From: Variovorax sp. RA8
GTDB taxonomy: Bacteria > Pseudomonadota > Gammaproteobacteria > Burkholderiales > Burkholderiaceae_C
NCBI RefSeq assembly: GCF_901827175.1
Contig: NZ_LR594662.1
Location: 3,720,001-3,784,000, forward strand
Direction of reading: 5' to 3'
DNA: 64,000 nt
Shown: positions 1 through 64,000 of the stretch, one piece after another
How the letters are laid out: each line of letters opens with the position of its first letter
Position numbering within the stretch: the stretch's first letter is position 1
Position numbers and translations under genes: made by a program
The notes under the pieces: generated by a model
The model's input: only the letters and a program-made list of their open reading frames with translations
What the model was told of the DNA's origin: nothing
Database searches by the model: none

Positions 1-2
1 AC

Positions 3-281
3 TACCGCCGCATTCGTCGCTGGGAACATGAGGAAGTGCTGGAACGCGTTCAACGACGGCTGGATCGCAAGCTCGATGCGATGACACTTCGACGATCCAC
101 CATCGAACATGTGTTCGGAACGCTGAAGTACTGGATGGGTTCGACGCATTTCTTGATGAAGACCATGGAGCACGTCGGCACCGAGATGAGTCTTCACGTG
201 TTGGCTTACAACCTGAAGCGGGTGATGAGTGTGCTGGGTATTGCCAGAACGATGAAGGCGATGCGGCTGGCGGGGGCATGA
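3..281 (+). mobile_element. IS1182-type transposase, C-terminal part only
   Basis: The frame is open from the window edge (YRRIRRWEHEEVLERVQ) and ends at a TGA at 279-281, giving about 92 residues. The blocks STIEHVFGTLKYWMGSTHFL and EMSLHVLAYNLKRV match the C-terminal end of IS1182-family DDE transposases, where the catalytic glutamate lies in the IEHVFGTLK block. The start lies outside the window, so it cannot be told whether the element is whole. The family assignment is from memory of these motifs. Confidence 0.8.
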
Positions 282-448
282 GCCCCGGTGTGTCTTCGTG
301 CGCGTAGACAACGGACGTCACGAGGCCTGGAATACGGGTTCTGACGCACCAGAACACTGGGTGAACTCGGTAGGCGAACCGCCCGGCGTGACAACGCTGC
401 GCGTTTCTACACAGCCTCGGCCCTTTTCGGCAGATGCAGCGACTTGCT
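282..448. other. IS right flank / intergenic, no gene
   Basis: This 167-bp stretch follows the transposase stop and runs to the end of the next gene, which is on the opposite strand. No convincing ORF is present. The stretch at about 401-435 (gcgtttctacacagcctcgg and on) is where the right inverted repeat of an IS1182-type element would be expected, but its left partner is outside the window, so the end cannot be fixed. Confidence 0.4.
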
Positions 449-1666
449 TCAGCTCGCGCCGCGCACCACGGCGATCTGCGTACGCGCGCCACCCTTGTAG
501 GTGTAGATCGTCAGCGCACCGTTCTTGATGTCGCCCTTCTCGTCGAAGGCGATCGGGCCGGTCACGCCCTTGTACTGGATCTTGCCGAGCTCCGGCAGGT
601 ACTTCTCGGGATCGGAAGAACCGGCCTTCACCATGGCTTCGGCCAGTACGTTGACCGCGTCGTACACGTACGGCGCATAGATCTGCACATCAACACCGTT
701 CTTCGCCTTGAACTTGGTCTTGAAGTCTTCCAGCGGCTGCTTGAAGTCGCCTTCGACGCCGCCGGCCTCCGCGCAAACCACCATTTCTTCGCCGATCGCA
801 TCGCCAGCCAGCTTGGCCAGTTCCCCGGTGCACAGGCCGTCGCCACCCATGAACTTGACGTTCATGCCCAGTTGCTTGACCTGCTTGAGCATCGGGCCGC
901 CCACGGCGTCCATGCCGCCGAAGAACAGCACGTCGGGCTTGGCGCCCTTGAGCTTGGTCAGGATGGCGTTGAAGTCGGTCGACTTGTCGGTGGTGAACTC
1001 GTGGCCGACGATCGTGCCGCCGGCGGCCTTGACGGCCTTCTCGAACTCCTCGGCGACACCCTGGCCATAGGCGGTGCGGTCGTCGATCACGGCGATGTTC
1101 TTGCCCTTGAGCGTGTCGACCGCGTACTTGCCCAGTGTGCCGCCGAGCTGCGTATCGTCAGCCACCACGCGGAAGGTGGTCTTGAAGCCCTGGCGGGTGT
1201 ACTTGGGATTGGTCGCCGAAGGCGAGACCTGAGGGATGCCGGCGTCGCTGTAGAGCTTGGAAGCGGGAATGGTGGTGCCCGAGTTCAGGTGGCCGACGAT
1301 GCCGTTGACCTTGCTGTCGACCAGCTTCTGGGCGACCGCGGTGCCCTGCTTCGGATCGGCGGCGTCGTCCTCGGCGAGCAGTTCGAACTTGGCAACCTTG
1401 TCGCCGATCTTGAGGCCCTTGGCATTCAGGTCCTCGATCGCCATGCGCGCGCCGAGCTCGTTGTCCTTGCCGAGGTGGGCGATGGCGCCGCTGGTCGGGC
1501 CGACGTGACCGATCTTGACCACCAATGCATCGGCCGGAGGAGCCGCGGGTGCAGGGGCTGCCGCGGTGGGTGCCGGCGCAGTCGCCGGGGCCGCTGCTTC
1601 TTCCTTCTTGCCACAAGCCACGAGCGTGAGTGCTGCAAGCGTGACTGCAGTCCATTTCAATTGCAT
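449..1666 (-). CDS. Branched-chain amino acid ABC transporter substrate-binding lipoprotein (LivK/LivJ type)
   Basis: Periplasmic binding protein of a LIV-type ABC importer, 405 residues. The ATG at 1666 is chosen because GGAGG lies 7 bases upstream and because it gives a clean lipoprotein signal: hydrophobic stretch, lipobox LVAC with Cys18. An earlier in-frame ATG at 1699 would spoil the signal. An Ala/Pro-rich linker (about residues 21-48) leads into a type I periplasmic binding fold (VVKIGHVGPTSGAIAHLG, later KNIAVIDDRTAYGQG). No permease or ATPase genes are adjacent, so it either works with a transporter elsewhere or is an orphan. Its promoter should lie in 1667-1803. Amino acid binding is inferred from the family; the real ligand may differ. 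Confidence 0.85.
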   Translation of the reverse strand: MQLKWTAVTLAALTLVACGKKEEAAAPATAPAPTAAAPAPAAPPADALVVKIGHVGPTSGAIAHLGKDNELGARMAIEDLNAKGLKIGDKVAKFELLAEDDAADPKQGTAVAQKLVDSKVNGIVGHLNSGTTIPASKLYSDAGIPQVSPSATNPKYTRQGFKTTFRVVADDTQLGGTLGKYAVDTLKGKNIAVIDDRTAYGQGVAEEFEKAVKAAGGTIVGHEFTTDKSTDFNAILTKLKGAKPDVLFFGGMDAVGGPMLKQVKQLGMNVKFMGGDGLCTGELAKLAGDAIGEEMVVCAEAGGVEGDFKQPLEDFKTKFKAKNGVDVQIYAPYVYDAVNVLAEAMVKAGSSDPEKYLPELGKIQYKGVTGPIAFDEKGDIKNGALTIYTYKGGARTQIAVVRGAS

Positions 1667-1803
1667 GAGGAACCTCCAAGTATTGGTGGATAAGAACACT
1701 AGCTATACGGCCTTTTGATCCGTGCGCGAACCCTCAGCAAGTTTCACGCCGCAGACCCTCAGCGCCTCGCGCCTTCGACCTGGCGCGCAGTGTAGCCCAA
1801 GGA

Positions 1804-2196
1804 TCAGGGGCGAAAAGGTGGCGTTGACCCTGGGGTGTCGGACAGTTCCTGGGCCAGTGCTTCGCTCACCAGCTCGCGCAGCACCGTTTCGATTTCGTCG
1901 CGCAGGCGCGGGATCATCTTGTCGAGCTGCTGCTGAACGGCGGCTGACACCGTGTCGCTCAGGCGCTCCTCCAGCGCGAGGTCGACGCGTTGCAGCACGC
2001 GATGCAGCAGTTGCTCCTCGACCCGGAAAGCGTCGGACTCCGACAGCAGGGCCTGTGGGTCGAGCGCGACCGCCTGCGAAGGGTCCGCAGCGGCGGCCGG
2101 CTCGGGAACCGGCTGGCTCGCGGGCACCGACTCGGCCGGCACCTCGAGCACGGTGGTGAGCGTGGGCACGAAACGCGGCGGGGTGCGGGCGGACAT
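1804..2196 (-). CDS. Conserved hypothetical protein, DUF2486-like
   Basis: 130 residues. The N-terminal block PPRFVPTLTTVLEVP resembles DUF2486-type proteins found next to holC in Burkholderiales. A Pro/Ala-rich low-complexity part follows (about residues 22-50), then a predicted helical, amphipathic C-terminal part (EEQLLHRVLQRVDLALEERL, later LRDEIETVLRELVSEALAQEL) that could form a coiled coil. Its ATG shares one base with the holC stop (TGATG), so the two are translationally coupled and belong to the pepA-holC transcript. No function is known to me. Confidence 0.75.
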   Translation of the reverse strand: MSARTPPRFVPTLTTVLEVPAESVPASQPVPEPAAAADPSQAVALDPQALLSESDAFRVEEQLLHRVLQRVDLALEERLSDTVSAAVQQQLDKMIPRLRDEIETVLRELVSEALAQELSDTPGSTPPFRP

Positions 2197-2633
2197 CAGG
2201 CAGTGTTCCCCGCGAAGTCGTGGCGCTGGATCGCATAGCCACGGTCGGCGTAGTGCCGCCAGCGCATGCGGCCGGCCTGCCGGTCGGCATCGTCGCCGCT
2301 CACGATGTCGATCAGGCGGTCGAAGCGTTCGAAGCCGCCAGGCACCGTGTGACCGAGGTTCACCAGCACCTGGCGGTGCGGCAGCGGCGCATCGCAGCTC
2401 TCGGCCAGCACCACCGGCGAGCGCGCGACCGTGTGCGGCTCGCCATCGCTGCGGCAGTGGGCGATGAACTCCGCGGGCGCGAAGGTCCAGAGCGCGAGAT
2501 CGACCGCCTCGAGCATGGGCGCATCGGCGACCACCACCACGCGCGCGCCGCGCGCGCCGACGGCCTTGCGCAGCAACCGGCAGGCGTAGTTCACCTTGTC
2601 CGGCGTGTTGAAGTGGAAGTCGATCTCGGTCAT
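2196..2633 (-). CDS. holC: DNA polymerase III chi subunit
   Basis: 145 residues, the usual size for HolC. The chi subunit joins the clamp loader to SSB in the replisome. The sequence MTEIDFHFNTPDKVNYACRL and the block RSPVVLAESCDAPLPHRQVL are typical. It begins 5 bases after the pepA stop and overlaps the next gene by one base, so it is in the pepA operon; pepA-holC adjacency is conserved from E. coli to the Burkholderiales. The chosen ATG is the only one fitting the family N-terminus. Confidence 0.93.
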   Translation of the reverse strand: MTEIDFHFNTPDKVNYACRLLRKAVGARGARVVVVADAPMLEAVDLALWTFAPAEFIAHCRSDGEPHTVARSPVVLAESCDAPLPHRQVLVNLGHTVPGGFERFDRLIDIVSGDDADRQAGRMRWRHYADRGYAIQRHDFAGNTA

Positions 2634-2638
2634 GGCAG

Positions 2639-4132
2639 TTACCGGGCCTTGGCGTGCTTGCGAGCCTTGCGCGGCACCGGCTGGACGGCGCCTTGACGGG
2701 CCCGCTCCAGCAGATAGGACAGCAGCAGGCCGACGGGACGTCCGGTCGCGCCCTTGGCCGACCCGCTCTTCCACGCCGTGCCCGCGATATCCAGGTGCGC
2801 CCAAGGGAAGTCGCCCGCGAAGCGTTGCAGGAACTTGGCCGCGGTGACCGCGCCGCCGGCGCGGCCCGCGACGTTCGCCACGTCGGCGAAATTGGTCTTG
2901 AGGCCCTCGGCGTAGTCCTCGTCGAGCGGCATGCGCCAGCAACGATCCTGCGATGCCTCACCGGCCGCCAGCAGCGCATCGGCCAGCGCGTCGTCACTGG
3001 CGAAGAGGCCGCTGCGCACGCCGCCCAGCGCCACCACGCAGGCGCCGGTCAGCGTGGCGATGTCGACCACTACGGCAGGATCGAAGCGCCTGGCGTAGCT
3101 CAACGCATCGCACAGGATCAGGCGCCCCTCGGCATCGGTGTTGAGGATCTCGATGGTCTGCCCGCTCATGCTGGTGATCACGTCGCCGGGCTTGATCGCG
3201 CGGCCGTCGTTCATGTTCTCGCAGGTCGGGATCAGCCCCACGACGTTGAGCGCGGGGCGGATGTCGCCGAGCGCGCGGAACACGCCCAGCACGCTGGCGG
3301 CGCCGCACATGTCGAACTTCATTTCGTCCATCTCGGCCGCCGGCTTGAGCGAGACGCCGCCGGTATCGAAGGTGATGCCCTTGCCTACCAGCACCACGGG
3401 CGCCTGATCCTTGGGAGCGCCCTGGTAGCGCAGCACGATGAAACGCAGTGGCTCGGCCGAGCCCTGCGCCACCGCGCTGAACGCGCCCATGCCGAGCTTC
3501 TGGACCTCCTTCGGCCCCAGCACCTCGCACTTCAGCTGCGGCAGCGCGGCGAGCTTCTGCGCGGCCTCGGCCAGCATCGTGGGCGTGCAGTGGTTGCCGG
3601 GGCGGTTGGCCCACTCCTTGGCCAGCTCGATGCCCGCGACCGTCGCCGCCGCCTCGTCGAAGGCCCCGCGCAGCGCCGCCGCATCGTCCACGCCGAAGTG
3701 CAGCTGGCGAATGGAGCGCGGCTCGGGCTTCGACTTCGTGGCGGTGTAGACATAGCTCGCGTCGGCCGCCGCAAGCACCGCGCTGCGCAGCCCTGCCGCG
3801 TCGGTCGGCTGGGCGAAGACAATCGCCACCCGCCTGGGATCCGCCGCCTTGGCCGCGGCCACGGCCGCCAGCACGCCGGTGCGCACCGAGGCAGGCTTGC
3901 CGTCGCCCACCGAGGCCAGCAGCAGGCGTGGCGCAGCGACACGGGCCGGACGGTACAAGGCCAGCAGCTTGCCGGCCTTGTCGCCCAGGTCGCCGGCCTT
4001 GCGGGCGTCGGCGACGAGCGTCGCGATCACATCCTTGGAGGGGGGGGTTGCGGCTGCGGCGAGCACGATCAGCACATCGCATTTGTCAGTGGCAGCCTGG
4101 GCGGTGGAGAGGGTCTTGAGTTGAAAGTCCAT
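2639..4132 (-). CDS. pepA: Leucyl aminopeptidase (cytosol aminopeptidase, M17)
   Basis: 497-residue two-metal aminopeptidase of family M17; it removes N-terminal residues from peptides in the cytoplasm and in some bacteria also binds DNA. The C-terminal catalytic half has the family signature NTDAEGRL near residue 335 and the metal/lysine block VGKGITFDTGGVSLKP near 255. The start has a good ribosome site (AAAGGATT before ATG). Only 21 bases separate it from the divergent lptF, so the promoters of the two operons must overlap each other's 5' ends. First gene of pepA-holC-DUF2486. Confidence 0.96.
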   Translation of the reverse strand: MDFQLKTLSTAQAATDKCDVLIVLAAAATPPSKDVIATLVADARKAGDLGDKAGKLLALYRPARVAAPRLLLASVGDGKPASVRTGVLAAVAAAKAADPRRVAIVFAQPTDAAGLRSAVLAAADASYVYTATKSKPEPRSIRQLHFGVDDAAALRGAFDEAAATVAGIELAKEWANRPGNHCTPTMLAEAAQKLAALPQLKCEVLGPKEVQKLGMGAFSAVAQGSAEPLRFIVLRYQGAPKDQAPVVLVGKGITFDTGGVSLKPAAEMDEMKFDMCGAASVLGVFRALGDIRPALNVVGLIPTCENMNDGRAIKPGDVITSMSGQTIEILNTDAEGRLILCDALSYARRFDPAVVVDIATLTGACVVALGGVRSGLFASDDALADALLAAGEASQDRCWRMPLDEDYAEGLKTNFADVANVAGRAGGAVTAAKFLQRFAGDFPWAHLDIAGTAWKSGSAKGATGRPVGLLLSYLLERARQGAVQPVPRKARKHAKAR

Positions 4133-4153
4133 AATCCTTTTTTTCCCTCGACG

Positions 4154-5263
4154 ATGTTATTCCATTCCTCCATACGCAAGGAGCTGTCGCGCAGCTTCGG
4201 GGCCACGCTGGTGGTGCTGATCACCATCGTGATGACCATGATGCTGATCCGCACGCTCGGCCTGGCCGCCAGGGGCAGCGTGAATCCCTCCGAGGTCTTC
4301 CTGGTGATGACCTACACGGTGCTCGGCTACATGCCCACCATCCTGAGCCTCAGCCTGTTCGTCTCCATCGTGGGCACGCTGTCGCGCATGTACCGCGACA
4401 GCGAGATGGTGATCTGGTTCTCCAGCGGCCGCGGCCTTGCCGATTTCGTGCCGCCGCTGTTCCGCTTTGCCTGGCCGATCCTGCTGCTGATCGCCGTGTT
4501 CGCCCTGGTCGGCTGGCCCTGGGCCAACTCGCAGACCCAGGGCATGCGCGACCAGTACCAGCGCCGCAGCGACATCGAACGGGTGTCGCCCGGCGAGTTC
4601 CGCGAGTCGGCCGGACGCCTGCGGGTGTTCTTCATCGACAAGGACGCGCCCGACAGCGCCACGGCCAGCAACGTGTTCATCTCCTCGCTCGAGCGCGGCC
4701 TGCAGATCATCACCTCTGCGCAGAGCGGCCGCATCGAAAGCATCGGCGACTCGCGCTACCTGATGTTGAGCAACGGTCAGCGACTGGAACGCCCGCTGCT
4801 GCCCGGCGAGCTCAAGATCAGCGAGTTCCGCAGCTACGGCGCCAAGGTCGGCAGCGACATCGATCCCTCCAACGGCGCCGCACCGGTGCGTGCCAAGACC
4901 ACCCTGACCCTGATGCGCGAACCCAGCGTGGCCAATAACGGCGAGCTGGCCTGGCGCATCGGTATGGTGCTCGCGGCCATCAACTTCGTGCTGCTCGCGC
5001 TGACCGTGTCGAGCGCGAATCCGCGCGTGGGCCGCAGCGGCAACCTGCTGTTCGCCCTGTGCGCCTTCGTCCTCTATTACAACCTGCTCAATCTCGGCCA
5101 GAACTGGGTCGGCATGGGCCGCTACAGCATGGGCGGGTTCATGCTGGCGCTGCATGGCGGGGCGCTGGCACTCGCCCTGCTCTGGCTCGCCAAGCGCCAT
5201 TTCAACTGGAGCTGGCGTCCGTTCCCCGTCCGCAGCCGGTCGCCGGCGAGTTCCGAAACGTGA
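4154..5263 (+). CDS. lptF: LPS export ABC transporter permease LptF
   Basis: 369-residue inner-membrane permease of the LptB2FG complex, which extracts lipopolysaccharide from the inner membrane. N-terminal membrane helices (SFGATLVVLITIVMTMMLIR, then VLGYMPTILSLSLFVSIVGT) are followed by a central periplasmic beta-jellyroll part (about residues 130-270) and C-terminal helices (WRIGMVLAAINFVLLALTVS). It overlaps lptG by four bases (GTGA), so the pair is co-translated. Facing pepA, as in E. coli. Confidence 0.95.
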   Translation: MLFHSSIRKELSRSFGATLVVLITIVMTMMLIRTLGLAARGSVNPSEVFLVMTYTVLGYMPTILSLSLFVSIVGTLSRMYRDSEMVIWFSSGRGLADFVPPLFRFAWPILLLIAVFALVGWPWANSQTQGMRDQYQRRSDIERVSPGEFRESAGRLRVFFIDKDAPDSATASNVFISSLERGLQIITSAQSGRIESIGDSRYLMLSNGQRLERPLLPGELKISEFRSYGAKVGSDIDPSNGAAPVRAKTTLTLMREPSVANNGELAWRIGMVLAAINFVLLALTVSSANPRVGRSGNLLFALCAFVLYYNLLNLGQNWVGMGRYSMGGFMLALHGGALALALLWLAKRHFNWSWRPFPVRSRSPASSET

Positions 5264-6366
5264 AAACCATTCGCCGACTGATCTACGTCGAGGTGCTGAA
5301 GGCGGTGGCCTTCGTGACCCTGGGCTTCCTGAGCCTGTTCTTCTTCTTCGATTTCGTCGACGAGCTGCAGGCCATCGGGCAGCCGGGCACCCTGGGCTAC
5401 GGCGCGGCGCAGGCCCTGATGTACGTCGCCCTGCTGATCCCGAGCCATCTCTACGAGCTGCTGCCGATCGCAGTGCTGATCGGCACCATCTTCGTCATGG
5501 CGCGGTTGGCACAGAGCTCCGAGTACACGATCCTGCGCACCAGCGGCCTCGGCCCCTGGCGTGCGCTGCGCACCCTGCTCGTGCTGGGCCTCGGCTTCGT
5601 GTTCCTGACCTTCGCGGTGGGCGACTATGTCTCGCCGGCTTCAGACCGCACCGCCCAGTTGCTGAAGTCGCGCTACCAGGGCACCTATTCGCTGGTGGGC
5701 TACACCGGCGCGTGGCTCAGGGAAAAGCAGGGCGACAAGTCGTATGCGGTAAACGTGGCCTCGATCTCCCGCAACGGCACGCTGAAGGACCTGCGCATCT
5801 TCGAGTTCGGCCCGAAGGGCCTGCTGGTCTCGCACACCTCCGCCTCGCAGGCACACATCTCGAACGGCGTGTGGACGCTGGTCGGCGTCGAGCAGCAGCA
5901 GTACGACACGGGCAATGCCGACAAGGTCCGAGTCACCACCACGCAAACCCCGGTCGTGAACTGGCCTAGCTCGCTCACCAACGAGATGGTGTCGGTGGCG
6001 CTGCTGCGGCCGGACCGCATGCGCACCATCGATCTGTTCGAATACATCCAGCACCTCGACGCCAACGGCCAGACCGCCCAGCGCTATGAGATCGAGTTCT
6101 GGCGCAAGGTCTTCTACCCGCTTTCCTGCCTGGTGATGGTGGTGCTCGCCCTGCCCTTCGCCTACCTGCATTTCCGCCAGGCGGGAATCACGGCCTACGT
6201 GTTCGGCGGCGTGATGATCGGCATCAGCTTCTTCCTGCTGAACAACGTGTTCGGCTACTTGGGCAACCTGAGCAACTGGTGGCCCTGGATCACCGCCGCG
6301 GCCCCCGGCCTGATCTATTCGGTGATGTCGCTGGCGGCCTTCACCTGGCTGGTGCTGCGGCGCTAG
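5260..6366 (+). CDS. lptG: LPS export ABC transporter permease LptG
   Basis: 368-residue partner of LptF. The start is the GTG at 5260, which overlaps the lptF stop (GTGA) and gives the normal N-terminus (MKTIRRLIYVEVLKAVAFVT). Helices at both ends flank a periplasmic jellyroll (about residues 130-260); the C-terminal blocks FYPLSCLVMVVLALPFAYLH and GVMIGISFFLLNNVFGYLGN are typical of LptG. The periplasmic domains of LptF and LptG pass LPS on to LptC/LptA. Confidence 0.95.
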   Translation: MKTIRRLIYVEVLKAVAFVTLGFLSLFFFFDFVDELQAIGQPGTLGYGAAQALMYVALLIPSHLYELLPIAVLIGTIFVMARLAQSSEYTILRTSGLGPWRALRTLLVLGLGFVFLTFAVGDYVSPASDRTAQLLKSRYQGTYSLVGYTGAWLREKQGDKSYAVNVASISRNGTLKDLRIFEFGPKGLLVSHTSASQAHISNGVWTLVGVEQQQYDTGNADKVRVTTTQTPVVNWPSSLTNEMVSVALLRPDRMRTIDLFEYIQHLDANGQTAQRYEIEFWRKVFYPLSCLVMVVLALPFAYLHFRQAGITAYVFGGVMIGISFFLLNNVFGYLGNLSNWWPWITAAAPGLIYSVMSLAAFTWLVLRR

Positions 6367-6374
6367 CGACGCGC

Positions 6375-6746
6375 ATGCAGGAACGCGCTCTCGGCATCGT
6401 GCTGCTCGCGCACGGCTCGCGCGACGTCCGCTGGCGCGCACCGGTGGAAGCCGTTGCGCGGCGCGTCGCCGATCTCGATCCGGCCGTGCAGGTGCGCTGC
6501 GCCTACCTCGAGTTGTCGCAGCCCGACCTGCAAACCGCCATGGCGGAGCTGGTCGCCGGTGGCGCCGGGTCAGTGCGCGTGGTGCCGCTCTTCCTCGGCA
6601 TGGGCAAGCATCTGCGGGAAGACCTGCCGCGGCTGCTCGAAGAATTGCGCGCATTGCACCCGCAGGTTCCCGTGGAGCTGGCGCGCGCCGTCGGCGAGGA
6701 GCCCGAGATCCTCGATCTGCTGGCCCGGCTGGCGCTCAGATCCTGA
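6375..6746 (+). CDS. CbiX/SirB-type chelatase domain protein
   Basis: 123 residues, one CbiX domain. It begins with GIVLLAHGSRDVRW, where the histidine is the metal-site residue of class II chelatases, and has VRVVPLFLGMGKHLREDLP in the middle. Short single-domain CbiX proteins insert Co or Fe into sirohydrochlorin, or act in sulfite-reductase cofactor (siroheme) formation. It lies 8 bases after lptG and just before the CysB-type regulator; a siroheme/sulfur link fits that neighbour but is inferred. Confidence 0.85.
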   Translation: MQERALGIVLLAHGSRDVRWRAPVEAVARRVADLDPAVQVRCAYLELSQPDLQTAMAELVAGGAGSVRVVPLFLGMGKHLREDLPRLLEELRALHPQVPVELARAVGEEPEILDLLARLALRS

Positions 6747-6750
6747 ACAT

Positions 6751-6783
6751 TTCGCTGCTTTCGATAGACAGCGAAGGCATAAT
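6751..6783. promoter_or_regulatory. Inverted repeat and candidate -10 upstream of the CysB-type gene
   Basis: A perfect 7-bp inverted repeat, TTCGCTG (6751-6757) and CAGCGAA (6769-6775), begins just after the chelatase stop and is followed at once by CATAAT (6778-6783), a fair -10 box, in an AT-rich leader before the ATG at 6811. The repeat spans where a -35 region would sit, so it could be an autoregulatory operator; it has no U-tract and is a poor terminator. Confidence 0.45.
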
Positions 6784-6810
6784 AAATCCGGAAATAAGAC
6801 GGAATTTGTT

Positions 6811-7752
6811 ATGAATCTTCACCAGTTCAAGTTCGTGCAGGAGGCGGTGCGTCGCAACCTCAACCTCACCGAGGCGGCCAAGGCCCTGCACACCTCGCAG
6901 CCCGGCGTGTCCAAGGCAATCATCGAGCTCGAGGAAGAACTGGGCGTGGAGATCTTCGCGCGGCACGGCAAGCGCCTGAAGCGCGTGACCGAGCCGGGCC
7001 AGCACGTGCTCGCGAGCATCGAGCTCATCATGCGCGAGGTGGGCAACCTCAAGCGCATCGGCGAGCAGTTCAGCGCCCAGGACAGCGGCACCCTCTCGAT
7101 CGCCACCACCCACACGCAGGCGCGCTACGTGCTGCCGGTGCCGGTGGCCAGGCTGCGCGAGGCCTACCCCAAGGTCAACGTGAGCCTGCACCAGGGCTCG
7201 CCCGACCAGGTGGCGCGGATGGTGATAGACGAGATCGCCGAGATCGGCATCGCCACCGAGTCGCTCGCGGACTACGCCGAGCTCGTGACCCTGCCGTGCT
7301 ACGAGTGGCAGCACGTGCTGGTGCTGCCCAAGACCCACCCGCTGGCGGACAAGGAGCGCATCCACCTCGAGGACCTCGCGGCCGAGCCGATCATTACCTA
7401 TCACCCTTCCTTCACCGGCCGCACGCGCATCGACCATGCCTTCGCGCAGAAGAAGCTCACGCCGCGCATCGCGCTGGAGGCCATCGACTCCGACGTGATC
7501 AAGACCTACGTGCGCCTCGGCCTGGGCGTCGGCATCGTGGCCGAGATGGCGGTGCGCGACGACTCCAATGCCGACCTGGTGGTGCGGCCCATGGGCCATT
7601 TGTTCGGCAGCAACATCGCCCGCGTCGCCTTCAAGCGCAGCTCCTACCTGCGCAACTTCGTCTTCAAATTCGCCGAGCTGCTTTCCGACCGGCTCGACCG
7701 CAACCTGATCGCCAAGGCATTGGCCGGTCACAACCAGGATTACGAACTGTGA
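6811..7752 (+). CDS. cysB: CysB-type LysR-family transcriptional regulator
   Basis: 313 residues. Winged helix-turn-helix at residues 1-65 (MNLHQFKFVQEAVRRNLNLT; LHTSQPGVSKAIIELEEELG), then a LysR effector domain. Unlike most LysR proteins it matches the CysB/Cbl branch (SQPGVSKAI, IATTHTQARYVLP, TYHPSFTGRTRID), whose members sense N-acetylserine or adenosine phosphosulfate and control sulfate assimilation. The nearby siroheme-type chelatase and the downstream methionine aminotransferase fit a sulfur role. Overlaps the next gene by four bases (GTGA). Confidence 0.9.
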   Translation: MNLHQFKFVQEAVRRNLNLTEAAKALHTSQPGVSKAIIELEEELGVEIFARHGKRLKRVTEPGQHVLASIELIMREVGNLKRIGEQFSAQDSGTLSIATTHTQARYVLPVPVARLREAYPKVNVSLHQGSPDQVARMVIDEIAEIGIATESLADYAELVTLPCYEWQHVLVLPKTHPLADKERIHLEDLAAEPIITYHPSFTGRTRIDHAFAQKKLTPRIALEAIDSDVIKTYVRLGLGVGIVAEMAVRDDSNADLVVRPMGHLFGSNIARVAFKRSSYLRNFVFKFAELLSDRLDRNLIAKALAGHNQDYEL

Positions 7753-8915
7753 ACGCCCCTGTAGCGCGCACCCCCAACGTGCAGACCAAGCTGCCGAGCG
7801 TCGGCACCACCATCTTCACCGTGATGTCGGCGCTGGCCGTCGAGAAGGACGCCGTCAACCTCGGCCAGGGCTTCCCCGATTTCGACTGCGACCCCAAGCT
7901 GCTCGAAGCAGTGACCGCCGCCATGGCCGCCGGCCACAACCAGTACCCGCCGATGCCCGGCATCCTGCCTCTGCGCGAGGCGATCGCCGCGAAGGTCGAG
8001 ACGCTCTATGGGCACCGCTACGACCCGGCGAGCGAGATCACCATCACCGCCGGCGCCACGCAGGCCATCATCACCGCCATCCTCGCGGTGGTGCGTGCCG
8101 GCGACGAGGTGGTCGTGCTCGAGCCCTGCTACGACAGCTATGCGCCCAATATCGAGCTGGCCGGCGGCACGGTGGTGCGGGTGCCGCTCACCCCCGGCAG
8201 CTTCCGGCCCGACTTCGACAGGATCGCGGCAGCGCTCACCCCGCGCACGCGCGCGATCATCGTCAACACGCCGCACAACCCCAGCGCCACCGTGTGGACC
8301 GAGGCCGAGATGCGCCGGCTCGAGGAACTCCTCGCGCCGACCGACGTACTGGTGATCAGCGACGAGGTCTACGAGCACATGGTGTACGCCGGCGCGCGCC
8401 ACGAAAGCGCGGCGCGCTTGCCCGGTCTGGCGGCGCGCAGCTTCATCGTCAGCAGCTTCGGCAAGACCTACCACGTGACGGGCTGGAAGGTCGGCTACGT
8501 CGCGGCGCCGGCGCCGCTCACGGCCGAGTTCCGCAAGGTGCATCAGTTCAACGTGTTCACCGTCAACACGCCGATGCAGCACGCGCTCGCCAGCTACATG
8601 GCCGACCCGGCGCCCTACCTGGAGTTGCCGGCCTTCTACCAGCGCAAGCGCGACCTGTTCGCCGAGGGCCTGGCGAAGACCCGGTTCAAGCTGCTGCCGA
8701 GCGCCGGCACCTACTTCCAGTGCGTCGACATCCGCGAGGTCAGCGACCTGGGCGAAGCCGATTTCTGCCAGTGGCTCACCCGCGAGATCGGCGTTGCCGC
8801 CATCCCGCTGTCGGCCTTCTACGCGGAGGGCTTCGACCAGCGCGTGGTGCGCTTCTGCTTCGCCAAGAAGGACGAGACGCTCAGGGCGGCACTCGACCGG
8901 CTGGCCCGGCTCTGA
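7749..8915 (+). CDS. PLP-dependent methionine aminotransferase (YbdL-like)
   Basis: 388-residue class I/II aminotransferase of fold type I. Start is the GTG at 7749, coupled to the stop of the regulator. Seen: NLGQGFPDFDCD near the N-terminus, NTPHNPSATVW in the middle, the PLP lysine in SSFGKTYHVTGWKVGY, and VRFCFAKKDETLRAAL at the end. These are hallmarks of the methionine/2-oxoglutarate aminotransferase group (E. coli YbdL). Co-translation with a CysB-type regulator supports a role in sulfur amino acid turnover; substrate preference is inferred from sequence type only. Confidence 0.85.
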   Translation: MNAPVARTPNVQTKLPSVGTTIFTVMSALAVEKDAVNLGQGFPDFDCDPKLLEAVTAAMAAGHNQYPPMPGILPLREAIAAKVETLYGHRYDPASEITITAGATQAIITAILAVVRAGDEVVVLEPCYDSYAPNIELAGGTVVRVPLTPGSFRPDFDRIAAALTPRTRAIIVNTPHNPSATVWTEAEMRRLEELLAPTDVLVISDEVYEHMVYAGARHESAARLPGLAARSFIVSSFGKTYHVTGWKVGYVAAPAPLTAEFRKVHQFNVFTVNTPMQHALASYMADPAPYLELPAFYQRKRDLFAEGLAKTRFKLLPSAGTYFQCVDIREVSDLGEADFCQWLTREIGVAAIPLSAFYAEGFDQRVVRFCFAKKDETLRAALDRLARL

Positions 8916-9023
8916 CACGAACGGTAGGAGAGTCCTGACCGCCGGAGGGCGCGCCTTCCGGCGGGCAAAAGCACCGCTCACCATGACCATGAGTGCTCGG
9001 TACACAACACCAAGGAGTCTTCC

Positions 9024-9182
9024 ATGTCGCTCTCGCTGATCCTGCTGATCGTCCTGATCCTGCTGCTGGTAGGCGCTCTGCCAAGCTGGGGCTACAGCCG
9101 CAGCTGGGGCTACGGGCCGAGTGGCGGCCTGGGCCTCGTCGTGCTCGTGGTCATCGTGCTGCTCCTCATGGGGCGCATATAG
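9024..9182 (+). CDS. Small membrane protein, DUF3309
   Basis: 52 residues. Two hydrophobic segments (MSLSLILLIVLILLLVGALP and LGLVVLVVIVLLLMG) flank a polar Trp/Tyr/Gly-rich turn (SWGYSRSWGYGPSGG). Size and pattern fit DUF3309, short proteins common in proteobacteria with no known role. AAGGAG lies 7 bases before the ATG. It has its own terminator directly downstream, so it is probably a single-gene transcript. Confidence 0.85.
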   Translation: MSLSLILLIVLILLLVGALPSWGYSRSWGYGPSGGLGLVVLVVIVLLLMGRI

Positions 9183-9214
9183 AAAGGCGGCGCCCACCGG
9201 CGCCGCAACAGCAA

Positions 9215-9240
9215 GGCCCACCCCGGTGGGCCTTTTTTTT
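9215..9240 (+). terminator. Rho-independent terminator
   Basis: GGCCCACC (9215-9222) and GGTGGGCC (9225-9232) form a perfect GC-rich stem followed by eight T residues (9233-9240). It ends the DUF3309 transcript, and lies between it and the convergent end of hrpA. Confidence 0.93.
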
Positions 9241-9258
9241 GCCTGCCGTCCCGGGTTC

Positions 9259-12200
9259 TCAGCCTTGAAGCTGCGCCCACAGCTTGTCGAGCCGCTTGAT
9301 GCTCACCGGTTGCGGCGTGCGCAGCTCCTGCGCGAAGAAGCTCACGCGCAACTCCTCCAGCAGCCAGCGGAACTCGTCCATGCGCTCGTCCACCGCGCCC
9401 TTGCGTTCGGCCACCAGGCGCCAGTAGCGCTGCTCCTGCGGCCGCAGCTCCGCCAGCCGCTGGGCGTCCCGGGCCGGGTCGGCGCGCAGCTTGTCGAGCC
9501 GCAGGCCGATGGCCTTGAGATAGCGTGCGAAATGCGCCAGCCGCGGCCAGGGCGTCTGCGCAACGAAGCGCCTGCCGACCAGGCGCTGCAGCTGCTGCGC
9601 GGCGTCCGCCGTCGCGTCGGGCTGGATCCTGGTATCCCTGATCTTGCGAGCGGCCAGCGTGTATTCCGCGAGGATGGTGCCTGCGAGGCGGGCGATCTCA
9701 TTGGCGATCAGCGTGAGCCGCCCGCGCCCTTCCTCCACGCGGCGCTCGAAGGCGGCCTGGTCGGCCGGCAGCGGCTCCTGCAGGAAGGCCCGCTCCAGCG
9801 CCACCTCGACGATCTGCCCGCGCAGCTCCTCGGCCGTACCCAGCGGCATGTAGGCCACCGCCATCTTCTGCAGGTCCGGGATGTTCTTCTCGAGGTACTT
9901 GAGCGCGTCCTTGAGCTGCAATGCGACCAGGCGACGCAGGCCGGCGCGATGCCTGGCGGCGGCCACCGCCGGCTCGTCGAAGACCTCGATCGTCACCGCG
10001 TCGCCGGCATCGACCAGGGCCGGGAAGCCGATCAGCGACTGGGCGCCGCGGCGCACCTCCATCAGCTCGGGCAGCTCGCCGAAGCTCCAGCTCGTGTAGC
10101 GCTGGCCCGCCGGGAGGGCCGGCGGGGCGTCCTCCTTCGTCGCGGCGCGGCCCGCGGTCTGCGCGGCCTGCTCGGCATCCGCGGCGGGTGGCGCATCCGG
10201 CGAGACCTTCACCTGCAGCCCCGCCAGCGCCTGGAAGGCACCGCGCGCCTGCGCGCCCAGCTCGGCCTTCAGCGCACCGAGGTTGCGGCCCATGCCCAGC
10301 TGCCGGCCGTGTTCGTCGACCACGCGCAGGTTCATGAACAGGTGAGGCGGCAGCATGTCGAGCTTGAAGTCGGTGCGCTTGACGTCCAGGCTGGTCTCGT
10401 TGCGCACCCGCCTGAGCAGAGCCTCGGTCAGCGAGCCCTGGCCGAAGGCCTCGGGCACCCCCAGCGCCTCGGCCAGCCGTGCGGCCGATTCGGGCAGCGG
10501 CACCAGCCGCGCGCGCGGCTTTTGCGGCAGGCTCTTGAGCAGCGCCTGGACCTTGTCCTTGAGCATGCCCGCGACCAGCCACTCGCAGCGCTCCTCGCTC
10601 ACCTGGTTGAGCACGAAGAGCGGCACGGTCACCGTCAGCCCGTCCCTGGGATCGCCGGGCTCGTGCAGATAGCTGGCGGCGCAGTCCACGCCCCCCAATC
10701 GCAGCGTCGGCGGAAAGGACTGCGTCGTGATCCCCGCCGCCTGGTGGCGCATCAGCTCCTCGCGCGTCAGATAAAGCAGCTTCGGCGCCTCCCTCGAGGC
10801 TTGCCGGTACCAGCTCTCGAACGCGAAGCCGCTGGCGAGGTCGGGAGGCAGTTGGGCGTCGTAGAAGGCGTAGATCAGCTCGTCGTCGACCAGCACGTCC
10901 TGGCGGCGCGACTTGTGCTCCAGGCCCTCGACCTCGCGCACCAGCTTTCGGTTCGCGGCCAGGAAGGGCAGCTTGCTTTCCCACTGCCCGCCGACCAGCG
11001 CCTCGCGGATGAAGATCTCGCGCGCCGCAACCGGATCGACGCGGCCGAATTCAACGCGCCGACCGCTGTAGACCACCAGCCCGTAGAGCGTCGCGCGCTC
11101 CAGCGCCACGACCTGAGCGCTCTTCTTCTCCCAGTGCGGATCGAGCAACTGCTTCTTCAGCAGATGGCCCGCCACCTGCTCCAGCCATGAAGGCTCGATG
11201 TTGGCGATGCCGCGGCCGAAGAGGCGCGTGGTCTCCACCAGCTCGGCGCAAACGATCCAGCGGCCGGGCCTCTTCTTGAGGTGTGCGCCGGGATGCCGGT
11301 GGAACTTGATGCCGCGGGCGCCGAGGTAGGCCTCTTCTTCCTCCATTTTCCAGCCCACGTTGCCGAGCAGCCCCGCCAACATGGACAGATGCAGCGCCTC
11401 GTAGCTCGCTGGCGCGCTGTTGACGCGCCACTTGTGCTCCGTCACCACCGTGAGCAGTTGCGAATGGATGTCGCGCCACTCGCGCACGCGCCGGACGTTG
11501 ATGAAGTTCTGGCGCAGGAGCTGCTCGTACTGGCGATTGCTGAGCTTGTGGGTGGGCGCGCCCCCACCGCGAGGCTCCCCCGCGCCCCCGCCGCGCGCAT
11601 CATGGATCCATTGCCACAGCCGCAGATACCCGCTGAACTCGCTCTTCTCGTCGTCGAACTTGGCGTGCGCCTGGTCCGCCTGCTGCTGCGCATCGAGGGG
11701 CCGGTCCCGCACGTCCTGGACCGACAGCGCGCTGGCGATCACCAGCACCTCCTCGAGCGCGCCGCGCGTGCGCGCCTCCAGGATCATGCGGCCGACGCGC
11801 GGGTCCAGCGGCAGCTTCGCCAGCTCCATGCCCATGGGCGTGAGTTCGTTCGCATCATCGACCGCGCCGAGCTCGTTGAGCAGCTGGTAGCCGTCCGCAA
11901 TGGCGCGCCGCTGCGGCGCCTCGAGGAAGGGGAAGCGCTCGACATCGCCCAGATGCAGCGATTTCATCCGCAGGATCACGCCGGCCAACGAGGAGCGCAG
12001 GATCTCCGGGTCGGTGAAGCGCGGGCGCCCTTCGAAATCCTTCTCGTCGTAAAGCCGGATGCAGATGCCGTCGGCCACCCGCCCGCAGCGGCCGGCACGC
12101 TGGTTGGCCGCGGCCTGGCTGATCGGCTCGACCAGCAGCTGCTCCACCTTGCTGCGAAAGCTGTAGCGCTTGACCCGCGCCGTACCGGCGTCGATCACGT

Positions 12201-13305
12201 AGCGGATGCCGGGCACCGTCAGCGAGGTCTCGGCGACGTTGGTCGCCAGCACGACGCGCCGGCCGCTGTGGCTGTCGAAGATGCGGTCCTGCTCGGCCTG
12301 CGACAGGCGCGCGAACAGCGGCAGCACCTCGGCGTTGCGCAGCAGCGGCTGGTGGCTCAGGTGCTTGCGCAGGTGGTCCGCGGCCTCGCGGATCTCGCGC
12401 TCGCCGGGCAGAAAGACCAGGATGTCGCCGCCATCGCGCGGGTCGCGCCAGAGTTCGTCGACGCCGTCGGCGATCGCGTCGTTGAGGTCGTAGTCGCGCG
12501 ACTCCTCGAAGGGGCGGTAGCGCTGCTCGACCGGGTACATGCGGCCCGAGACATAGATCGTCGGCGCCGGTGTCATCGGCCCCCACGCTCCGCGCTGCGC
12601 GTCGTCGCTGCCCCCCGAGGGGGCTTCGCCCGCCTTGGGGCGGCCCGGCGCCGGTGTCATCGGCCCCCACGCTCCGCGCTGCGCGTCGTCGCTGCCCCCC
12701 GAGGGGGCTTCGCCCGCCTTGGGGCGGCCCGGCGCCGGGCGAGCGGACGCGAAATGCTGCGCAAAGCGCTCGGCATCGATGGTCGCCGAGGTCACGATCA
12801 CCTTGAGATCGGGCCGGCGCGGCAGGATCTCGCGCAGATAGCCCAGCAGGAAATCGATGTTGAGTGAGCGCTCGTGCGCCTCGTCGATGATCAGCGTGTC
12901 GTAGGCCTTGAGCAGCGGGTCGGTCTGAGTCTCGGCCAGCAGGATGCCGTCGGTCATCAGCTTGACCGAGGCGTCGCGCGACAGGCGGTCCTGGAAGCGC
13001 ACCTTGTAGCCGACCACCTCGCCGAGCGGCGTCTTCAGCTCTTCCGCGATGCGCTTGGCCACGGAGGAGGCGGCGATGCGCCGTGGCTGCGTGTGGCCGA
13101 TCAGCCGGCCCTGCCCGGGCGGCGCGTTGAGCTTGCCGCGGCCCATCGCCAGCGCTATCTTGGGCAGCTGGGTGGTCTTGCCCGAGCCGGTCTCGCCGCA
13201 GACGATGACGACCTGGTGACCGGCGATGGCCGCCATGATTTCGTCGCGTCGTGCCGACACCGGCAGGGCTTCTGGGAATTCGATTCGGAGCGCAGTCGAG
13301 GACAA
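9259..13305 (-). CDS. hrpA: ATP-dependent RNA helicase HrpA (DEAH box)
   Basis: About 1348 residues, a full-length HrpA. Walker A GETGSGKT at 37-44, DEAH at 141-144, SAT at 173-175, QRAGRCGR in motif VI, then helicase-associated and DUF3418 C-terminal domains. HrpA unwinds mRNA structure and rescues stalled ribosomes in E. coli. The start is uncertain: the frame runs on into argA without stop, no ATG precedes the conserved N-terminus, and I chose the TTG at 13305, which gives a family-like N-terminus (SSTALRIEFPEALPVSARR); a GTG at 13260 is the alternative. Residues 191-246 are an in-frame insertion of two 28-residue copies of a repeat not found in the family. A second Gly-rich insert (RGGGAGEPRGGGAP) is in the middle. 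Confidence 0.9.
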   Translation of the reverse strand: MSSTALRIEFPEALPVSARRDEIMAAIAGHQVVIVCGETGSGKTTQLPKIALAMGRGKLNAPPGQGRLIGHTQPRRIAASSVAKRIAEELKTPLGEVVGYKVRFQDRLSRDASVKLMTDGILLAETQTDPLLKAYDTLIIDEAHERSLNIDFLLGYLREILPRRPDLKVIVTSATIDAERFAQHFASARPAPGRPKAGEAPSGGSDDAQRGAWGPMTPAPGRPKAGEAPSGGSDDAQRGAWGPMTPAPTIYVSGRMYPVEQRYRPFEESRDYDLNDAIADGVDELWRDPRDGGDILVFLPGEREIREAADHLRKHLSHQPLLRNAEVLPLFARLSQAEQDRIFDSHSGRRVVLATNVAETSLTVPGIRYVIDAGTARVKRYSFRSKVEQLLVEPISQAAANQRAGRCGRVADGICIRLYDEKDFEGRPRFTDPEILRSSLAGVILRMKSLHLGDVERFPFLEAPQRRAIADGYQLLNELGAVDDANELTPMGMELAKLPLDPRVGRMILEARTRGALEEVLVIASALSVQDVRDRPLDAQQQADQAHAKFDDEKSEFSGYLRLWQWIHDARGGGAGEPRGGGAPTHKLSNRQYEQLLRQNFINVRRVREWRDIHSQLLTVVTEHKWRVNSAPASYEALHLSMLAGLLGNVGWKMEEEEAYLGARGIKFHRHPGAHLKKRPGRWIVCAELVETTRLFGRGIANIEPSWLEQVAGHLLKKQLLDPHWEKKSAQVVALERATLYGLVVYSGRRVEFGRVDPVAAREIFIREALVGGQWESKLPFLAANRKLVREVEGLEHKSRRQDVLVDDELIYAFYDAQLPPDLASGFAFESWYRQASREAPKLLYLTREELMRHQAAGITTQSFPPTLRLGGVDCAASYLHEPGDPRDGLTVTVPLFVLNQVSEERCEWLVAGMLKDKVQALLKSLPQKPRARLVPLPESAARLAEALGVPEAFGQGSLTEALLRRVRNETSLDVKRTDFKLDMLPPHLFMNLRVVDEHGRQLGMGRNLGALKAELGAQARGAFQALAGLQVKVSPDAPPAADAEQAAQTAGRAATKEDAPPALPAGQRYTSWSFGELPELMEVRRGAQSLIGFPALVDAGDAVTIEVFDEPAVAAARHRAGLRRLVALQLKDALKYLEKNIPDLQKMAVAYMPLGTAEELRGQIVEVALERAFLQEPLPADQAAFERRVEEGRGRLTLIANEIARLAGTILAEYTLAARKIRDTRIQPDATADAAQQLQRLVGRRFVAQTPWPRLAHFARYLKAIGLRLDKLRADPARDAQRLAELRPQEQRYWRLVAERKGAVDERMDEFRWLLEELRVSFFAQELRTPQPVSIKRLDKLWAQLQG
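12563..12738. repeat. 84-bp tandem repeat (REP-like, palindromic) inside hrpA
   Basis: Two copies of an 84-bp unit, 12563-12646 and 12647-12730, appear identical by eye, followed by the first 8 bases of a third. Each unit contains the palindrome GCCCCCCGAGGGGGC and the strongly biased block CGCCCGCCTTGGGGCGG. On the hrpA strand each unit reads as 28 residues (APGRPKAGEAPSGGSDDAQR and on), so reading frame is kept. The unit resembles an intergenic palindromic repeat I recall as common in Comamonadaceae genomes. It sits between the SAT motif and the VSGR block of the helicase. Confidence 0.92.
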
Positions 13306-13371
13306 GGCGGCAGTTCGGGGAAAATCCCCAATTATCTTGCGCCCCGACTTCCTGCCCGCCCGACCCCTTCC

Positions 13372-14718
13372 ATGTCCACCGTCTTCAACTTCACCTTCGT
13401 CCCCTGGTTCCGCTCGGTGGCGCCTTACATCCACATGCACCGGGGCAAGACCTTCGTGGTCGCCATGGCGGGCGAGGCCATCGCCGCCGGCAAGCTGCCC
13501 CACATCGCGCAGGACCTGGCGCTGATCCAGAGCATGGGCGTCAAGGTGGTGCTGGTCCACGGCTTCCGGCCGCAGGTCAACGAGCAGCTGCGCGCCAAGG
13601 GCCACGCGGCGAAGTACGCGCATGGCATCCGCATCACCGACGAAGTGGCACTCGATTGCGCACAGGAAGCCGCCGGCCAGTTGCGCTACGAGATCGAGGC
13701 CGCCTTCAGCCAGGGCCTGCCAAACACGCCCATGGCCGGCTCCACCGTGCGCATGATCTCCGGCAACTTCATCACCGCGCGGCCCGTTGGCGTGGTCGAT
13801 GGCGTCGATTTCCAGCACTCGGGCCTGGTGCGCAAGGTGGACGCCGCCGGCATCCGCCACGGGCTGGACTTCGGCGCGATGGTGCTGATGTCGCCCTTCG
13901 GCTTCTCGCCCACCGGCGAGGCCTTCAACCTGACCATGGAGGAGGTCGCGACCAGCGTGGCGATCTCGATCCAGGCCGACAAGCTGATCTTCCTGACCGA
14001 GGTGCCGGGCATCCCTCAGGACCCTGGCCAGCCCGTCGGCGAAGACAATCCGATCGACACCGAGCTGCCGCTCGACAGCGCCAAGAAGCTGCTGGCCTCG
14101 CTTGCGCCACCGCAGAAGCCGACCGACACGGGCTTCTACCTGCAGCATTGCGTCAAGGCCTGCGAGGCGGGCGTGGAGCGCAGCCACATCATTCCCTTCT
14201 CCGTGGACGGCGCGCTGCTGCTCGAGGTCTACGTGCATGACGGCATCGGCACGATGGTGATCGACGAGAAGCTCGAGTCGCTGCGCGAGGCAACGGCCGA
14301 CGACATCGGCGGCATCCTGCAGCTGATCGAGCCCTTCGAGCGCGACGGCACCCTGGTCAAACGCAGCCGCACCGAGATCGAGCGCGACATCGGCCAGTAC
14401 ACGGTGATCGAGCACGACGGCGTGATCTTCGGCTGCGCCGCGCTCTACCCCTACCCGGAAGCGAAGACCGCGGAGATGGCGGCGCTCACCGTGTCGCCGC
14501 AATCGCAATCGCAGGGCGACGGCGAGCGCATCCTCAAGCGCGTCGAGCAGCGCGCCAAGGCCAGCGGGCTCGAGAGCATCTTCGTGCTGACCACCCGCAC
14601 CATGCACTGGTTCCTCAAGCGCGGCTTCCAGCAGGTCAACCCCGACTGGCTGCCCGAGGCGCGCAAGCGCAAGTACAACTGGGACCGCAAGAGCCAGGTG
14701 CTGGTCAAGAAGCTCTGA
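13372..14718 (+). CDS. argA: N-acetylglutamate synthase
   Basis: 448 residues, first step of arginine synthesis (glutamate + acetyl-CoA). An amino-acid-kinase domain (residues about 20-280; [16 protein letters not shown]) is followed by a GNAT acetyltransferase domain (about 300-448; [20 protein letters not shown], then [13 protein letters not shown]). This two-domain layout is the classical ArgA. Divergent from hrpA, with a short AT-containing gap. Confidence 0.95.
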
Positions 14719-14729
14719 ACGCCCACAAC

Positions 14730-15937
14730 ATGAACCCCCTGCTCTCCAGGCTGCAGCCCTACCCCTTCGAGCGGCTGCGCCGCCTCTTCGCGGATGTCAC
14801 TCCGAACCCGGCATTCGCGCCCATCAGCCTCGGCATCGGCGAACCCAAGCACCCGACGCCGGAGTTCATCAAGCAGGCGCTGTCGGCCGGCCTGGGCGCG
14901 CTGGCGGTCTATCCCGCGACCGCCGGCGACCTGAAGCTGCGCCAGTCCTTCACCGGCTGGCTGCAGCGCCGCTACGCGCTCGAACTGGACCCTGCCACGC
15001 AGGTGCTGCCGGTCAACGGATCGCGCGAGGCGCTGTTCGCGCTCGCGCAGACGGTGGTCGATGCGTCGACGACACCTGCCCCGGTGGTGCTCTCGCCCAA
15101 CCCGTTCTATCAGATCTACGAGGGCGCGGCCCTGCTGGCGGGCGCCGAGCCGTACTACGTGCCCAGCGTGCCGGCGCGCAACTTCGCGGTCGACTGGGAC
15201 AGCGTCCCGGCCGCGGTGTGGGAGCGCACCCAGCTGGTCTTCGTGTGCTCGCCCGGCAACCCGACCGGCGCGGTGATGCCGATGGAGGAATGGCAGAAGC
15301 TCTTCGCGCTGTCGGACCGCCACGGTTTCGTGATCGCGGCCGACGAGTGCTACAGCGAGATCTACTTCCGCGACGAGCCGCCGCTCGGGGGCCTGCAGGC
15401 TGCGGAGAAGCTGGGCCGCAGCGACTTCCGCAATCTCATCGCCCTCACCTCCCTGTCCAAGCGCAGCAACGTCCCGGGCCTGCGCAGCGGCTTCGTGGCG
15501 GGCGATGCCGCGATCATCAAGTCCTTCCTGCTCTACCGCACCTACCACGGCAGCGCCATGAGCGGTGCGGTGGCAGCGGCCAGCATCGCAGCCTGGGGCG
15601 ACGAGGCACACGTCATCGAGAACCGCGCCCAGTACCGCGCCAAGTTCGCGGCCGTCACACCCCTGCTCGAAAAAGCGCTGGACGTGCGGCTACCCGACGC
15701 CAGCTTCTACCTGTGGGCCGGGGTGCCCGCGGCATGGCAGGGCGACGACGCCGCCTTCGCCCGCGCGCTCTACGCTCAATACAATGTGACCGTGCTGCCC
15801 GGCAGCTATCTCGCCCGGGAAACCGGCGGCGCCAACCCGGGCCGCGGCCGCATCCGCATGGCGCTGGTGGCCGACACCGCCGAATGCACCGAGGCCGCGC
15901 AGCGCATCGTGAACTTCATCCAGAACCGAGCCCATCC

Positions 15938-15941
<4 letters not shown>
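14730..15941 (+). CDS. dapC: Succinyldiaminopimelate transaminase
   Basis: 403-residue fold type I PLP aminotransferase of the DapC group: [18 protein letters not shown] at the N-terminus, [18 protein letters not shown], and the PLP lysine in [20 protein letters not shown]. It makes N-succinyl-LL-diaminopimelate precursor interconversion in lysine and peptidoglycan synthesis. It overlaps dapD by four bases (ATGA), placing enzymes of consecutive steps in one transcript with dapD and dapE. Confidence 0.94.
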
Positions 15942-16762
<821 letters not shown>

Positions 16763-16810
16763 CCCGGCAAGCCGCGACACCTTTCACAACCACACTGGAG
16801 GAGAGAGCCG

Positions 16811-17959
16811 ATGAAGACGATGGAGCGAATTCTGCGCCTGATGGCCGAGCGCAAGGCATCCGACATCTACCTGTCGGCCCACTCCCCGGCACTGATCCGG
16901 CTCAACGGCAACTGCGTCCCCATCAACGGGCAGGTGCTGCCGCCCGAAGCGCCGCTGGCCCTGCTGGCGGAGGTGGTGCCCGAGGCGCGCATCGCCGAGC
17001 TGGAGCGCACCGGCGAGCTCAACATGGCGGTCGCCCTCGCGGGTGCGGGCAACTTCCGCATCAGCGGCATGCGCCAACGCGGCAGCTACGCCGTGGTGGT
17101 GCGGCACATCGCCGCGGAGATCCCCACCTTCGACGACCTGAACCTGCCCGAGATCCTCAAGACCCTGGTGATGGAGAAGCGCGGCCTCATCCTGATGGTG
17201 GGCTCCACCGGCGCCGGCAAGAGCACCACGCTGGCCTCGATGCTGGACTATCGCAACGAGCACGCCAGCGGCCACATCCTCACCGTCGAGGAGCCGATCG
17301 AATTCACCTACACCAACAAGAAGTCGATGGTGAACCAGCGCGACGTCGGCAGCGACACCGAGTCGCTGCAGATCGCGCTCAAGAACGCGCTGCGCCAGGC
17401 GCCCGACGTGATCCAGATCGGCGAGATCCGCGACCGCGAGACCATGACGGCCGCCATCGCCTACGCCCAGTCGGGCCACCTGTGCGTAGCCACGCTGCAC
17501 GCCAACAACAGCTACCGCGCGCTCAACCGGATCCTGAGCTTCTACCCGGTCGAAGTGCGCGCCACCCTGCTGGGAGACCTGAGCGGCGCGATGCGGGCCA
17601 TCATCGCGCAGCGCCTGCTGCGCACGCCCGAGGGCAGCCGCGTGCCGGCGCTGGAGGTGATGCTCAACACCGCGCTGGTGGCCGACCTGATCAGCAAGGG
17701 CGACTTCTCCGGCGTCAAGGAGGCAATGGAGCAATCCATGGCCGAAGGCTCGCAGACTTTCGAGGAGGACATCGCCCGCCTCGTCACCGAGAACCGCGTC
17801 AGCCGCGAGGAAGGCCTGTCGCAGGCCGACTCCCCGACCAACCTGATGTGGCGCCTGCAGAACCGCAATGCGGCGCCGGCGCGCAAGGAAGAGCACGCCT
17901 TGCTCGGCCAGGTCGACGAACCCTCCTTCACGGACATCACGCTCGACGTCCGACACTAG
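16811..17959 (+). CDS. pilU: Twitching motility ATPase, PilT/PilU family (PilU-like)
   Basis: 382-residue hexameric ATPase that helps retract type IV pili. Walker [10 protein letters not shown] at 131-139, Asp box [11 protein letters not shown], Walker [12 protein letters not shown] and His box [12 protein letters not shown] are all present. Length (382, longer than typical PilT of about 345) and the acidic C-terminal tail favour PilU, the accessory retraction ATPase. A strong GGAGGAGAG ribosome site precedes the ATG. It sits between dapD and dapE without a pilT next to it, so it appears to ride on the dap transcript. Confidence 0.88.
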
Positions 17960-17967
17960 CTTCTTTC

Positions 17968-19149
17968 ATGTCCCGTACGCTGCAACTCGCCGAACAACTG
18001 ATCTCCCGCGCCTCGGTCACTCCCGACGACGCGGGCTGCCAGCAGATCCTCGGCGAGCGGCTGGCGCGCCTGGGCTTCAGGCTCGAGACCCTCGAGAGCG
18101 GCCCCGCCGACTTCCGCGTGACCAACCTGTGGGCCGTGCGCCCGGGCAGCGCGGGCGCCGAGGCCGCGCGCACGCTGGTCTTCGCCGGGCATACCGACGT
18201 GGTGCCCACCGGCCCGCTGGAGCAGTGGAAGAGCCACCCCTTCACACCCACCCACCGCGACGGCAAGCTTTACGGCCGCGGCGCCTGCGACATGAAGACC
18301 TCGCTGGCCGCCTTCGTGGTCGCGATCGAGGACTTCCTGGCCGCCCGGCCCGACCCGCGGCTCACCCTGGCGCTGCTCCTCACCAGCGACGAGGAAGGCC
18401 CCGCCGTCGACGGCACGGTGGTGGTGTGCAATGCGCTGGCCGCGCGCGGCGAACGGATCGACTACTGCATCGTCGGCGAGCCGACCTCGGTCGAGCGCTG
18501 CGGCGACATGATCAAGAACGGCCGACGCGGCACCATGAGCGGCCGGCTCACCATCCAGGGCGTGCAGGGCCACATCGCCTATCCGCACCTCGCCAGGAAC
18601 CCGGTGCATGCCTTCGCGCCCGCGCTGGCGGAACTCGTCGCGATCAATGCGGCGGGTGGCTGGGACGCAGCGCCCAATCCGTACTTCCAGCCGACCAGCT
18701 GGCAGATCAGCAACATCCACGCGGGCACCGGCGCCAGCAACGTGATTCCCGGCATTGCGGTGGCCGACTTCAACTTCCGTTTCTCGACCGAAGCCACTCC
18801 CGAGTCCCTGCAGGCGCGGGTCAAGGCGGTGCTCGATGCGCACGGGCTCGACTACACCCTCTCGTGGACCGTGGGCGGCCTGCCCTTCCTCACGCCGCCC
18901 GGCGAACTGGTGGCCGCGGTGCAGCAGGCCATCCGCGACGAGACCGGCATCGAGACCGAGCTCTCGACCAGCGGCGGCACGAGCGACGCGCGCTTCATCG
19001 CGAAGATCTGCAGGCAGGTGATCGAACTGGGGCCGGTCAACGCCAGCATCCACAAGATCGACGAGCACATCGCCGTCCCCGAGATCGAACAGCTCAAGAA
19101 CATCTACCAACGCACGCTGGATCGGCTCGAAGCGCTGTTGGCGGTATGA
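17968..19149 (+). CDS. dapE: Succinyl-diaminopimelate desuccinylase
   Basis: 393-residue M20 metallopeptidase-fold enzyme that releases succinate to give LL-diaminopimelate. Metal ligands in [13 protein letters not shown] and [17 protein letters not shown], catalytic glutamates in [12 protein letters not shown], and [11 protein letters not shown] toward the end. Starts 8 bases after pilU and overlaps prmB by four bases (ATGA). Confidence 0.96.
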
Positions 19150-20012
19150 GCACTGTGATCGAATTGATCGAGGCCGGCGAAAAGCAGCTGGCCGAGGCCG
19201 GCGTCGCCTTCGGCCATGGGACGATCAACGCCTTCGACGAAGCGGCGTGGCTGGTGCTGTGGCGCCTGGGCTTGCCGCTCGACAGCCTGGACGAAGCCGC
19301 CGGGCGCACGGTCTCGCCGGCCGATGCCGCGCGCGTGCACGAGCTGCTGGCGGCGCGCATCGCCACGCGCAAGCCCGCGGCCTACCTCACCAAGGAAGCC
19401 TGGCTGCAGGGCGTGCCCTTCTATGTGGACGAGCGCGCCATCGTGCCGCGCAGCTTCATCGCCGAGCTGCTGGCCGACGGAACCATCGACTCCTGGCTCG
19501 GCGAGCACACGCAACAGGTGCTGGACCTGTGCAGCGGCAACGGCAGCCTCGCAGTGCTGGCCGCCCTGACCTATCCGGACATCCGCGTCGATGCGGCCGA
19601 CCTCTCGACCGAGGCCCTCGAGGTCGCAGCCATCAACGTCACGCGCCACGCGCTGGACGATCGCATCACGTTGATCGAATCCGACGGGCTCGCCGCCGTG
19701 CGCGGACCTTACGACCTGATCCTCTGCAACCCGCCTTACGTCAACGCACAGAGCATGGCCGCCCTGCCGGCCGAGTACCGTGCCGAGCCCGAGCTGGCCC
19801 TGGCCGGCGGCGCCGACGGCATGGACTTCGTGCGCCGCCTGTTCGCCGATGCACCAGCCCGCATGAGCGAGAACGCCGTGCTGGTGCTGGAGATCGGCAA
19901 CGAGCGCACGCATTTCGAGGCGGCGTTCCCGAAACTCGAGGTGGTGTGGCTCGCCACCAGCGCCGGCGAAGACCAGGTGCTCCTGGTAACTCGCGAATCC
20001 CTTCTTTCATGA
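19146..20012 (+). CDS. prmB: Ribosomal protein L3 N5-glutamine methyltransferase
   Basis: 288-residue SAM-dependent methyltransferase. SAM-binding motif [16 protein letters not shown] and the N5-glutamine signature ILCNPPYVN are clear; the N-terminal helical part and the block [20 protein letters not shown] fit PrmB rather than PrmC. It methylates a glutamine of ribosomal protein L3. ATG overlaps the dapE stop, and its own stop overlaps the next gene. Confidence 0.93.
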
Positions 20013-21973
20013 TCACCTTAAGAAACGTCATCCTCCGCCGCAGCGCCAAGGTCTTGCTGAACGGCGCGAGCGTCACCATCAATCCCGGCGAGAAAGTCGG
20101 GCTGGTGGGTCGCAACGGCGCCGGCAAGTCCACCCTGTTCGCACTCTTCAACGGCACGCTGCACGAGGACGGCGGAGATTTCTCGGTACCGTCGTCATGG
20201 CGCCTGGCCCAGGTCGCGCAGAACATGCCCGAAACCGAGGAGTCGGCAACCGACTTCGTGGTCGGCGGCGACACGCGGCTGGTGGAACTGCGCGAGGCGC
20301 TCGCGCTCGCCGAAGCCGGCCATGCCGCCGACCCCGACGACCCGGACATCGGCATGGCCCTGGCCCACGCCTACACCGACCTGCACGACGCCGGGGAACA
20401 CGACGCAGTGCCGCGCGCGCAGGCGCTGATCCTCGGCCTGGGCTTCAAGGTCCAGGAGCTCGATCAGCCCGTCAACAGCTTCTCCGGGGGCTGGCGCATG
20501 CGACTGCAGCTGGCGCGCGCGCTGATGTGCCCGAGCGACCTCCTGCTGCTTGACGAACCGACCAATCACCTGGACCTGGATGCCCTGGTCTGGCTCGAAG
20601 CCTGGTTGCAGAAATACGCCGGCACCATGATCGTGATCAGCCACGACCGCGAGTTCCTCGATGCCGTGACCGACGTCACCCTGCACATCGTCCACGAGCA
20701 GCTCACCCGCTACGGCGGCAACTACAGCGCCTTCGAGACGCTGCGCGCCCAGCAGCTGGAGCTGCAGCAGGCTGCCTTTTCCAAGCAGCAGGACAAGATC
20801 GCCCACCTGCAGAAGTTCATCGACCGTTTCAAGGCCAAGGCCAGCAAGGCCAAGCAGGCCCAGAGCCGGGTGAAGGCGCTGGAGCGCATGGAAAAGGTCG
20901 CGCCACTCCTGGCCGAGGCCGACTTCAGCTTCGAATTCAAGGAGCCAGGGAACATCCCGAATCCGATGCTCACGATCAGCGCGGCGAGCTTCGGCTACCT
21001 GCAGGACGATGGACCGCCCAGGACCATCCTGAGCGGCGTCAATCGCTCGGTGCTGGCCGGCCAACGGATCGGGATCCTCGGCGCCAACGGCCAGGGCAAG
21101 TCCACGCTGGTGAAGACCATCGCCCGCGAGATGGGCGTGCTCGCCGGCACCGTGACCGAGGGCAAGGGGCTCAACATCGGCTACTTCGCGCAGCAGGAGC
21201 TCGACGTGCTGCGCCCGCAGGACACGCCGCTGGAACACATGGTGCGCATGGCGCGCGAGCTCGGGCCCAACGCCCGCGAGCGCACCGGCGAGCAGGACCT
21301 GCGCGGCTTCCTCGGCAGCTTCAACTTCAGCGGCGACATGGTGAAGCAGGCGGTCGGCACCATGAGCGGCGGCGAAAAGGCCCGGCTGGTGCTGGCCATG
21401 ATGGTCTGGCAGCGGCCCAACCTGCTGCTGCTCGACGAACCCACCAACCATCTGGACCTCGCCACCCGCGAGGCCCTGGCCGTCGCGCTCAACGAGTTCG
21501 AGGGCACGCTGATGCTGGTCAGCCACGACCGTGCGCTGCTGCGCTCGGTCTGCGATGAATTCTGGCTGGTCGGCCGCGGCCGCGTCGGCGACTTCGACGG
21601 CGACCTCGACGACTACCAGCGCTACCTGCTGGACGAGGCCAAGCGCGTACGCGAGGAAGCCAGGCTGGCCACGCGCGAGGCCGAAAGTGCCGCCATCCCG
21701 GCTGCGCCCTCCGCCTCGGTGGCCGCGCAGGAGCGCCAGCAGCGCAGCGGCCAGGCCAGGCCGCTGAAGCGCGAGCTGGCGCAGATCGACGAGCAGTTGG
21801 CTGCCGCCGGAGCCGAAAAGACCGCGCTCGAAGCACGGCTATCGGCCCCGCTCCCGGCGCCCGAGATTGCCGAGACGGGACGGCGCCTGAAGACGCTGAA
21901 CGAGGAGATCGGCCGCCTCGAGGAGCGCTGGCTGGCCCTGTCGGACCAGATCGAGGCACTGGCGGCCGGCTGA
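20009..21973 (+). CDS. ABC-F family ATPase (YheS/Uup type)
   Basis: 654 residues with two ABC domains and no membrane part. Walker A motifs GRNGAGKST and GANGQGKST, two LSGG-type signatures (NSFSGGWRMRLQLARAL, GTMSGGEKARLVLAMM), two LLLLDEPTNHLDL Walker B blocks, an inter-domain linker rich in Lys/Gln helices (P-site tRNA interaction motif region), and a C-terminal coiled coil (about 580-654). ABC-F proteins act on ribosomes rather than in transport. Domain layout best fits YheS. Confidence 0.92.
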   Translation: MITLRNVILRRSAKVLLNGASVTINPGEKVGLVGRNGAGKSTLFALFNGTLHEDGGDFSVPSSWRLAQVAQNMPETEESATDFVVGGDTRLVELREALALAEAGHAADPDDPDIGMALAHAYTDLHDAGEHDAVPRAQALILGLGFKVQELDQPVNSFSGGWRMRLQLARALMCPSDLLLLDEPTNHLDLDALVWLEAWLQKYAGTMIVISHDREFLDAVTDVTLHIVHEQLTRYGGNYSAFETLRAQQLELQQAAFSKQQDKIAHLQKFIDRFKAKASKAKQAQSRVKALERMEKVAPLLAEADFSFEFKEPGNIPNPMLTISAASFGYLQDDGPPRTILSGVNRSVLAGQRIGILGANGQGKSTLVKTIAREMGVLAGTVTEGKGLNIGYFAQQELDVLRPQDTPLEHMVRMARELGPNARERTGEQDLRGFLGSFNFSGDMVKQAVGTMSGGEKARLVLAMMVWQRPNLLLLDEPTNHLDLATREALAVALNEFEGTLMLVSHDRALLRSVCDEFWLVGRGRVGDFDGDLDDYQRYLLDEAKRVREEARLATREAESAAIPAAPSASVAAQERQQRSGQARPLKRELAQIDEQLAAAGAEKTALEARLSAPLPAPEIAETGRRLKTLNEEIGRLEERWLALSDQIEALAAG

Positions 21974-21999
21974 CCGGACGTGATAGCCTCCAGCGAACC

Positions 22000-22572
22000 A
22001 TGCCCTCGGCCCTCGAACTCGCACGCGGCGATCCGCAGCTGATCGCGGCCATCCAGCGCAGCCGGCGCATGCTCGGCCGCAAGGCGCTGATCGCCGCAGC
22101 CGCCAGCGCGGTGCCCATTCCCGGAGTCGACTGGGCCGCCGACGCCGCCCTGCTGTCGCGGCTGATTCCGCGGATCAGCGCTGAATTCGGTCTCTCGGTG
22201 GCCCAGATCGAAGGGCTTGCGCCTCACCAGCGCGAGCGCATCCAGCAAGCCGCCGCCGCCGCCGGCGCCCTGCTGGTCGGTAAGCTGATGACGCGCGAGT
22301 TGTTGATCAAGCTGGCCCGCCACGCCGGCATCCGCCTCACGGCCAAGCAGGCCACCAAATACGTGCCCGTCGCGGGGCAGTTAGTCTCCGCCGCGATCGG
22401 GTATGCCGCCTTGCGGGCGCTGGGCGAGCTCCACATCCGGGATTGCGTCCAGGTAGCGCAATCGGTGCGGCACCTGCTTCCGCCGCCGTCCGGGCCCGCG
22501 GACAAAGGGCAGATCGACGCCCGGGCCACCCCGACCCGCCGCTCCGGATGGGCGCGCCTGCGCCCCAACTGA
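22000..22572 (+). CDS. Conserved hypothetical protein, DUF697-like
   Basis: 190 residues. Small-residue-rich amphipathic/hydrophobic segments (RKALIAAAASAVPIPGVDWA, then YVPVAGQLVSAAIGYAALRA) resemble the membrane-associated DUF697/YcjF-type domain, in which PxPGxD turns recur. The C-terminal tail (from about 165) is Pro/Arg-rich and looks unstructured. Function unknown. Begins 26 bases after the ABC-F gene and may be co-transcribed. Confidence 0.7.
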   Translation: MPSALELARGDPQLIAAIQRSRRMLGRKALIAAAASAVPIPGVDWAADAALLSRLIPRISAEFGLSVAQIEGLAPHQRERIQQAAAAAGALLVGKLMTRELLIKLARHAGIRLTAKQATKYVPVAGQLVSAAIGYAALRALGELHIRDCVQVAQSVRHLLPPPSGPADKGQIDARATPTRRSGWARLRPN

Positions 22573-22743
22573 GCAGCCATCGCCGTCCTTGCCGGCTCGA
22601 CGTGTTTGTTTGCCCCCACACGACGACGGCATACCATCTGACGAAATCCGGTCTGACGATTGTCAAGCTCATAATGCCGGGCAAGGTGCCGAGGAAAAGG
22701 CAGCCCAGATTTCATGTCAGGGATCGAGGTGAGGAGCTAACAG

Positions 22744-22965
22744 ATGAATGAGACAGATCTCGCAGCGTCGGTGGAACGGCTCATGGCCCGGGTTGACTAC
22801 TACCTGCACTGCGAGTTGGACGAAGAGTACGACCATGATCGCCCCGATACGGCGCGCCGACAGCTGGAGGCGGCCCTGAGGCAGGAGTTGCTGCGTGCAG
22901 GCGCCGTTGGCCTCGTCTCCGCGATCGCGGGGGGCCAGCCGATACTCGGCGGCCACTCGGACTGA
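22744..22965 (+). CDS. Small hypothetical protein
   Basis: 73 residues, acidic N-terminal half (SVERLMARVDYYLHCELDEE) and a small-residue-rich end. A good ribosome site (GAGGAG, about 10 bases before ATG) supports translation. I do not recognise the family. The upstream gap (22573-22743) contains CATAAT near 22671, a possible -10. Confidence 0.55.
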   Translation: MNETDLAASVERLMARVDYYLHCELDEEYDHDRPDTARRQLEAALRQELLRAGAVGLVSAIAGGQPILGGHSD

Positions 22966-23030
22966 TCCTTACTCGATCCGTTTTTCTTCTCCACACGGCC
23001 CTTCGGCAGCCCGTTGCCGCGAGCCCCTCG

Positions 23031-23234
23031 TCACAAGGTGCTGATCAAGCGCACCAGGACCGGAACGGCGACAACCAGAAAACCAAGCATCACGTTGCGC
23101 CGCCAAGCTACCGCATGCTCGGTGCGTTGGGCAGACCGATAAGAATCCAGGAAGGCGCGCTGCTCCGCCTGATCCGCATGGTCCTTCCACCACTCGTGGG
23201 TCGTTGATTGGGTAGTGCTCTTCATGTAATCCAT
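23031..23234 (-). CDS. Small hypothetical membrane protein
   Basis: 67 residues (64 from a second ATG at 23225). Polar N-terminal half (STTHEWWKDHADQAEQRAFL) and one C-terminal membrane segment (NVMLGFLVVAVPVLVRLIST). The pattern of a soluble charged part plus a terminal anchor is protein-like, and the neighbouring stretches (22966-23030 and 23235-23366) hold nothing else I can support. No clear ribosome site, so it is tentative. Confidence 0.45.
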   Translation of the reverse strand: MDYMKSTTQSTTHEWWKDHADQAEQRAFLDSYRSAQRTEHAVAWRRNVMLGFLVVAVPVLVRLISTL

Positions 23235-23366
23235 TGTGCTTACTTTCTGCCGGTCGATCCAGGTAAAAAAGCACGCTTTCGTTTACAGACTCCACCTACA
23301 TCAGCGTCGCGACGACTGTGATATCCCGTTGCACTCCCGACGGACCATTGACGCTAGAGTTTCTCC

Positions 23367-23894
23367 GTGGATGCTTGGCAACCCAACTTCAACTGGATCA
23401 CCGACCTGCTTGCCGTCGGCGGCAGCTACCCCTCTGAATGCGCGGAACTGCTGGCGCACGAGCACCGGATCCAGGCAGTGATCGACCTGCGCGGCGAGGC
23501 CATGCCCGACACGCAACTGTTCCGGCGCCACGGCATCACGCTGCTGCACCTGCCCACCACGGACATGCGTCCGGTAGAGATGCCGGACCTGGAGCACGGC
23601 ATTCGCTTTGCCAACGAGTTCCTGGACCAGGGACAGCGTGTGCTGATCCATTGCGAGTACGGCATCGGCCGCTCCGCCACGCTGGCGCTGTGCCTGCTGG
23701 TGCATCGCGGCCTCGCGCCGCTTGACGCGCTCGCGCTCATGAAGAAGCAGCGCCCCGTCGTCGCGCCTTCGCCGCCGCAGTTTGCCTGCTGGTCGGCCTG
23801 GCTGGACAGTCACCGCTTTTCGAGCGATGTCGATTGGGAGCTCCCGAGTTTCGAGGACTTCAAGGCGCTGGCCTACGTTCATCCGAAGCGTTGA
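23367..23894 (+). CDS. Dual-specificity/tyrosine protein phosphatase family protein
   Basis: 175 residues from a GTG start. The cysteine-phosphatase signature HCEYGIGRS is at 95-103 (Cys96 nucleophile, Arg102), with a general-acid aspartate candidate in LPTTDMRP (Asp66). Single compact domain, cytoplasmic, no signal peptide. Substrate could be phosphotyrosine, phosphoinositide or another phosphate ester; bacterial members of this type are poorly defined. Stands alone between small unknown genes. Confidence 0.85.
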   Translation: MDAWQPNFNWITDLLAVGGSYPSECAELLAHEHRIQAVIDLRGEAMPDTQLFRRHGITLLHLPTTDMRPVEMPDLEHGIRFANEFLDQGQRVLIHCEYGIGRSATLALCLLVHRGLAPLDALALMKKQRPVVAPSPPQFACWSAWLDSHRFSSDVDWELPSFEDFKALAYVHPKR

Positions 23895-23989
23895 GGGCCG
23901 CCTCGAGTTCCCTCGAGATGACCCTATGCGCCTCTGCGCCCGCCTCCTTTTCGGCTGATTGCCTACAGACGAGATTGGAGCAATCCTCG

Positions 23990-24024
23990 ATCTTAAATTA
24001 GAACTTAAGCACTCTATTTAAGAT
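23990..24024. promoter_or_regulatory. AT-rich inverted repeat before a small gene
   Basis: ATCTTAAAT (23990-23998) and ATTTAAGAT (24016-24024) are a perfect 9-bp inverted repeat, with a third CTTAAG (24004-24009) between them. It is a conspicuous AT island in a high-GC region, ending 9 bases before the ATG at 24034. A regulator site or promoter core for the following gene is likely; a -35/-10 pair could not be set with confidence. Confidence 0.55.
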
Positions 24025-24033
24025 GGGGATGGC

Positions 24034-24285
24034 ATGGAAACGTCCGACCATGCAGAGCTGGAAAGGCTGCGCTCGAAGATGCTGAGCAGCAGGGCCGCCA
24101 CCGTTGCGTGGCGCGAGCTGTTGATCGAGTCGTTGGGGAATAGCATGTGCGGGAGCGGCGATGGCCCCACGCCGGAACAGATCCAGACCTTGGCGTCGCT
24201 GGAAGAAGCGGAACAACGGGCCGTGGAGCGCTACCTGAGGTTCCTCGCTACGACCTCGTTGGACCCGGATCGGCGGCCTTGTTGA
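24034..24285 (+). CDS. Small hypothetical protein
   Basis: 83 residues, mostly helical and charged (HAELERLRSKMLSSRAATVA; EEAEQRAVERYLRFLA). I do not recognise it. Support comes from its length, protein-like composition and the structured AT-rich leader just upstream. It ends 156 bases before the convergent flavoprotein gene; that gap holds no gene and no clear terminator, and marks the border of the catabolic island. Confidence 0.55.
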   Translation: METSDHAELERLRSKMLSSRAATVAWRELLIESLGNSMCGSGDGPTPEQIQTLASLEEAEQRAVERYLRFLATTSLDPDRRPC

Positions 24286-24441
24286 GCAAGTGCGGCGCTC
24301 ACGGACGGTGGCGCAAAAACCGATCGATCCTCTGCTGCGCTGCACGCGATCGCATCAACGGCTGAGCCCCGCACGGTTCAGGACGAGCCGGAATGGCCCG
24401 GACCACAATGCCGGTCTCTTGCTATTGGGCTGTCCTATTGC

Positions 24442-26175
24442 TCATTGGACGATTTGCTGCCGCAATGGGCTGGCGGCATGCATCGCGACCCGGTAGCCGA
24501 ACACCATCGCGGGACCGATGGTCGTGCCGGGACCCGGATAGGCGCCGCGCATGGCCGACGCCATGTCGTTGCCGCAGGCGTAGAGCCCCTGGATGACGTG
24601 CCCGGCGGCGTTCAGCACGCGGCCGTCCTCGTCGGTGCGCAGGCCCGCGTCGGCAGCGGCATCGGCGGGCCAAAGGGCCATCGCGCAGAACGGCGCCTCC
24701 CCGATCGGGCCGAGGCATGGGTTCGGCTGGTGGTCCGGGTCGCCATTGAAGCGGCTGACCTCGGTGCTCCCCTTGCCATGGTCGAGGTCGATGCCGGTGC
24801 GTGCGAACTCGTTGTTCCGCGCGACGGTCTTTTGCAGGCCCTGCGCGTCGACGCCGATGGCTCGGGCCAGGGCCTCGATGGTGCCGGCGCAATGCAGGTA
24901 GCCGCTCTTCACGTGCGGCCGCAGGTTTGTCGTGCCCGGGTGGACGAGGCCCAGCCCGTACTTGCGCACGAACGCGGCGTCGCAGACCATCCAGGCCGGG
25001 ATCGCCGGCGTGCTGGCATGCCGCTTCACCATGTCCTGGCAGAAGTAGTGGTACGAGCCGCCCTCGTTGGTGAAGCGCATGCCGGCGGCGTCGACGACGA
25101 TCAGCCCCGGCTTGGCCCGATCGAGGAACAGGTGGGCGAAGAGGCCCGTCGGCCCGTGCCGCGGCCGCGTCACCGAAACCGGCTGCCAGAACACGCCGGA
25201 GCCTCCCGTCATACCGTCGAGGGCTGCGCCCGCCTGCATGCCGGCAAGGACGCCGCCACCCTGGTTGCCTTCGAAGATCAGGGACGGCCAGTGCGCATGC
25301 CCGGGCGGCATGAGCTGTTCGCGCAATGGCCCGTTGCGGCCGAAGCCCCCGGTTGCCAGCACCACACCACGGCGCGCCCGTACATCGAAGGCCTGCCCGC
25401 CTTGCAGCAGGCGCGCTCCTGTGACGCCTTCCCCACTCCGGATCAGCGCGTCGATGCTGGTGCCGAAGGAGACCGCTACGCCGGCATCCTTCAGGCTCGC
25501 GTAGAAGCGCGCCACCAGCGCATTGCCCATGACCAGCCGCGTGCCTCGCGCATGGCGCAAGCGGTCGCCCAGGTAGCGCAGCGCCAGTGCAGCCGAGTGC
25601 CGGAAGCTCGCCAGTGACTTGAAACGTCCGACCAGGTGGGCGATGTCCGCCTTGCCGACCATCATGCCGCCGAGCACCATGAACTCGCGCATCGGCGCAC
25701 GGATGCGGGCAAACTCCGGGCCGAGCAGCCGGCCATCGAAAGGCAGCGGCGCCAGCGCACGTCCGGCCACCCGCGAGCCGGGGATGTCCACGTAGTCCGG
25801 GTGCCGCCCGGCCGGCACGAACTGCAGTTGCGTACGCCGCGCCAGGTCGTCGATGACGGCCGGGCCGCTCTCCAGGTAGACCTCGCGCAGCCGCCGCCCT
25901 TCGCCGGACGGAACCATGCCGTCGAGATAGCGCGTCGCGTCCTCGATGCTGTCCTCGAAGCCCGCTTTTCGGCTCGCGCTGCTGTTGGGGACCCAGATGG
26001 TCCCGGCCGAGGTGGCGGTGGTCCCGCCGACCTGCTGCGTCGCTTCGCACAGCAGCACGTCGAGGCCTTCGAGCGCGGCGACCAGGGCGGCCGTCATGCC
26101 GCCCGCGCCGGCGCCGACCACGATGAGATCGACCTCGTTCTTCAAGGGCGTCGTCCCCGTTGCGGCGTCACTCAT
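24442..26175 (-). CDS. FAD-dependent oxidoreductase, 3-ketosteroid delta-1-dehydrogenase/fumarate reductase type
   Basis: 577 residues. N-terminal FAD-binding Rossmann motif (DLIVVGAGAGGMTAALVAAL, about 15-34) and the FAD_binding_2 layout. The C-terminal block CGNDMASAMRGAYPGPGTTI plus GPAMVFGY matches the 3-ketosteroid dehydrogenase group, including the Tyr-Pro-Gly-x-Gly motif that holds the catalytic tyrosine; NEGGSYHYF is in the place of a second active-site tyrosine block. Such enzymes desaturate next to a ring carbonyl; steroid as substrate is not shown. Last gene of the minus-strand run that begins at 29729; overlaps the CoA-transferase by four bases. Confidence 0.85.
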   Translation of the reverse strand: MSDAATGTTPLKNEVDLIVVGAGAGGMTAALVAALEGLDVLLCEATQQVGGTTATSAGTIWVPNSSASRKAGFEDSIEDATRYLDGMVPSGEGRRLREVYLESGPAVIDDLARRTQLQFVPAGRHPDYVDIPGSRVAGRALAPLPFDGRLLGPEFARIRAPMREFMVLGGMMVGKADIAHLVGRFKSLASFRHSAALALRYLGDRLRHARGTRLVMGNALVARFYASLKDAGVAVSFGTSIDALIRSGEGVTGARLLQGGQAFDVRARRGVVLATGGFGRNGPLREQLMPPGHAHWPSLIFEGNQGGGVLAGMQAGAALDGMTGGSGVFWQPVSVTRPRHGPTGLFAHLFLDRAKPGLIVVDAAGMRFTNEGGSYHYFCQDMVKRHASTPAIPAWMVCDAAFVRKYGLGLVHPGTTNLRPHVKSGYLHCAGTIEALARAIGVDAQGLQKTVARNNEFARTGIDLDHGKGSTEVSRFNGDPDHQPNPCLGPIGEAPFCAMALWPADAAADAGLRTDEDGRVLNAAGHVIQGLYACGNDMASAMRGAYPGPGTTIGPAMVFGYRVAMHAASPLRQQIVQ

Positions 26176-27767
26176 GCCCGGCCCTCTGCAATCGCGCCGC
26201 GGTTTCCCAGCGCTCCGGTGCGGTCGTCCGAGCGCTCGAAATGCGCCTTCGGCATCGTCACGATGGCCTCGGCGAGCCGCGGCGCAAAATCCATCTCTTC
26301 GAGCACGTCGCGCTGCAGATCGATGCCCGGCGCCACTTCAAACAGTTCCAGCCCCTGTGCCCGGAGCCTGAAGCTGGCGCGCTCGGTGAGGTAGAGGATC
26401 TCCTGCCCGCGCTCGAGCGCCTGCGGCCCGCTGAACGTGACCTGCTCGACTTGGCGCACGAGCTTGCGCACCTGCCCCTGCTGCAGGACGCGCAGCGAAC
26501 CGTCGCCGGTTTCGAGCCGCACGCCCTTGGCCGCGAAGGTGCCGCAGAAGACGACCTTGCGCGCGTTCTGTGCAATGTCGATGAAGCCTCCGGGCCCGAC
26601 TGCAAGTCCGCCCAGCCGCGAGACGTTGACGTTCCCCGTTGCATCGAACTCGCCGAAGCCGAGGAAGGCGATGTCCAGCCCACCGCCCGAGTAGAAGTCG
26701 AACTGTGTCGGCGCATCGAGGATGGCGCTGGCGTTGTGCGCATAGCCGAAGAGTTCGCCGTCCAGGAGCGACCCGCCGTAGGTGCCGTGCTCGATGGTCT
26801 GGTAGATGCGATCGAGCTCCCCGCGCGCCGCCACCAGCCGGGCGACCGCGTCGGGCACGCCGACGCCGTAGTTCACGATCGCGCCCTCGAAGAGCTCGCA
26901 GGCCGCGCGCCGGGCAACGGCCTGCCGCTCGCCGAAGGGCTCGTCCCCGGGCGCATCCACCTTGAAGCGCTCGGCGCCGGTGAGTTCGCCCGACAGGCGC
27001 GGATCGAAGGCGATCGCGTAGCTGCTGCGCTGCTGCGCGTCGACCACGATCGCATCCACCCACGCCGCCGGGATGCGCACCTCGCGTGCCTTGAGTGCGC
27101 CGCGTGCGAGCCGCTCCTTCACCTGCACGATCACCTTGCCCCCGCCCGCGCGGGCCGCGAGCGCAATGGCCTGTGCATCGAGATTCGCAGCCTCGTGCTC
27201 GAAACCGATGTTGCCGTCCTCGTCCGCGACGGAAGCCCGCACCAGCGCGACATCGACCCTGTAGGGCTTGTAGCGGAGGTACTCGCGGCCATCGATCTCC
27301 ACCACCTCGGCCAGGTCTTCCTTGGCGCTCGCGTTCATCCGGCCGCCGCCGTGGCGCGGATCGCAGACGGTGCCGAGCCCGATGTGGGTGAACAGGCCGG
27401 GCCGACCGGCGCCGATCTCGCGAAAGAGCTGGGAGGAGACGCCGCCCGGCAGGATGTACGCCTCGATCTTCTCTGCCGCGGCGAGCTGCTGCATGCGCGG
27501 CGACCAGACCCAGTGCCCGCCGACCACCTTGCGCACCAGTTCTTCGTGGGCGAAGCAGTTCATGCCGAGCGACTTCCTGTCGCCGATGCCGAGCGCATGG
27601 ACCACGGTCAGCGCGCGCGGATCGCGCACTTCGTGGAAGCGGCGTTCGATCGCCTGGAACAGGCAGGTGGCTTCCATCAGGCCGCCGCCACCGCCCATGA
27701 GCGCGACCGTCGCGCCGTCTTCGATCAGCGCGGCGGCCGCATCGGCATCGATGAACTTCGACCTCAT
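26172..27767 (-). CDS. Family I CoA-transferase, fused alpha/beta subunits (acetate/3-ketoacid type)
   Basis: 531 residues from the ATG at 27767. The alpha half (about 1-260; DGATVALMGGGGGLMEATCL) and beta half (about 280-531; IVNYGVGVPDAVARLV) are fused as in E. coli YdiF. The catalytic glutamate is expected in YQTIEHGTYGG. It moves CoA from an acyl-CoA donor to a carboxylate, which would activate or release an acid intermediate of the island's pathway. Overlaps the flavoprotein by ATGA and lies 7 bases after the acyl-CoA dehydrogenase gene. Confidence 0.88.
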   Translation of the reverse strand: MRSKFIDADAAAALIEDGATVALMGGGGGLMEATCLFQAIERRFHEVRDPRALTVVHALGIGDRKSLGMNCFAHEELVRKVVGGHWVWSPRMQQLAAAEKIEAYILPGGVSSQLFREIGAGRPGLFTHIGLGTVCDPRHGGGRMNASAKEDLAEVVEIDGREYLRYKPYRVDVALVRASVADEDGNIGFEHEAANLDAQAIALAARAGGGKVIVQVKERLARGALKAREVRIPAAWVDAIVVDAQQRSSYAIAFDPRLSGELTGAERFKVDAPGDEPFGERQAVARRAACELFEGAIVNYGVGVPDAVARLVAARGELDRIYQTIEHGTYGGSLLDGELFGYAHNASAILDAPTQFDFYSGGGLDIAFLGFGEFDATGNVNVSRLGGLAVGPGGFIDIAQNARKVVFCGTFAAKGVRLETGDGSLRVLQQGQVRKLVRQVEQVTFSGPQALERGQEILYLTERASFRLRAQGLELFEVAPGIDLQRDVLEEMDFAPRLAEAIVTMPKAHFERSDDRTGALGNRGAIAEGRA

Positions 27768-27774
27768 CGCAGGC

Positions 27775-28935
27775 CTATCGGTGCAGGTCGAACAGCGCCG
27801 CGCCGCGCTTGAGCGCGCTCCTGGCGATGACGGTCCGATGGATTTCAGAGGTGCCGTCGAAGATGCGGTAGATGCGCGCGTCGCGGTAGTAGCGCTCGAT
27901 CGGCAAGGCCTTGCAGTAGCCCATGCCGCCGAAGAGCTGCACGCCGCGATCGACCACGCGGCCCAGCGTCTCGGCCGCATGCACCTTGACCATCGCGATC
28001 CAGTCGCGGGCATCCAGGCCGGCGTCGATCATCCATGCGGCATGCAACACCATGAGGCGGGCCGCATTGATCTCGATCACGCTGTCAGCCAGCATCTGCT
28101 GCACCAGCTGGAAGTTCCCGATCGGCTGGCCGAACTGCCTGCGGTCGTTGGCATGAGCCGTCATCAGCTCGAGCACATGGCTCGCCTTGCCGACAGCCCG
28201 CGCGCCGACCTGGGCCAGCCGCACGCGCCCGAGGGAGGCCATGGCCATCTTGAAGCCCTGGCCGCGCTCGCCCAGCAAGGCCAGCGGCTCGAGCGGCACG
28301 TCGTCGAAGAAGAGCTCGACGTGGGGCGTGCCGCGCACGCCCATCATCGGCTGGTCCTTGCCGACGGTGAAGCCGGGCAGGCCCTTGTCGACCATGAAGA
28401 GCGAGATCTCCTTCTCGCCGGTGCGCGCGGACACCAGGAAGAAGTCCGACCAGAGCCCGTCGCTGATGAAGTGCTTGCTGCCGTTGAGCACCCATCCCTT
28501 GCCGGTGGGCCGCGCATGGGTCTGGATGCCCTGCGCGTCCGAACCCGCGCCCGGCTCGGTGATCGCGATCGCGCAGGTGCGATCGCCGCGCACCGAAGGC
28601 TCGAGCCAGCGCGCGACCTGCTCGCCCCGGCACGCGAGCAGGGCCTCGTAGACGTTGCCGAAAGCACGCCGGATGAGGATGTCGGTGGTGTGGCCGAACT
28701 GCTCTTCGCACAGCATCGCGTCCACCGCACCGAGGCCGGCTCCGCCCAGCTCGGCCGGCATGTTGAGGGCATACAGGCCGAGTGCCTTGGCAGCCGCGTG
28801 GACCGACCGCGCAGTGCCGTCGTCCAGCCTGCCGGTCTGCTCGACCCCTTCCTCGAGCGGACGAAGATGCTCGCCGATGAAGCGGCGCACCGTGTCGATC
28901 AGCAGGCGCTGTTCGTCGCTGAGCTCGAAGTTCAT
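27775..28935 (-). CDS. Acyl-CoA dehydrogenase
   Basis: 386 residues with the three ACAD domains: N-terminal helices (FELSDEQRLLIDTVRRFIGE), middle sheet (CAIAITEPGAGSDAQGIQT), C-terminal helices. The C-terminal signature reads RIYRIFDGTSEIHRTVIAR; the position of the catalytic base, usually Glu in the YEGT motif, is Asp here, which I recall in a sizeable subgroup. It forms a 2,3-enoyl-CoA with FAD. Overlaps the AroE-like gene by ATGA. No electron-transfer flavoprotein gene is nearby. Confidence 0.9.
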   Translation of the reverse strand: MNFELSDEQRLLIDTVRRFIGEHLRPLEEGVEQTGRLDDGTARSVHAAAKALGLYALNMPAELGGAGLGAVDAMLCEEQFGHTTDILIRRAFGNVYEALLACRGEQVARWLEPSVRGDRTCAIAITEPGAGSDAQGIQTHARPTGKGWVLNGSKHFISDGLWSDFFLVSARTGEKEISLFMVDKGLPGFTVGKDQPMMGVRGTPHVELFFDDVPLEPLALLGERGQGFKMAMASLGRVRLAQVGARAVGKASHVLELMTAHANDRRQFGQPIGNFQLVQQMLADSVIEINAARLMVLHAAWMIDAGLDARDWIAMVKVHAAETLGRVVDRGVQLFGGMGYCKALPIERYYRDARIYRIFDGTSEIHRTVIARSALKRGAALFDLHR

Positions 28936-29729
28936 CGGGCTTCCAGGTAGAAATCGACCAGGCAGTCGCGCACCGCCTCGAACATGCCCATGCCGGTCAT
29001 CGTCGCCAGGCCGCGCGAGCGCGCGATCTCGATCAGCTGCGGGACCGCAGGCACGGTCACGACGTCGCCCACGAAGGCCGCGGGGTCGATCGCGGCCACA
29101 TCGACGGGTAGCGGGTCCGAGGCCTTCATGCCCATGGACGTCGCGTTGATCACGAGGTCGAAGCCCGACGGGTCGGCCGAGCCGATGCGCGGCTTCAACG
29201 CGCTGTAGGCCTCCAGCCTGGCCATCAGCGCGTCGCGCCGCGCCGCGTCGACGTCGTGCACCGCCAGCGCGTGCACGCCCGCATCGACGAGCGCATGCGC
29301 GATCGCGCAGCCCGCACCACCCGCGCCGACCAGCAAGGCGCGCCGCCCCGCCGGCTCGCAGCCGGCCTTGCGCAGGCCGACGACATAGCCTTCGCCATCG
29401 CACATGTCGCCGAACCAGCGGCCTTCGGCATCGCGGCGCACGACGTTGACCGCACCAATCGAGGCCGCGCGCGGCGTCACCGCGTGGCACAGGCGCGCGA
29501 TCTCAAACTTGTGCGGGATGGTGGCGATGACGCCGTCCACGTTCGGCATGCGGGCCACGGTGGCCATGAAGGCCGCCAGGTCCTGCGCCAGGACATGCGC
29601 CGGAACGACGATCGCATCGGCGCCCCGCTCGCGCAGCGTACGGGTGGCGAGTGCGGGAGCTTTCACCTGAGCGATCGGATCGCCGGCGATGAAGATGACA
29701 CGGGTGGCCCCGCTGTAGCTATCGATCAT
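28932..29729 (-). CDS. Shikimate dehydrogenase-like oxidoreductase (AroE family, atypical)
   Basis: 265 residues. AroE fold: catalytic lysine in ATIPHKFEI, NAD(P) loop LLVGAGGAGCAIAHAL, INATSMGM. The serines that bind shikimate in GxPxxxSxSP are replaced (AGDPIAQVKAPALAT), so the substrate is probably not shikimate and this is unlikely to be the biosynthetic AroE. An upstream ATG at 29741 would add four residues encoded by the operator palindrome at 29728-29742, so I chose the ATG at 29729. First gene of the dehydrogenase / acyl-CoA dehydrogenase / CoA-transferase / flavoprotein operon. Confidence 0.82.
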   Translation of the reverse strand: MIDSYSGATRVIFIAGDPIAQVKAPALATRTLRERGADAIVVPAHVLAQDLAAFMATVARMPNVDGVIATIPHKFEIARLCHAVTPRAASIGAVNVVRRDAEGRWFGDMCDGEGYVVGLRKAGCEPAGRRALLVGAGGAGCAIAHALVDAGVHALAVHDVDAARRDALMARLEAYSALKPRIGSADPSGFDLVINATSMGMKASDPLPVDVAAIDPAAFVGDVVTVPAVPQLIEIARSRGLATMTGMGMFEAVRDCLVDFYLEAR

Positions 29730-29742
29730 TGGACGGACCATA
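29728..29742. promoter_or_regulatory. Operator palindrome, site 1 (A-W-TGG-N5-CCA-W-W)
   Basis: attggacggaccata. The core TGG-N5-CCA is shared with seven other sites in the island. It abuts the start codon of the AroE-like gene and could control the minus-strand operon, and perhaps the divergent oxidoreductase gene 63 bases away. Shape fits GntR/FadR-type operators. Confidence 0.75.
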
Positions 29743-29760
29743 TCAGTGTTTCTTCGAAAT

Positions 29761-29793
29761 TGGAACTATGTTCTATTTTTGAATTACGTTCCA
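29761..29793. promoter_or_regulatory. Inverted repeat in the divergent promoter, IclR-type operator candidate
   Basis: TGGAACTATGTTC (29761-29773) and GAATTACGTTCCA (29781-29793) form an imperfect dyad (outer TGGAAC/GTTCCA and inner TTC/GAA match) around the T-rich spacer TATTTTT. Spacing and AT-rich centre suit IclR-family operators, and an IclR gene lies in the adjacent plus-strand transcript. CATAAT follows directly (29792-29797). Assignment to that regulator is inferred. Confidence 0.6.
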
Positions 29794-29804
29794 TAATAAA
29801 CCCC

Positions 29805-30848
29805 ATGACCTCAGCACCCACCCGCATGCCCGTGGCCGTCATCGGCGCGGGGGCCATCGGCCGCATGCACGTCGAGCGCCTGCTGGGCCATCCCGAGGTC
29901 GCGCCTGCCGCCATCGCCGATCCCACGCCTGCCGCCCGCGACTACGCGGCGGGCATCGGCGTGCCCTGGTTCGCCGACCATCGCGAGTTGCTCGATCGCA
30001 CGCGGCCGGGCGCCGTCATCGTGGCCACGCCCAACAGCACGCATGCCGAGGTCGGCATCGCCTGCATCGAGCGGCGGCTGCCGGTGTTGATGGAGAAACC
30101 CGTCGCCGACACCGTGGCGCAGGGCCAGCGCCTGTGCGATGCCGCGGCGGCTGCCGGCGTGCCGCTCCTGGTGGGCCACCAGCGCAGGCACAACCCCATC
30201 CTGCGCCATGCGCGCAAGCTGCTCGCGGACGGCATCGTCGGCAAGCCGGTGAGCGTGACGGCGATGGCCACCTGGCTCAAGCCCGATTCGTACTTCGAGC
30301 TGGCCTGGCGCCGGCAGGCGGGCGGCGGCCCGGTGCTGATCAACCTGATCCACGACATCGACCTGCTGCGCTTCCTCATCGGCGAGGTCGATTCGGTGCA
30401 GGCGATGGCCTCGAATGCGGTGCGCGGCTACGAGGTCGAGGACACCGCCGCCGTACTGATGCGCTTCGCCTGCGGCGCGCTCGCGACGCTGGCGGTATCG
30501 GACGCCGCCGTCGCGCCGTGGAACTGGGACCTGGCCGCGGGCGAGGCCGCCCACTACGCCCAGCTCGACGTCAACTCGCACTACATCAGCGGCACCGAGG
30601 GATCGCTCGCGCTGCCGCGCCTGGAAGTCTGGCGCTACGCGGGAACACGCGGCTGGCATGAGCCCTTGACCTGCTCGCGCACGCCGGTGCATCGCGGCGA
30701 CCCCTACGTCGAGCAGTTGCGGCACCTGCGCGCTGTCGCGGAAGGAAGGGAGGCGCCGGTGTGCTCCGGCGCGGACGGGCTGCGCACCCTGCAGGCCGCG
30801 CTGGCGGTGCAGGAGGCGGTGCGCTCGCAGCGGCCCGTCGGCGTGTGA
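29805..30848 (+). CDS. Gfo/Idh/MocA family NAD(P)-dependent oxidoreductase
   Basis: 347 residues. N-terminal Rossmann domain (VAVIGAGAIGRMHVERLLGH), the family EKP motif in VLMEKPVADT (catalytic Lys region), and an alpha/beta C-terminal domain (GGGPVLINLIHDIDLLRFLI, which holds the conserved His/Asp). It probably oxidises or reduces an alcohol/ketone on a ring or sugar-like substrate. Followed 28 bases later by the IclR regulator, divergent from the AroE-like operon. Confidence 0.87.
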   Translation: MTSAPTRMPVAVIGAGAIGRMHVERLLGHPEVAPAAIADPTPAARDYAAGIGVPWFADHRELLDRTRPGAVIVATPNSTHAEVGIACIERRLPVLMEKPVADTVAQGQRLCDAAAAAGVPLLVGHQRRHNPILRHARKLLADGIVGKPVSVTAMATWLKPDSYFELAWRRQAGGGPVLINLIHDIDLLRFLIGEVDSVQAMASNAVRGYEVEDTAAVLMRFACGALATLAVSDAAVAPWNWDLAAGEAAHYAQLDVNSHYISGTEGSLALPRLEVWRYAGTRGWHEPLTCSRTPVHRGDPYVEQLRHLRAVAEGREAPVCSGADGLRTLQAALAVQEAVRSQRPVGV

Positions 30849-30876
30849 AGATCCGCCCTTTTCAAGGAAGTTGTGC

Positions 30877-31701
30877 ATGAGCGGCGTGATGGAGCGAACC
30901 CTGGCGATCCTCGAACGGCTTGCGACCGATGTCGGCGGCGTGTCCATCGCGGTGCTGGCCGACGAACTCGGCATGCCGCGCAGCGCGGCGCACCGGCTGC
31001 TCGGCGAACTGGCGGACCACGGCTACGTGCGCCAGTCGCGCAAGCGTGGCGACTACGTGCTCACCACCAAGCTGGTGTCGCTGGGCCTGAACTACCTCAA
31101 GCACTCCGGCGTGGTCGACCTGTGCCAGCCCGTGCTCGATCGGCTCGCCGAATCGAGCGGCGAACTGGTGCGCCTCGGCGTGGTCGACGTCGACCACCTC
31201 ACCTGGGTCGCGCTGTCGCAGGGCGCGCGCAGCGGGCTGCGCTACGACCCCGACATGGGCATCGACGCGCAGCTTTCCTGCACCGCCAGCGGCTTCGCCT
31301 GGCTATCCACCCTGGAGGAGGACGACGCGATTGCGCTCGTCGCCAGGCAGGGTATCGGCAGGCCCGAGCGCTTCGGCCCCAACGCCCCGACCTCGATGAA
31401 CGCGGTCATGAAGGCGGTGCGCCAGGCGGGCAGGCAGGGCTTCGCGATTGCCTCTGAATCGTATGCGCGCGGGCTGTCGGCGATCTCGGCACCCATCGTG
31501 CGGACGGGCGCGGACGCCGGCGCCGTGGGCGTGATCGCGATCTCCGGACCTTCCGCGCGCTTGACGGACCAGAAGATGCGGGGCCTGGTGCCCGACCTTC
31601 TCGCAGCGGCCGCCGACATCGCGGCGGCCAGCAAGGCATCGCCGCTCTTCGACCGCGCCCATGCCTCCTCGTCGGACGAGGCCGCGCTGGATCCTGCATG
31701 A
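30877..31701 (+). CDS. IclR-family transcriptional regulator
   Basis: 274 residues. Winged helix at about 5-65 (MERTLAILERLATDVGGVSI; ELGMPRSAAHRLLGELADHG) and the IclR effector domain (LSCTASGFAWLSTLEEDDAI). AAGGAAG precedes the ATG. Likely controls the divergent promoter region 29741-29804 through the dyad there; IclR proteins often regulate ring-compound catabolism. It is not the expected binder of the eight TGG-N5-CCA sites. Confidence 0.9.
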   Translation: MSGVMERTLAILERLATDVGGVSIAVLADELGMPRSAAHRLLGELADHGYVRQSRKRGDYVLTTKLVSLGLNYLKHSGVVDLCQPVLDRLAESSGELVRLGVVDVDHLTWVALSQGARSGLRYDPDMGIDAQLSCTASGFAWLSTLEEDDAIALVARQGIGRPERFGPNAPTSMNAVMKAVRQAGRQGFAIASESYARGLSAISAPIVRTGADAGAVGVIAISGPSARLTDQKMRGLVPDLLAAAADIAAASKASPLFDRAHASSSDEAALDPA

Positions 31702-31742
31702 GGCCGCGGCCGATCAGGCCGTCGCGAAGCCCTCGTGATAAC

Positions 31743-33242
31743 TCAACCAAATCGACCCTGTGCCGCGAAGCGCCCGGCGCGCCGTCCGGAAGTCACCGCC
31801 CAGCAAATGTGATGGCCGTTGCCGGCCAGGAGCGCCCCGCCCTGCCCCACGGCGCCGGCGGCATAGAGCCTGGGGATCACGGCCCCTTCTTCATCGAGCA
31901 CCTGGTGGAAGCCATTGACCGCCAGCCCTCCGTCGGTGATGACGATGCGGCTCTCCAGCGGCCCCAGCGCATGGAACGGCGCTTGTGCCAACGCTCCCCG
32001 GCCCGCCGCCGCGCCGGCAGCGCCCGCGGCCAGATCCGCGTTGTGCTGCTCGACCGTGGCTCGAAGCGCATCGGGCCGCATGCCCAGGCTGCGGGCCAGG
32101 GCGCCAAGGTCGCCAGCCCGGTGATAGAGATCCTTGCGATGCCGCCGGTAGTCCGGCAGGTAGGCGAAGGCCACGCCCGGTGCGGTCGAGACGTAGTGCG
32201 GCGGCTTCGAGAACATCTGCGCCACGCGGTCGTCGAACACGAGCCATGCCTGTCCGCCGGGCTGTTGCGCGATCGCCAGGCCGGGTTGCGCCAGCTCGTC
32301 CGTGAAGCGCCTTCCTTCGGCGTTGACGAGCACGGCACCGGCGCGCAGGAGCGATGCTTCGGGCCCCAGCGACGCCGTCATGAAGGCCATCACGAAGGGC
32401 CGGAAGAGCGCGATCGGAAGATGGTTCAACGACAGCTGCATCAACTTGCCCAGCAGCCAAGAGGGCGGCAGGCGGCGCACCAGGCTCGGCCGCGCGGGCT
32501 CCGCGAAGCGAAGCCCCGGCCCATAGATGACTTCGCCGTTGACCAGCCGCGCGCCGAAGGCCTCGGCCATCTGGTGCCCGTCGCCGGTCGCTGTCGGATT
32601 CACGCCAGGGATGCCGGCCAGTTCGGGACGAAAGCGCTGCTTGAGATCGCGGCCGTTGCTGTAGTCTCCGGCGGCGAGAACCACACCCTTGCGCGCCTCG
32701 ATCTCCACCGTCTCGCCGTCCACCAGTGCGGACACGCCGCGCACGCCCCCGTCGTCCGCGCGCAGCAGCCGGAGCACGCGCGTGCCGAGCCGCAGGTCGA
32801 CACCCCGGCGCCTTGCCTCGCGGCCCAGGTAGTAGGGGTAGGCGCGCGAATTCGGCAGCACGTTGTGCATGCGCGGATGGCGGTGCGGCGGATCCCCCGT
32901 CGGGCCGTAGAAGCTGAGGCCGAGCGACATCAGCCAATCGAGCGTGCCCGCCGCGTTGTCGACCAGCAGACGGCGCAGCGCCAGGTTCTCACGCGAGGCG
33001 AATGCACCCACGTAGTGGTCCATGTCCTCGAAATGCTCGTCGGGCGTGTCGACGATGCCGGCGCGCCTCTGCAGGCTCGAACCGGCGGCATTGATCGATC
33101 CGACCGACAGGCGGCTGCTGCCGCCCGGCTGCGCGTTCTTCTCGAGCACCACCGTCTTCGCGCCGGCCGCCGCTGCCTCGATGCCGGCACTGAGCCCCGA
33201 CGCACCGCCGCCGACGACTACGACATCGAAGGCCAGCTTCAC
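31743..33242 (-). CDS. FAD-dependent oxidoreductase, fumarate reductase flavoprotein type
   Basis: 499 residues from a GTG start overlapping the preceding stop (GTGA). FAD motif FDVVVVGGGASGLSAGIEAA at the N-terminus; a histidine-rich block GDPPHRHPRMHNVLPNSRAY; C-terminal FAD site RLYAAGAVGQGGALLAGNG. It differs from the other two flavoproteins of the island (no YPGxG motif) and is closer to soluble FrdA-like reductases. Possibly reduces or oxidises a C=C bond of a carboxylate. Third gene of the cupin / binding-protein / flavoprotein operon. Confidence 0.82.
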   Translation of the reverse strand: MKLAFDVVVVGGGASGLSAGIEAAAAGAKTVVLEKNAQPGGSSRLSVGSINAAGSSLQRRAGIVDTPDEHFEDMDHYVGAFASRENLALRRLLVDNAAGTLDWLMSLGLSFYGPTGDPPHRHPRMHNVLPNSRAYPYYLGREARRRGVDLRLGTRVLRLLRADDGGVRGVSALVDGETVEIEARKGVVLAAGDYSNGRDLKQRFRPELAGIPGVNPTATGDGHQMAEAFGARLVNGEVIYGPGLRFAEPARPSLVRRLPPSWLLGKLMQLSLNHLPIALFRPFVMAFMTASLGPEASLLRAGAVLVNAEGRRFTDELAQPGLAIAQQPGGQAWLVFDDRVAQMFSKPPHYVSTAPGVAFAYLPDYRRHRKDLYHRAGDLGALARSLGMRPDALRATVEQHNADLAAGAAGAAAGRGALAQAPFHALGPLESRIVITDGGLAVNGFHQVLDEEGAVIPRLYAAGAVGQGGALLAGNGHHICWAVTSGRRAGRFAAQGRFG

Positions 33243-34210
33243 TCGGCGGTGATTCCGGTCTTGTTGATCAGGTCGGCCCAGCGGGCGGACTCGTCGCGAA
33301 CCATCCTGGCGTAGGCCGCGGGCGAACTGCTTTCCGCCGTGGCGCCGACGCCGGCGTACTTTTCCTTGATCTCGGGCATCGCCAACACTTGCGCCAGCGC
33401 GGCATTGAGTTTGGAGACGACCGCCGGCGGCGTGCCCTTGGGTGCGAAGAGGCCGAACCAGACTTCGGCCGTGAAGCCGGGCACGGTGTCCGATATCTGC
33501 TTGACGCCCGGCATCAGAGGTGCGGGCTTGCCCGACGCGACCGCCAGCAACTTCAGCTTGCCCTCCTTGACCGCCCCCATGATCGAGGGCGACGGCGTCG
33601 TGATCAGCGCCTTCACCTCGCCGGTGCGCAGCGCCAGGCTCATCGGCGCCTCGCCCTTGTAGGGCACGTGGTTCATCTTCACGCCGGTGGCCTGCGAGAA
33701 CATGGCTGTGGCCATATGGCCGAAGGATGCGTTCCCGGCCGACCCGTAGTCGAGCCCGTCCGGCTGGGCCTTGGCATAGTCGATGAAGCCGCGCACGTCC
33801 TTGGCCGGGACCGACTCGTTGACCACCAGCACCATCGGGGAGGTGGAGACGACCGAGACCGGCACGAAGTCCTTCATCGGGTCGTAGCCTGCCCGCTTGT
33901 TGACCAGCGGGGTGATCACGAAGCCATTGTTGACGAACACCAGCGTGTACCCGTCGGGCGGCGAAGCCGCCGCCGCCTGGGTGCCGATACCGGCGGAGGC
34001 GCCGGGCCGGTTGTCCACGATGATCGGCTGGCCGAGCAGCTTGCCGAGCGGCTCCGAGATCGCGCGAACCTGGAAGTCCGAGAGGCCGCCGGCCGGATAC
34101 GGCACGATGATCTTGATGGGCTTGTTGGGATAGTCCGCCTGCGCGAACGCCGGCACGACGGTGACGGCCGCGGCGGCGAACGCCAGGAGAGCGCGTCGAA
34201 AGTTTTTCAT
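33239..34210 (-). CDS. Tripartite tricarboxylate transporter substrate-binding protein (Bug family)
   Basis: 323 residues. Signal peptide (FRRALLAFAAAAVTVVPAFA), then the Bug fold: YPNKPIKIIVPYPAGGLSDF, RPGASAGIGTQAAAASPPDG, FVNNGFVITP. These periplasmic proteins bind small carboxylates and normally serve a TctA/TctB permease, absent here. An upstream start at 34297 is rejected because the signal peptide begins at the ATG at 34210. Between the cupin and flavoprotein genes. Confidence 0.9.
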   Translation of the reverse strand: MKNFRRALLAFAAAAVTVVPAFAQADYPNKPIKIIVPYPAGGLSDFQVRAISEPLGKLLGQPIIVDNRPGASAGIGTQAAAASPPDGYTLVFVNNGFVITPLVNKRAGYDPMKDFVPVSVVSTSPMVLVVNESVPAKDVRGFIDYAKAQPDGLDYGSAGNASFGHMATAMFSQATGVKMNHVPYKGEAPMSLALRTGEVKALITTPSPSIMGAVKEGKLKLLAVASGKPAPLMPGVKQISDTVPGFTAEVWFGLFAPKGTPPAVVSKLNAALAQVLAMPEIKEKYAGVGATAESSSPAAYARMVRDESARWADLINKTGITAE

Positions 34211-34297
34211 GGGGATGTCTCTTTCCAGGAATGAACAACAGATGGCGGATTTCACTGTGCTGCAGCGCTGGCGCAGGTCTTCGCAGCGGTAGCGCAT

Positions 34298-34699
34298 CTA
34301 CTTGAGCTCCTTGCCCGCGTGGTCGCCCTCGAGGAACTTGTTCGGCTTCAGGAAGAAGGACAGCACGAGCGCCCCCTTTGGCGAACGCGCGAGGTGGCGG
34401 TTGCCCTTGGGACGCCAGACGAAGCCGCCCTCGCGCACTTCGCCCTCGTCGTCGACGATGCTGCCCTTGAGCACGTAGGTCTGCTCGATCTCGACGTGCT
34501 CGTGCAGCGGCAGCTGGGTGCCGGGCGCCCAGCGGAACAGTGCCGTGAGCAGGCCGCTCGCCTCGTCCTGCATCAGGACCTTCATGTCGATGCCGGGCGT
34601 CAGCGTCGGCTTCCAGGGAATGCTCGCGACATCGACATAGCGCGAGGCGTCTTCGGCGAGCTTCTCGTGCTGCGGATGAAAGGGGGTGGACGCGGTCAT
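34298..34699 (-). CDS. Cupin-domain protein (ChrR-like)
   Basis: 133 residues, one cupin barrel. Motif 1 LPLHEHVEIEQTYVLKGSIV has the metal-binding His-x-His and Glu; motif 2 lies around GGFVWRPKGNRHLA. Might be an isomerase, dioxygenase or sensor; sequence alone does not decide. An ATG at 34711 is an alternative start. The promoter -10 and operator site 2 lie just upstream, so the leader is very short. Confidence 0.8.
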   Translation of the reverse strand: MTASTPFHPQHEKLAEDASRYVDVASIPWKPTLTPGIDMKVLMQDEASGLLTALFRWAPGTQLPLHEHVEIEQTYVLKGSIVDDEGEVREGGFVWRPKGNRHLARSPKGALVLSFFLKPNKFLEGDHAGKELK

Positions 34700-34715
34700 G
34701 TGTGATCCCATCTTG

Positions 34716-34733
34716 AATGGTCTTACCATTATA
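34716..34733 (-). promoter_or_regulatory. Operator palindrome, site 2, overlapping a -10 box
   Basis: aatggtcttaccatt at 34716-34730. On the minus strand the -10 hexamer TATAAT occupies 34728-34733, so the palindrome runs from the -10 over the likely transcription start of the cupin operon. This is a classical repression position. Confidence 0.78.
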
Positions 34734-34834
34734 TACAGCAAAACAGATAATCGACACCCCTCATCGGCCGCTTCCCGCCCCAAGTGGCTGCGGGGTGTTG
34801 CCCCACCCATCGTGCCCGCGCACCGGCTTTTCCA

Positions 34835-34849
34835 AATGGATTTACCATT
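34835..34849 (+). promoter_or_regulatory. Operator palindrome, site 3
   Basis: aatggatttaccatt, 52 bases before the ATG at 34901. With site 2 it brackets the divergent control region 34712-34900, which has no gene. The flanks carry ACACCCC (34755-34761) and GGGGTGT (34792-34798) as an extra inverted repeat. Confidence 0.75.
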
Positions 34850-34900
34850 ACGGCATTTCGCCCTCCCAGGCGCCACTCTTTCGGCGAAGATCCCACCTCC

Positions 34901-35746
34901 ATGACCTCCAGCCCCGCTCCCCGAATCGTTCGCAGGCCCCAGGGGCGCGTCCTCATCTTCGACTCGGCCACCTACGTCGAGGGCTACGTCGCCCAGGCGC
35001 CCGAAACTGCCGGCGACCTGGTGGTGAACGCCTCCTACTCCGGCGTGCTGTGCGCGCGCATGGTGATGGCAGCCAGGCCCCATGCCGTGATCGGGCTGGA
35101 CTGCGCCGTCGGCAAGGACGGCGCCGGCATCGCCGGCCTCTGGTACTACGAAGCGCTGGGCATCCCGTCCGCCGCCGTGGACGTGATGACCGCCGAGATG
35201 GGCAACGGCTCCGACCTCTACGACAACGGCATCGTGAGCCGCGTCAACGATGCGGCGCAGGCGCTGGGCATCGAGCCGGGCATGCGCGCCCGCGATGCCG
35301 CGCAATACCTTCTCTCCGGCGAGAAGAAACCGGCGGTGTTCGAGCCGACGCGCCGGCGCCTGATCCACACCGCGGCGAACGGACGCAGCATCGTGTGCAC
35401 CGACTCCATCGCCTATGCCCTGCCCGAGGACAGGGAGCGCAACGTGCTGTGCACCGCCGGACACACCGGGCGCAGCGTGGTGGGCTACTTCCGCGACTAC
35501 CGGCCCTGGGCCTTCATCTGCTCGGACGGCGGCATCGGCAAGAACAACTCCGGCCTGAGCGCGCTGGAAGCCGTCGAGCCCGACGGCATCCCCGGCGCCT
35601 CGGTCAGCGCCCTCAGCGCCCGCATGGGCGACGGCCAGAGCACCTACTTCGACGGTGTCATCAGTGCCGCCAACAAGCTCGCCCGCGACAAGGGCGTGCA
35701 GGTCGGCCAGAGCGCGAAGGAAGCCGCCTTGCTCCTCCTGAGTTGA
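34901..35746 (+). CDS. Uncharacterised conserved protein of the island
   Basis: 281 residues, cytoplasmic, no signal or membrane segment. I do not recognise a named domain. Noticeable blocks: LIFDSATYVEGYVAQAPETA, VIGLDCAVGKDGAGIAGLWY, AVDVMTAEMGNGSDLYDNGI, FICSDGGIGKNNSGLSAL. The two Gly-rich GKDGAGIAG and GIGKNNSG loops suggest a small-ligand or phosphate site. It is the first gene after operator site 3 and precedes a membrane transporter, so it may be an enzyme or partner of the same pathway. Confidence 0.7.
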   Translation: MTSSPAPRIVRRPQGRVLIFDSATYVEGYVAQAPETAGDLVVNASYSGVLCARMVMAARPHAVIGLDCAVGKDGAGIAGLWYYEALGIPSAAVDVMTAEMGNGSDLYDNGIVSRVNDAAQALGIEPGMRARDAAQYLLSGEKKPAVFEPTRRRLIHTAANGRSIVCTDSIAYALPEDRERNVLCTAGHTGRSVVGYFRDYRPWAFICSDGGIGKNNSGLSALEAVEPDGIPGASVSALSARMGDGQSTYFDGVISAANKLARDKGVQVGQSAKEAALLLLS

Positions 35747-35754
35747 CTGCGCCC

Positions 35755-35811
35755 ATGAGCCGCACGGCCGTTCCGAAGGCGAATAGCACCGCAGCCGAAG
35801 GTACTCCAGTG
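35755..35811 (+). repeat. Dispersed repeat at a gene start, copy 1
   Basis: This stretch starts ATGAGCCGCACGGCCGTTCC and ends with GAAGG-N7-GTG. Its first 47 bases differ from copy 2 (49837-49897, minus strand) at about two positions. It encodes the odd N-terminus SRTAVPKANSTAAEGTP of the transporter. I recall the same peptide-like string at many places in Variovorax genomes, so it is probably an intergenic repeat. Confidence 0.8.
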
Positions 35812-37197
35812 AGCGAAGCAATCACCGCGGCCGGATCCCGAGGCTGGCCCGGCGCGGCCTGCCTCATCGTGGTCGCGCTCGGAACGCTCGCCCATCTGTT
35901 CTGGCCGCAGGCCGGCGCGGTGTGGGTGATGGGTGCCGCGGCGGCACTTTTCCTTGCGCTGGAGCACCGGCGCATTCCGCCCAGCATCCGCCGCATGTCG
36001 CTCGCCGTCGGGGCGGCGAGCCTGCTGATGCTGCCCTTCTCGGCAGCGCCGATGTCGAGCCTGGCGAAGGGAATCGCCATCGGAGGACTGCTGGTCTCGC
36101 TGGTGTCCTCGGTGTCGCTGCTGGCGCGCGCGGCGCTCCACAGCCCGCACACGCACGTGGTCACGCAGCACCTGCTGGCGAGCAGCATGCGCAGCCGCTA
36201 CGCCTGGTTCTCGGTGGCGGCCCAGCTCTTCGGCGGCCTGCTGGGGATGGCGGGGGTCACCTTGCTGCTGCAGATGGCCTCGAGAGGCGAATTCGCGGTG
36301 GAAGAAGACCGGCTGGCGATGTTCGCGGCGATCAACCGCAGCTTCGCCGCGGCCACCCTGTGGAGTCCGATGGTCAGCAACCTGACGATCCTGGTTGCGC
36401 TCTATCCCGGCCTGGACTGGTTCACCATCGTCCCGCTGACGCTGGGCCTGGCGGTCGGGGCCGTCCTGATCGGCACGGCGCTCGACCTGTGGCGGCTGCG
36501 CGGCCGCAGGGCGCCGGCGCCCGCGGCGCGGCCCGACGTTGCGCTCTACCGCGCGCTGCTGCCGATGATCGCGGCAATGGCCGGCTTTCTCGGCGCCGTG
36601 ATGCTGCTGGCGCAGGCGCTGCACATCGCCGTGGTCGGCGCCATCGTGGTCCTGATCCCGCCGGCCGTGCTGGCCCTGCACCGGGCCCAGGCGAAGGGCC
36701 GGCACCGTCTTGCCCAGGCCTTCTCGCTGCTCCGCACGGACGTGCTCGCCCTGCCTGCGCTGGCCGGGGAGGTCGCCCTTTTCATGGTCGCGGGCTGCGG
36801 CGGCACGATCATCGCCAGCGCCGTTCCGCCGGCATGGACGGCGACGATCGGCGGCGCGCTGTCGCATTCGCCCGTGCTCGCTTGCCTGGCCTTGATGCTG
36901 GCGATCATCGCCCTCGGCTTCATGGCCGTGCATCCGATCCTGTCTGCCGTGCTGGTGGCTTCGTCACTGCCGCCCGGCGTGCTGCATCTCGCGCCGATGC
37001 CCCACCTCGCGGCGATCCTGGTCGGCTGGGCCATCGCCACCTGTTCGACGCCCTTCTCCATGATCGCCCTCATGACGAGCCGCTACTCCGGCTTCTCGAT
37101 CTATGCCGTCACCGTCCGGGTCAACCACGTGTTCGCCGTGATCTGCCTGGGCATCGCCGCATTGGCGCTCGGCATCGGCTCGGCGCTGGTCCACTGA
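35755..37197 (+). CDS. Multi-pass membrane transporter, family not recognised
   Basis: 480 residues from ATG 35755 or 462 from the GTG at 35809, which has AAGG 7 bases upstream and may be the true start. About 12 hydrophobic segments, with a mid-length cytoplasmic loop (about 250). The paired patterns FAAATLWSPMVSNLTILVAL and ATCSTPFSMIALMTSRYSG resemble the re-entrant SNP/TPF-type loops of ion-coupled anion transporters, but I cannot name the family. Follows the unknown protein by 8 bases, so both probably act on one substrate. First 18 codons come from a dispersed repeat. Confidence 0.72.
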   Translation: MSRTAVPKANSTAAEGTPVSEAITAAGSRGWPGAACLIVVALGTLAHLFWPQAGAVWVMGAAAALFLALEHRRIPPSIRRMSLAVGAASLLMLPFSAAPMSSLAKGIAIGGLLVSLVSSVSLLARAALHSPHTHVVTQHLLASSMRSRYAWFSVAAQLFGGLLGMAGVTLLLQMASRGEFAVEEDRLAMFAAINRSFAAATLWSPMVSNLTILVALYPGLDWFTIVPLTLGLAVGAVLIGTALDLWRLRGRRAPAPAARPDVALYRALLPMIAAMAGFLGAVMLLAQALHIAVVGAIVVLIPPAVLALHRAQAKGRHRLAQAFSLLRTDVLALPALAGEVALFMVAGCGGTIIASAVPPAWTATIGGALSHSPVLACLALMLAIIALGFMAVHPILSAVLVASSLPPGVLHLAPMPHLAAILVGWAIATCSTPFSMIALMTSRYSGFSIYAVTVRVNHVFAVICLGIAALALGIGSALVH

Positions 37198-37392
37198 ATC
37201 ATTGAAATGGGCGGTGAGTGCCGCCCGAGACGGAATGCGATGCAAGGCGCAATGCGCAGCGATACCCGTAGGTATCGCGAGCATTTGCAACGCCGCAGCG
37301 CGCCCGTATTGGGTGGACAGCACCGACCGATTTCAGGGATTCAGTGGACGAGTGCAGGCTCATCCCTGGACCTGCCCGGGTTCCACGGCCCA
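37198..37392. other. Structured intergenic stretch between convergent genes
   Basis: No gene. Two perfect hairpins: GGGCGG-N6-CCGCCC (37209-37226) directly after the transporter stop, and GCGATACC-CGTA-GGTATCGC (37259-37278). Neither has a U-tract. The flanking sequence (gatgcaaggcgcaatgcgc, then gcatttgcaacgccgc) extends the second hairpin imperfectly. It may be a bidirectional termination/RNA-stability region or another dispersed repeat. Confidence 0.6.
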
Positions 37393-37848
37393 TTACACGC
37401 AGCGCCACTGCAGCAGCGTGAAGGGCGGGCTTGCCTGGGGATGGTGTTCGAACACGCCTTCGACCTCCGCGCCGATGACGACCTCGGCCATCGGGTCGCC
37501 CAGCAGGTTGCCCAGCATGCGCACGCCGGGAGCGTCGCGCAGTTCGACCACGACGACCAGATAGGGGCCGTGCCCGTTCAGGCAGGCGTGCACCGGATGC
37601 CAGGCGCGCTCCCAGCTGAAGATCCGCGCGCGCGGCGCCACAGGCTCGAACGGCGGATCGAAGGCGTGGCAGCCATGGCAGATCCACTCGGGGCCATGCT
37701 GGAAAGTACCGCAGGCCCGGCAGTGCTGGACCATCACCCGGTTCTCGCGCAGGCCGCTCCAGAACGGCGCGGACAGGCCGTCCGCCTCCGGCACCGGGAT
37801 CGGCAGTCCGGCCGGCAGGTACGCTTCGTTCGTCGTGCTGGGGTTCAC
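37393..37848 (-). CDS. DUF35 zinc-ribbon/OB-fold protein
   Basis: 151 residues from a GTG start overlapping the thiolase stop (GTGA). Zinc ribbon Cys43-x2-Cys46 and Cys57-x2-Cys60 (HCRACGTFQHGPEWICHGC), then an OB fold (YLVVVVELRDAPGVRMLGNL). DUF35 proteins bind acyl-CoA and form complexes with thiolase-fold partners (for example ChsH2 with Ltp2, or HMG-CoA synthase/thiolase complexes). Pairing with the gene just upstream strongly suggests the same here. Confidence 0.9.
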   Translation of the reverse strand: MNPSTTNEAYLPAGLPIPVPEADGLSAPFWSGLRENRVMVQHCRACGTFQHGPEWICHGCHAFDPPFEPVAPRARIFSWERAWHPVHACLNGHGPYLVVVVELRDAPGVRMLGNLLGDPMAEVVIGAEVEGVFEHHPQASPPFTLLQWRCV

Positions 37849-39026
37849 AGGGTCGCCTCCGATCCGAGAAGTAGATTGCTCACCGGCGTGACCATCGGTC
37901 CGCCGATCACCAGCGCCACGTCGTTGCGGGGCGCCTGCGCGGTGGAAGTGCCGCGCACCTGGCGCACTGCTTCGAGCACCAGTTCGAAACCGTGCATGTA
38001 GCACTCCGCCAGGTTGCCGCCGCTGGTGTTGAGCGGCAGCTTGCCGCCCGGCGCCAGCAGGTTCTCCAGCCGCAGGAAATCGTTGGCCTCCTCGGGCTCG
38101 AAGAACCCGTGCTCCGCCAGCGCCATCAGCACGCCGCCGGTGAAGTTCTCGTAGCTCTGCACCACGCCCACGTCCTTCGGGCCGAGGCCCGCCATCCGGT
38201 ACATGTGGGGCGCCGCGGTGGAGAAGCTCGAACTCGCATAGTTCGGCTGGTTGTGCGCATTCGCACCTACGCGGTGGTCCGAGCCCGTCGCCGCCCCGAG
38301 CACGTAGACCGGCCTGTTCGGGAAATCCTTCGCACGCTCGGCCGGCACCATGATCACCGCGGCGGCGCCGTCGTTCTCCATGCAGCAGTCGAACAGGTGG
38401 AAGGGCTCGACGATCCAGCGCGAGTCGTCGTACTTCGCCTCGGTCAGCGGCTTGCCGTACATCACGGCGCGCGGGTTCGACTGCGCGTGGTGGTAGGAGG
38501 CCATGGCGATGGCGCGCAACGCCTCCTGCCCCACCCCGTGCTCGTGCATGAAGCGGCGCGCCTTCATAGCGAACTTCTGCCCCGGCGAGAGCACGCCATA
38601 GGGCGCCTGGTAGGCCATGTCGCCCGCGATGGTCGGCGCGGTGGGCGCCTTGCCGAAGCGGCCGTACTCGCCCTGGGCCAGCGCGCGAAAGGCGACCACG
38701 CAATCGGCCAGCCCGGCCGCAATGGCCGCGGCTCCGTTGGCGACGGCCCCGCAGTTCCCGCCGCCTCCACCGCCCCACTGCATCGTGGTCGAACGCAGCT
38801 GCTTCGCTCCCAGCGCCGCGGACAGGCGCGAGGGATCGGTGCGGTCGTTGGAATAGGAGGCGAAGCCGTCGATGTCCCGCGGGTCGATGCCTGCGTCCTT
38901 CGAGGCGGCCAGCACCGCCTTGAGCGCGAGCTTGAACTCGGCATCGGGCGACTGGCTGTGCTTGTAGTAGGTGGTCTCGCCGATGCCGACGATGGCAACG
39001 CGCCCCCGAAGTGATCGATTCGTCAT
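37845..39026 (-). CDS. Thiolase-fold enzyme (SCP2-thiolase/Ltp2-like; possible retro-aldolase)
   Basis: 393 residues of the thiolase superfamily (AIVGIGETTYYKHSQSPDAE at the start). A cysteine (Cys92, GGGGGGNCGAVANG) is near the nucleophile position, but the other catalytic motifs are changed: the HDxF histidine is replaced in QSYENFTGG (Tyr292), and the usual GHPxGATG becomes GGNLAECYMHG (Tyr343). This is the pattern I associate with Ltp2-type aldolases rather than ketothiolases. Co-translated with the DUF35 gene. Likely cleaves a 3-hydroxyacyl-CoA intermediate; inferred. Confidence 0.82.
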   Translation of the reverse strand: MTNRSLRGRVAIVGIGETTYYKHSQSPDAEFKLALKAVLAASKDAGIDPRDIDGFASYSNDRTDPSRLSAALGAKQLRSTTMQWGGGGGGNCGAVANGAAAIAAGLADCVVAFRALAQGEYGRFGKAPTAPTIAGDMAYQAPYGVLSPGQKFAMKARRFMHEHGVGQEALRAIAMASYHHAQSNPRAVMYGKPLTEAKYDDSRWIVEPFHLFDCCMENDGAAAVIMVPAERAKDFPNRPVYVLGAATGSDHRVGANAHNQPNYASSSFSTAAPHMYRMAGLGPKDVGVVQSYENFTGGVLMALAEHGFFEPEEANDFLRLENLLAPGGKLPLNTSGGNLAECYMHGFELVLEAVRQVRGTSTAQAPRNDVALVIGGPMVTPVSNLLLGSEATL

Positions 39027-39054
39027 GGCTAAATATCTATTTATCTATTCTTTA

Positions 39055-39069
39055 AATGGATGGACCAAT
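39055..39069. promoter_or_regulatory. Operator palindrome, site 4
   Basis: aatggatggaccaat in the 85-bp divergent gap between the thiolase and cyclase genes. For the plus strand, TATACT (39084-39089) is a fair -10, and a weak -35 TGGACC (39061-39066, 17-bp spacer) lies inside the palindrome. One site could control both directions. Confidence 0.77.
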
Positions 39070-39111
39070 ACTATCATGGTGCTTATACTCCGACGCCGAA
39101 GGAGACATGCC

Positions 39112-40131
39112 ATGCGATGGAAGAACCGTCCCGAGGGCTCCAACTGGGGCGACTTCGGCGAAGACGACCAGGTCGGCCGGATGAATCTCGTCACGCCCGA
39201 GCGGCGCCTTGCCGCGGTGCGCGAGGTGACCGAGGGCCTGGCCTTCCCGTTGAGCCTGCCGCTCGACTACCCCGGCGGCGGCGACCTGGTGCCCAGCCGG
39301 CGCGCGCCGCGCATCGAGGCCACCCGCCGCGCCACCGGCGAGCCGAGCTACAACTTCTGCTTCTCGTGCCAGAACCGTTCGCTCTTCGACGTGGTGTCGG
39401 ATGACGCGGTAACGATCTGGACGCAGTACTCCTCGCAATGGGATTCCCTTGCCCACTGGGGCCAGGAGTTCGATGCCGACGGCGACGGCACGCCCGAGGT
39501 CGTCTACTACAACGGCTGGCGCGGCGGCGAGCATGTGCTCGGTGCCGACCAGGACGGCGGGCCCTTCGCGAAGAAGCTCGGCATGGAGTCGCTGGCCGAG
39601 ACCGGCGCGCAGGGGCGCGGCGTGATGGTCGATCTCGCGGCCATCCACGGCGAGGAGCCGGCGCAGGTCGGCTACGACGGCCTGATGCGCGCGCTCGAGC
39701 GGCAGAAAGCCACGGTCGAGCCCGGCGATTTCCTGTGCCTGTACACCGGCTGGGCCGACCTTGTGCTCGGCATGAACAAGAAGCCCGACTTCGACCGGCT
39801 CAAGACATCGTGCGCGGTCCTGGATGGCAAGGACAAGGCACTGCTCGATTGGATCACCGCGAGCGGCCTGGTCGCCATCTGCGCCGACAACCTGGGTGTC
39901 GAGGCCGTGGCCAGCGCCGCCTCGGCCGGCGACGGCCCGAAGCATTCGATGATGCCGCTGCACGAGCACTGCATCTTCAAGCTCGGCATCTTCCTGGGCG
40001 AGATCTGGTACTTCGGCGAGCTCGGCCCCTGGCTGCGCGCTCACGGCCGCAGCCGCTTTCTTTTGACCGCGCCGCCGCTGCGCCTGCCCGGCCTGGTCGG
40101 CTCGCCGCCGATGCCGGTCGGCACCGTCTGA
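39112..40131 (+). CDS. Cyclase-family metal-dependent hydrolase
   Basis: 339 residues, PF04199 type (kynurenine formamidase/isatin hydrolase-like). The metal site is seen as D111-x3-H115 in QWDSLAHWGQEFDADGDG, in place of the usual HxGTHxDxxxH. GDFLCLYTGWAD and PLHEHCIFKLGI are also typical. Start ATG 39112 has AAGGAG upstream; a longer frame exists but the family N-terminus (RWKNRPEGSNWGDFGEDDQV) begins here. Such enzymes open cyclic amides, imides or lactones. First gene of a four-gene run. Confidence 0.87.
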   Translation: MRWKNRPEGSNWGDFGEDDQVGRMNLVTPERRLAAVREVTEGLAFPLSLPLDYPGGGDLVPSRRAPRIEATRRATGEPSYNFCFSCQNRSLFDVVSDDAVTIWTQYSSQWDSLAHWGQEFDADGDGTPEVVYYNGWRGGEHVLGADQDGGPFAKKLGMESLAETGAQGRGVMVDLAAIHGEEPAQVGYDGLMRALERQKATVEPGDFLCLYTGWADLVLGMNKKPDFDRLKTSCAVLDGKDKALLDWITASGLVAICADNLGVEAVASAASAGDGPKHSMMPLHEHCIFKLGIFLGEIWYFGELGPWLRAHGRSRFLLTAPPLRLPGLVGSPPMPVGTV

Positions 40132-40152
40132 CATTCTCAAGGAGCAATCGAC

Positions 40153-40914
40153 ATGGAGCAGAAAGAACAACGCGTTGCCGCGGTGACCGGCGCGGCCGGC
40201 GGCCTGGGCCTGGGCATCGCGCAGCGCCTGGCGCGCGCCGGCTACCAGGTGATCGCGATCGACCGTGCAAGGCAGGTCGAGGAAGCAGCCGCCGCGCTGC
40301 AGGGCCAGGGGCTGAGCGCGCAGGCCGTCGTGCTCGACATCGCCGACGAGGCGGCCGTGAAGAAGATGGTGGCCGACGTCGACGCGCAGTACGGCCGCTT
40401 CGACATCCTCGTGAACAACGCCGGCATCCATCCGAAGATCGACGGCGAGCGCAACAGCTTCCTGAAGATGACCACGGCACAGTGGAACGAGGTCCTCGGC
40501 GTCAACCTCACGGCCGCCTTCGTGCTCTGCCGCGAAGTCGCACCGCTGATGCGAACGCGCAAGTGGGGCCGCATCGTCAACATGTCCTCGCGCGCGGGCC
40601 GCACGCTGGTCGAGACGGCGGGCATCCACTACGCAGCCGCCAAGGCCGGGATGATCGGCATGACGCGCATCATCGCATCCGAAGTGGCGGCCGACGGCAT
40701 CACCGCCAACTGCATCGCGCCCGGCCGCATCGAATCGCCGATGACCAGCCAGGGCAGCGAGGCCCAGCGCGCCATGCTCGTCGGTCGCATTCCGGTCGGC
40801 CGCATCGGCACGCCCGACGAGATCGGCCACGTGGTGGAGTTCCTGGTGTCGGAGGACTCGGGCTACCTGACGGGCACCGTGATCGACGTCAACGGCGGCA
40901 CCTTCATGTGCTGA
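40153..40914 (+). CDS. Short-chain dehydrogenase/reductase (SDR), paralogue 1
   Basis: 253 residues, classical SDR: TGAAGGLGLGIAQRL cofactor loop, NNAG in ILVNNAGIHPKIDG, Ser in NMSSRAG, catalytic Tyr-x3-Lys in HYAAAKAG. Closely similar to the SDR at 42005 in the NAGIHPK, KWGRI and GTFM blocks, so the two arose by duplication. Likely oxidises a secondary alcohol of the pathway. 21 bases after the cyclase. Confidence 0.93.
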   Translation: MEQKEQRVAAVTGAAGGLGLGIAQRLARAGYQVIAIDRARQVEEAAAALQGQGLSAQAVVLDIADEAAVKKMVADVDAQYGRFDILVNNAGIHPKIDGERNSFLKMTTAQWNEVLGVNLTAAFVLCREVAPLMRTRKWGRIVNMSSRAGRTLVETAGIHYAAAKAGMIGMTRIIASEVAADGITANCIAPGRIESPMTSQGSEAQRAMLVGRIPVGRIGTPDEIGHVVEFLVSEDSGYLTGTVIDVNGGTFMC

Positions 40915-40937
40915 GGCCCACCGGCAAGGAAGCTTTC

Positions 40938-42008
40938 ATGAGCAACGACAACGCGAAGAAGCGCGGCGCGCCGCCTCATCATTTCATCGATGACGACTGG
41001 CTGGCCCTGCGCAACGAGCCGGTGCTGGAGCCGGACCGCCCGATCGTCGATCCGCATCATCACCTGTGGGACCGGCCGCACCACCGCTACCTGCTGCCCG
41101 ATCTGCTGGCCGACCTGAACACCGGCCATCACATCCGCGGCACCGTGTTCGCCGAATGCAGCTCGATGTACCGCGCCGACGGCGATCCGCGATTCGCCTG
41201 CGTCGGCGAGGTGGAATTCGTCAACGGCATCGCGGCGATGAGCGCGAGCGGCGTCTACGGCCCGGTGCGTGCCTGCGCCGGCATCGTGGGCAAGGTCGAC
41301 CTGACGATGGGAAGCTTCGCGGCCCAGGTGCTCGAGGCCTGCGTTGCACGTGCACCCGAGCGCTTCCGCGGCATCCGGCACATGGCCGCATGGGACGCGA
41401 GCCCCGAGGTCAGCACGCTCCTGCGACCGCCGCCGAGCGACCTGCTGCAGGACGCGAAGTTCCGCGAAGGCTACGCCGTGCTGGGCCGCATGGGACTGAG
41501 CTTCGACGCCTGGGTGTACCACCCGCAGCTGCCGCAGCTGATCGACCTGATCGACGCGGTGCCGGCCACGCCGGTGGTGCTGAACCACCTGGGCGGCCGG
41601 GCCGGACTCGGCCCCTATGCCGGCAAGCGCGACGAGATCTTCAAGGCATGGAAGACCTCCATCCAGGCACTCGCGAAGCGGCCCAACGTGAGCATCAAGC
41701 TCGGCGGCATCGGCATGCGCCTGGGCGGCTTCGACTTCCACGAGCGCGCGCTGCCGCCGACGTCCGAGGAACTGGCCGAGGCCTGGGGCCCGTACGTGCA
41801 GACCTGCATCGAGGCCTTCGGCCCCTCGCGCGCGATGTTCGAGAGCAACTTCCCGGTCGACAAGTCCTGCTGCAGCTACCGCGTGATCTGGAACAGCTTC
41901 AAGCGCATGGCCGACGGCTTCTCGGAGAGCGAGAAGGCAGACTTGTTCGCCGGCAGTGCCGTGCGCGCCTACCGGCTGCCGGAAGCACTGACGAGGGCCG
42001 CGCCATGA
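40938..42008 (+). CDS. Amidohydrolase family protein (lactonase-like, PF04909)
   Basis: 356 residues, TIM-barrel amidohydrolase. Metal ligands in DPHHHLWD (residues 38-45), later VVLNHLGGRAG, and the C-terminal FESNFPVDKSCCSYRVIWNS typical of the lactonase subgroup (fuconolactonase, sulfomuconolactonase relatives). It would hydrolyse a lactone or decarboxylate a ring acid; between two SDRs, alcohol oxidation followed by ring opening is a natural sequence. Overlaps the next SDR by ATGA. Confidence 0.88.
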   Translation: MSNDNAKKRGAPPHHFIDDDWLALRNEPVLEPDRPIVDPHHHLWDRPHHRYLLPDLLADLNTGHHIRGTVFAECSSMYRADGDPRFACVGEVEFVNGIAAMSASGVYGPVRACAGIVGKVDLTMGSFAAQVLEACVARAPERFRGIRHMAAWDASPEVSTLLRPPPSDLLQDAKFREGYAVLGRMGLSFDAWVYHPQLPQLIDLIDAVPATPVVLNHLGGRAGLGPYAGKRDEIFKAWKTSIQALAKRPNVSIKLGGIGMRLGGFDFHERALPPTSEELAEAWGPYVQTCIEAFGPSRAMFESNFPVDKSCCSYRVIWNSFKRMADGFSESEKADLFAGSAVRAYRLPEALTRAAP

Positions 42009-42757
42009 CCACCCCGCAGGAGCGCGTGGCACTCGTCACAGGCGCAGCCAGCGGGATCGGCCTGGCCATCGCCACGCAGCTGGCAAGGGACGGCTTCAGC
42101 ACCGTCATGCTCGACCGCTCCAGGGAGGTCGAGCGCATCGCGGCCGGCATCGACGGACGCACGCACGCGATCGTTGCGGACGTGGCCGACGAGGCACAGG
42201 TTCGCAGCGCCATGAAGTCGATCGAGGTTGCCCACGGCCGCTGCGACATCCTGGTCAACAACGCCGGCATCCATCCCAAGAAGGGAGGCGGCAAGTTCCC
42301 GATCGAGGAAATATCCTCCGCGCAATGGCAGGAGGTGCTGGCCATCAATCTCACGGCGCCATTCCTGTTCTGCCAGCTCGCGCTGCCGCTCATGCGGCGG
42401 CGGAAGTGGGGCCGCATCATCAACATCTCGTCGCGCGGCGGACGCACCGCGTCCCCGGTGGCCAGCGCGCACTACGCGGCCACCAAGGCCGGGATGATCG
42501 GCTTCACCCGCATCGCCGCCCTGGAAGGCGCCCCGGACGCCATCACCGCGAACTGCGTCGCGCCCGGGCCCATCCTGAGCGCGATGACCGCGGCATCGTC
42601 GCCCGAGGTGCGCGCGGCCTTCACGCGCAGCGTGCCGCTGGGGCGCTACGGCGATCCGGAGGAGATCGCGTCGGTGGTCGCCTTCCTGGCCTCGGACGCT
42701 TCGTCCTTTGTCACCGGTGCCGTGCTCGACGTCAACGGCGGCACCTTCATGCCCTGA
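42005..42757 (+). CDS. Short-chain dehydrogenase/reductase (SDR), paralogue 2
   Basis: 250 residues. TGAASGIGLAIATQL loop, ILVNNAGIHPKKGG, NISSRGG, catalytic SAHYAATKAG, ending VNGGTFMP. Overlaps the amidohydrolase stop. The close paralogue at 40153 flanks the same hydrolase; the pair probably acts on related intermediates or opposite stereoisomers. Confidence 0.93.
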   Translation: MTTPQERVALVTGAASGIGLAIATQLARDGFSTVMLDRSREVERIAAGIDGRTHAIVADVADEAQVRSAMKSIEVAHGRCDILVNNAGIHPKKGGGKFPIEEISSAQWQEVLAINLTAPFLFCQLALPLMRRRKWGRIINISSRGGRTASPVASAHYAATKAGMIGFTRIAALEGAPDAITANCVAPGPILSAMTAASSPEVRAAFTRSVPLGRYGDPEEIASVVAFLASDASSFVTGAVLDVNGGTFMP

Positions 42758-42839
42758 AGGGCACGGGGGCGCCTTCGGCCTTCGCGAACCGGATGTCGCC
42801 CAGGTGCCGGCGCCCCAGCGCGGCGTCCATGCTTTCGGA

Positions 42840-44066
42840 TCAGATCGCGCCCATCGAGCAGCCGATCTCTTCCTTGGAGCCGTACAGGGCCTCGAAGTCC
42901 GCCATGCGCATCGACGAGTTCAGCACCTGCACCGGGTCGTACTTGTCGGTAATGGTGTCGCGCACCTGCGCCACGACCAGGCGCGTGATGAACTGATGGT
43001 CCCACGCCCGGTAGTAACCGGGCACGCCCTCGGGCCGCACGGTTTCGAGGCCTCGCACGATGGCCGCGGGCTCGGCGGATCTTTCCTTCTCCATCGCGGC
43101 CAGCAGCATGCGCGTGCAGACCCAGCCCTGCGCACAACTGGCCGACGCGGGGTGCCCGGTCTCCTTCATCACGGCGTCGTTGAGCAGCTTCTCCGCCGCA
43201 CCGTTCGCGGGATTGTTGAAGTGCCAGTACTTGCCCATGACACCCGAGATTCCCGTCTGCGACCACAGCTCCTCGTCGGCCACCGTGAGGCTACCGAGCG
43301 GGATCTTGCCGCGCAGGCCGAACTCGTTGTATTGCTTGAGGAAGGCCGCCAGATCCGTGCCCGAGATGCCGAGCATCACGACGTCAGGCTTGGCCTGGCG
43401 GATCTTCAGGATGATGGAGCTGAAATCGGTGGTGCCGACGGCGGCGGCATCCATGCCCAGATCCTGCCCCCCGGCGGCGACGAGTTCGGCCTTCAGCATC
43501 TGGTAGGCCTCCTGGCCGTAGGCGTACGCCCCCACGAGGAAGTACCACTTCTTGCCCATGGGCAGCATCTGCTTGGCCAGCAGCCTGGCGTACACCGGCG
43601 GCGGCGCGTTGTTGCGGAACACGTAGCGGTTGCAGTTCTTGCCCGTGATCTCGCGCGCCAGCGCCGCGCTGATGATGGTCGGCGTCTTGGCCTGCGCAGC
43701 GACCGATGCGATCGCCAGGCCGGCAGCACTGTTGCTGCCGCCGATCACCGCCGCGACCTTGTCTTCCTGGATCAGCTTCTGCATGTTCTGCTGCGCGCCC
43801 AGCGGGTTGGGTTCGTCATAGGCGACCAGTTGGATCGGCCGCCCCAGCACCTTGTTGCCGGCCTGCTCGAGCGCCACCTTGATGCCGAGCGAGGTGGCCT
43901 CGCCCTGCAGCGCGAAGGGGCCTTGGCGGGGCAGCAGGCTGCCGATCTTCACCGGACTGCCGGCCTGTGAAAACACGAGCCCGGGCGCTGCGAGCGCAGC
44001 AGCCGCGGCACCGGCGGTACGCAGCACCTGGCGGCGGTTGAAAGGCGAGGACGCGATGGGTTCCAT
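42840..44066 (-). CDS. ABC transporter substrate-binding protein (LivK type)
   Basis: 408 residues. N-terminal signal with a Tat-like RRQ (FNRRQVLRTAGAAAAALAAP), then type I periplasmic fold (VKIGSLLPRQGPFALQGEAT; YFLVGAYAYGQEAYQMLKAE). AGGAGA lies 6 bases before the ATG. Binding partner of the LivH and LivM-G-F fusion upstream in the same transcript. The ligand need not be an amino acid: LIV-type systems often import aromatic or alicyclic acids. Confidence 0.9.
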   Translation of the reverse strand: MEPIASSPFNRRQVLRTAGAAAAALAAPGLVFSQAGSPVKIGSLLPRQGPFALQGEATSLGIKVALEQAGNKVLGRPIQLVAYDEPNPLGAQQNMQKLIQEDKVAAVIGGSNSAAGLAIASVAAQAKTPTIISAALAREITGKNCNRYVFRNNAPPPVYARLLAKQMLPMGKKWYFLVGAYAYGQEAYQMLKAELVAAGGQDLGMDAAAVGTTDFSSIILKIRQAKPDVVMLGISGTDLAAFLKQYNEFGLRGKIPLGSLTVADEELWSQTGISGVMGKYWHFNNPANGAAEKLLNDAVMKETGHPASASCAQGWVCTRMLLAAMEKERSAEPAAIVRGLETVRPEGVPGYYRAWDHQFITRLVVAQVRDTITDKYDPVQVLNSSMRMADFEALYGSKEEIGCSMGAI

Positions 44067-44098
44067 GTTCGTCTCCTGAGTACGTGGCAAATGAGATT

Positions 44099-46645
44099 TC
44101 AGGCAAGGGCCGAAGCGATCTCCACCGCTTCTTCCCGTCTCGGTTCGACCAGCCCGAGCAGGCGCGCCTGCAGGGACGCGTCCGCCGCCAGTTCGGCCGC
44201 GGCGCCTTCGTAGGCAACCCGCCCGTTGACCAGCACCACCGCGCGGTCGACGATCGACAGCACCTGCTCGGCGTGGTGCTCCACCAGCACCATGGCAACG
44301 CGGCCGCGCAGCTTCAGGATCGCGGCCATGACCTCGTTGACCACCGCGGGCGCGAGTCCCTCGAAGGGCTCGTCGAGCAGGATCAGGCGGCTGGGTGCGA
44401 CCAGGGCGCGCGCGATCGCCACCATCTGGCGCTCGCCGCCCGAGATGCTCTCGGCGCGCGACTTCCGGATGGTCGCCAGGCGCGGGAAGAGTTCGAAGAC
44501 CTCCTCCAGCGGCATGCCGCCCTTGCGCACCGCGATCAGCAGGTTGTCGAGCACGGTGAGATTGGGAAACAGGCGCCGGCCCTCGGGCACCATCCCGATG
44601 CCCAGGCGGTTGATCTCGAAAGGCCGCAGCTGCTCGATGGCCTTGCCGTCCCACCGGATCGTGCCCTCGTCCACCGGCAGCATGCCGTAGAGCGCGCGCA
44701 GCAGCGTGGTCTTGCCCACGCCGTTGCGGCCGAGCAGCGCCACCGCCTCGCCCTCGCCGACGCGCAGGTCCACGCCGTCGAGGATGCGCCCGCCGCCGTA
44801 GCCGGCTGCGAGGCCGCGCGCATCGAGCAGCACCGCCGGCCTCGGCCGCGCGTGGCGCCGCGGCGCGGCCGCCGGCGCCGAGTCGCGCGGAGCGCCGAGG
44901 TAGGCCCGGATGACCTCGGGGTCGGCCGCGACCTCGGCGGGCTTGCCGTCCGCGATCAGCCGGCCCTGGTGCAGCACGGTGATGCGGTCGGACAGCGCCA
45001 GTACGCGGTCGATGTCGTGTTCGATCAGCACCACCGCATGGGAGCGCGCGAGGGCGCGGATCAGCGCCGCCACGCGGACACGGTCGGCCTCGCCCAATCC
45101 CGCCAGCGGCTCGTCGAGCAGCAGCAGGCGCGCCCGCGTCGCCAGCGTGATGCCGATCTCGAGCAGCCGGCGCTCGCCGTGCGACAGGTCGGCGCACAGC
45201 TCCCCTGCCCTGGCCGCCAGGCCGACGGCGTCGAGGATCGACCAGGTGCGCTCGTTGGCGGCCGCCGACGCGTGCGCATCGCGCCAGAACGCGTGCCGGT
45301 CGGGCTGGGTGGCCTGCACCGCGATGCGGACATTCTCGAACGCCGTCAGGTTGGTGAAGACGCTCACGATCTGGAACGAGCGGGCCAGGCCGAGGCGAAT
45401 GCGCTTGTGCATCGGCAGTCGCGTGATGTCCTGCCCCAGGAAGCGCACCTCGCCGGCGTCGGGCGCGATCACGCCGCTCAGCATGTTGAAGAAGGTGGTC
45501 TTGCCCGCGCCGTTCGGACCGATGAAGCTGTGCAGCGTGCCGGGATGGACGTCGAAGTCGTAGCCAGAGGCCACGGCGAGCGAGCCGAACTTCTTGCTGA
45601 GACCGCGCACCGTGAGCAGCGCCTGCGTGCCCTTGCCGCCGACTTCCGTGCCGCCTTCGGCCACATAGGGCGTGATGCGCTCCGGGCGCAGCGGGATGCC
45701 CTTGCGCACCAGCGTCCAGCCCTTGCCGCCCCAGGCGCGCCGGATCAGGCCGTGAATGCCCTCGGGCGCTGCCAGCGTCACCAGGATGAGGATCGGCGCG
45801 AACACCAGCCACCAGTTGTTGAGGAGCGCGCTCAGCTGGTCTTCGAGCACGATGAACAGGATGGCGCCCCACAGCGCACCGATGAAATGATGCATGCCGC
45901 CCAGCACGGTCATGAGCAATGCGTCGGCCGCATGCTCCCAGCTCAGGGGATTGGCATAGACCCCGCGCATGAACAGCGCGAGCATGCCGCCGGCCAGGCC
46001 GGTGATCGCGGCGGACAACGTGAAGCCCGCCAGCTTCACGCGGTAGACGTCGTAGCCCAGGCTCGCGGCACGCTGCTCGTTGTCGCGGATGGCCTGGAAC
46101 AGCCGGCCCAGCGGCGAATGCACCAGGCGCCAGATGAACCACAGCGAGGCCAGCACCAGCAGCACGACGAAGACGTGGAAGCCGAGGGCCGAATCGAGTA
46201 CCGGGCGCGGCACGCGTTGCAGGCCGTTCTCGCCGCCGGTCAGGTCCGTCCACTTGTAGGCGATCTCGAAGCAGATCTGCGTGCAGGCCAGGCTCAACAG
46301 CGAAAAATAGAGCCCCTTGCGCCGCAGGATGAGCGCGCCGACCGGCAGCGCCACCAGCGCGGTGAAAAGCACCGAGAACCCCAGCCCCACGAACTCGTTG
46401 ACGCTTCCGAACCAGTGCAGCAGCGACAGCGCCGCCGCATAGCTCGCCAGCCCGAAGAACACGGAGCCGCCGAACGGCACCAGGCCCAGATAGCCCACCA
46501 GCAGCCCGATGCCCGCGGCATAGAGCACGTAGATGGCGATCTGCGTCACGCGCCCCAGCGGCAGATGCGTGACGAGGGTGAGCAGGCTCATCAGGACCAG
46601 CACGGCCGCCACCTGGGCGACCGGATGCCTCCACAGCGCTTTCAT
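44099..46645 (-). CDS. LIV-type ABC transporter: permease and both ATPases fused (LivM-LivG-LivF)
   Basis: 848 residues in one open frame. Residues 1-305 are the LivM permease (AAGIGLLVGYLGLVPFGGSV; EAA-type loop around 190-215). Residues about 340-585 are the LivG ATPase: Walker A GPNGAGKT 376-383, signature LSHGERRLLEIG, LLLLDEPLAGL. A Pro/Ala/Arg linker (585-604) leads to the LivF ATPase: Walker A GRNGVGKT 639-646, ISGGERQMVAIARAL. ATG shares a base with the livH stop (TGATG). LivM-LivG fusions are familiar in Comamonadaceae; the three-part chain is less usual. Confidence 0.93.
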   Translation of the reverse strand: MKALWRHPVAQVAAVLVLMSLLTLVTHLPLGRVTQIAIYVLYAAGIGLLVGYLGLVPFGGSVFFGLASYAAALSLLHWFGSVNEFVGLGFSVLFTALVALPVGALILRRKGLYFSLLSLACTQICFEIAYKWTDLTGGENGLQRVPRPVLDSALGFHVFVVLLVLASLWFIWRLVHSPLGRLFQAIRDNEQRAASLGYDVYRVKLAGFTLSAAITGLAGGMLALFMRGVYANPLSWEHAADALLMTVLGGMHHFIGALWGAILFIVLEDQLSALLNNWWLVFAPILILVTLAAPEGIHGLIRRAWGGKGWTLVRKGIPLRPERITPYVAEGGTEVGGKGTQALLTVRGLSKKFGSLAVASGYDFDVHPGTLHSFIGPNGAGKTTFFNMLSGVIAPDAGEVRFLGQDITRLPMHKRIRLGLARSFQIVSVFTNLTAFENVRIAVQATQPDRHAFWRDAHASAAANERTWSILDAVGLAARAGELCADLSHGERRLLEIGITLATRARLLLLDEPLAGLGEADRVRVAALIRALARSHAVVLIEHDIDRVLALSDRITVLHQGRLIADGKPAEVAADPEVIRAYLGAPRDSAPAAAPRRHARPRPAVLLDARGLAAGYGGGRILDGVDLRVGEGEAVALLGRNGVGKTTLLRALYGMLPVDEGTIRWDGKAIEQLRPFEINRLGIGMVPEGRRLFPNLTVLDNLLIAVRKGGMPLEEVFELFPRLATIRKSRAESISGGERQMVAIARALVAPSRLILLDEPFEGLAPAVVNEVMAAILKLRGRVAMVLVEHHAEQVLSIVDRAVVLVNGRVAYEGAAAELAADASLQARLLGLVEPRREEAVEIASALA

Positions 46646-47511
46646 CAGAAGTGTTCCCAGTGTTCGCCGAAAAGCCCGCGCGGCCGGACCAGCAGGATGG
46701 AGGCCATGAGCAGGTACATGGCCGCGCCCGCGGCCTGCGGATAGAACTGCGTGGTCATGGCCGTGACCAGGCCCACCAGCAGGCCGGCCACCACGGCGCC
46801 GCCGTAGGAGCCGAGGCCGCCGATGGTGACGATCACGAACGCGGGCATGATCGCCTGCGCCGACATGCTGGGCGTGACCGACCACAACGGCGCCGCCAGC
46901 ACCCCGCCGGCGCCCGCCAGCAGGCAGCCCACGCCGAACGCGCCGCTCAGCACCAGCGGCAGGTTGATGCCCAGCATGCCCACCATCTGCGGATCGCGGC
47001 TGCCCGCGCGCAGGATGCGGCCGTAGGGCGTGAACGAAAGAAAGGCCCACAGCGCAACCAGGATCGCGACGGTGATGCCCAGCACCGCCACGCGGTAGGT
47101 GGTCGTGAGCACCGGCCCGTACTCGATGAAGCCCGACAGCATGGCCGGCGGCGTGAGCGGCTGAGCGCTCGACCCCCAGACCGTGCGGATCACGGCCTCG
47201 ATGAAGAGCGACAGCGCGAAGGTCAGCACCAGTGTCATCAGCGGGTCCTTGCCGTAGAGCCTGCGCACCAGCACGCGCTCGACCACGATGCCGACGATGC
47301 CGACGCCAATGGGCGCGAGCACCACGGCCGGCCAGCCGAAGCGCTGCTGGAGCGTCAGGGCAAAGTACGCGCCGAACGCGAAGAAGGCTCCGTGGGCCAC
47401 GTTCACGATGCCGAGCAGGCCGAACACGATCGACAACCCGATCGAGATCAGGATGAAGAGGAAGCCCAGCACAAGGCCGTTCACGGTCTGGGAGATGATC
47501 GCATCCAGCAT
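46645..47511 (-). CDS. livH: LIV-type ABC transporter permease LivH
   Basis: 288 residues, about 8 membrane helices. Typical start (IISQTVNGLVLGFLFILISI), GLLGIVNVAHGAFFAFGAY, and the C-terminal AFVIVTIGGLGSYGGAVVAG coupling region. Pairs with the permease domain of the fusion protein. First gene of the transporter operon; operator site 5 lies 15-29 bases upstream of its start codon. Confidence 0.94.
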   Translation of the reverse strand: MLDAIISQTVNGLVLGFLFILISIGLSIVFGLLGIVNVAHGAFFAFGAYFALTLQQRFGWPAVVLAPIGVGIVGIVVERVLVRRLYGKDPLMTLVLTFALSLFIEAVIRTVWGSSAQPLTPPAMLSGFIEYGPVLTTTYRVAVLGITVAILVALWAFLSFTPYGRILRAGSRDPQMVGMLGINLPLVLSGAFGVGCLLAGAGGVLAAPLWSVTPSMSAQAIMPAFVIVTIGGLGSYGGAVVAGLLVGLVTAMTTQFYPQAAGAAMYLLMASILLVRPRGLFGEHWEHF

Positions 47512-47525
47512 TGTTCTAATCTATC

Positions 47526-47540
47526 ATTGGCCCAACCATT
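47526..47540 (-). promoter_or_regulatory. Operator palindrome, site 5
   Basis: attggcccaaccatt, just upstream of livH. On the minus strand TTGCAG (47543-47548) could be a -35, with TGATAG about 17 bases on, so the palindrome would lie between the boxes. Confidence 0.75.
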
Positions 47541-47596
47541 CTCCTGCAACGACATCACGCGATGCATGCGGATGAACCCTTGCCGTGGGGCCCGGC

Positions 47597-48565
47597 TCAC
47601 TCAGGCGACAGGTTGGCCTCGCGCATGACGCGCGTCCAGATCTGCTGGTCGTTGCGGATCAGTTCGCCGAAGGCGGCGGCATTGCCGGGCTGCGGCGTCA
47701 TGCCCAGGCCCTTGAGCTTCTCCTGCATGGCCGTCTCGGCCACCGCCATGTTCACGGCCTCGTTGAGCCGCGCCACGATCTCCGCCGGCGTGCCCGCCGG
47801 TGCCGCCAGGCCGAACCAGGCCATCACGCTGAAACCGGGCAGCGACTCGGCGATGGCGGGCACCTTCGGCAGCAGTGGGCTGCGCTTGGGCGAGGACACG
47901 CCCAGCATGCGCAGCTTGCCGCTGCCCACGAAGGCATTGATCGCATCGGAGGGCGTGGTGATCACCACCTTGACGTCACCCGCCAGCACCGCATTGGTGG
48001 CCTGCGACGAGCCCTGGTAGGGAACATAGACCATCTTCAGCCCGGCCATCTGGTTGAAGAGCTCGTTCGCGAGATGCCCCAGCGAGCCGCGGCCGGCGGA
48101 CGCGTACTCGAGCTCGCCCGGCCGCGCCTTGGCATACGCGATGAGCTCGGCGATGCTCCTGGCGGGGATCACCGGGTTGAGCAGGAAGACCATCGGCGTG
48201 GTCGCGATGTTCGCCACGGGCGCGAGATCCTTGATGGCGTCGTAGCCGGCCGTCTTCTGCATCAGCGACGTGGTGACGGTGCTGTTGCCCACCTGCAGCA
48301 GCGTGTACCCGTCGGGCGCAGCGTTCTTGACATACTGCGTGCCCATCGTGCCGCTGGCGCCCAGCCGGTTGTCGATGACGATGGGCTGGCCGAGCAGGCG
48401 CTGCAGCGGCTCCTGCAGGTTGCGGCACAGCACGTCACCCGTGCCGCCGGCCGCAAAGGGCACGACGATGCGGATCGGCTTGTTCGGGAAGCCCTGCGCA
48501 CGGGCCATGCCGTACGGCAGACTGGCGAGGGCAGCGGCGCCCATGAGGTGGCGGCGTGAAATCAT
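47597..48565 (-). CDS. Tripartite tricarboxylate transporter substrate-binding protein (Bug family)
   Basis: 322 residues. Signal peptide (ISRRHLMGAAALASLPYGMA), then FPNKPIRIVVPFAAGGTGDV, RLGASGTMGTQYVKNAAPDG, and AWFGLAAPAGTPAEIVARLN, all Bug-family hallmarks. No TctA/TctB genes in the window. It has its own promoter with operator site 6, so it is probably a single-gene unit; 85 bases separate it from livH. Confidence 0.92.
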   Translation of the reverse strand: MISRRHLMGAAALASLPYGMARAQGFPNKPIRIVVPFAAGGTGDVLCRNLQEPLQRLLGQPIVIDNRLGASGTMGTQYVKNAAPDGYTLLQVGNSTVTTSLMQKTAGYDAIKDLAPVANIATTPMVFLLNPVIPARSIAELIAYAKARPGELEYASAGRGSLGHLANELFNQMAGLKMVYVPYQGSSQATNAVLAGDVKVVITTPSDAINAFVGSGKLRMLGVSSPKRSPLLPKVPAIAESLPGFSVMAWFGLAAPAGTPAEIVARLNEAVNMAVAETAMQEKLKGLGMTPQPGNAAAFGELIRNDQQIWTRVMREANLSPE

Positions 48566-48617
48566 GGCTTGTCTCCTTGGGGTTCAGACGCAGGATTGCT
48601 GCATGGCCCTGTCATTC

Positions 48618-48657
48618 ATTGGTCCGACCATTATGCCTAAAGAAGGACGTACGTCAA
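48618..48657 (-). promoter_or_regulatory. Sigma-70 promoter with operator palindrome, site 6
   Basis: Minus-strand -35 TTGACG (48652-48657), 16-bp spacer, -10 CATAAT (48630-48635). The palindrome attggtccgaccatt (48618-48632) begins inside the -10 and covers the expected start of transcription. It is the most symmetric of the eight sites (TGGTC-C-GACCA) and the best evidence that the palindrome is a repressor site. Confidence 0.82.
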
Positions 48658-48691
48658 CAACGAGCGGGTGGCATCCGCGGACCGGCGGCCT

Positions 48692-49897
48692 TCAGCTCAC
48701 GACGCCGGCGGCGGCGAGCCCGTCGATCTCTGTCCGCTCCAGGCCCCAGCCTGCCAGCGCCGCGTGCAGATCGATGCCAGGCTCCACCCCCGCGGCAGGC
48801 AACGCGGCCGGCGTTCGCGAGAAGCGCGGCGCCGGCGCCGGCTGCACCATGCCGTCGACCTCCACGAAGGTGCCGCGCGCGCGGTTGTGCGGATGCGCGG
48901 CGGCCTCCTCCATGCTCAGGACGGGCGCGAAGCACGTCTCGCTGGTCTCGAGCTGCGCGCACCACTCGTCGCGCGTGCGCGTGCGGAACACGTCGGCCAG
49001 CTGCGCACGGATGGCCGGCCAGTTGGCCGTGTCGGCGCGATCGGGCAGGCCCGCGTTCTCGAGCCCCATCTGGCGCAGCAACTCGGCGTAGAACTTCGGC
49101 TCGGCCGAGCCGATGCTGATGTACTTGCCGTCGCGCGTCTCGTACACGGCGTAGAACGGCGAGCCGCCCCCGGTCACGCTGCGCCCCCTCCCCGGCCACG
49201 CACCGCCCGCGCGATGGCCGAAGAAGTAGGTCATGAGCGAGGCCGCGCCATCGACCATGGCCGCATCGACGACCTGGCCCTTGCCGGAGCGCGCGGCTTC
49301 GATCAGCGCGCAGGCCATGCCGAAGGCGAGGTACATGCCGCCGCCGCCGAAGTCGCCGACCAGGTTGAGCGGCACCACCGGCGGGCCATCCGCTTCGCCG
49401 ATCGCCTCCAGCGCGCCCGACAGTGCGATGTAGTTGATGTCGTGCCCGGGGGCCATGGCCATCGGGCCTTCCTGGCCCCAGCCCGTCATCCGGCCGTAGA
49501 CCAGCTTCGGATTGAGTGCCAGGCAGGGCTCGGGGCCCAGTCCCAGCCGCTCCATCACGCCCGGGCGGAAGCCCTCGATCAAGGCATCCGCGCCTGCGAC
49601 GAGGCGCTTGACCAGCGCAACGCCCCCGGTCGACTTGAGGTCCACGGCGATCGAGCGGCGGTTGCGGTCGGTGAAGTAGAAGCGCTGCGCCATTGCGCGC
49701 GGCGCCGGATCGGGCCGATCGACGCGCAGCACCGTCGCGCCCATGTCGGCGAGCATCATGGCGGCGAACGGGCCGGGTGCAAGCCCGGCCATCTCGACGA
49801 CCCTGAGGCCGCCCAGGGGCCCGGTGGCGCGGCTCACTGGCGCACCTTTGCCTTCGGCTGCGGTGCTGTTCGCGTTCGGAACGGCCGTGCGGCTCAT
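48692..49897 (-). CDS. CaiB/BaiF family III CoA-transferase or alpha-methylacyl-CoA racemase
   Basis: 401 residues from ATG 49897, or 381 from the GTG at 49837 where family similarity begins (GGLRVVEMAGLAPGPFAAMM). The first 20 codons come from a dispersed repeat. DLKSTGGVALVKRLVAGADA, GHDINYIALSGAL (with the conserved Asp) and GGSPFYAVYETRDGKYISIG fit the racemase branch (AMACR) of the family. Racemases flip 2-methyl-branched acyl-CoA esters, which occur in isoprenoid and steroid side chains. Last gene of the operon starting at 55097. Confidence 0.87.
   Translation of the reverse strand: MSRTAVPNANSTAAEGKGAPVSRATGPLGGLRVVEMAGLAPGPFAAMMLADMGATVLRVDRPDPAPRAMAQRFYFTDRNRRSIAVDLKSTGGVALVKRLVAGADALIEGFRPGVMERLGLGPEPCLALNPKLVYGRMTGWGQEGPMAMAPGHDINYIALSGALEAIGEADGPPVVPLNLVGDFGGGGMYLAFGMACALIEAARSGKGQVVDAAMVDGAASLMTYFFGHRAGGAWPGRGRSVTGGGSPFYAVYETRDGKYISIGSAEPKFYAELLRQMGLENAGLPDRADTANWPAIRAQLADVFRTRTRDEWCAQLETSETCFAPVLSMEEAAAHPHNRARGTFVEVDGMVQPAPAPRFSRTPAALPAAGVEPGIDLHAALAGWGLERTEIDGLAAAGVVS
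49837..49897 (-). repeat. Dispersed repeat at a gene start, copy 2
   Basis: Minus strand; near-identical to 35755-35811 over 47 bases, with a 6-base longer end (GGCAAAGGTGCGCCA before GTG). Here it forms the first 20 codons of the CoA-transferase frame. In both copies AAGG lies about 7 bases before a GTG, so the repeat itself supplies a ribosome site. Confidence 0.8.
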
Positions 49898-49911
49898 CGT
49901 TCGCTCCCGCC

Positions 49912-51669
49912 TCAGGCAGTGGTCATCGACGGCCGTGCCTCCGCGGCGGCCTCCGACGCGCCGTGCCCGGCCATGAACTCGGCCGCCACGAAGCCGAAGG
50001 TCATCGCCGGCCCGAGGGTGATGCCGCCTCCGGGATAGCCGCCGCCCATGACGCTCGCGTTGTCGTTGCCGGCCGCGAACAGCCCGGGCACCGGCCGGCC
50101 CTCGCCGTCGAGCACGCGTGCGAATCGGTCGGTCCTGATGCCGGCGAAAGTGCCCAGGTCGCCCATGACGACCTTGACCGCATAGAACGGGCCGTCCTTC
50201 ACCGGCGCGACGCAGGGGTTGGGCCGATGGGTCTTGTCGCCGAGGAAGCGGTTGTAGACACGCCAGCCGCGGCGGAACTGGAGGTCCTTGCCTTCCTCCG
50301 CGCCGAGGTTGTAGTCGGTCACCGTCTTCTGCAGCGCCGCGCCATCGATGCCGGCCAGGGCGGCGAGCTCGCCGAGCGTCTTTCCGCGCAGCAGGTAGCC
50401 CGAGCGAAGGTGGCCCCCGAGCGGCAGCGGGAACGGCTTGGCGAAGCCGAGTCCGTAGCGGCGGATGGTGCGGTGATCGGCGATCAGCCATGCGGCGACC
50501 TCGATCCCGTCGGCGCAGTGCTTCTGCATCGCCATGCCCATGTCGTGGTACGAGTCGGACTCGTTGGTGAAGCGCCGCCCCTCGCGGTTGACGGCGATGA
50601 TGCCGGGCTTGTAGCGGTCGATCAGGTGCGGGAAGACACCGGCTTCGCCATTGGCGCGCCGCACCTTCGACACCGGAATCCATGCTGCCGCGTTCGGCAG
50701 CTTCGCGCTGACCTGGCCGCCCACCGACTCGGCCAGGCGCAGGCCGTCGCCGGTATTGCCGGGCGGTGCGGGCGACAGGTGCTCGCGGCCGGTCGGCGCA
50801 TGCGGAAACAGCTTCTTCCTGCGCTCGACATCCTGCGGGAAACCGCCCGCCGCCAGCACCACGCCGCGCCGCGCGCCGACGCGCACGCTGCTGCCGTCGG
50901 CCTTGCCCACGACGACGCCACTGATGCGTCCGCCATCGCGCACGAGCGCCCGGGCTGGCGACTCGAGCCACATCGGGATGCCGAGATCGAAGGCCGACTT
51001 GGCCAGCCGCGCCGTCAGCGCATTGCCATTGGTCAGCCGCATCGCGCGGCCGTGGAAGATCATCTCTATCGCATGCGTCATGAGCCGCTTCGCGACGTAG
51101 GCCGCCGACTTGAACGACCGCGTGGCGTTGAAGAAGTGCCCGACCTCGGCGCTCGAGTTGAACATCATGCCCACGAAGGTGATCTCCTTGAGCGGAGGCC
51201 GCAGCGATCGGATGTGTTCGCCGAGCTCGCGCCCATCGAGCGGCGCGGCCATGATCGAGCGCCCGGCCATGCGCCCGCCGGGACTCTCGGCGTGATAGTC
51301 AGGGTACTCGGGCAGCGCGATCAGCTTCACCTCGGTCTGGCGCACGAAGAAATCGACCATGCGCGGCCCGTTGGCGAGGAAGGCCTCCACGCGCTCGCTG
51401 TCGTAGAAATCGCCGCATTCGTACTTCAGGTAGGTCCGTGCGTCGTCCATCGAATCGGGCTCGGGCTTGAAGGTGGAGATCGGATTGTTCGGGATCCACA
51501 GCACGCCGCCGGAGCGCGCGGTCGTGCCGCCGTACAGCGGTTCCTTCTCGAGCAGCAGCACCTCGAGTCCCATCTTGCGTGCGGCCACGGCGGCCGCCAT
51601 GCCGCCGGCCCCGGTGCCGATCACCACCACGTCGACCGTCTGGTCGAAGCCGTCGCCGGCCGTCTTCAT
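49912..51669 (-). CDS. FAD-dependent oxidoreductase, 3-ketosteroid delta-1-dehydrogenase type
   Basis: 585 residues. FAD motif VDVVVIGTGAGGMAAAVAAR; active-site-like block NREGRRFTNESDSYHDMGMA; C-terminal AAGNDNASVMGGGYPGGGIT plus LGPAMTFGF, close to ketosteroid dehydrogenases with the Tyr-Pro-Gly-x-Gly motif kept. A paralogue of the protein at 24442 by layout and C-terminal motifs. Probably desaturates an alicyclic ketone or its CoA derivative; substrate unknown. Four-base overlap with the EthD-like gene. Confidence 0.86.
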   Translation of the reverse strand: MKTAGDGFDQTVDVVVIGTGAGGMAAAVAARKMGLEVLLLEKEPLYGGTTARSGGVLWIPNNPISTFKPEPDSMDDARTYLKYECGDFYDSERVEAFLANGPRMVDFFVRQTEVKLIALPEYPDYHAESPGGRMAGRSIMAAPLDGRELGEHIRSLRPPLKEITFVGMMFNSSAEVGHFFNATRSFKSAAYVAKRLMTHAIEMIFHGRAMRLTNGNALTARLAKSAFDLGIPMWLESPARALVRDGGRISGVVVGKADGSSVRVGARRGVVLAAGGFPQDVERRKKLFPHAPTGREHLSPAPPGNTGDGLRLAESVGGQVSAKLPNAAAWIPVSKVRRANGEAGVFPHLIDRYKPGIIAVNREGRRFTNESDSYHDMGMAMQKHCADGIEVAAWLIADHRTIRRYGLGFAKPFPLPLGGHLRSGYLLRGKTLGELAALAGIDGAALQKTVTDYNLGAEEGKDLQFRRGWRVYNRFLGDKTHRPNPCVAPVKDGPFYAVKVVMGDLGTFAGIRTDRFARVLDGEGRPVPGLFAAGNDNASVMGGGYPGGGITLGPAMTFGFVAAEFMAGHGASEAAAEARPSMTTA

Positions 51670-52373
51670 CGGACTACCCTGCCCTCGACCAGCATGGTGC
51701 TCACCCGCGCATTGAGCTCGCGTCCGTCGTCCTTGAGCGGCAGGCGCGCATCGGATGCGTAGCTCGTGTTCATCGCCGCCTCATCGGCGAAGCAAACCTC
51801 TGCGATGCCGTCGATCGGCAGGCTTTCGTGGTCGACCGGCCGCCCGGCGGCGTCGTAGCGCGCCGTCACGAGGTTCTGCACGTAGCCGTCGAGCAGCGGC
51901 AGATGCCTGACCAGGCTGGCATGGCGGCCGAACCACGCCTCGCGGAAATCCTCCCGCGTGGCGGCCTTGCGCGTCAGCAGCAGCCAGCGGCGGAACCCGC
52001 CGTCCACGGCGCCATTGCGCAACGGCACGGGCACGTTCGGCTCGCTGTCCAGTGCGAAGAGCACTCGGGCGACACCCTGCATGTCCTTCATCAGCGCCGC
52101 CCATGCGGGCGATTCGACAGCCCGCCGGGCGGCTGCGGCATCGGCGAAATGCAGATCCACGGACACATCGATGTCATCCGCCTGCGCCACCGCGCCGCCG
52201 TAAGGCCTGTCGTTCTCGATGTAGTCCGTCGGCACATGGCGCACAACGCGGTTCACCTGCGCCTGCTGCAGGCCGGGCAACTCGCGCAACGCCTGTGCGG
52301 CCATCCGCTCGAGTGCATCCGCGGCGGCGGAAGCCGGTTGCGAGGCAGCCAGGCAAAGCGTCTTGATGAGCAT
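51666..52373 (-). CDS. EthD-like dimeric alpha/beta-barrel protein
   Basis: 235 residues (one more from the ATG at 52376). Two ferredoxin-like halves: KTLCLAASQPASAAADALER at the start, and RWLLLTRKAATREDFREAWF plus GRHASLVRHLP in the second, the EthD pattern. These proteins are often small ring-modifying enzymes or accessory proteins in degradation operons. AAGGA lies 5 bases before the chosen ATG. 38 bases after the SDR gene. Confidence 0.75.
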   Translation of the reverse strand: MLIKTLCLAASQPASAAADALERMAAQALRELPGLQQAQVNRVVRHVPTDYIENDRPYGGAVAQADDIDVSVDLHFADAAAARRAVESPAWAALMKDMQGVARVLFALDSEPNVPVPLRNGAVDGGFRRWLLLTRKAATREDFREAWFGRHASLVRHLPLLDGYVQNLVTARYDAAGRPVDHESLPIDGIAEVCFADEAAMNTSYASDARLPLKDDGRELNARVSTMLVEGRVVR

Positions 52374-52411
52374 CATGGTCCTTCGTCTTGGATCTAGCGC
52401 CGGCCCGCGGC

Positions 52412-53194
52412 TCAGGCAAACATTGCCGGCTGCACATTCATCAGCGCCGTGCGCATGAAGCCGCCGTCGATGATGATGTCCTGCCCGTTCATGTAGGAAG
52501 CGGCGTCGCTCACGAGAAAGGCCACCGCGTCCGCGATGTCGTCGGGCCGGCCGATGCGGCGCGCCGGCACCACCTTGATCCGGCCCTGGTGCAGCTTCTC
52601 GTTCCGATAGAAATCCTCGGTCATCGGCGTGCGGATCATGCCCGGGCTGACCGAGTTGGCGCGAATGCCGCGCGGCCCCCACTCCACGGCCATCTGGTGG
52701 GTAAGGCCGAGCACGCCGGCCTTGCTCGGGCCGTAGGGGCCGATGTCGTTCGGGACGCGCGCGCCGATCGAGGCGAGATTGACGATCGCGCCCGAGCCCT
52801 GCGCGAGCATCATGCGCGCGAGGTGCTTGGCGCACAGGAAGGAGCCGCGCAGGTTCACGCTCATCACCCGGTCCCACACCTCGGCGGGCAGTTCCTCCAG
52901 CGGAATGACGGGCGCCATGATGCCGGCGTTGTTCACCAGGATGTCGCAGCGGCCGAATGCGGCCTTGACCGCATCCGCCATGGCTTCGATCGCCGCCTCG
53001 TCGGTGATGTCGCAGGCCAGCGAGAGCGCGGCGAGCGGATTCCCGGGCGCCTCCAGGTCGACGGCCGCCACGCGCGCGCCCATCGCCGCGAGCCGCGCGA
53101 CCATCGCGCCGCCAAGCCCGCCGCCTGCGCCCGTGATCACCGCGACGCGCCCCCGGAGGGCATCCGCACCGAAAGTCGTCTGCGGCTGGCTCAT
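52412..53194 (-). CDS. Short-chain dehydrogenase/reductase (SDR)
   Basis: 260 residues. TGAGGGLGGAMVARL cofactor loop, ILVNNAGIMAP, serine in NLASIGARV, catalytic YGPSKAG. Not closely similar to the SDR pair at 40-42 kb. Overlaps the TIM-barrel gene by ATGA. Acts on an alcohol/ketone of the pathway; substrate unknown. Confidence 0.93.
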   Translation of the reverse strand: MSQPQTTFGADALRGRVAVITGAGGGLGGAMVARLAAMGARVAAVDLEAPGNPLAALSLACDITDEAAIEAMADAVKAAFGRCDILVNNAGIMAPVIPLEELPAEVWDRVMSVNLRGSFLCAKHLARMMLAQGSGAIVNLASIGARVPNDIGPYGPSKAGVLGLTHQMAVEWGPRGIRANSVSPGMIRTPMTEDFYRNEKLHQGRIKVVPARRIGRPDDIADAVAFLVSDAASYMNGQDIIIDGGFMRTALMNVQPAMFA

Positions 53195-54042
53195 CGTTCG
53201 TACTCCATGGCGGTGGGAAAGTGGCGGTCGAAGAATCGTCGCGCCGCCTCGGCGGCATGGCGTGCACGCGCGGCAGGCGACAGCCCGGCGTGCGCGACCA
53301 CCGGCGTCTCCAGCTCGAGCTCCGCGTCGGCCGGCAGCGCATTCACCACGGACGCCAGGTCGAGCCCGCCGTCTCCCAGGACCATGCGCCCCGACATCGC
53401 CTCGTCGAACAGCGTGCTGCCGGCAGCCAGTTGCGCGGGCGCATCGCTGAGCTGCGTGAGGTAGATGGTCGCGGGGTCCAGCGCGGCGACATCTGCGGCC
53501 GTGGCGCCGGAGCGTGCGAGGTGCAGCGTGTCGATCAGGAGCCCGGCATTGGCCGCGCCGCTGGCCGCGATGACCGCCTGCGCCTGCCCAATGGTCTTCA
53601 GTTCGCTCATCGGCATGAACTCGAGCGCGATCCGGATGCCCGCATCGGCAGCGGCGGCCGCGTAGTCGCGCAGCAGCGATGCGACGCGCGCGTGATCCGC
53701 CTCGAAGCAGCCCTGCAGGATCATCGGCGCGCCCACGGCCCTGGCCGCCTCGACGTTCGCCATCAGGTGCGCGGGGCGCACCTGCGGCGAGAGGTAGTAG
53801 CCGCTGATGCTCGAGATGCGAACGCCCTTCTCGGCAGCGGCCGCGCGGATCCTCGCGAATGCCGAAGGGTCGGCATCGACCGACGGCCAGGCATCGCCGG
53901 GATAGCGCCCGCTCACGCGCGGCCCGGCCGCGCCGTAGCCGGCCTGTGCGGCGGCGTCGATGGTGTCCAGCGGCGCTGCCTTCGCGCCCAGCGTCAGGAA
54001 GCCCAGCGTCAGGTTGGCCGTCTTGCGGTGCCGTGCATTCAT
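53191..54042 (-). CDS. Sugar phosphate isomerase/epimerase family TIM-barrel protein
   Basis: 283 residues of the AP-endonuclease-2-like TIM barrel (PF01261). Metal-site blocks: IALEFMPMSELKTIGQAQAV, GLLIDTLHLARSG, TIYLTQLSDA, and ELETPVVAHAG near the end. Such proteins isomerise or epimerise hydroxy-ketones, and some cleave ring or inositol derivatives. ATG overlaps the stop of the enone reductase gene. Confidence 0.82.
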   Translation of the reverse strand: MNARHRKTANLTLGFLTLGAKAAPLDTIDAAAQAGYGAAGPRVSGRYPGDAWPSVDADPSAFARIRAAAAEKGVRISSISGYYLSPQVRPAHLMANVEAARAVGAPMILQGCFEADHARVASLLRDYAAAAADAGIRIALEFMPMSELKTIGQAQAVIAASGAANAGLLIDTLHLARSGATAADVAALDPATIYLTQLSDAPAQLAAGSTLFDEAMSGRMVLGDGGLDLASVVNALPADAELELETPVVAHAGLSPAARARHAAEAARRFFDRHFPTAMEYER

Positions 54043-55097
54043 TGGGGGATCACCTTGTGCTCCTGCAGTTCGCGCAGACGCTGCACGAACACGCGGTCGG
54101 TCTCGATGCATGCATGAAATCCGGCGCGGCGGATCTTGCCGGTCTCGAGCACGACGTCGTGCGACATCCGCAGCATGTAGTCGACCCAGGCCCAGTTGAC
54201 GATCGTCGCGATGTCGATGCTGCGCAGGCCCTGCCGCTGCGCGATTCGATCCCACACGGCCTGCTGGTCGGGCATCACGTCGGCAAGCGGCATGGTCTTG
54301 GGCTCCGCCGCTTCCATGCCCAGGCTCGCAGCGACCACCGGCCAGGTATTGCGCCAGCGCGCGGGGTCGCCGTTGGCGACGTTGAAGGCCTGGTTGGCCG
54401 CCGCGTCGGCCGTCGCGGCCCAGCTCGCAGCCGCGCCGATCTGCTGGGCATCGGCGATCTGGTGCAATGCATCGTAGGCGCCCGCGCTGCCTGGAAAGCG
54501 CAGCGGCAGCCCCAGCTCCTTGCAGAGAGCGGCGTAGATGCCGACCCCCAGCACCAGGTTCATCGGGTTGCCGACCGCGAAGCCGGAGACGAAAGGCGGA
54601 ATGAGGTTGACCCACGACCATGCCTGCCCGCGCTGCGCCTGGCGCAGGAAGTCTTCCTGGTCGTAGTAGAAATTGGGCGGCAGTTGCCGCGCATCGCTCT
54701 CGCGGCACGGCGTGGAGACGGCGCCCCACTGGATACCGTAGAACTTGGCACCCGTGACCAGAACGATCTTCCGCAGGCCCGGTGCCGCGGTGCTCGCGGC
54801 GTCCACCACGTTGCGCAGCATGCCCAGGTTGGGCGCCACCTCGGCCGCCCGGCCGGGCGCCTGCTGGTAGGCCGCGTAGAAGACGTGGCTGATCCCCTCG
54901 TGCCGCGCGAAGGCCTTGCGGCATGCCTGCGCATCCATCAGGTCCACGGCGATGCCCTCGGTCCCGGGGATGCCACCTCCTCCCGAACGCGAAGCGCACA
55001 ACACGCGCCAACCGTCGGCCACGAGCCGCTGTGCGATGCCCGTGCCCACGATCCCGCTGGCTCCGGCGACCAGCGCGACGGGTTGATTGGATTGCAA
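54039..55097 (-). CDS. PRISE-type SDR (progesterone 5-beta-reductase/iridoid synthase-like enone reductase)
   Basis: 352 residues from a TTG start with GGAGAG upstream. Rossmann loop VAGASGIVGTGIAQRL (10-25). The catalytic lysine lies in VLVTGAKFYG (Lys118) and the tyrosine in LPPNFYYDQEDFL (Tyr144/145), followed by the family stretch NPMNLVLGVGIYAALCKELG and LPLRFPG. This matches PRISE enzymes, which reduce the C=C of activated enones with NADPH. First gene of a six-gene operon ending with the CoA-transferase; operator site 7 lies just upstream. Confidence 0.88.
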   Translation of the reverse strand: MQSNQPVALVAGASGIVGTGIAQRLVADGWRVLCASRSGGGGIPGTEGIAVDLMDAQACRKAFARHEGISHVFYAAYQQAPGRAAEVAPNLGMLRNVVDAASTAAPGLRKIVLVTGAKFYGIQWGAVSTPCRESDARQLPPNFYYDQEDFLRQAQRGQAWSWVNLIPPFVSGFAVGNPMNLVLGVGIYAALCKELGLPLRFPGSAGAYDALHQIADAQQIGAAASWAATADAAANQAFNVANGDPARWRNTWPVVAASLGMEAAEPKTMPLADVMPDQQAVWDRIAQRQGLRSIDIATIVNWAWVDYMLRMSHDVVLETGKIRRAGFHACIETDRVFVQRLRELQEHKVIPQ

Positions 55098-55121
55098 GGA
55101 ACTCTCCGATTGATCAACTGG

Positions 55122-55136
55122 AATGGTTATACCATT
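55122..55136. promoter_or_regulatory. Operator palindrome, site 7
   Basis: aatggttataccatt, 25 bases upstream of the TTG start at 55097. On the minus strand TATAAC lies inside it and may be the -10. It serves the enone reductase operon. The rest of the 55098-55301 gap holds no gene. Confidence 0.76.
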
Positions 55137-55250
55137 TTAATCATCAGATCACGACCAGGAGCATCGCGCAAAGTCAATGCAGCAGGCGTCGAAGACGCTT
55201 CCCGCTGGCAGCAGCCTTCTTGGCATTCGGGTAAATAAGAGGATCTATCC

Positions 55251-55265
55251 ATTGGTCCGTCCATT
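55251..55265. promoter_or_regulatory. Operator palindrome, site 8
   Basis: attggtccgtccatt, 36 bases upstream of the ATG at 55302. TTGGTC in its left half could act as a -35. Together with site 7 it places both sides of this divergent gap under the same regulator. Confidence 0.76.
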
Positions 55266-55301
55266 AGGCTATTGGGTCTACACCGCTCCCGAAGGACAGC
55301 C

Positions 55302-56297
55302 ATGACCGACCGCCCTCTCGTCACCCGCAGAGCCGCCATCATCTCGGGCGGCCTGGCCGCCGCGTCGCTTGGCGCCATGCCGCTGGCCGGACTGGCGCAG
55401 GGCGCCTATCCGGAGAAGCCGATCACGCTGGTTTCGCCCTTCGGCGGCGCCGTCGACTTCCTGGCGCGCCTCATCGTCGTGCAGCTCAATCAGCGGCTCA
55501 ACGGCAACGTCATCGTCGACCTGAAGCTCGGCGGCTCGGGCACCATCGGCCTGGCACACGTCGCCCGGGCCGCTCCGGACGGCTACACCATCGGCATGGG
55601 CACCAGCACGGCGCTGACCTCTGCGCCCCACCTGATCAAGAGCCCCGGCTACGACGTCGCGCGCTCGTTCACCTACCTGGGCCTGATCCAGACTTCGCGC
55701 CAGGTCCTCGTGGTGTCGCCGCAGCTCGGCGTCGACAACCTGGCCGAGTTCATCGCGCTCGCCAAGTCCAAGCCCGGCGCGCTGAACTTCGGCTCATCCG
55801 GCATCGGCAACAGCATTCACCTGGCCGCCGAAGAGTTCAACTCGGCCGTGGGTATCAAGGCCGTCCACATCCCGTTCAAGACCGGCCCGGAGACGGATGC
55901 GGCCATCATCGGCGGCGAGGTGCAATACACCTTCGCCTCCGTGCCCACCTCGCTGGGGCTGATCAACGCCGGCAAGCTCAAGCCGCTGGTGGTGACGGGC
56001 GAGAGCCGCGATCCGTCGCTGCCCGGCGTCCCTTCGCTCAAGGAGGCAGGGTCCCCGGCGGCGCTGCCCGACCAGCTCTTCGGCATGGTCGCTCCGGCCA
56101 ACCTGCCGCCGGCGGTGCTGGCCAAGCTCGGCAAGGCCATCCAGGACATGCAGGCGGATCCGGTGTTCCAGGAGGCGGTGCGCAAAGGCGGCGGGATTCC
56201 GTCGCAGATCTATGGGGATGACTTCCGCAAGCTCGTGCTGGCGGACAGCACGCGTTGGGGGGAGCTGATCAAGCGGCTGGGGATCTTGCCGAGCTGA
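55302..56297 (+). CDS. Tripartite tricarboxylate transporter substrate-binding protein (Bug family)
   Basis: 331 residues from the ATG at 55302 (GAAGGA upstream). Signal peptide with an Arg pair (VTRRAAIISGGLAAASLGAM), then YPEKPITLVSPFGGAVDFLA, LGGSGTIGLAHVARAAPDGY, FGMVAPANLPPAVLAKLG. Third Bug protein of the island, again without permease genes. More divergent than the other two in the ligand-loop region. Confidence 0.91.
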   Translation: MTDRPLVTRRAAIISGGLAAASLGAMPLAGLAQGAYPEKPITLVSPFGGAVDFLARLIVVQLNQRLNGNVIVDLKLGGSGTIGLAHVARAAPDGYTIGMGTSTALTSAPHLIKSPGYDVARSFTYLGLIQTSRQVLVVSPQLGVDNLAEFIALAKSKPGALNFGSSGIGNSIHLAAEEFNSAVGIKAVHIPFKTGPETDAAIIGGEVQYTFASVPTSLGLINAGKLKPLVVTGESRDPSLPGVPSLKEAGSPAALPDQLFGMVAPANLPPAVLAKLGKAIQDMQADPVFQEAVRKGGGIPSQIYGDDFRKLVLADSTRWGELIKRLGILPS

Positions 56298-56332
56298 GGC
56301 CGCCTGGTGCGCGGCGCACTGGCAAGATTCGT

Positions 56333-57160
56333 TCAACCCCGCGCGGCGGACCTGGACGTCTTTTTGGCGGCCGCGGGTGGCCTGCCGAGCGTTCCGGCAA
56401 TCGCCCCGGCGGCGCGCTGCAGCGCTCCCACGTACCCCATGCAGGTCTTCAGGCTCGCCCGGGACGACGGCGCATGCATTGCCACCGCCATCACGATCGA
56501 ACCGTCGCTGGCCAGCACCGGCACGGCAATGGCGACCGAGTCGTCGAAGCGCTCCGAATCGTGCGTGCCGATGCCGGTCTTGCGTACCTTCGCGAGCTCC
56601 GCCGCCAGCGGTGCGAACGCGGTGATGGTCTTGGCGGTGAAGCGCTCATAGGGCTCGGGACCGAGCGCACGGCGCGCCTCCTCATCCGTCATGCGGCTGA
56701 GGAACAGCTTGCCGCTGGCCGTGCAGTGCAACGGGACGCGCGTGCCGGCCTCGAGGTGCAATCGCAGCGGATGCGCGGTTTCGACCCGATCCAGGTAGAG
56801 CACCTGGTTGTTCTCCAGCAGCGTGAGATTGCAGCTTTCTCCGATCTCGTCTACCGCGTCCTGCAGCGCCCGGTGCCACTGCACGCGCAACGCGTCGCTG
56901 CGCCACAGGTTCACCGCAAAGGAAGTCAGCCGTGGACCGATGGTGTAGCGCTTGCCGTCGACCTCGCGCCGAACGAGCCCCGCATTCATCATCAGGTGAA
57001 GGATGCGGTACACGGTGGGCTTGGGCAGGTGCAGTGCGGACGTCAGCGCGTCCAGGGACATCGGTCCGGACGATTCGACGATGCTTTCGAGCAGCGCAAA
57101 CGCCCGTAGCGCGATGGATTCCGTGCTGGTACTGGTACTTGTTTCCGCCGAAGGCGACAT
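56333..57160 (-). CDS. IclR-family transcriptional regulator
   Basis: 275 residues. Winged helix at about 15-75 (ALRAFALLESIVESSGPMSL; HLPKPTVYRILHLMMNAGLV), effector domain with LHCTASGKLFLSRMTDEEAR. A basic Ala/Lys-rich tail ends the protein. AGGAGG is 10 bases before the ATG. Its minus-strand neighbours upstream (TauE, ABC transporter, carboxylase) are the likely targets. Confidence 0.9.
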   Translation of the reverse strand: MSPSAETSTSTSTESIALRAFALLESIVESSGPMSLDALTSALHLPKPTVYRILHLMMNAGLVRREVDGKRYTIGPRLTSFAVNLWRSDALRVQWHRALQDAVDEIGESCNLTLLENNQVLYLDRVETAHPLRLHLEAGTRVPLHCTASGKLFLSRMTDEEARRALGPEPYERFTAKTITAFAPLAAELAKVRKTGIGTHDSERFDDSVAIAVPVLASDGSIVMAVAMHAPSSRASLKTCMGYVGALQRAAGAIAGTLGRPPAAAKKTSRSAARG

Positions 57161-57240
57161 GGCCGCTAGTCCTCCTGAGCGGAATTCTCCTCTACCGGCG
57201 CCAGCCGCCGACATCCCGTTGGACGATCGGTGCGGCGCGC

Positions 57241-57963
57241 TCATGACGAGAGCAAGACCCCGAGCGCAACAGCGAACATCAGCAACATTGTGAGCTGGCG
57301 GAAGCGCTGGTCGGAAAAGCGGGCGAACAGACGCGAACCCAGCAGGATGCCGATGGCGAACGGCACCGCCAGCAGCGCGGCCTGGCGCACGGTGGCGGCC
57401 GTGAGCAGGCCACCGACCCCGAGCATCGCGAGGCCGGCCGCCGAGATGACCACCACGTACAGCGTGAGATTGGCGCGCGTCACAGAAGCGGGGTCGGGGC
57501 CGGACAGCAGGTACAGGATGACCGGGGGCGCGCCGATGCTGGTCGCGCCCAGCATCGTGCCGCTGAGCGCACCGAGGCCAATGGAGGTGCCCAGCCGCGG
57601 CGCGCCCTTGTAGCGCCGGCCGGACAGCAAGGCGAGCGAGAACAGCACCACGGTGGCCGCGATGATGCGCCGCAAGGTCAGGGGGCTCGCCATCGCCAGC
57701 AACAAGCCGCCGGCCGGCACCGCCAAGACCGCAGCGATGCTGATGGGAGCGATGACGCGGGCGCGTGACTCGCGCCATGCCGCCGGCAGCATCGGCGCGG
57801 CCGCGAAGGTCTCCAGCAGCAGCGTCACCGGGACCGCCGTGCGCGCGTCCATCAGCAGCGTGAGGGCTGGCGTCATGACCATCGCCGCGCCGAAGCCGGT
57901 GGTTCCGCGCACCAGGCCGCCGGCCAGGGCAATCAGGAGGCTCCAGGCCAGGACGCGGTCCAT
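57241..57963 (-). CDS. TauE/SafE-family sulfite/anion permease
   Basis: 240 residues, about 7-8 membrane helices, with the two TauE half-repeats: GGLVRGTTGFGAAMVMTPAL and LSGTMLGATSIGAPPVILYL. Such proteins export or import sulfite, sulfoacetate or other small anions. Lies 10 bases after the ATPase gene, so it is probably in the same transcript as the importer. Confidence 0.88.
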   Translation of the reverse strand: MDRVLAWSLLIALAGGLVRGTTGFGAAMVMTPALTLLMDARTAVPVTLLLETFAAAPMLPAAWRESRARVIAPISIAAVLAVPAGGLLLAMASPLTLRRIIAATVVLFSLALLSGRRYKGAPRLGTSIGLGALSGTMLGATSIGAPPVILYLLSGPDPASVTRANLTLYVVVISAAGLAMLGVGGLLTAATVRQAALLAVPFAIGILLGSRLFARFSDQRFRQLTMLLMFAVALGVLLSS

Positions 57964-57973
57964 CGAGATCTCC

Positions 57974-58762
57974 TCAGAGCGCGGCTTGCGCCTCGATTTC
58001 CTCGTTGATCAGCGCGCGCAGGCGGTGGCGCAGCTGCACGAAGCCGGGCGCTTCCTCGTCGCGCGGGCGCGGCAGGTCGACCCGGATGATTTCCTTGATG
58101 CGGCCGGGTCGGCTCGACAGCACGATGATGCGGTCCGACAGCAGGATGGCTTCCTCGATGCTGTGCGTCACGAGCACCATCGTCTTGCGCGTGCTCGCGT
58201 CGGCTTCGGCCAGCAGGCGTCCCATCTCCTGCTGCATCAGTTGGCGGTTTTGTGCATCCAGTGCAGCAAAAGGCTCGTCCATCAGAAGTACGTCGGGATC
58301 GACCGACAGCGCCCTCGCGATCGACACGCGCTGCTTCATGCCGCCCGAGAGCTGGTGCGGGTAGCGTTTCTCGAAGCCCGTGAGCCCGACGAGTCGGACC
58401 TGCTGCGCGATGATGGCGCGACGCTGCTCGGCCGGCACCTTCTTCATCTCAAGGCCAAAGGCGATGTTCTGCTCGACCGTGAGCCAGGGAAACAGCGCGT
58501 AGTCCTGGAACACCATCGAGCGCTTCCAGCTCGGTTGGCCGACCGGCTCGCCGTTGACGGTGATCTGTCCGGCGGTCGGCCGTTCGAATCCCGCAATCAT
58601 GTTCAGCATCGTGGTCTTGCCGCAGCCGCTGTGGCCGATGATGGAGCAGAACTCGCGCTCGGCGATCTCGAACCCGACATCGTCGAGCGCCAGCACCGGC
58701 GCGTCCCTGGGTCCATGCCCGGGGTAGATCTTGGTGACGTTCTGTACGTTGACGGCCATCAT
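57974..58762 (-). CDS. ABC transporter ATPase (nitrate/sulfonate/taurine type)
   Basis: 262 residues. Walker A GHSGCGKTT, Q-loop VFQDYALFPWLTVEQN, signature LSGGMKQRVSIARAL, Walker B VLLMDEPFAALDA, THSIEEAILLSDRI. The start at 58762 has CGGAG 8 bases upstream; an ATG at 58780 overlapping the permease stop is the alternative (6 residues longer). Energises the permease encoded just upstream. Confidence 0.92.
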   Translation of the reverse strand: MMAVNVQNVTKIYPGHGPRDAPVLALDDVGFEIAEREFCSIIGHSGCGKTTMLNMIAGFERPTAGQITVNGEPVGQPSWKRSMVFQDYALFPWLTVEQNIAFGLEMKKVPAEQRRAIIAQQVRLVGLTGFEKRYPHQLSGGMKQRVSIARALSVDPDVLLMDEPFAALDAQNRQLMQQEMGRLLAEADASTRKTMVLVTHSIEEAILLSDRIIVLSSRPGRIKEIIRVDLPRPRDEEAPGFVQLRHRLRALINEEIEAQAAL

Positions 58763-58776
58763 GTCGCGAACTCCGT

Positions 58777-59667
58777 TCATTGCTGCATGGCCCGCGACCA
58801 CGGCGCGACGTGGCGGCTGATGGCACGGATCAACAGGTCGAGCGCCAGGCCAACGAGGCCGATCGCGATCATTCCCACGATGACGATGTCGGTGCGCAGC
58901 AGCGTGCGCGCATCGTTGATCAGGAAGCCAAGCCCGGAGTTGGCACCTACGAGCTCCGCTGCGACCAGCGCCATCCAGCCCACGCCGAGGCCGACGCGCA
59001 CGCCGGTGACGATCTGCGGCAGCGCCGCGCGCAGCACCACGCGGCGCAGCACCGCGCTCTCTCCGCCTCCCAGGCAGCGCGCGGCCCGCACGAGGTTGGG
59101 TTCCACGCCGCGCACCCCCGCCACCGTGTTGAGCAGGATGGGGAAGAAGATGCCCAGGAAGATGATGAACTCGTTCTGCGTGTCGCCCACGCCGAACCAG
59201 AGGATCGACAGCGGTATCCAGGCCAAGGGCGGAATGGGCCGAAGGACCTCGACCAGCGAATCGACCTGGTCGTTGACCGACTTCCACCAGCCCATCGCGA
59301 CCCCGATGGGAATCGCAATCAGCGACCAGGCGAAGGCCGTGAACTCGCGGCGCAGCGAATCGTAGAGATGGCGAAAGAGGTCTCCGGACATCAGCAGTTC
59401 CCAGGCTGCCGCTGCCACCGCCGTTGGCGGCGGCAACAGCGCGCGCGTGGTCTCGTCCAGCACGCGCGTGCTGACCAACTGCCAGGCGAGCAGCAGCACG
59501 ATCGGCAATGCCAGTCGCGACAGCCGGCCAACGAGCCGCGCACCGGGGCCCGGCGGCGCCGGAAGGCTGACGACCGGGCGACCCGCGGGATGGGCCTCTG
59601 CCCTGCGGGGCTCGGGCTTGCTTTCGGCCTCGGGACGGGCGATCAGGGCCATGTTCACTGGATTCAT
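58777..59667 (-). CDS. ABC transporter permease (SsuC/TauC type)
   Basis: 296 residues: a long polar N-terminal part (to about 45), then six membrane helices. The BPD_transp_1 coupling loop is seen around RAARCLGGGESAVLRRVVLR followed by LPQIVTGVRVGLGVGWMALV. Belongs to the importer with the ATPase and binding protein on either side; stop overlaps the ATPase frame region. Confidence 0.92.
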   Translation of the reverse strand: MNPVNMALIARPEAESKPEPRRAEAHPAGRPVVSLPAPPGPGARLVGRLSRLALPIVLLLAWQLVSTRVLDETTRALLPPPTAVAAAAWELLMSGDLFRHLYDSLRREFTAFAWSLIAIPIGVAMGWWKSVNDQVDSLVEVLRPIPPLAWIPLSILWFGVGDTQNEFIIFLGIFFPILLNTVAGVRGVEPNLVRAARCLGGGESAVLRRVVLRAALPQIVTGVRVGLGVGWMALVAAELVGANSGLGFLINDARTLLRTDIVIVGMIAIGLVGLALDLLIRAISRHVAPWSRAMQQ

Positions 59668-59681
59668 TCAGAAAACCTCGA

Positions 59682-60974
59682 TCAAGGCTGGAAGGTCTTG
59701 CCGCCGATGCTCCAGGGCCGGGTCAGGTCGGCCGGTTCGGGAAAGGGCTGCGGCTCCTTCAGGTTCAACACGCTCGCGTACTCCGGGTACGGCGGCGCCT
59801 CCGGCTTGCCGCTCCAGCCGGCGGGCAGGAAGGGCGGCTGCTTGGGCACCGCCCAGCCGAGCTTGTCGAAGGTCTTGCGCATGAAGCGGTCGTCCACTGC
59901 CGCCGCGAAATCGGCAGCGGTGAGCGGCCGCGTGATGCGTTTCGCCTCGTAGAGCCACTTGTAGATCGGCTCGTTCGCCTTGCCGTAGAACGTTCCGTCC
60001 GGGAAGATGTGCGTCGGCTTGTAGAGCAGCGTGTACGCCTTCACCTGCTGCAGCAGGATCTCCTTCGAATAGTTCTTGAGGCTGGCATCCTCGCCCAGCA
60101 GCGCAGCCGCCTTTTCAGGGTTCTGCCGCGTCCACAGCGTGGCCTCGGCGAACGCGTCGGAGAAAGCCTGCGCGACGTCCGGCGCGTTTTCGATCATCTC
60201 GCTGCGCAGGTAGAAGGTGCCCTCGTAGATGTTGTAGGGAAAGATGCTGTCGACGATGCGGCCGTTCTTGCGCTCCTCCACCATCATCGTCGGCGTCGGG
60301 TCCCAGGACACCACGCCTGTGATTCCCTTGGGCAGGCTCATCTGTTCTCCCGGCGCCATGTTCTTGAGGATCACGTCCTTGCCGATGTCGAGCCCGTTGA
60401 GCTTGGCAGCCATCTGGAAGTAGAACTCGCCCGACGATCCGGTCACCAGTCCGATGGTGGCCGGCGGATTCATGCCCTTGAGATCCTTGATCGACTTGAT
60501 GGGCGAATCGTTGGGCACGACCAGCGCATGCAGCAGGTTCGGGCTTTCGATGGCGATCGACTTCACCGGGATCTTGCGGTCCACCAGCGTCGTGAACGGG
60601 AAGTTGCCACCGCTGCCGACCTGGTAGCGGCCGGAGATCAGCACCTCGTTGATGGCGGGGCCGGATGCGAAGGCGGTCCACTTGGCTTCCACGCCGCGCT
60701 TGGTCATCAGTCCCATGCGGTCCATGACGACGTTGACCGTGTTCTGGCCCGACCACGGCGCCTGGAATGCGACCTGGATCGGCCACCAGCCCTTGTCCTT
60801 GAGCCACTGGACGGATTTGTCCGAGACCTTCTCGTAGGGTCCGGGCCAACCCCAGGCAGCGGGATCGTCCGTGGTCTGTGCCATGGCGGGTGCCATGCCG
60901 GCCAGCAATGCAGCCGTCGCGCCGGCCAGCAGCGTGCGGCGTTTCAGGGGAAATCGCGTCATCCGTGTCGTCAT
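59682..60974 (-). CDS. ABC transporter substrate-binding protein (NMT1/TauA-like)
   Basis: 430 residues, long for the family (usually near 330). The start at 60974 has GGAG 6 bases upstream and gives a signal with a Tat-like KRRTLLAGATAALLAGMAPA. Binding-fold blocks: VAFQAPWSGQNTVNVVMDRM, INEVLISGRYQVGSGGNFPF, ATIGLVTGSSGEFYFQMA. The C-terminal extra (about 340-430, Pro/Trp-rich) is unusual. Ligand unknown; sulfonates, nitrate, thiamine precursors and aromatic acids are all carried by relatives. Confidence 0.88.
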   Translation of the reverse strand: MTTRMTRFPLKRRTLLAGATAALLAGMAPAMAQTTDDPAAWGWPGPYEKVSDKSVQWLKDKGWWPIQVAFQAPWSGQNTVNVVMDRMGLMTKRGVEAKWTAFASGPAINEVLISGRYQVGSGGNFPFTTLVDRKIPVKSIAIESPNLLHALVVPNDSPIKSIKDLKGMNPPATIGLVTGSSGEFYFQMAAKLNGLDIGKDVILKNMAPGEQMSLPKGITGVVSWDPTPTMMVEERKNGRIVDSIFPYNIYEGTFYLRSEMIENAPDVAQAFSDAFAEATLWTRQNPEKAAALLGEDASLKNYSKEILLQQVKAYTLLYKPTHIFPDGTFYGKANEPIYKWLYEAKRITRPLTAADFAAAVDDRFMRKTFDKLGWAVPKQPPFLPAGWSGKPEAPPYPEYASVLNLKEPQPFPEPADLTRPWSIGGKTFQP

Positions 60975-61043
60975 GCTTGTCTCCATGGTTGTATTCGAAA
61001 AAGATGAGTCCGGGAGCGACGAGCGGGCCGGCACTGCGCAGCC

Positions 61044-62528
61044 TCAGGCCACCAGCGTGATCTCGGCGTTGCCGTAGCGCACGCGTGCCTGCTGCACGTC
61101 CTTGCACGATTCGATATAGCGCACGAGCTCCTTCAATGGCGTCGTGCTCTCGTACATGGGGGCGTGTGCGGTCTTCAGGGGCTCGATCAGGCTGCGGTCG
61201 TAGAAGGCAGCCAGCAACAGGTCTTCCTCGCTCGCCGAAGCGCCGAGTTCCGCGCGCAGCCGGGGCACCCAGGGCTGCAGCTCGAAAGCCGCACGCTCGC
61301 GCGAGACGTCCTCGCTGCGGATCCGTGCGCGTGCCATGAACTCCTGCGATGGCGTGCCAGCGAGCCGGCCGTAGGAGCCCATCGCGTACTTGCGCACTTC
61401 ATCCGGAATGGTCTTGTAGCGCTCGCCCTGCACCACGTTCAGCACCGACTGGGTGACGATGTACTGCGCGAACGGGCTCACCAGGATCGGGTAGCCCAGG
61501 TCCTTGCGAACGCGTGCTGCCTCTTCGAGGATTTCGGGCAGGCGATGCTCCATGCCCATGCCGTGCAGCTGCGAGCGAAGGTTCGAGATCATGCCGCCGG
61601 GCACCTGGTGCTCATACAGCGCGGGGTCGTACTGCGCGACCTGCCCGAGCGGCTTGCGCTCGCGCTCGGCAAGGAGCGCGAAATAGCCGCTGACGTCCTT
61701 GAGCGCGTGGCGGTCGATGCCGGTGGCGAAGTCGAGAGCGCGTGCACGGTCGTCGATCTCCTCGGTCGATGGATGGGAGGCGCCATTGGCCAGCGGCTCC
61801 GAAGCCGTGTGTCCGTAGCGAAAGCCCGTGCGCATGGCGACTTCGTGCACCTGCGTGGCCAGACCGGACTGGCAATGCATGTGCAACTGCAGCGGAATGC
61901 CGCCGGCGGCCGCCACGATGGCCGGGAACAGCGTCTCGGCACGCTGCGGCGTCAGCAGGCCGGTCGGATCCTTCACGGTGATGTACTCCACGTCCTGCGC
62001 CACGAGTTCGCGCGTGCGCTCGACGTAGTAGTCATCGGTGTGCACCGGCGACAGCGTGTAGACCAGCATCGCGTTGACCTGCATGCCGAACTCGTGCGCC
62101 GACAGGACGGACGACTCGATGTTGCGCATGTCGTTCAGTGCGTCGTACACGGTCAGCACCTTCAGCCCGCGCGCGGCGAGCACCTTCGAGTTGAGCCGGA
62201 CCACGTCATCCGGAAACAGTTCGAAGGTGTAGAGGCTCTGGCCGCGCGTGAGCCCGTCGCAGGGCGTGCGCAGGCGGTTGCAGAGGATGCCGATGCGCTC
62301 CCAGGGGTTCTCCTTAAGAAAGCGCACCTGCACGTCGAACACCGCGCCGCCGAGGATGTTGATGAACTCGTAGCCGACGTCATCGATGCGCGACAGGATG
62401 GGCGTCATCATCGGCGTGGTCATTCGGGTCGACCACAGGCATTGGTGCGCATCGCGCAAGGTCACGTCCACCAGGCCGTATGAACGGGCGGCAGCCGTAT
62501 CGGGTCGTTCGCGTCGGGAGGGATTCAT
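61044..62528 (-). CDS. Carboxyltransferase subunit of a biotin-dependent carboxylase (PycB/OadA family, atypical)
   Basis: 494 residues. HMGL-like TIM barrel with DVTLRDAHQCLWSTRM at the N-terminus (family: RDAHQSLLATR), metal histidines in LQLHMHCQSGLA, and the carboxylated-lysine site in YITVKDPTGLLTP (family: KDMAGLL). A helical C-terminal part follows, but there is no fused biotinyl domain, unlike OadA. The changed motifs suggest an acceptor other than pyruvate/oxaloacetate. Overlaps the biotin carboxylase by ATGA. Confidence 0.87.
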   Translation of the reverse strand: MNPSRRERPDTAAARSYGLVDVTLRDAHQCLWSTRMTTPMMTPILSRIDDVGYEFINILGGAVFDVQVRFLKENPWERIGILCNRLRTPCDGLTRGQSLYTFELFPDDVVRLNSKVLAARGLKVLTVYDALNDMRNIESSVLSAHEFGMQVNAMLVYTLSPVHTDDYYVERTRELVAQDVEYITVKDPTGLLTPQRAETLFPAIVAAAGGIPLQLHMHCQSGLATQVHEVAMRTGFRYGHTASEPLANGASHPSTEEIDDRARALDFATGIDRHALKDVSGYFALLAERERKPLGQVAQYDPALYEHQVPGGMISNLRSQLHGMGMEHRLPEILEEAARVRKDLGYPILVSPFAQYIVTQSVLNVVQGERYKTIPDEVRKYAMGSYGRLAGTPSQEFMARARIRSEDVSRERAAFELQPWVPRLRAELGASASEEDLLLAAFYDRSLIEPLKTAHAPMYESTTPLKELVRYIESCKDVQQARVRYGNAEITLVA

Positions 62529-63913
62529 GAGCTGGTTTCCTGGATGAAGGATTCGACGAAGCGGGTGTGCACTGCCCCCTGCCGGAAAGCCGCGCTGTCG
62601 ATCAGCCGAAGGAGGAACGGCGCGGTCGTGTGCACGCCGTCCACGCGCAGCTCGGTCAGCGCCCGGCGCATGCGCGCGAGGGCTTCTTCGCGGTCTCGCC
62701 CCCAGCAGATCAGCTTGGCGATGAGCGAGTCGTAGTCCGGCGGAATCACGTAGCCGGAGAACACGTGCGAATCCACGCGCACGCCGGGGCCGCCCGGCAC
62801 CCGAAAGGCATCCACGCGCCCGGGGCTGGGCATGAAGTTGCGCGCTGGATCTTCCGCGTTGATCCGGCATTCGATCGCATGGCCGGAGAGCTGCACCTGC
62901 GACTGCCGGATCACGAGCGGTTCGCCCTGCGCGATCCGGATCTGCTCCTTCACGACGTCGATGCCCGTCACGCATTCGGTCACCGGGTGCTCGACCTGCA
63001 CGCGCGTGTTCATCTCCATGAAGTAAAAGCGTTGCGCGGCCGGATCGACGATGCACTCGATGGTGCCGGCGCTACGGTAGCCCACGTGCCGGCACAGCCG
63101 CACTGCCGCCTCGCCCATGGCGTCGCGCAACGCCGTCGACAAGGCGGGAGACGGGCTTTCCTCGACCAGTTTCTGGTTGCGCCGCTGCGAAGAGCAATCG
63201 CGTTCGCCGAGGTGCAATACGTTGTCGCCGTCCGACAGGATCTGGATCTCGACATGGCGGATGTTGACCAGGTACTTCTCGACGTACATCGTGCCGTCGC
63301 CGAAGGCCGCGGTGGCCTCGCGTGATGCCGATTCGAAGCTCGCGGCGAGGTCGGCCTCGCGCTCGACCACGCGCATGCCACGGCCGCCGCCGCCGGCCAC
63401 CGCCTTGAGGATCACCGGATACCCGAGGTCGGCCGCGATCGCCTTCGCCTCGGCGGGCGAGCTCACGGTGCCGGAGGACCCCGGCGTCACCGGCACGCCG
63501 GCCGCGACGGCCATCGCCCGCGCCGATGCCTTGTCGCCCATGAGGGCGATCACGTCGCCCGGCGGGCCGATGAAGCGCACGCCTTCGCTCTCGCACAGGC
63601 GCGCGAAGGCGGCGTTCTCCGACAGAAAGCCGTAGCCGGGATGGATCGCGTCGGCACGCAGCGCCTTGGCCGCTTCCACCACACGCTCGCCCAGCAGGTA
63701 GCTTTTGCTCGCGCGAGCCGGCCCGATGCAAACCGCGTAGTCGGCCATCTGCACGGCGAGCGAATCGCGGTCGGCCTCCGAATACACCTGCACCACTTCC
63801 AGACCGAGCTCGCGGCACGCGCGCTGCACACGCACGGCAATTTCGCCACGGTTCGCCACCAGCACGCGGCGGATAACCTGGCCGTCGTTCGACGGCGCCA
63901 TCGCCTTGGTCAT
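62525..63913 (-). CDS. Biotin carboxylase subunit (AccC-like)
   Basis: 462 residues from ATG 63913 (an ATG 12 bases on is possible). N-terminal RRVLVANRGEIAVRVQRACR, ATP-grasp Gly loop ILKAVAGGGGRGMRVVE, EKYLVNIRHVEIQILSD, ERDCSSQRRNQKLVEESPSP, MNTRVQVEHPVTECVTGID. It carboxylates biotin with bicarbonate and ATP. Chromosomal context with a dedicated carboxyltransferase and biotin carrier marks it as a catabolic enzyme part rather than the acetyl-CoA carboxylase AccC. Confidence 0.95.
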   Translation of the reverse strand: MTKAMAPSNDGQVIRRVLVANRGEIAVRVQRACRELGLEVVQVYSEADRDSLAVQMADYAVCIGPARASKSYLLGERVVEAAKALRADAIHPGYGFLSENAAFARLCESEGVRFIGPPGDVIALMGDKASARAMAVAAGVPVTPGSSGTVSSPAEAKAIAADLGYPVILKAVAGGGGRGMRVVEREADLAASFESASREATAAFGDGTMYVEKYLVNIRHVEIQILSDGDNVLHLGERDCSSQRRNQKLVEESPSPALSTALRDAMGEAAVRLCRHVGYRSAGTIECIVDPAAQRFYFMEMNTRVQVEHPVTECVTGIDVVKEQIRIAQGEPLVIRQSQVQLSGHAIECRINAEDPARNFMPSPGRVDAFRVPGGPGVRVDSHVFSGYVIPPDYDSLIAKLICWGRDREEALARMRRALTELRVDGVHTTAPFLLRLIDSAAFRQGAVHTRFVESFIQETSS

Positions 63914-64000
63914 TGCTTCTCGATCACGAACAGCGCCTGCCCGAAGGCGACCGGTTCGCCATCGGCCACGAGGATCTCGCTGACGATGCCGTCGCAACCG
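63910..64000 (-). CDS. Biotin carboxyl carrier protein, C-terminal end (cut by window)
   Basis: The last 29 residues or so are in the window (CDGIVSEILVADGEPVAFGQ and on to FVIEKQ), with the TGA at 63910-63912 overlapping the start of the biotin carboxylase. The pattern DGxPVxFGQxLFxIE is the end of a biotinyl-lipoyl domain. The biotin-attachment lysine lies beyond the window. Confidence 0.85.
   Translation of the reverse strand, partial: GCDGIVSEILVADGEPVAFGQALFVIEKQ

Follow-up and report, generated by a model that had tools for sequence, protein, structure and literature searches.

Predicted operators of a FadR-subfamily regulator clade in two catabolic islands of Variovorax sp. RA8

How is a large, uncharacterised set of degradation genes, cut up into many transcription units, held under common control? 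In the window analysed here, a stretch of 64,000 nucleotides from Variovorax sp. RA8, one 15-bp palindrome recurs in front of unit after unit, and the question becomes which protein reads it and what that protein does there. A sequence-only reading had answered: a single GntR regulator, a repressor, encoded outside the window. We consider it very probable that the palindromes are operators read by a few closely related GntR-FCD regulators of the FadR subfamily, here called R1-R4, that would repress the units until a pathway metabolite binds. That a GntR/FCD regulator is encoded outside the window is well supported, by R1-R4 in a second island; a single regulator is less well supported, for we find four paralogous candidates, and in three of them the gene itself is preceded by a site.

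Eight palindromes and ten transcription units

The pattern AWTGGNNNNNCCAWW, counted on both strands (15 matches), has exactly eight places in the window, all those named by the sequence-only reading and no others, and its estimate of less than one chance match agrees with dinucleotide-preserving shuffles, which gave a mean of 0.31 and a maximum of 2 (n=100). A looser pattern, WTGGNNNNNCCAW, finds the identical eight places against a shuffle mean of 2.16, with one shuffle in 100 reaching 8. Three of the eight have the strict form AWTGGTNNNACCAWT; in those at 29728, 34835, 39055 and 47526 the mismatch falls on base four of one arm, and in that at 55251 on base four of the other. As had been claimed, they lie between genes: by gene calls from a codon-usage script of our own making, in place of a published gene finder, none is inside a called gene, the site at 29728 overlapping the start of one. 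For seven of them the nearest start codon is -2 to 73 bp away; for 55122 the distances are 165 and 174 bp.

Strand and gaps divide the DNA from 24.4 to 56.3 kb into ten inferred units, A to J, and at least one palindrome serves each of them, much as had been proposed. Unit A (24442..29729, - strand) encodes a FAD_binding_2 dehydrogenase, a CoA transferase, an acyl-CoA dehydrogenase and a shikimate-dehydrogenase-like protein; unit B (29826..31701, +) encodes a Gfo/Idh/MocA oxidoreductase and an IclR regulator. The predicted operator ATTGGACGGACCATA (29728..29742, not strict) overlaps the start of 28932-29729 (-) and stands 83 bp before 29826 (+), and in one relative (L137) a site is found at identical distances. 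The Gfo/Idh-IclR pair, suspected earlier of being an exception, need not be one, because this site lies in its divergent gap. Unit C (31743..34699, -; a FAD_binding_2 protein, a TctC receptor and a ChrR cupin-like protein) has the strict AATGGTCTTACCATT (34716..34730) 16 bp before 34298-34699 (-), and unit D (34901..37197, +; two proteins that match no Pfam family convincingly, with a 122-bp gap between their genes) has the non-strict AATGGATTTACCATT (34835..34849) 51 bp before 34901 (+).

Between the divergent genes 37845-39026 (-) and 39112 (+) lies the non-strict predicted operator AATGGATGGACCAAT (39055..39069), with unit E (37393..39026, -; a ChsH2-like OB-fold protein and an SCP2-type thiolase) on one side and unit F (39112..42757, +; a cyclase-like protein, an SDR, an amidohydrolase and another SDR) on the other. 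Unit G (42840..47511, -; a branched-chain-type ABC transporter with its binding protein, and a 146-bp gap before the last gene) has the non-strict ATTGGCCCAACCATT (47526..47540) 14 bp before 46645-47511 (-); unit H (47597..48544, -; a TctC receptor) has the strict ATTGGTCCGACCATT (48618..48632) 73 bp before 47597-48544 (-). Unit I (48692..54947, -; a CaiB-type CoA transferase, a KstD-like FAD dehydrogenase, and EthD, SDR, TIM-barrel and PRISE-like proteins, with inner gaps of 74 and 107 bp) and unit J (55302..56297, +; a TctC receptor) are served by the strict AATGGTTATACCATT (55122..55136), between the divergent 54039-54947 (-) and 55302 (+), and by ATTGGTCCGTCCATT (55251..55265, not strict), 36 bp before 55302 (+).

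Two double sites are thus present in the window, 34716/34835 and 55122/55251, and the second pair is also found in two relative loci, L056 and L158, which are seemingly one contig. In 20 kb of the window there are three promoter-like matches, in numbers (2 and 1) little above those of shuffles (0.7 and 0.6), and each overlaps a palindrome: that at 34716 with a match on the + strand, that at 39055 with a -35 and that at 48618, by three bases, with a -10.

Four regulators in a second island

Across the genome the exact 15-mer has 30 places, 8 in the window, 12 scattered, and 10 in a second island (C1:5.676-5.730 Mb), 1.9 Mb from the window, that carries the same palindromes. A matrix built from the 18 exact island sites, each of which scores at least 19, adds two inexact sites to the second island; nine of the 12 scattered places, those on contigs other than C2 and C3 (which hold three), all score below 16, three of them inside called genes and six outside. 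The strict form is found at 10 places, 3 in the window and 7 in the second island, and nowhere else, while a reversed-pattern control found 0. A random frequency across the genome had been named beforehand as what would count against the idea, and the idea is favoured by this result. Besides these ten strict sites, the 18 include two with TGGT-N3-ACCA and one outer base off; the remaining six, of which the window holds five, have one arm that differs at its fourth base. Taken together, the islands have the look of a single regulated degradation pathway split in two.

In the second island lie genes for four paralogous GntR regulators of the FadR/FCD type. R1 (C1:5678676-5679434) is the fourth gene after a site, and R2 (C1:5680837-5681595), R3 (C1:5685052-5685804) and R4 (C1:5699801-5700550) each start downstream of a site, at 79, 45 and 42 bp respectively; a GntR/FCD gene near the locus with a site in its own promoter had been proposed as something to look for, and here are three, though 1.9 Mb away. 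R1, R2 and R3 exceed the Pfam cut-offs for both the GntR winged helix and FCD, the FadR-subfamily architecture; in R4, FCD is over the cut-off and the HTH is recognised by alignment only. All four keep arginine at HTH positions 28 and 38, as ER and S/G-R, which correspond to FadR Arg-35 and Arg-45.

In the FadR subfamily (FadR, LldR, GlcC, DgoR), operators of the form TKGT-N3-ACMA are contacted by Arg-35 and Arg-45 and occur as divergent single and double sites alike, according to the excerpted text of PMC4494728. The palindromes have this form, strictly so in 10 of the 18 exact island sites, which supports the earlier assignment to GntR/FCD-type regulators, and because of it we set aside the island's two IclR genes (at 30877 and 56333) as regulators of the palindromes. 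The E. coli PdhR box, (A)ATTGGTnnnACCAAT(T) in the excerpts of PMC7660256, is the same 15-bp palindrome with a 3-nt centre, and the best PDB match of R3 is the PdhR DNA-binding domain (E 4.1e-15), that of R2 being another regulator, 7c7e. The operator and regulator types are known ones, PdhR/FadR-like. Unlike the PdhR box, most island sites carry AAT in one arm or both; unlike PdhR, R1-R4 are four paralogues located in a catabolic island. PdhR controls pyruvate dehydrogenase genes and senses pyruvate; among the island proteins scanned, which cover part of the second-island genes, no pyruvate dehydrogenase domain was found. Several paralogues here appear to share one operator, in contrast to the FadR subfamily as described. 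Redundant GntR paralogues that share a regulon have a precedent in the functionally equivalent GntR1 and GntR2 of C. glutamicum (PMC2230225, in the part consulted), whereas here there are four, R2, R3 and R4 being 42%, 59% and 33% identical to R1. In the excerpted text on Betaproteobacterial aromatic regulons (PMC6449761), GntR is named once, for AphS, and nothing in the open-access literature searched seems to describe this regulon in Variovorax.

Inheritance, conservation and rival readings

Do the sites travel with the regulators? Among 101 genomes of the genus, strict sites number 8-10 in 12 and 0-3 in the other 89, and orthologues of R2 (at least 74%) and R3 (at least 77%) are present in exactly those 12. 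In a set of 24 same-genus genomes, four have 8-9 sites. The R2 alignments of G020 and G077, two of the 12, each run through one TGA. Because the islands are inherited as blocks, such co-occurrence is not independent evidence genome by genome. A more distant R-clade gene (E 1e-40) turns up in 15 of the 89, ten with a strict site and five with none; the other 74 have no such gene, and six of them have a strict site. For 11 of these 16 low-site genomes site positions were listed (17 sites): five (G013, G068, G080, G081, G097) have an R-clade match with a site in the 200 bp upstream of it, and in the other six no R-clade gene lies within 200 bp of a site. Four of these six (G042, G052, G057, G065) lack an R-clade gene altogether at E 1e-40. 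Among 250 genomes of the family, a strict site occurs in 73 and an R3 relative in 11, five of these 11 with a site.

In other positive genomes, where 89% of the bases are coding, 129 of 135 matrix sites nevertheless avoid the called genes, and the other six overlap the 5' ends of called genes; these 40 stretches from 10 genomes (G020 left out) were chosen for holding sites and overlap in genomes with the 101-genome counts, so that the two are not independent. In some relatives the genes and regulators of both islands are interleaved: a divergent gap that holds a site separates the unit D gene at 34901 from R2 in five relative loci (L145, L147, L163, L166, L172), and unit G and R3 share a sited gap in L152.

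Palindrome arms persist in relatives while their flanks diverge, in three footprints that we picked by hand. Invariant columns number 6/6 in the arms, 2/5 in the spacer and 3/90 in the flanks at 34835 (7 sequences; six relatives, L172 out); 15/15 in the site and 10/90 in the flanks at 39055 (6 sequences; five of six relatives, L152 out); and 6/6, 1/5 and 25/90 at 47526 (6 sequences; all five relatives), where the conserved flank is the coding side. The footprint relatives overlap the L056/L158 comparison and are not independent of it.

The computation shows the sites, their placement, their conservation and their inheritance with regulators of which three have a site before their own genes; that the regulators bind and repress, what ligand they sense and how the paralogues divide the targets is inferred. 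A dimer would bind the TGG-N5-CCA core, ideally as TGGT-N3-ACCA, at or next to each unit's promoter in the two islands, and transcription would be blocked; a pathway metabolite, probably a carboxylate or a CoA thioester, would then bind the FCD domain and release the DNA. Repression by a GntR regulator, which the sequence-only reading had also supposed, is thus part of what we propose.

Could so short a palindrome be an accident, or a scattered repeat of no regulatory role? Twelve of the 30 exact places do lie outside the islands, and three of the nine examined are inside genes. Against an expectation of 0.31 in the window, with all ten strict sites confined to the islands and arms kept while flanks diverge, we reject this origin as next to impossible. 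A true binder from elsewhere in the genome is a more serious thought, and still a quite improbable one. The operator type is generic, its consensus being common to many FadR-subfamily regulators (PMC4494728, in the excerpted text), and the genome has 37 FCD matches, so that others could bind, such as the PdhR-like GntR in L023. Co-occurrence and own-promoter sites favour R1-R4 nonetheless, and the 27 loci of other FCD genes (L176-L179, four more genes, left out) hold no place scoring 16 or more. An FCD-domain tree takes in 36 of the 37 matches (L045 has no usable frame), with L041, L043 and L048 being R3, R1 and R2, and its bootstrap is not settled.

Granting R1-R4, might they activate, or do both, instead of simply repressing? 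For fatty acid breakdown in E. coli, PdhR is reported in the excerpts of PMC7660256 to be an activator, and the two double sites permit more complex control; on the other side, many sites lie less than 60 bp from a start codon, which fits repression, and all three promoter-like matches coincide in part with a palindrome, if in a number close to that of shuffles. We think activation unlikely. The strongest competitor, which we regard as a real if lesser prospect, is that only one of the four controls the window, the other three being merely co-inherited with different operators or duties. R2 would be the first candidate: it shares the sited gap with unit D in the five relatives named above and has SRP before the rest of its recognition helix, as in PdhR. 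Yet R3 and R4 have the identical palindrome type before their own genes, and in L152 it is R3 with which unit G shares its gap. The clade R1-R4 is our preferred reading.

A sensor fused to an enzyme

The least ordinary feature of the system is a sensor-enzyme fusion. FCD, the regulators' sensor domain, is also fused to a flavin reductase (C1:5675665-5676624), and a second flavin reductase-FCD fusion lies at C1:3534.8 kb. The reductase C1 of p-hydroxyphenylacetate hydroxylase has a C-terminal domain that is ligand-controlled and MarR-like. The reductase half of the fusion matches that flavin reductase (PDB 5zc2; 315 aa, a similar length), whereas the C-terminal part is FCD (E 7e-15) and not a MarR-like domain of the reductase C1 type. 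No relevant report on such a fusion was found in the open-access literature searched. As a tentative and somewhat doubtful extension, one operator may serve four FCD sensors, and one metabolite family may control both the transcription of the split regulon and, through the fusion, enzyme activity.

What might that metabolite be? A phthalate-dioxygenase-like Rieske protein matches PDB 7fhr (E 6.6e-195). Together with KstD-like dehydrogenases, SCP2-type thiolases with ChsH2-like partners, and CoA ligases, it suggests the degradation of alicyclic or aromatic acids through CoA thioesters. An ibuprofen-type (ipf) pathway would be no more than a loose lead. If R1-R4 are the regulators, an uncharacterised gene set gains a regulator family, an operator and a boundary, and its substrate could be sought through what frees R1-R4 from DNA; the set stays marked by one operator whether interleaved, as in some relatives, or 1.9 Mb apart, as here. 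The fusion would offer a direct test case, its sensor domain being common to regulator and enzyme.

One more site-like match, the inexact AATGCTTCGACCAAT (score 22.2, one core mismatch), speaks against our reading: it belongs to neither island, being 15 kb before the window, and lies 86 bp upstream of the start of a gene on the - strand.

A palindrome common to two islands

The sequence-only reading had put eight copies of the 15-mer A-[A/T]-TGG-N5-CCA-W-W in the window, all between genes and with less than one chance match to be expected, and on each count it was right: all eight are present, shuffles give an expectation of 0.31, and all eight lie outside the genes called from codon usage, the copy at 29728 touching a start codon. 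Nowhere else in the 64 kb does the sequence match the 15-mer or reach a matrix score of 8. The palindromes serve ten units, A to J, which were drawn from strand and gaps and span 24442-56297; directly past the last of them lies an IclR regulator gene (56333-57061), itself without a site.

Across the 7.42-Mb genome (G000), in which the window occupies C1:3720001-3784000, a search finds 30 exact places, of which 8 belong to the window, 10 to a second island (C1:5676643-5729974) and 12 to neither. The strict form, AWTGGTNNNACCAWT, has 10 places, and all of them fall within the two islands (window 3, second island 7). A random frequency of the motif across the genome would have refuted the earlier reading; the outcome is in its favour. 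A symmetric matrix built from the 18 exact island sites scores each of them at least 19 and the nine outside places examined all below 16; it adds inexact second-island sites at 5727473 (20.9) and 5697595 (16.4) and an inexact match scoring 22.2 located 15 kb before the window. Because the matrix was trained on sites that it scores, greater weight belongs to tests on other genomes.

Four paralogous regulators and how they might act

Domain searches show that the second island closely resembles the window in gene content, with TctC receptors, CoA transferases, CoA ligases, acyl-CoA dehydrogenases, thiolases, a KstD-like FAD protein and a Rieske oxygenase, and with the addition of four GntR-FCD genes: R1 (C1:5678676-5679434), R2 (5680837-5681595), R3 (5685052-5685804) and R4 (5699801-5700550). 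A single GntR regulator encoded outside the window had been proposed; its type and location are well supported, and its number becomes four candidates. The anticipated GntR/FCD gene with a site in its own promoter exists here, not near the window, in R2, R3 and R4 (sites 79, 45 and 42 bp upstream of the start); R1 is the fourth gene after site 5676643. A tree covering 36 of the 37 FCD matches in the genome groups R1-R4 with two flavin reductase-FCD fusions in a single clade (100/99, bootstrap not settled). At the island's edge, a Rieske oxygenase (C1:5730022-5731338; L053:10023-11339), very near a solved putative phthalate 4,5-dioxygenase (PDB 7fhr, E 6.6e-195), is followed by a Fer2/NAD reductase.

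An account of the FadR subfamily (PMC4494728) has these proteins recognising TKGT-N3-ACMA, Arg-35 and Arg-45 of FadR contacting G, and a lone site in a divergent gap usually serving both operons. Both arginines are kept in R1-R4. Three promoter-like matches, a number near that in shuffles, fall within 29-40 and 47-56 kb, and each overlaps a palindrome. Given this operator form, the kept arginines and these overlaps, the likeliest mechanism is steric: a regulator on the palindrome would block the promoter, and a pathway metabolite would lift the repression.

Sites and regulators in relatives

Among 101 genus genomes, 12 hold 8-10 strict sites, 16 hold 1-3 and 73 hold none, and orthologues of R2 (at least 74%) and R3 (at least 77%) occur in precisely those 12. 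A more distant R-clade gene is found in 15 of the remaining 89, with a strict site in 10 of these 15 versus 6 of the 74 without the gene; of the 11 low-site genomes with listed places, 5 have such a site at most 200 bp upstream of an R-clade match and 6 do not. Of 250 family genomes (three from the genus), 73 have a strict site and 11 an R3 relative, 5 of these 11 with a site, and none outside the genus has more than four. Beyond the genus, therefore, the strict box and the R1-R4 clade are not linked, as expected of an operator of generic FadR-subfamily type.

Ten other positive genomes supplied 40 stretches, selected because they hold sites; there, 129 of 135 sites (score at least 16) lie outside called genes, though the stretches are 89% coding; the other six overlap 5' ends of called genes. 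Searching with the KstD-like protein (49912-51669; closest named match a Variovorax, locus L056, 94%) collected 80 relative loci: the 10 with an orthologue of at least 78% contain 41 matrix sites (at least 19) within 217 kb, compared with 5 within 1322 kb for the 70 loci farther off. Paraburkholderia xenovorans LB400 has a site with a high score, AATGGTTTTACCATT (30.9, L070:15738), close to a homologue (65%) of the query. In footprints of 39055, 47526 and 34835, the six arm positions (TGG and CCA) are all preserved amid diverged flanks; at 47526 the coding-side flank is conserved too, as expected.

The islands are partly interleaved in relatives, unit D and R2 having a sited gap in common in five loci (L145, L147, L163, L166, L172) and unit G and R3 one in L152; two genomes (G007, G114) resemble G000 in having their sited stretches in two separate regions of a single contig, at a distance of 1.3-1.5 Mb. 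The partner of R2 across that gap in the five loci is the gene for the 34901-35746 protein, which, like that of 35869-37197, yielded no convincing Pfam or PDB relative.

An ordinary operator with less ordinary features

Regulator and operator are of an ordinary kind, unusually clearly delimited. Less ordinary are the putative regulon's split across two distant islands, the several paralogues with one predicted operator, and the sensor domain fused to an enzyme. In the island fusion of flavin reductase and FCD sensor domain (C1:5675665-5676624, minus strand; L050:15666-16625), the FCD part is 47% identical over 141 residues to that of neighbouring R2. The island type of fusion (at least 73%) occurs in precisely the 12 positive genomes of the 101; weaker fusions (44-50%) outside the 12 raise the total to 50. 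At E 1e-40, no orthologue turned up in 184 further genomes from the class. A second fusion (L178:1022-2002, minus strand; about C1:3534.7-3535.7 kb), 48% identical to the first, has 44-50% matches in genus genomes other than the 12, and many of these genomes lack R-clade regulators. For the island fusion, 1045 plasmid records match; three of them, all from Variovorax, cover at least 80% of the protein, at 44-46% identity.
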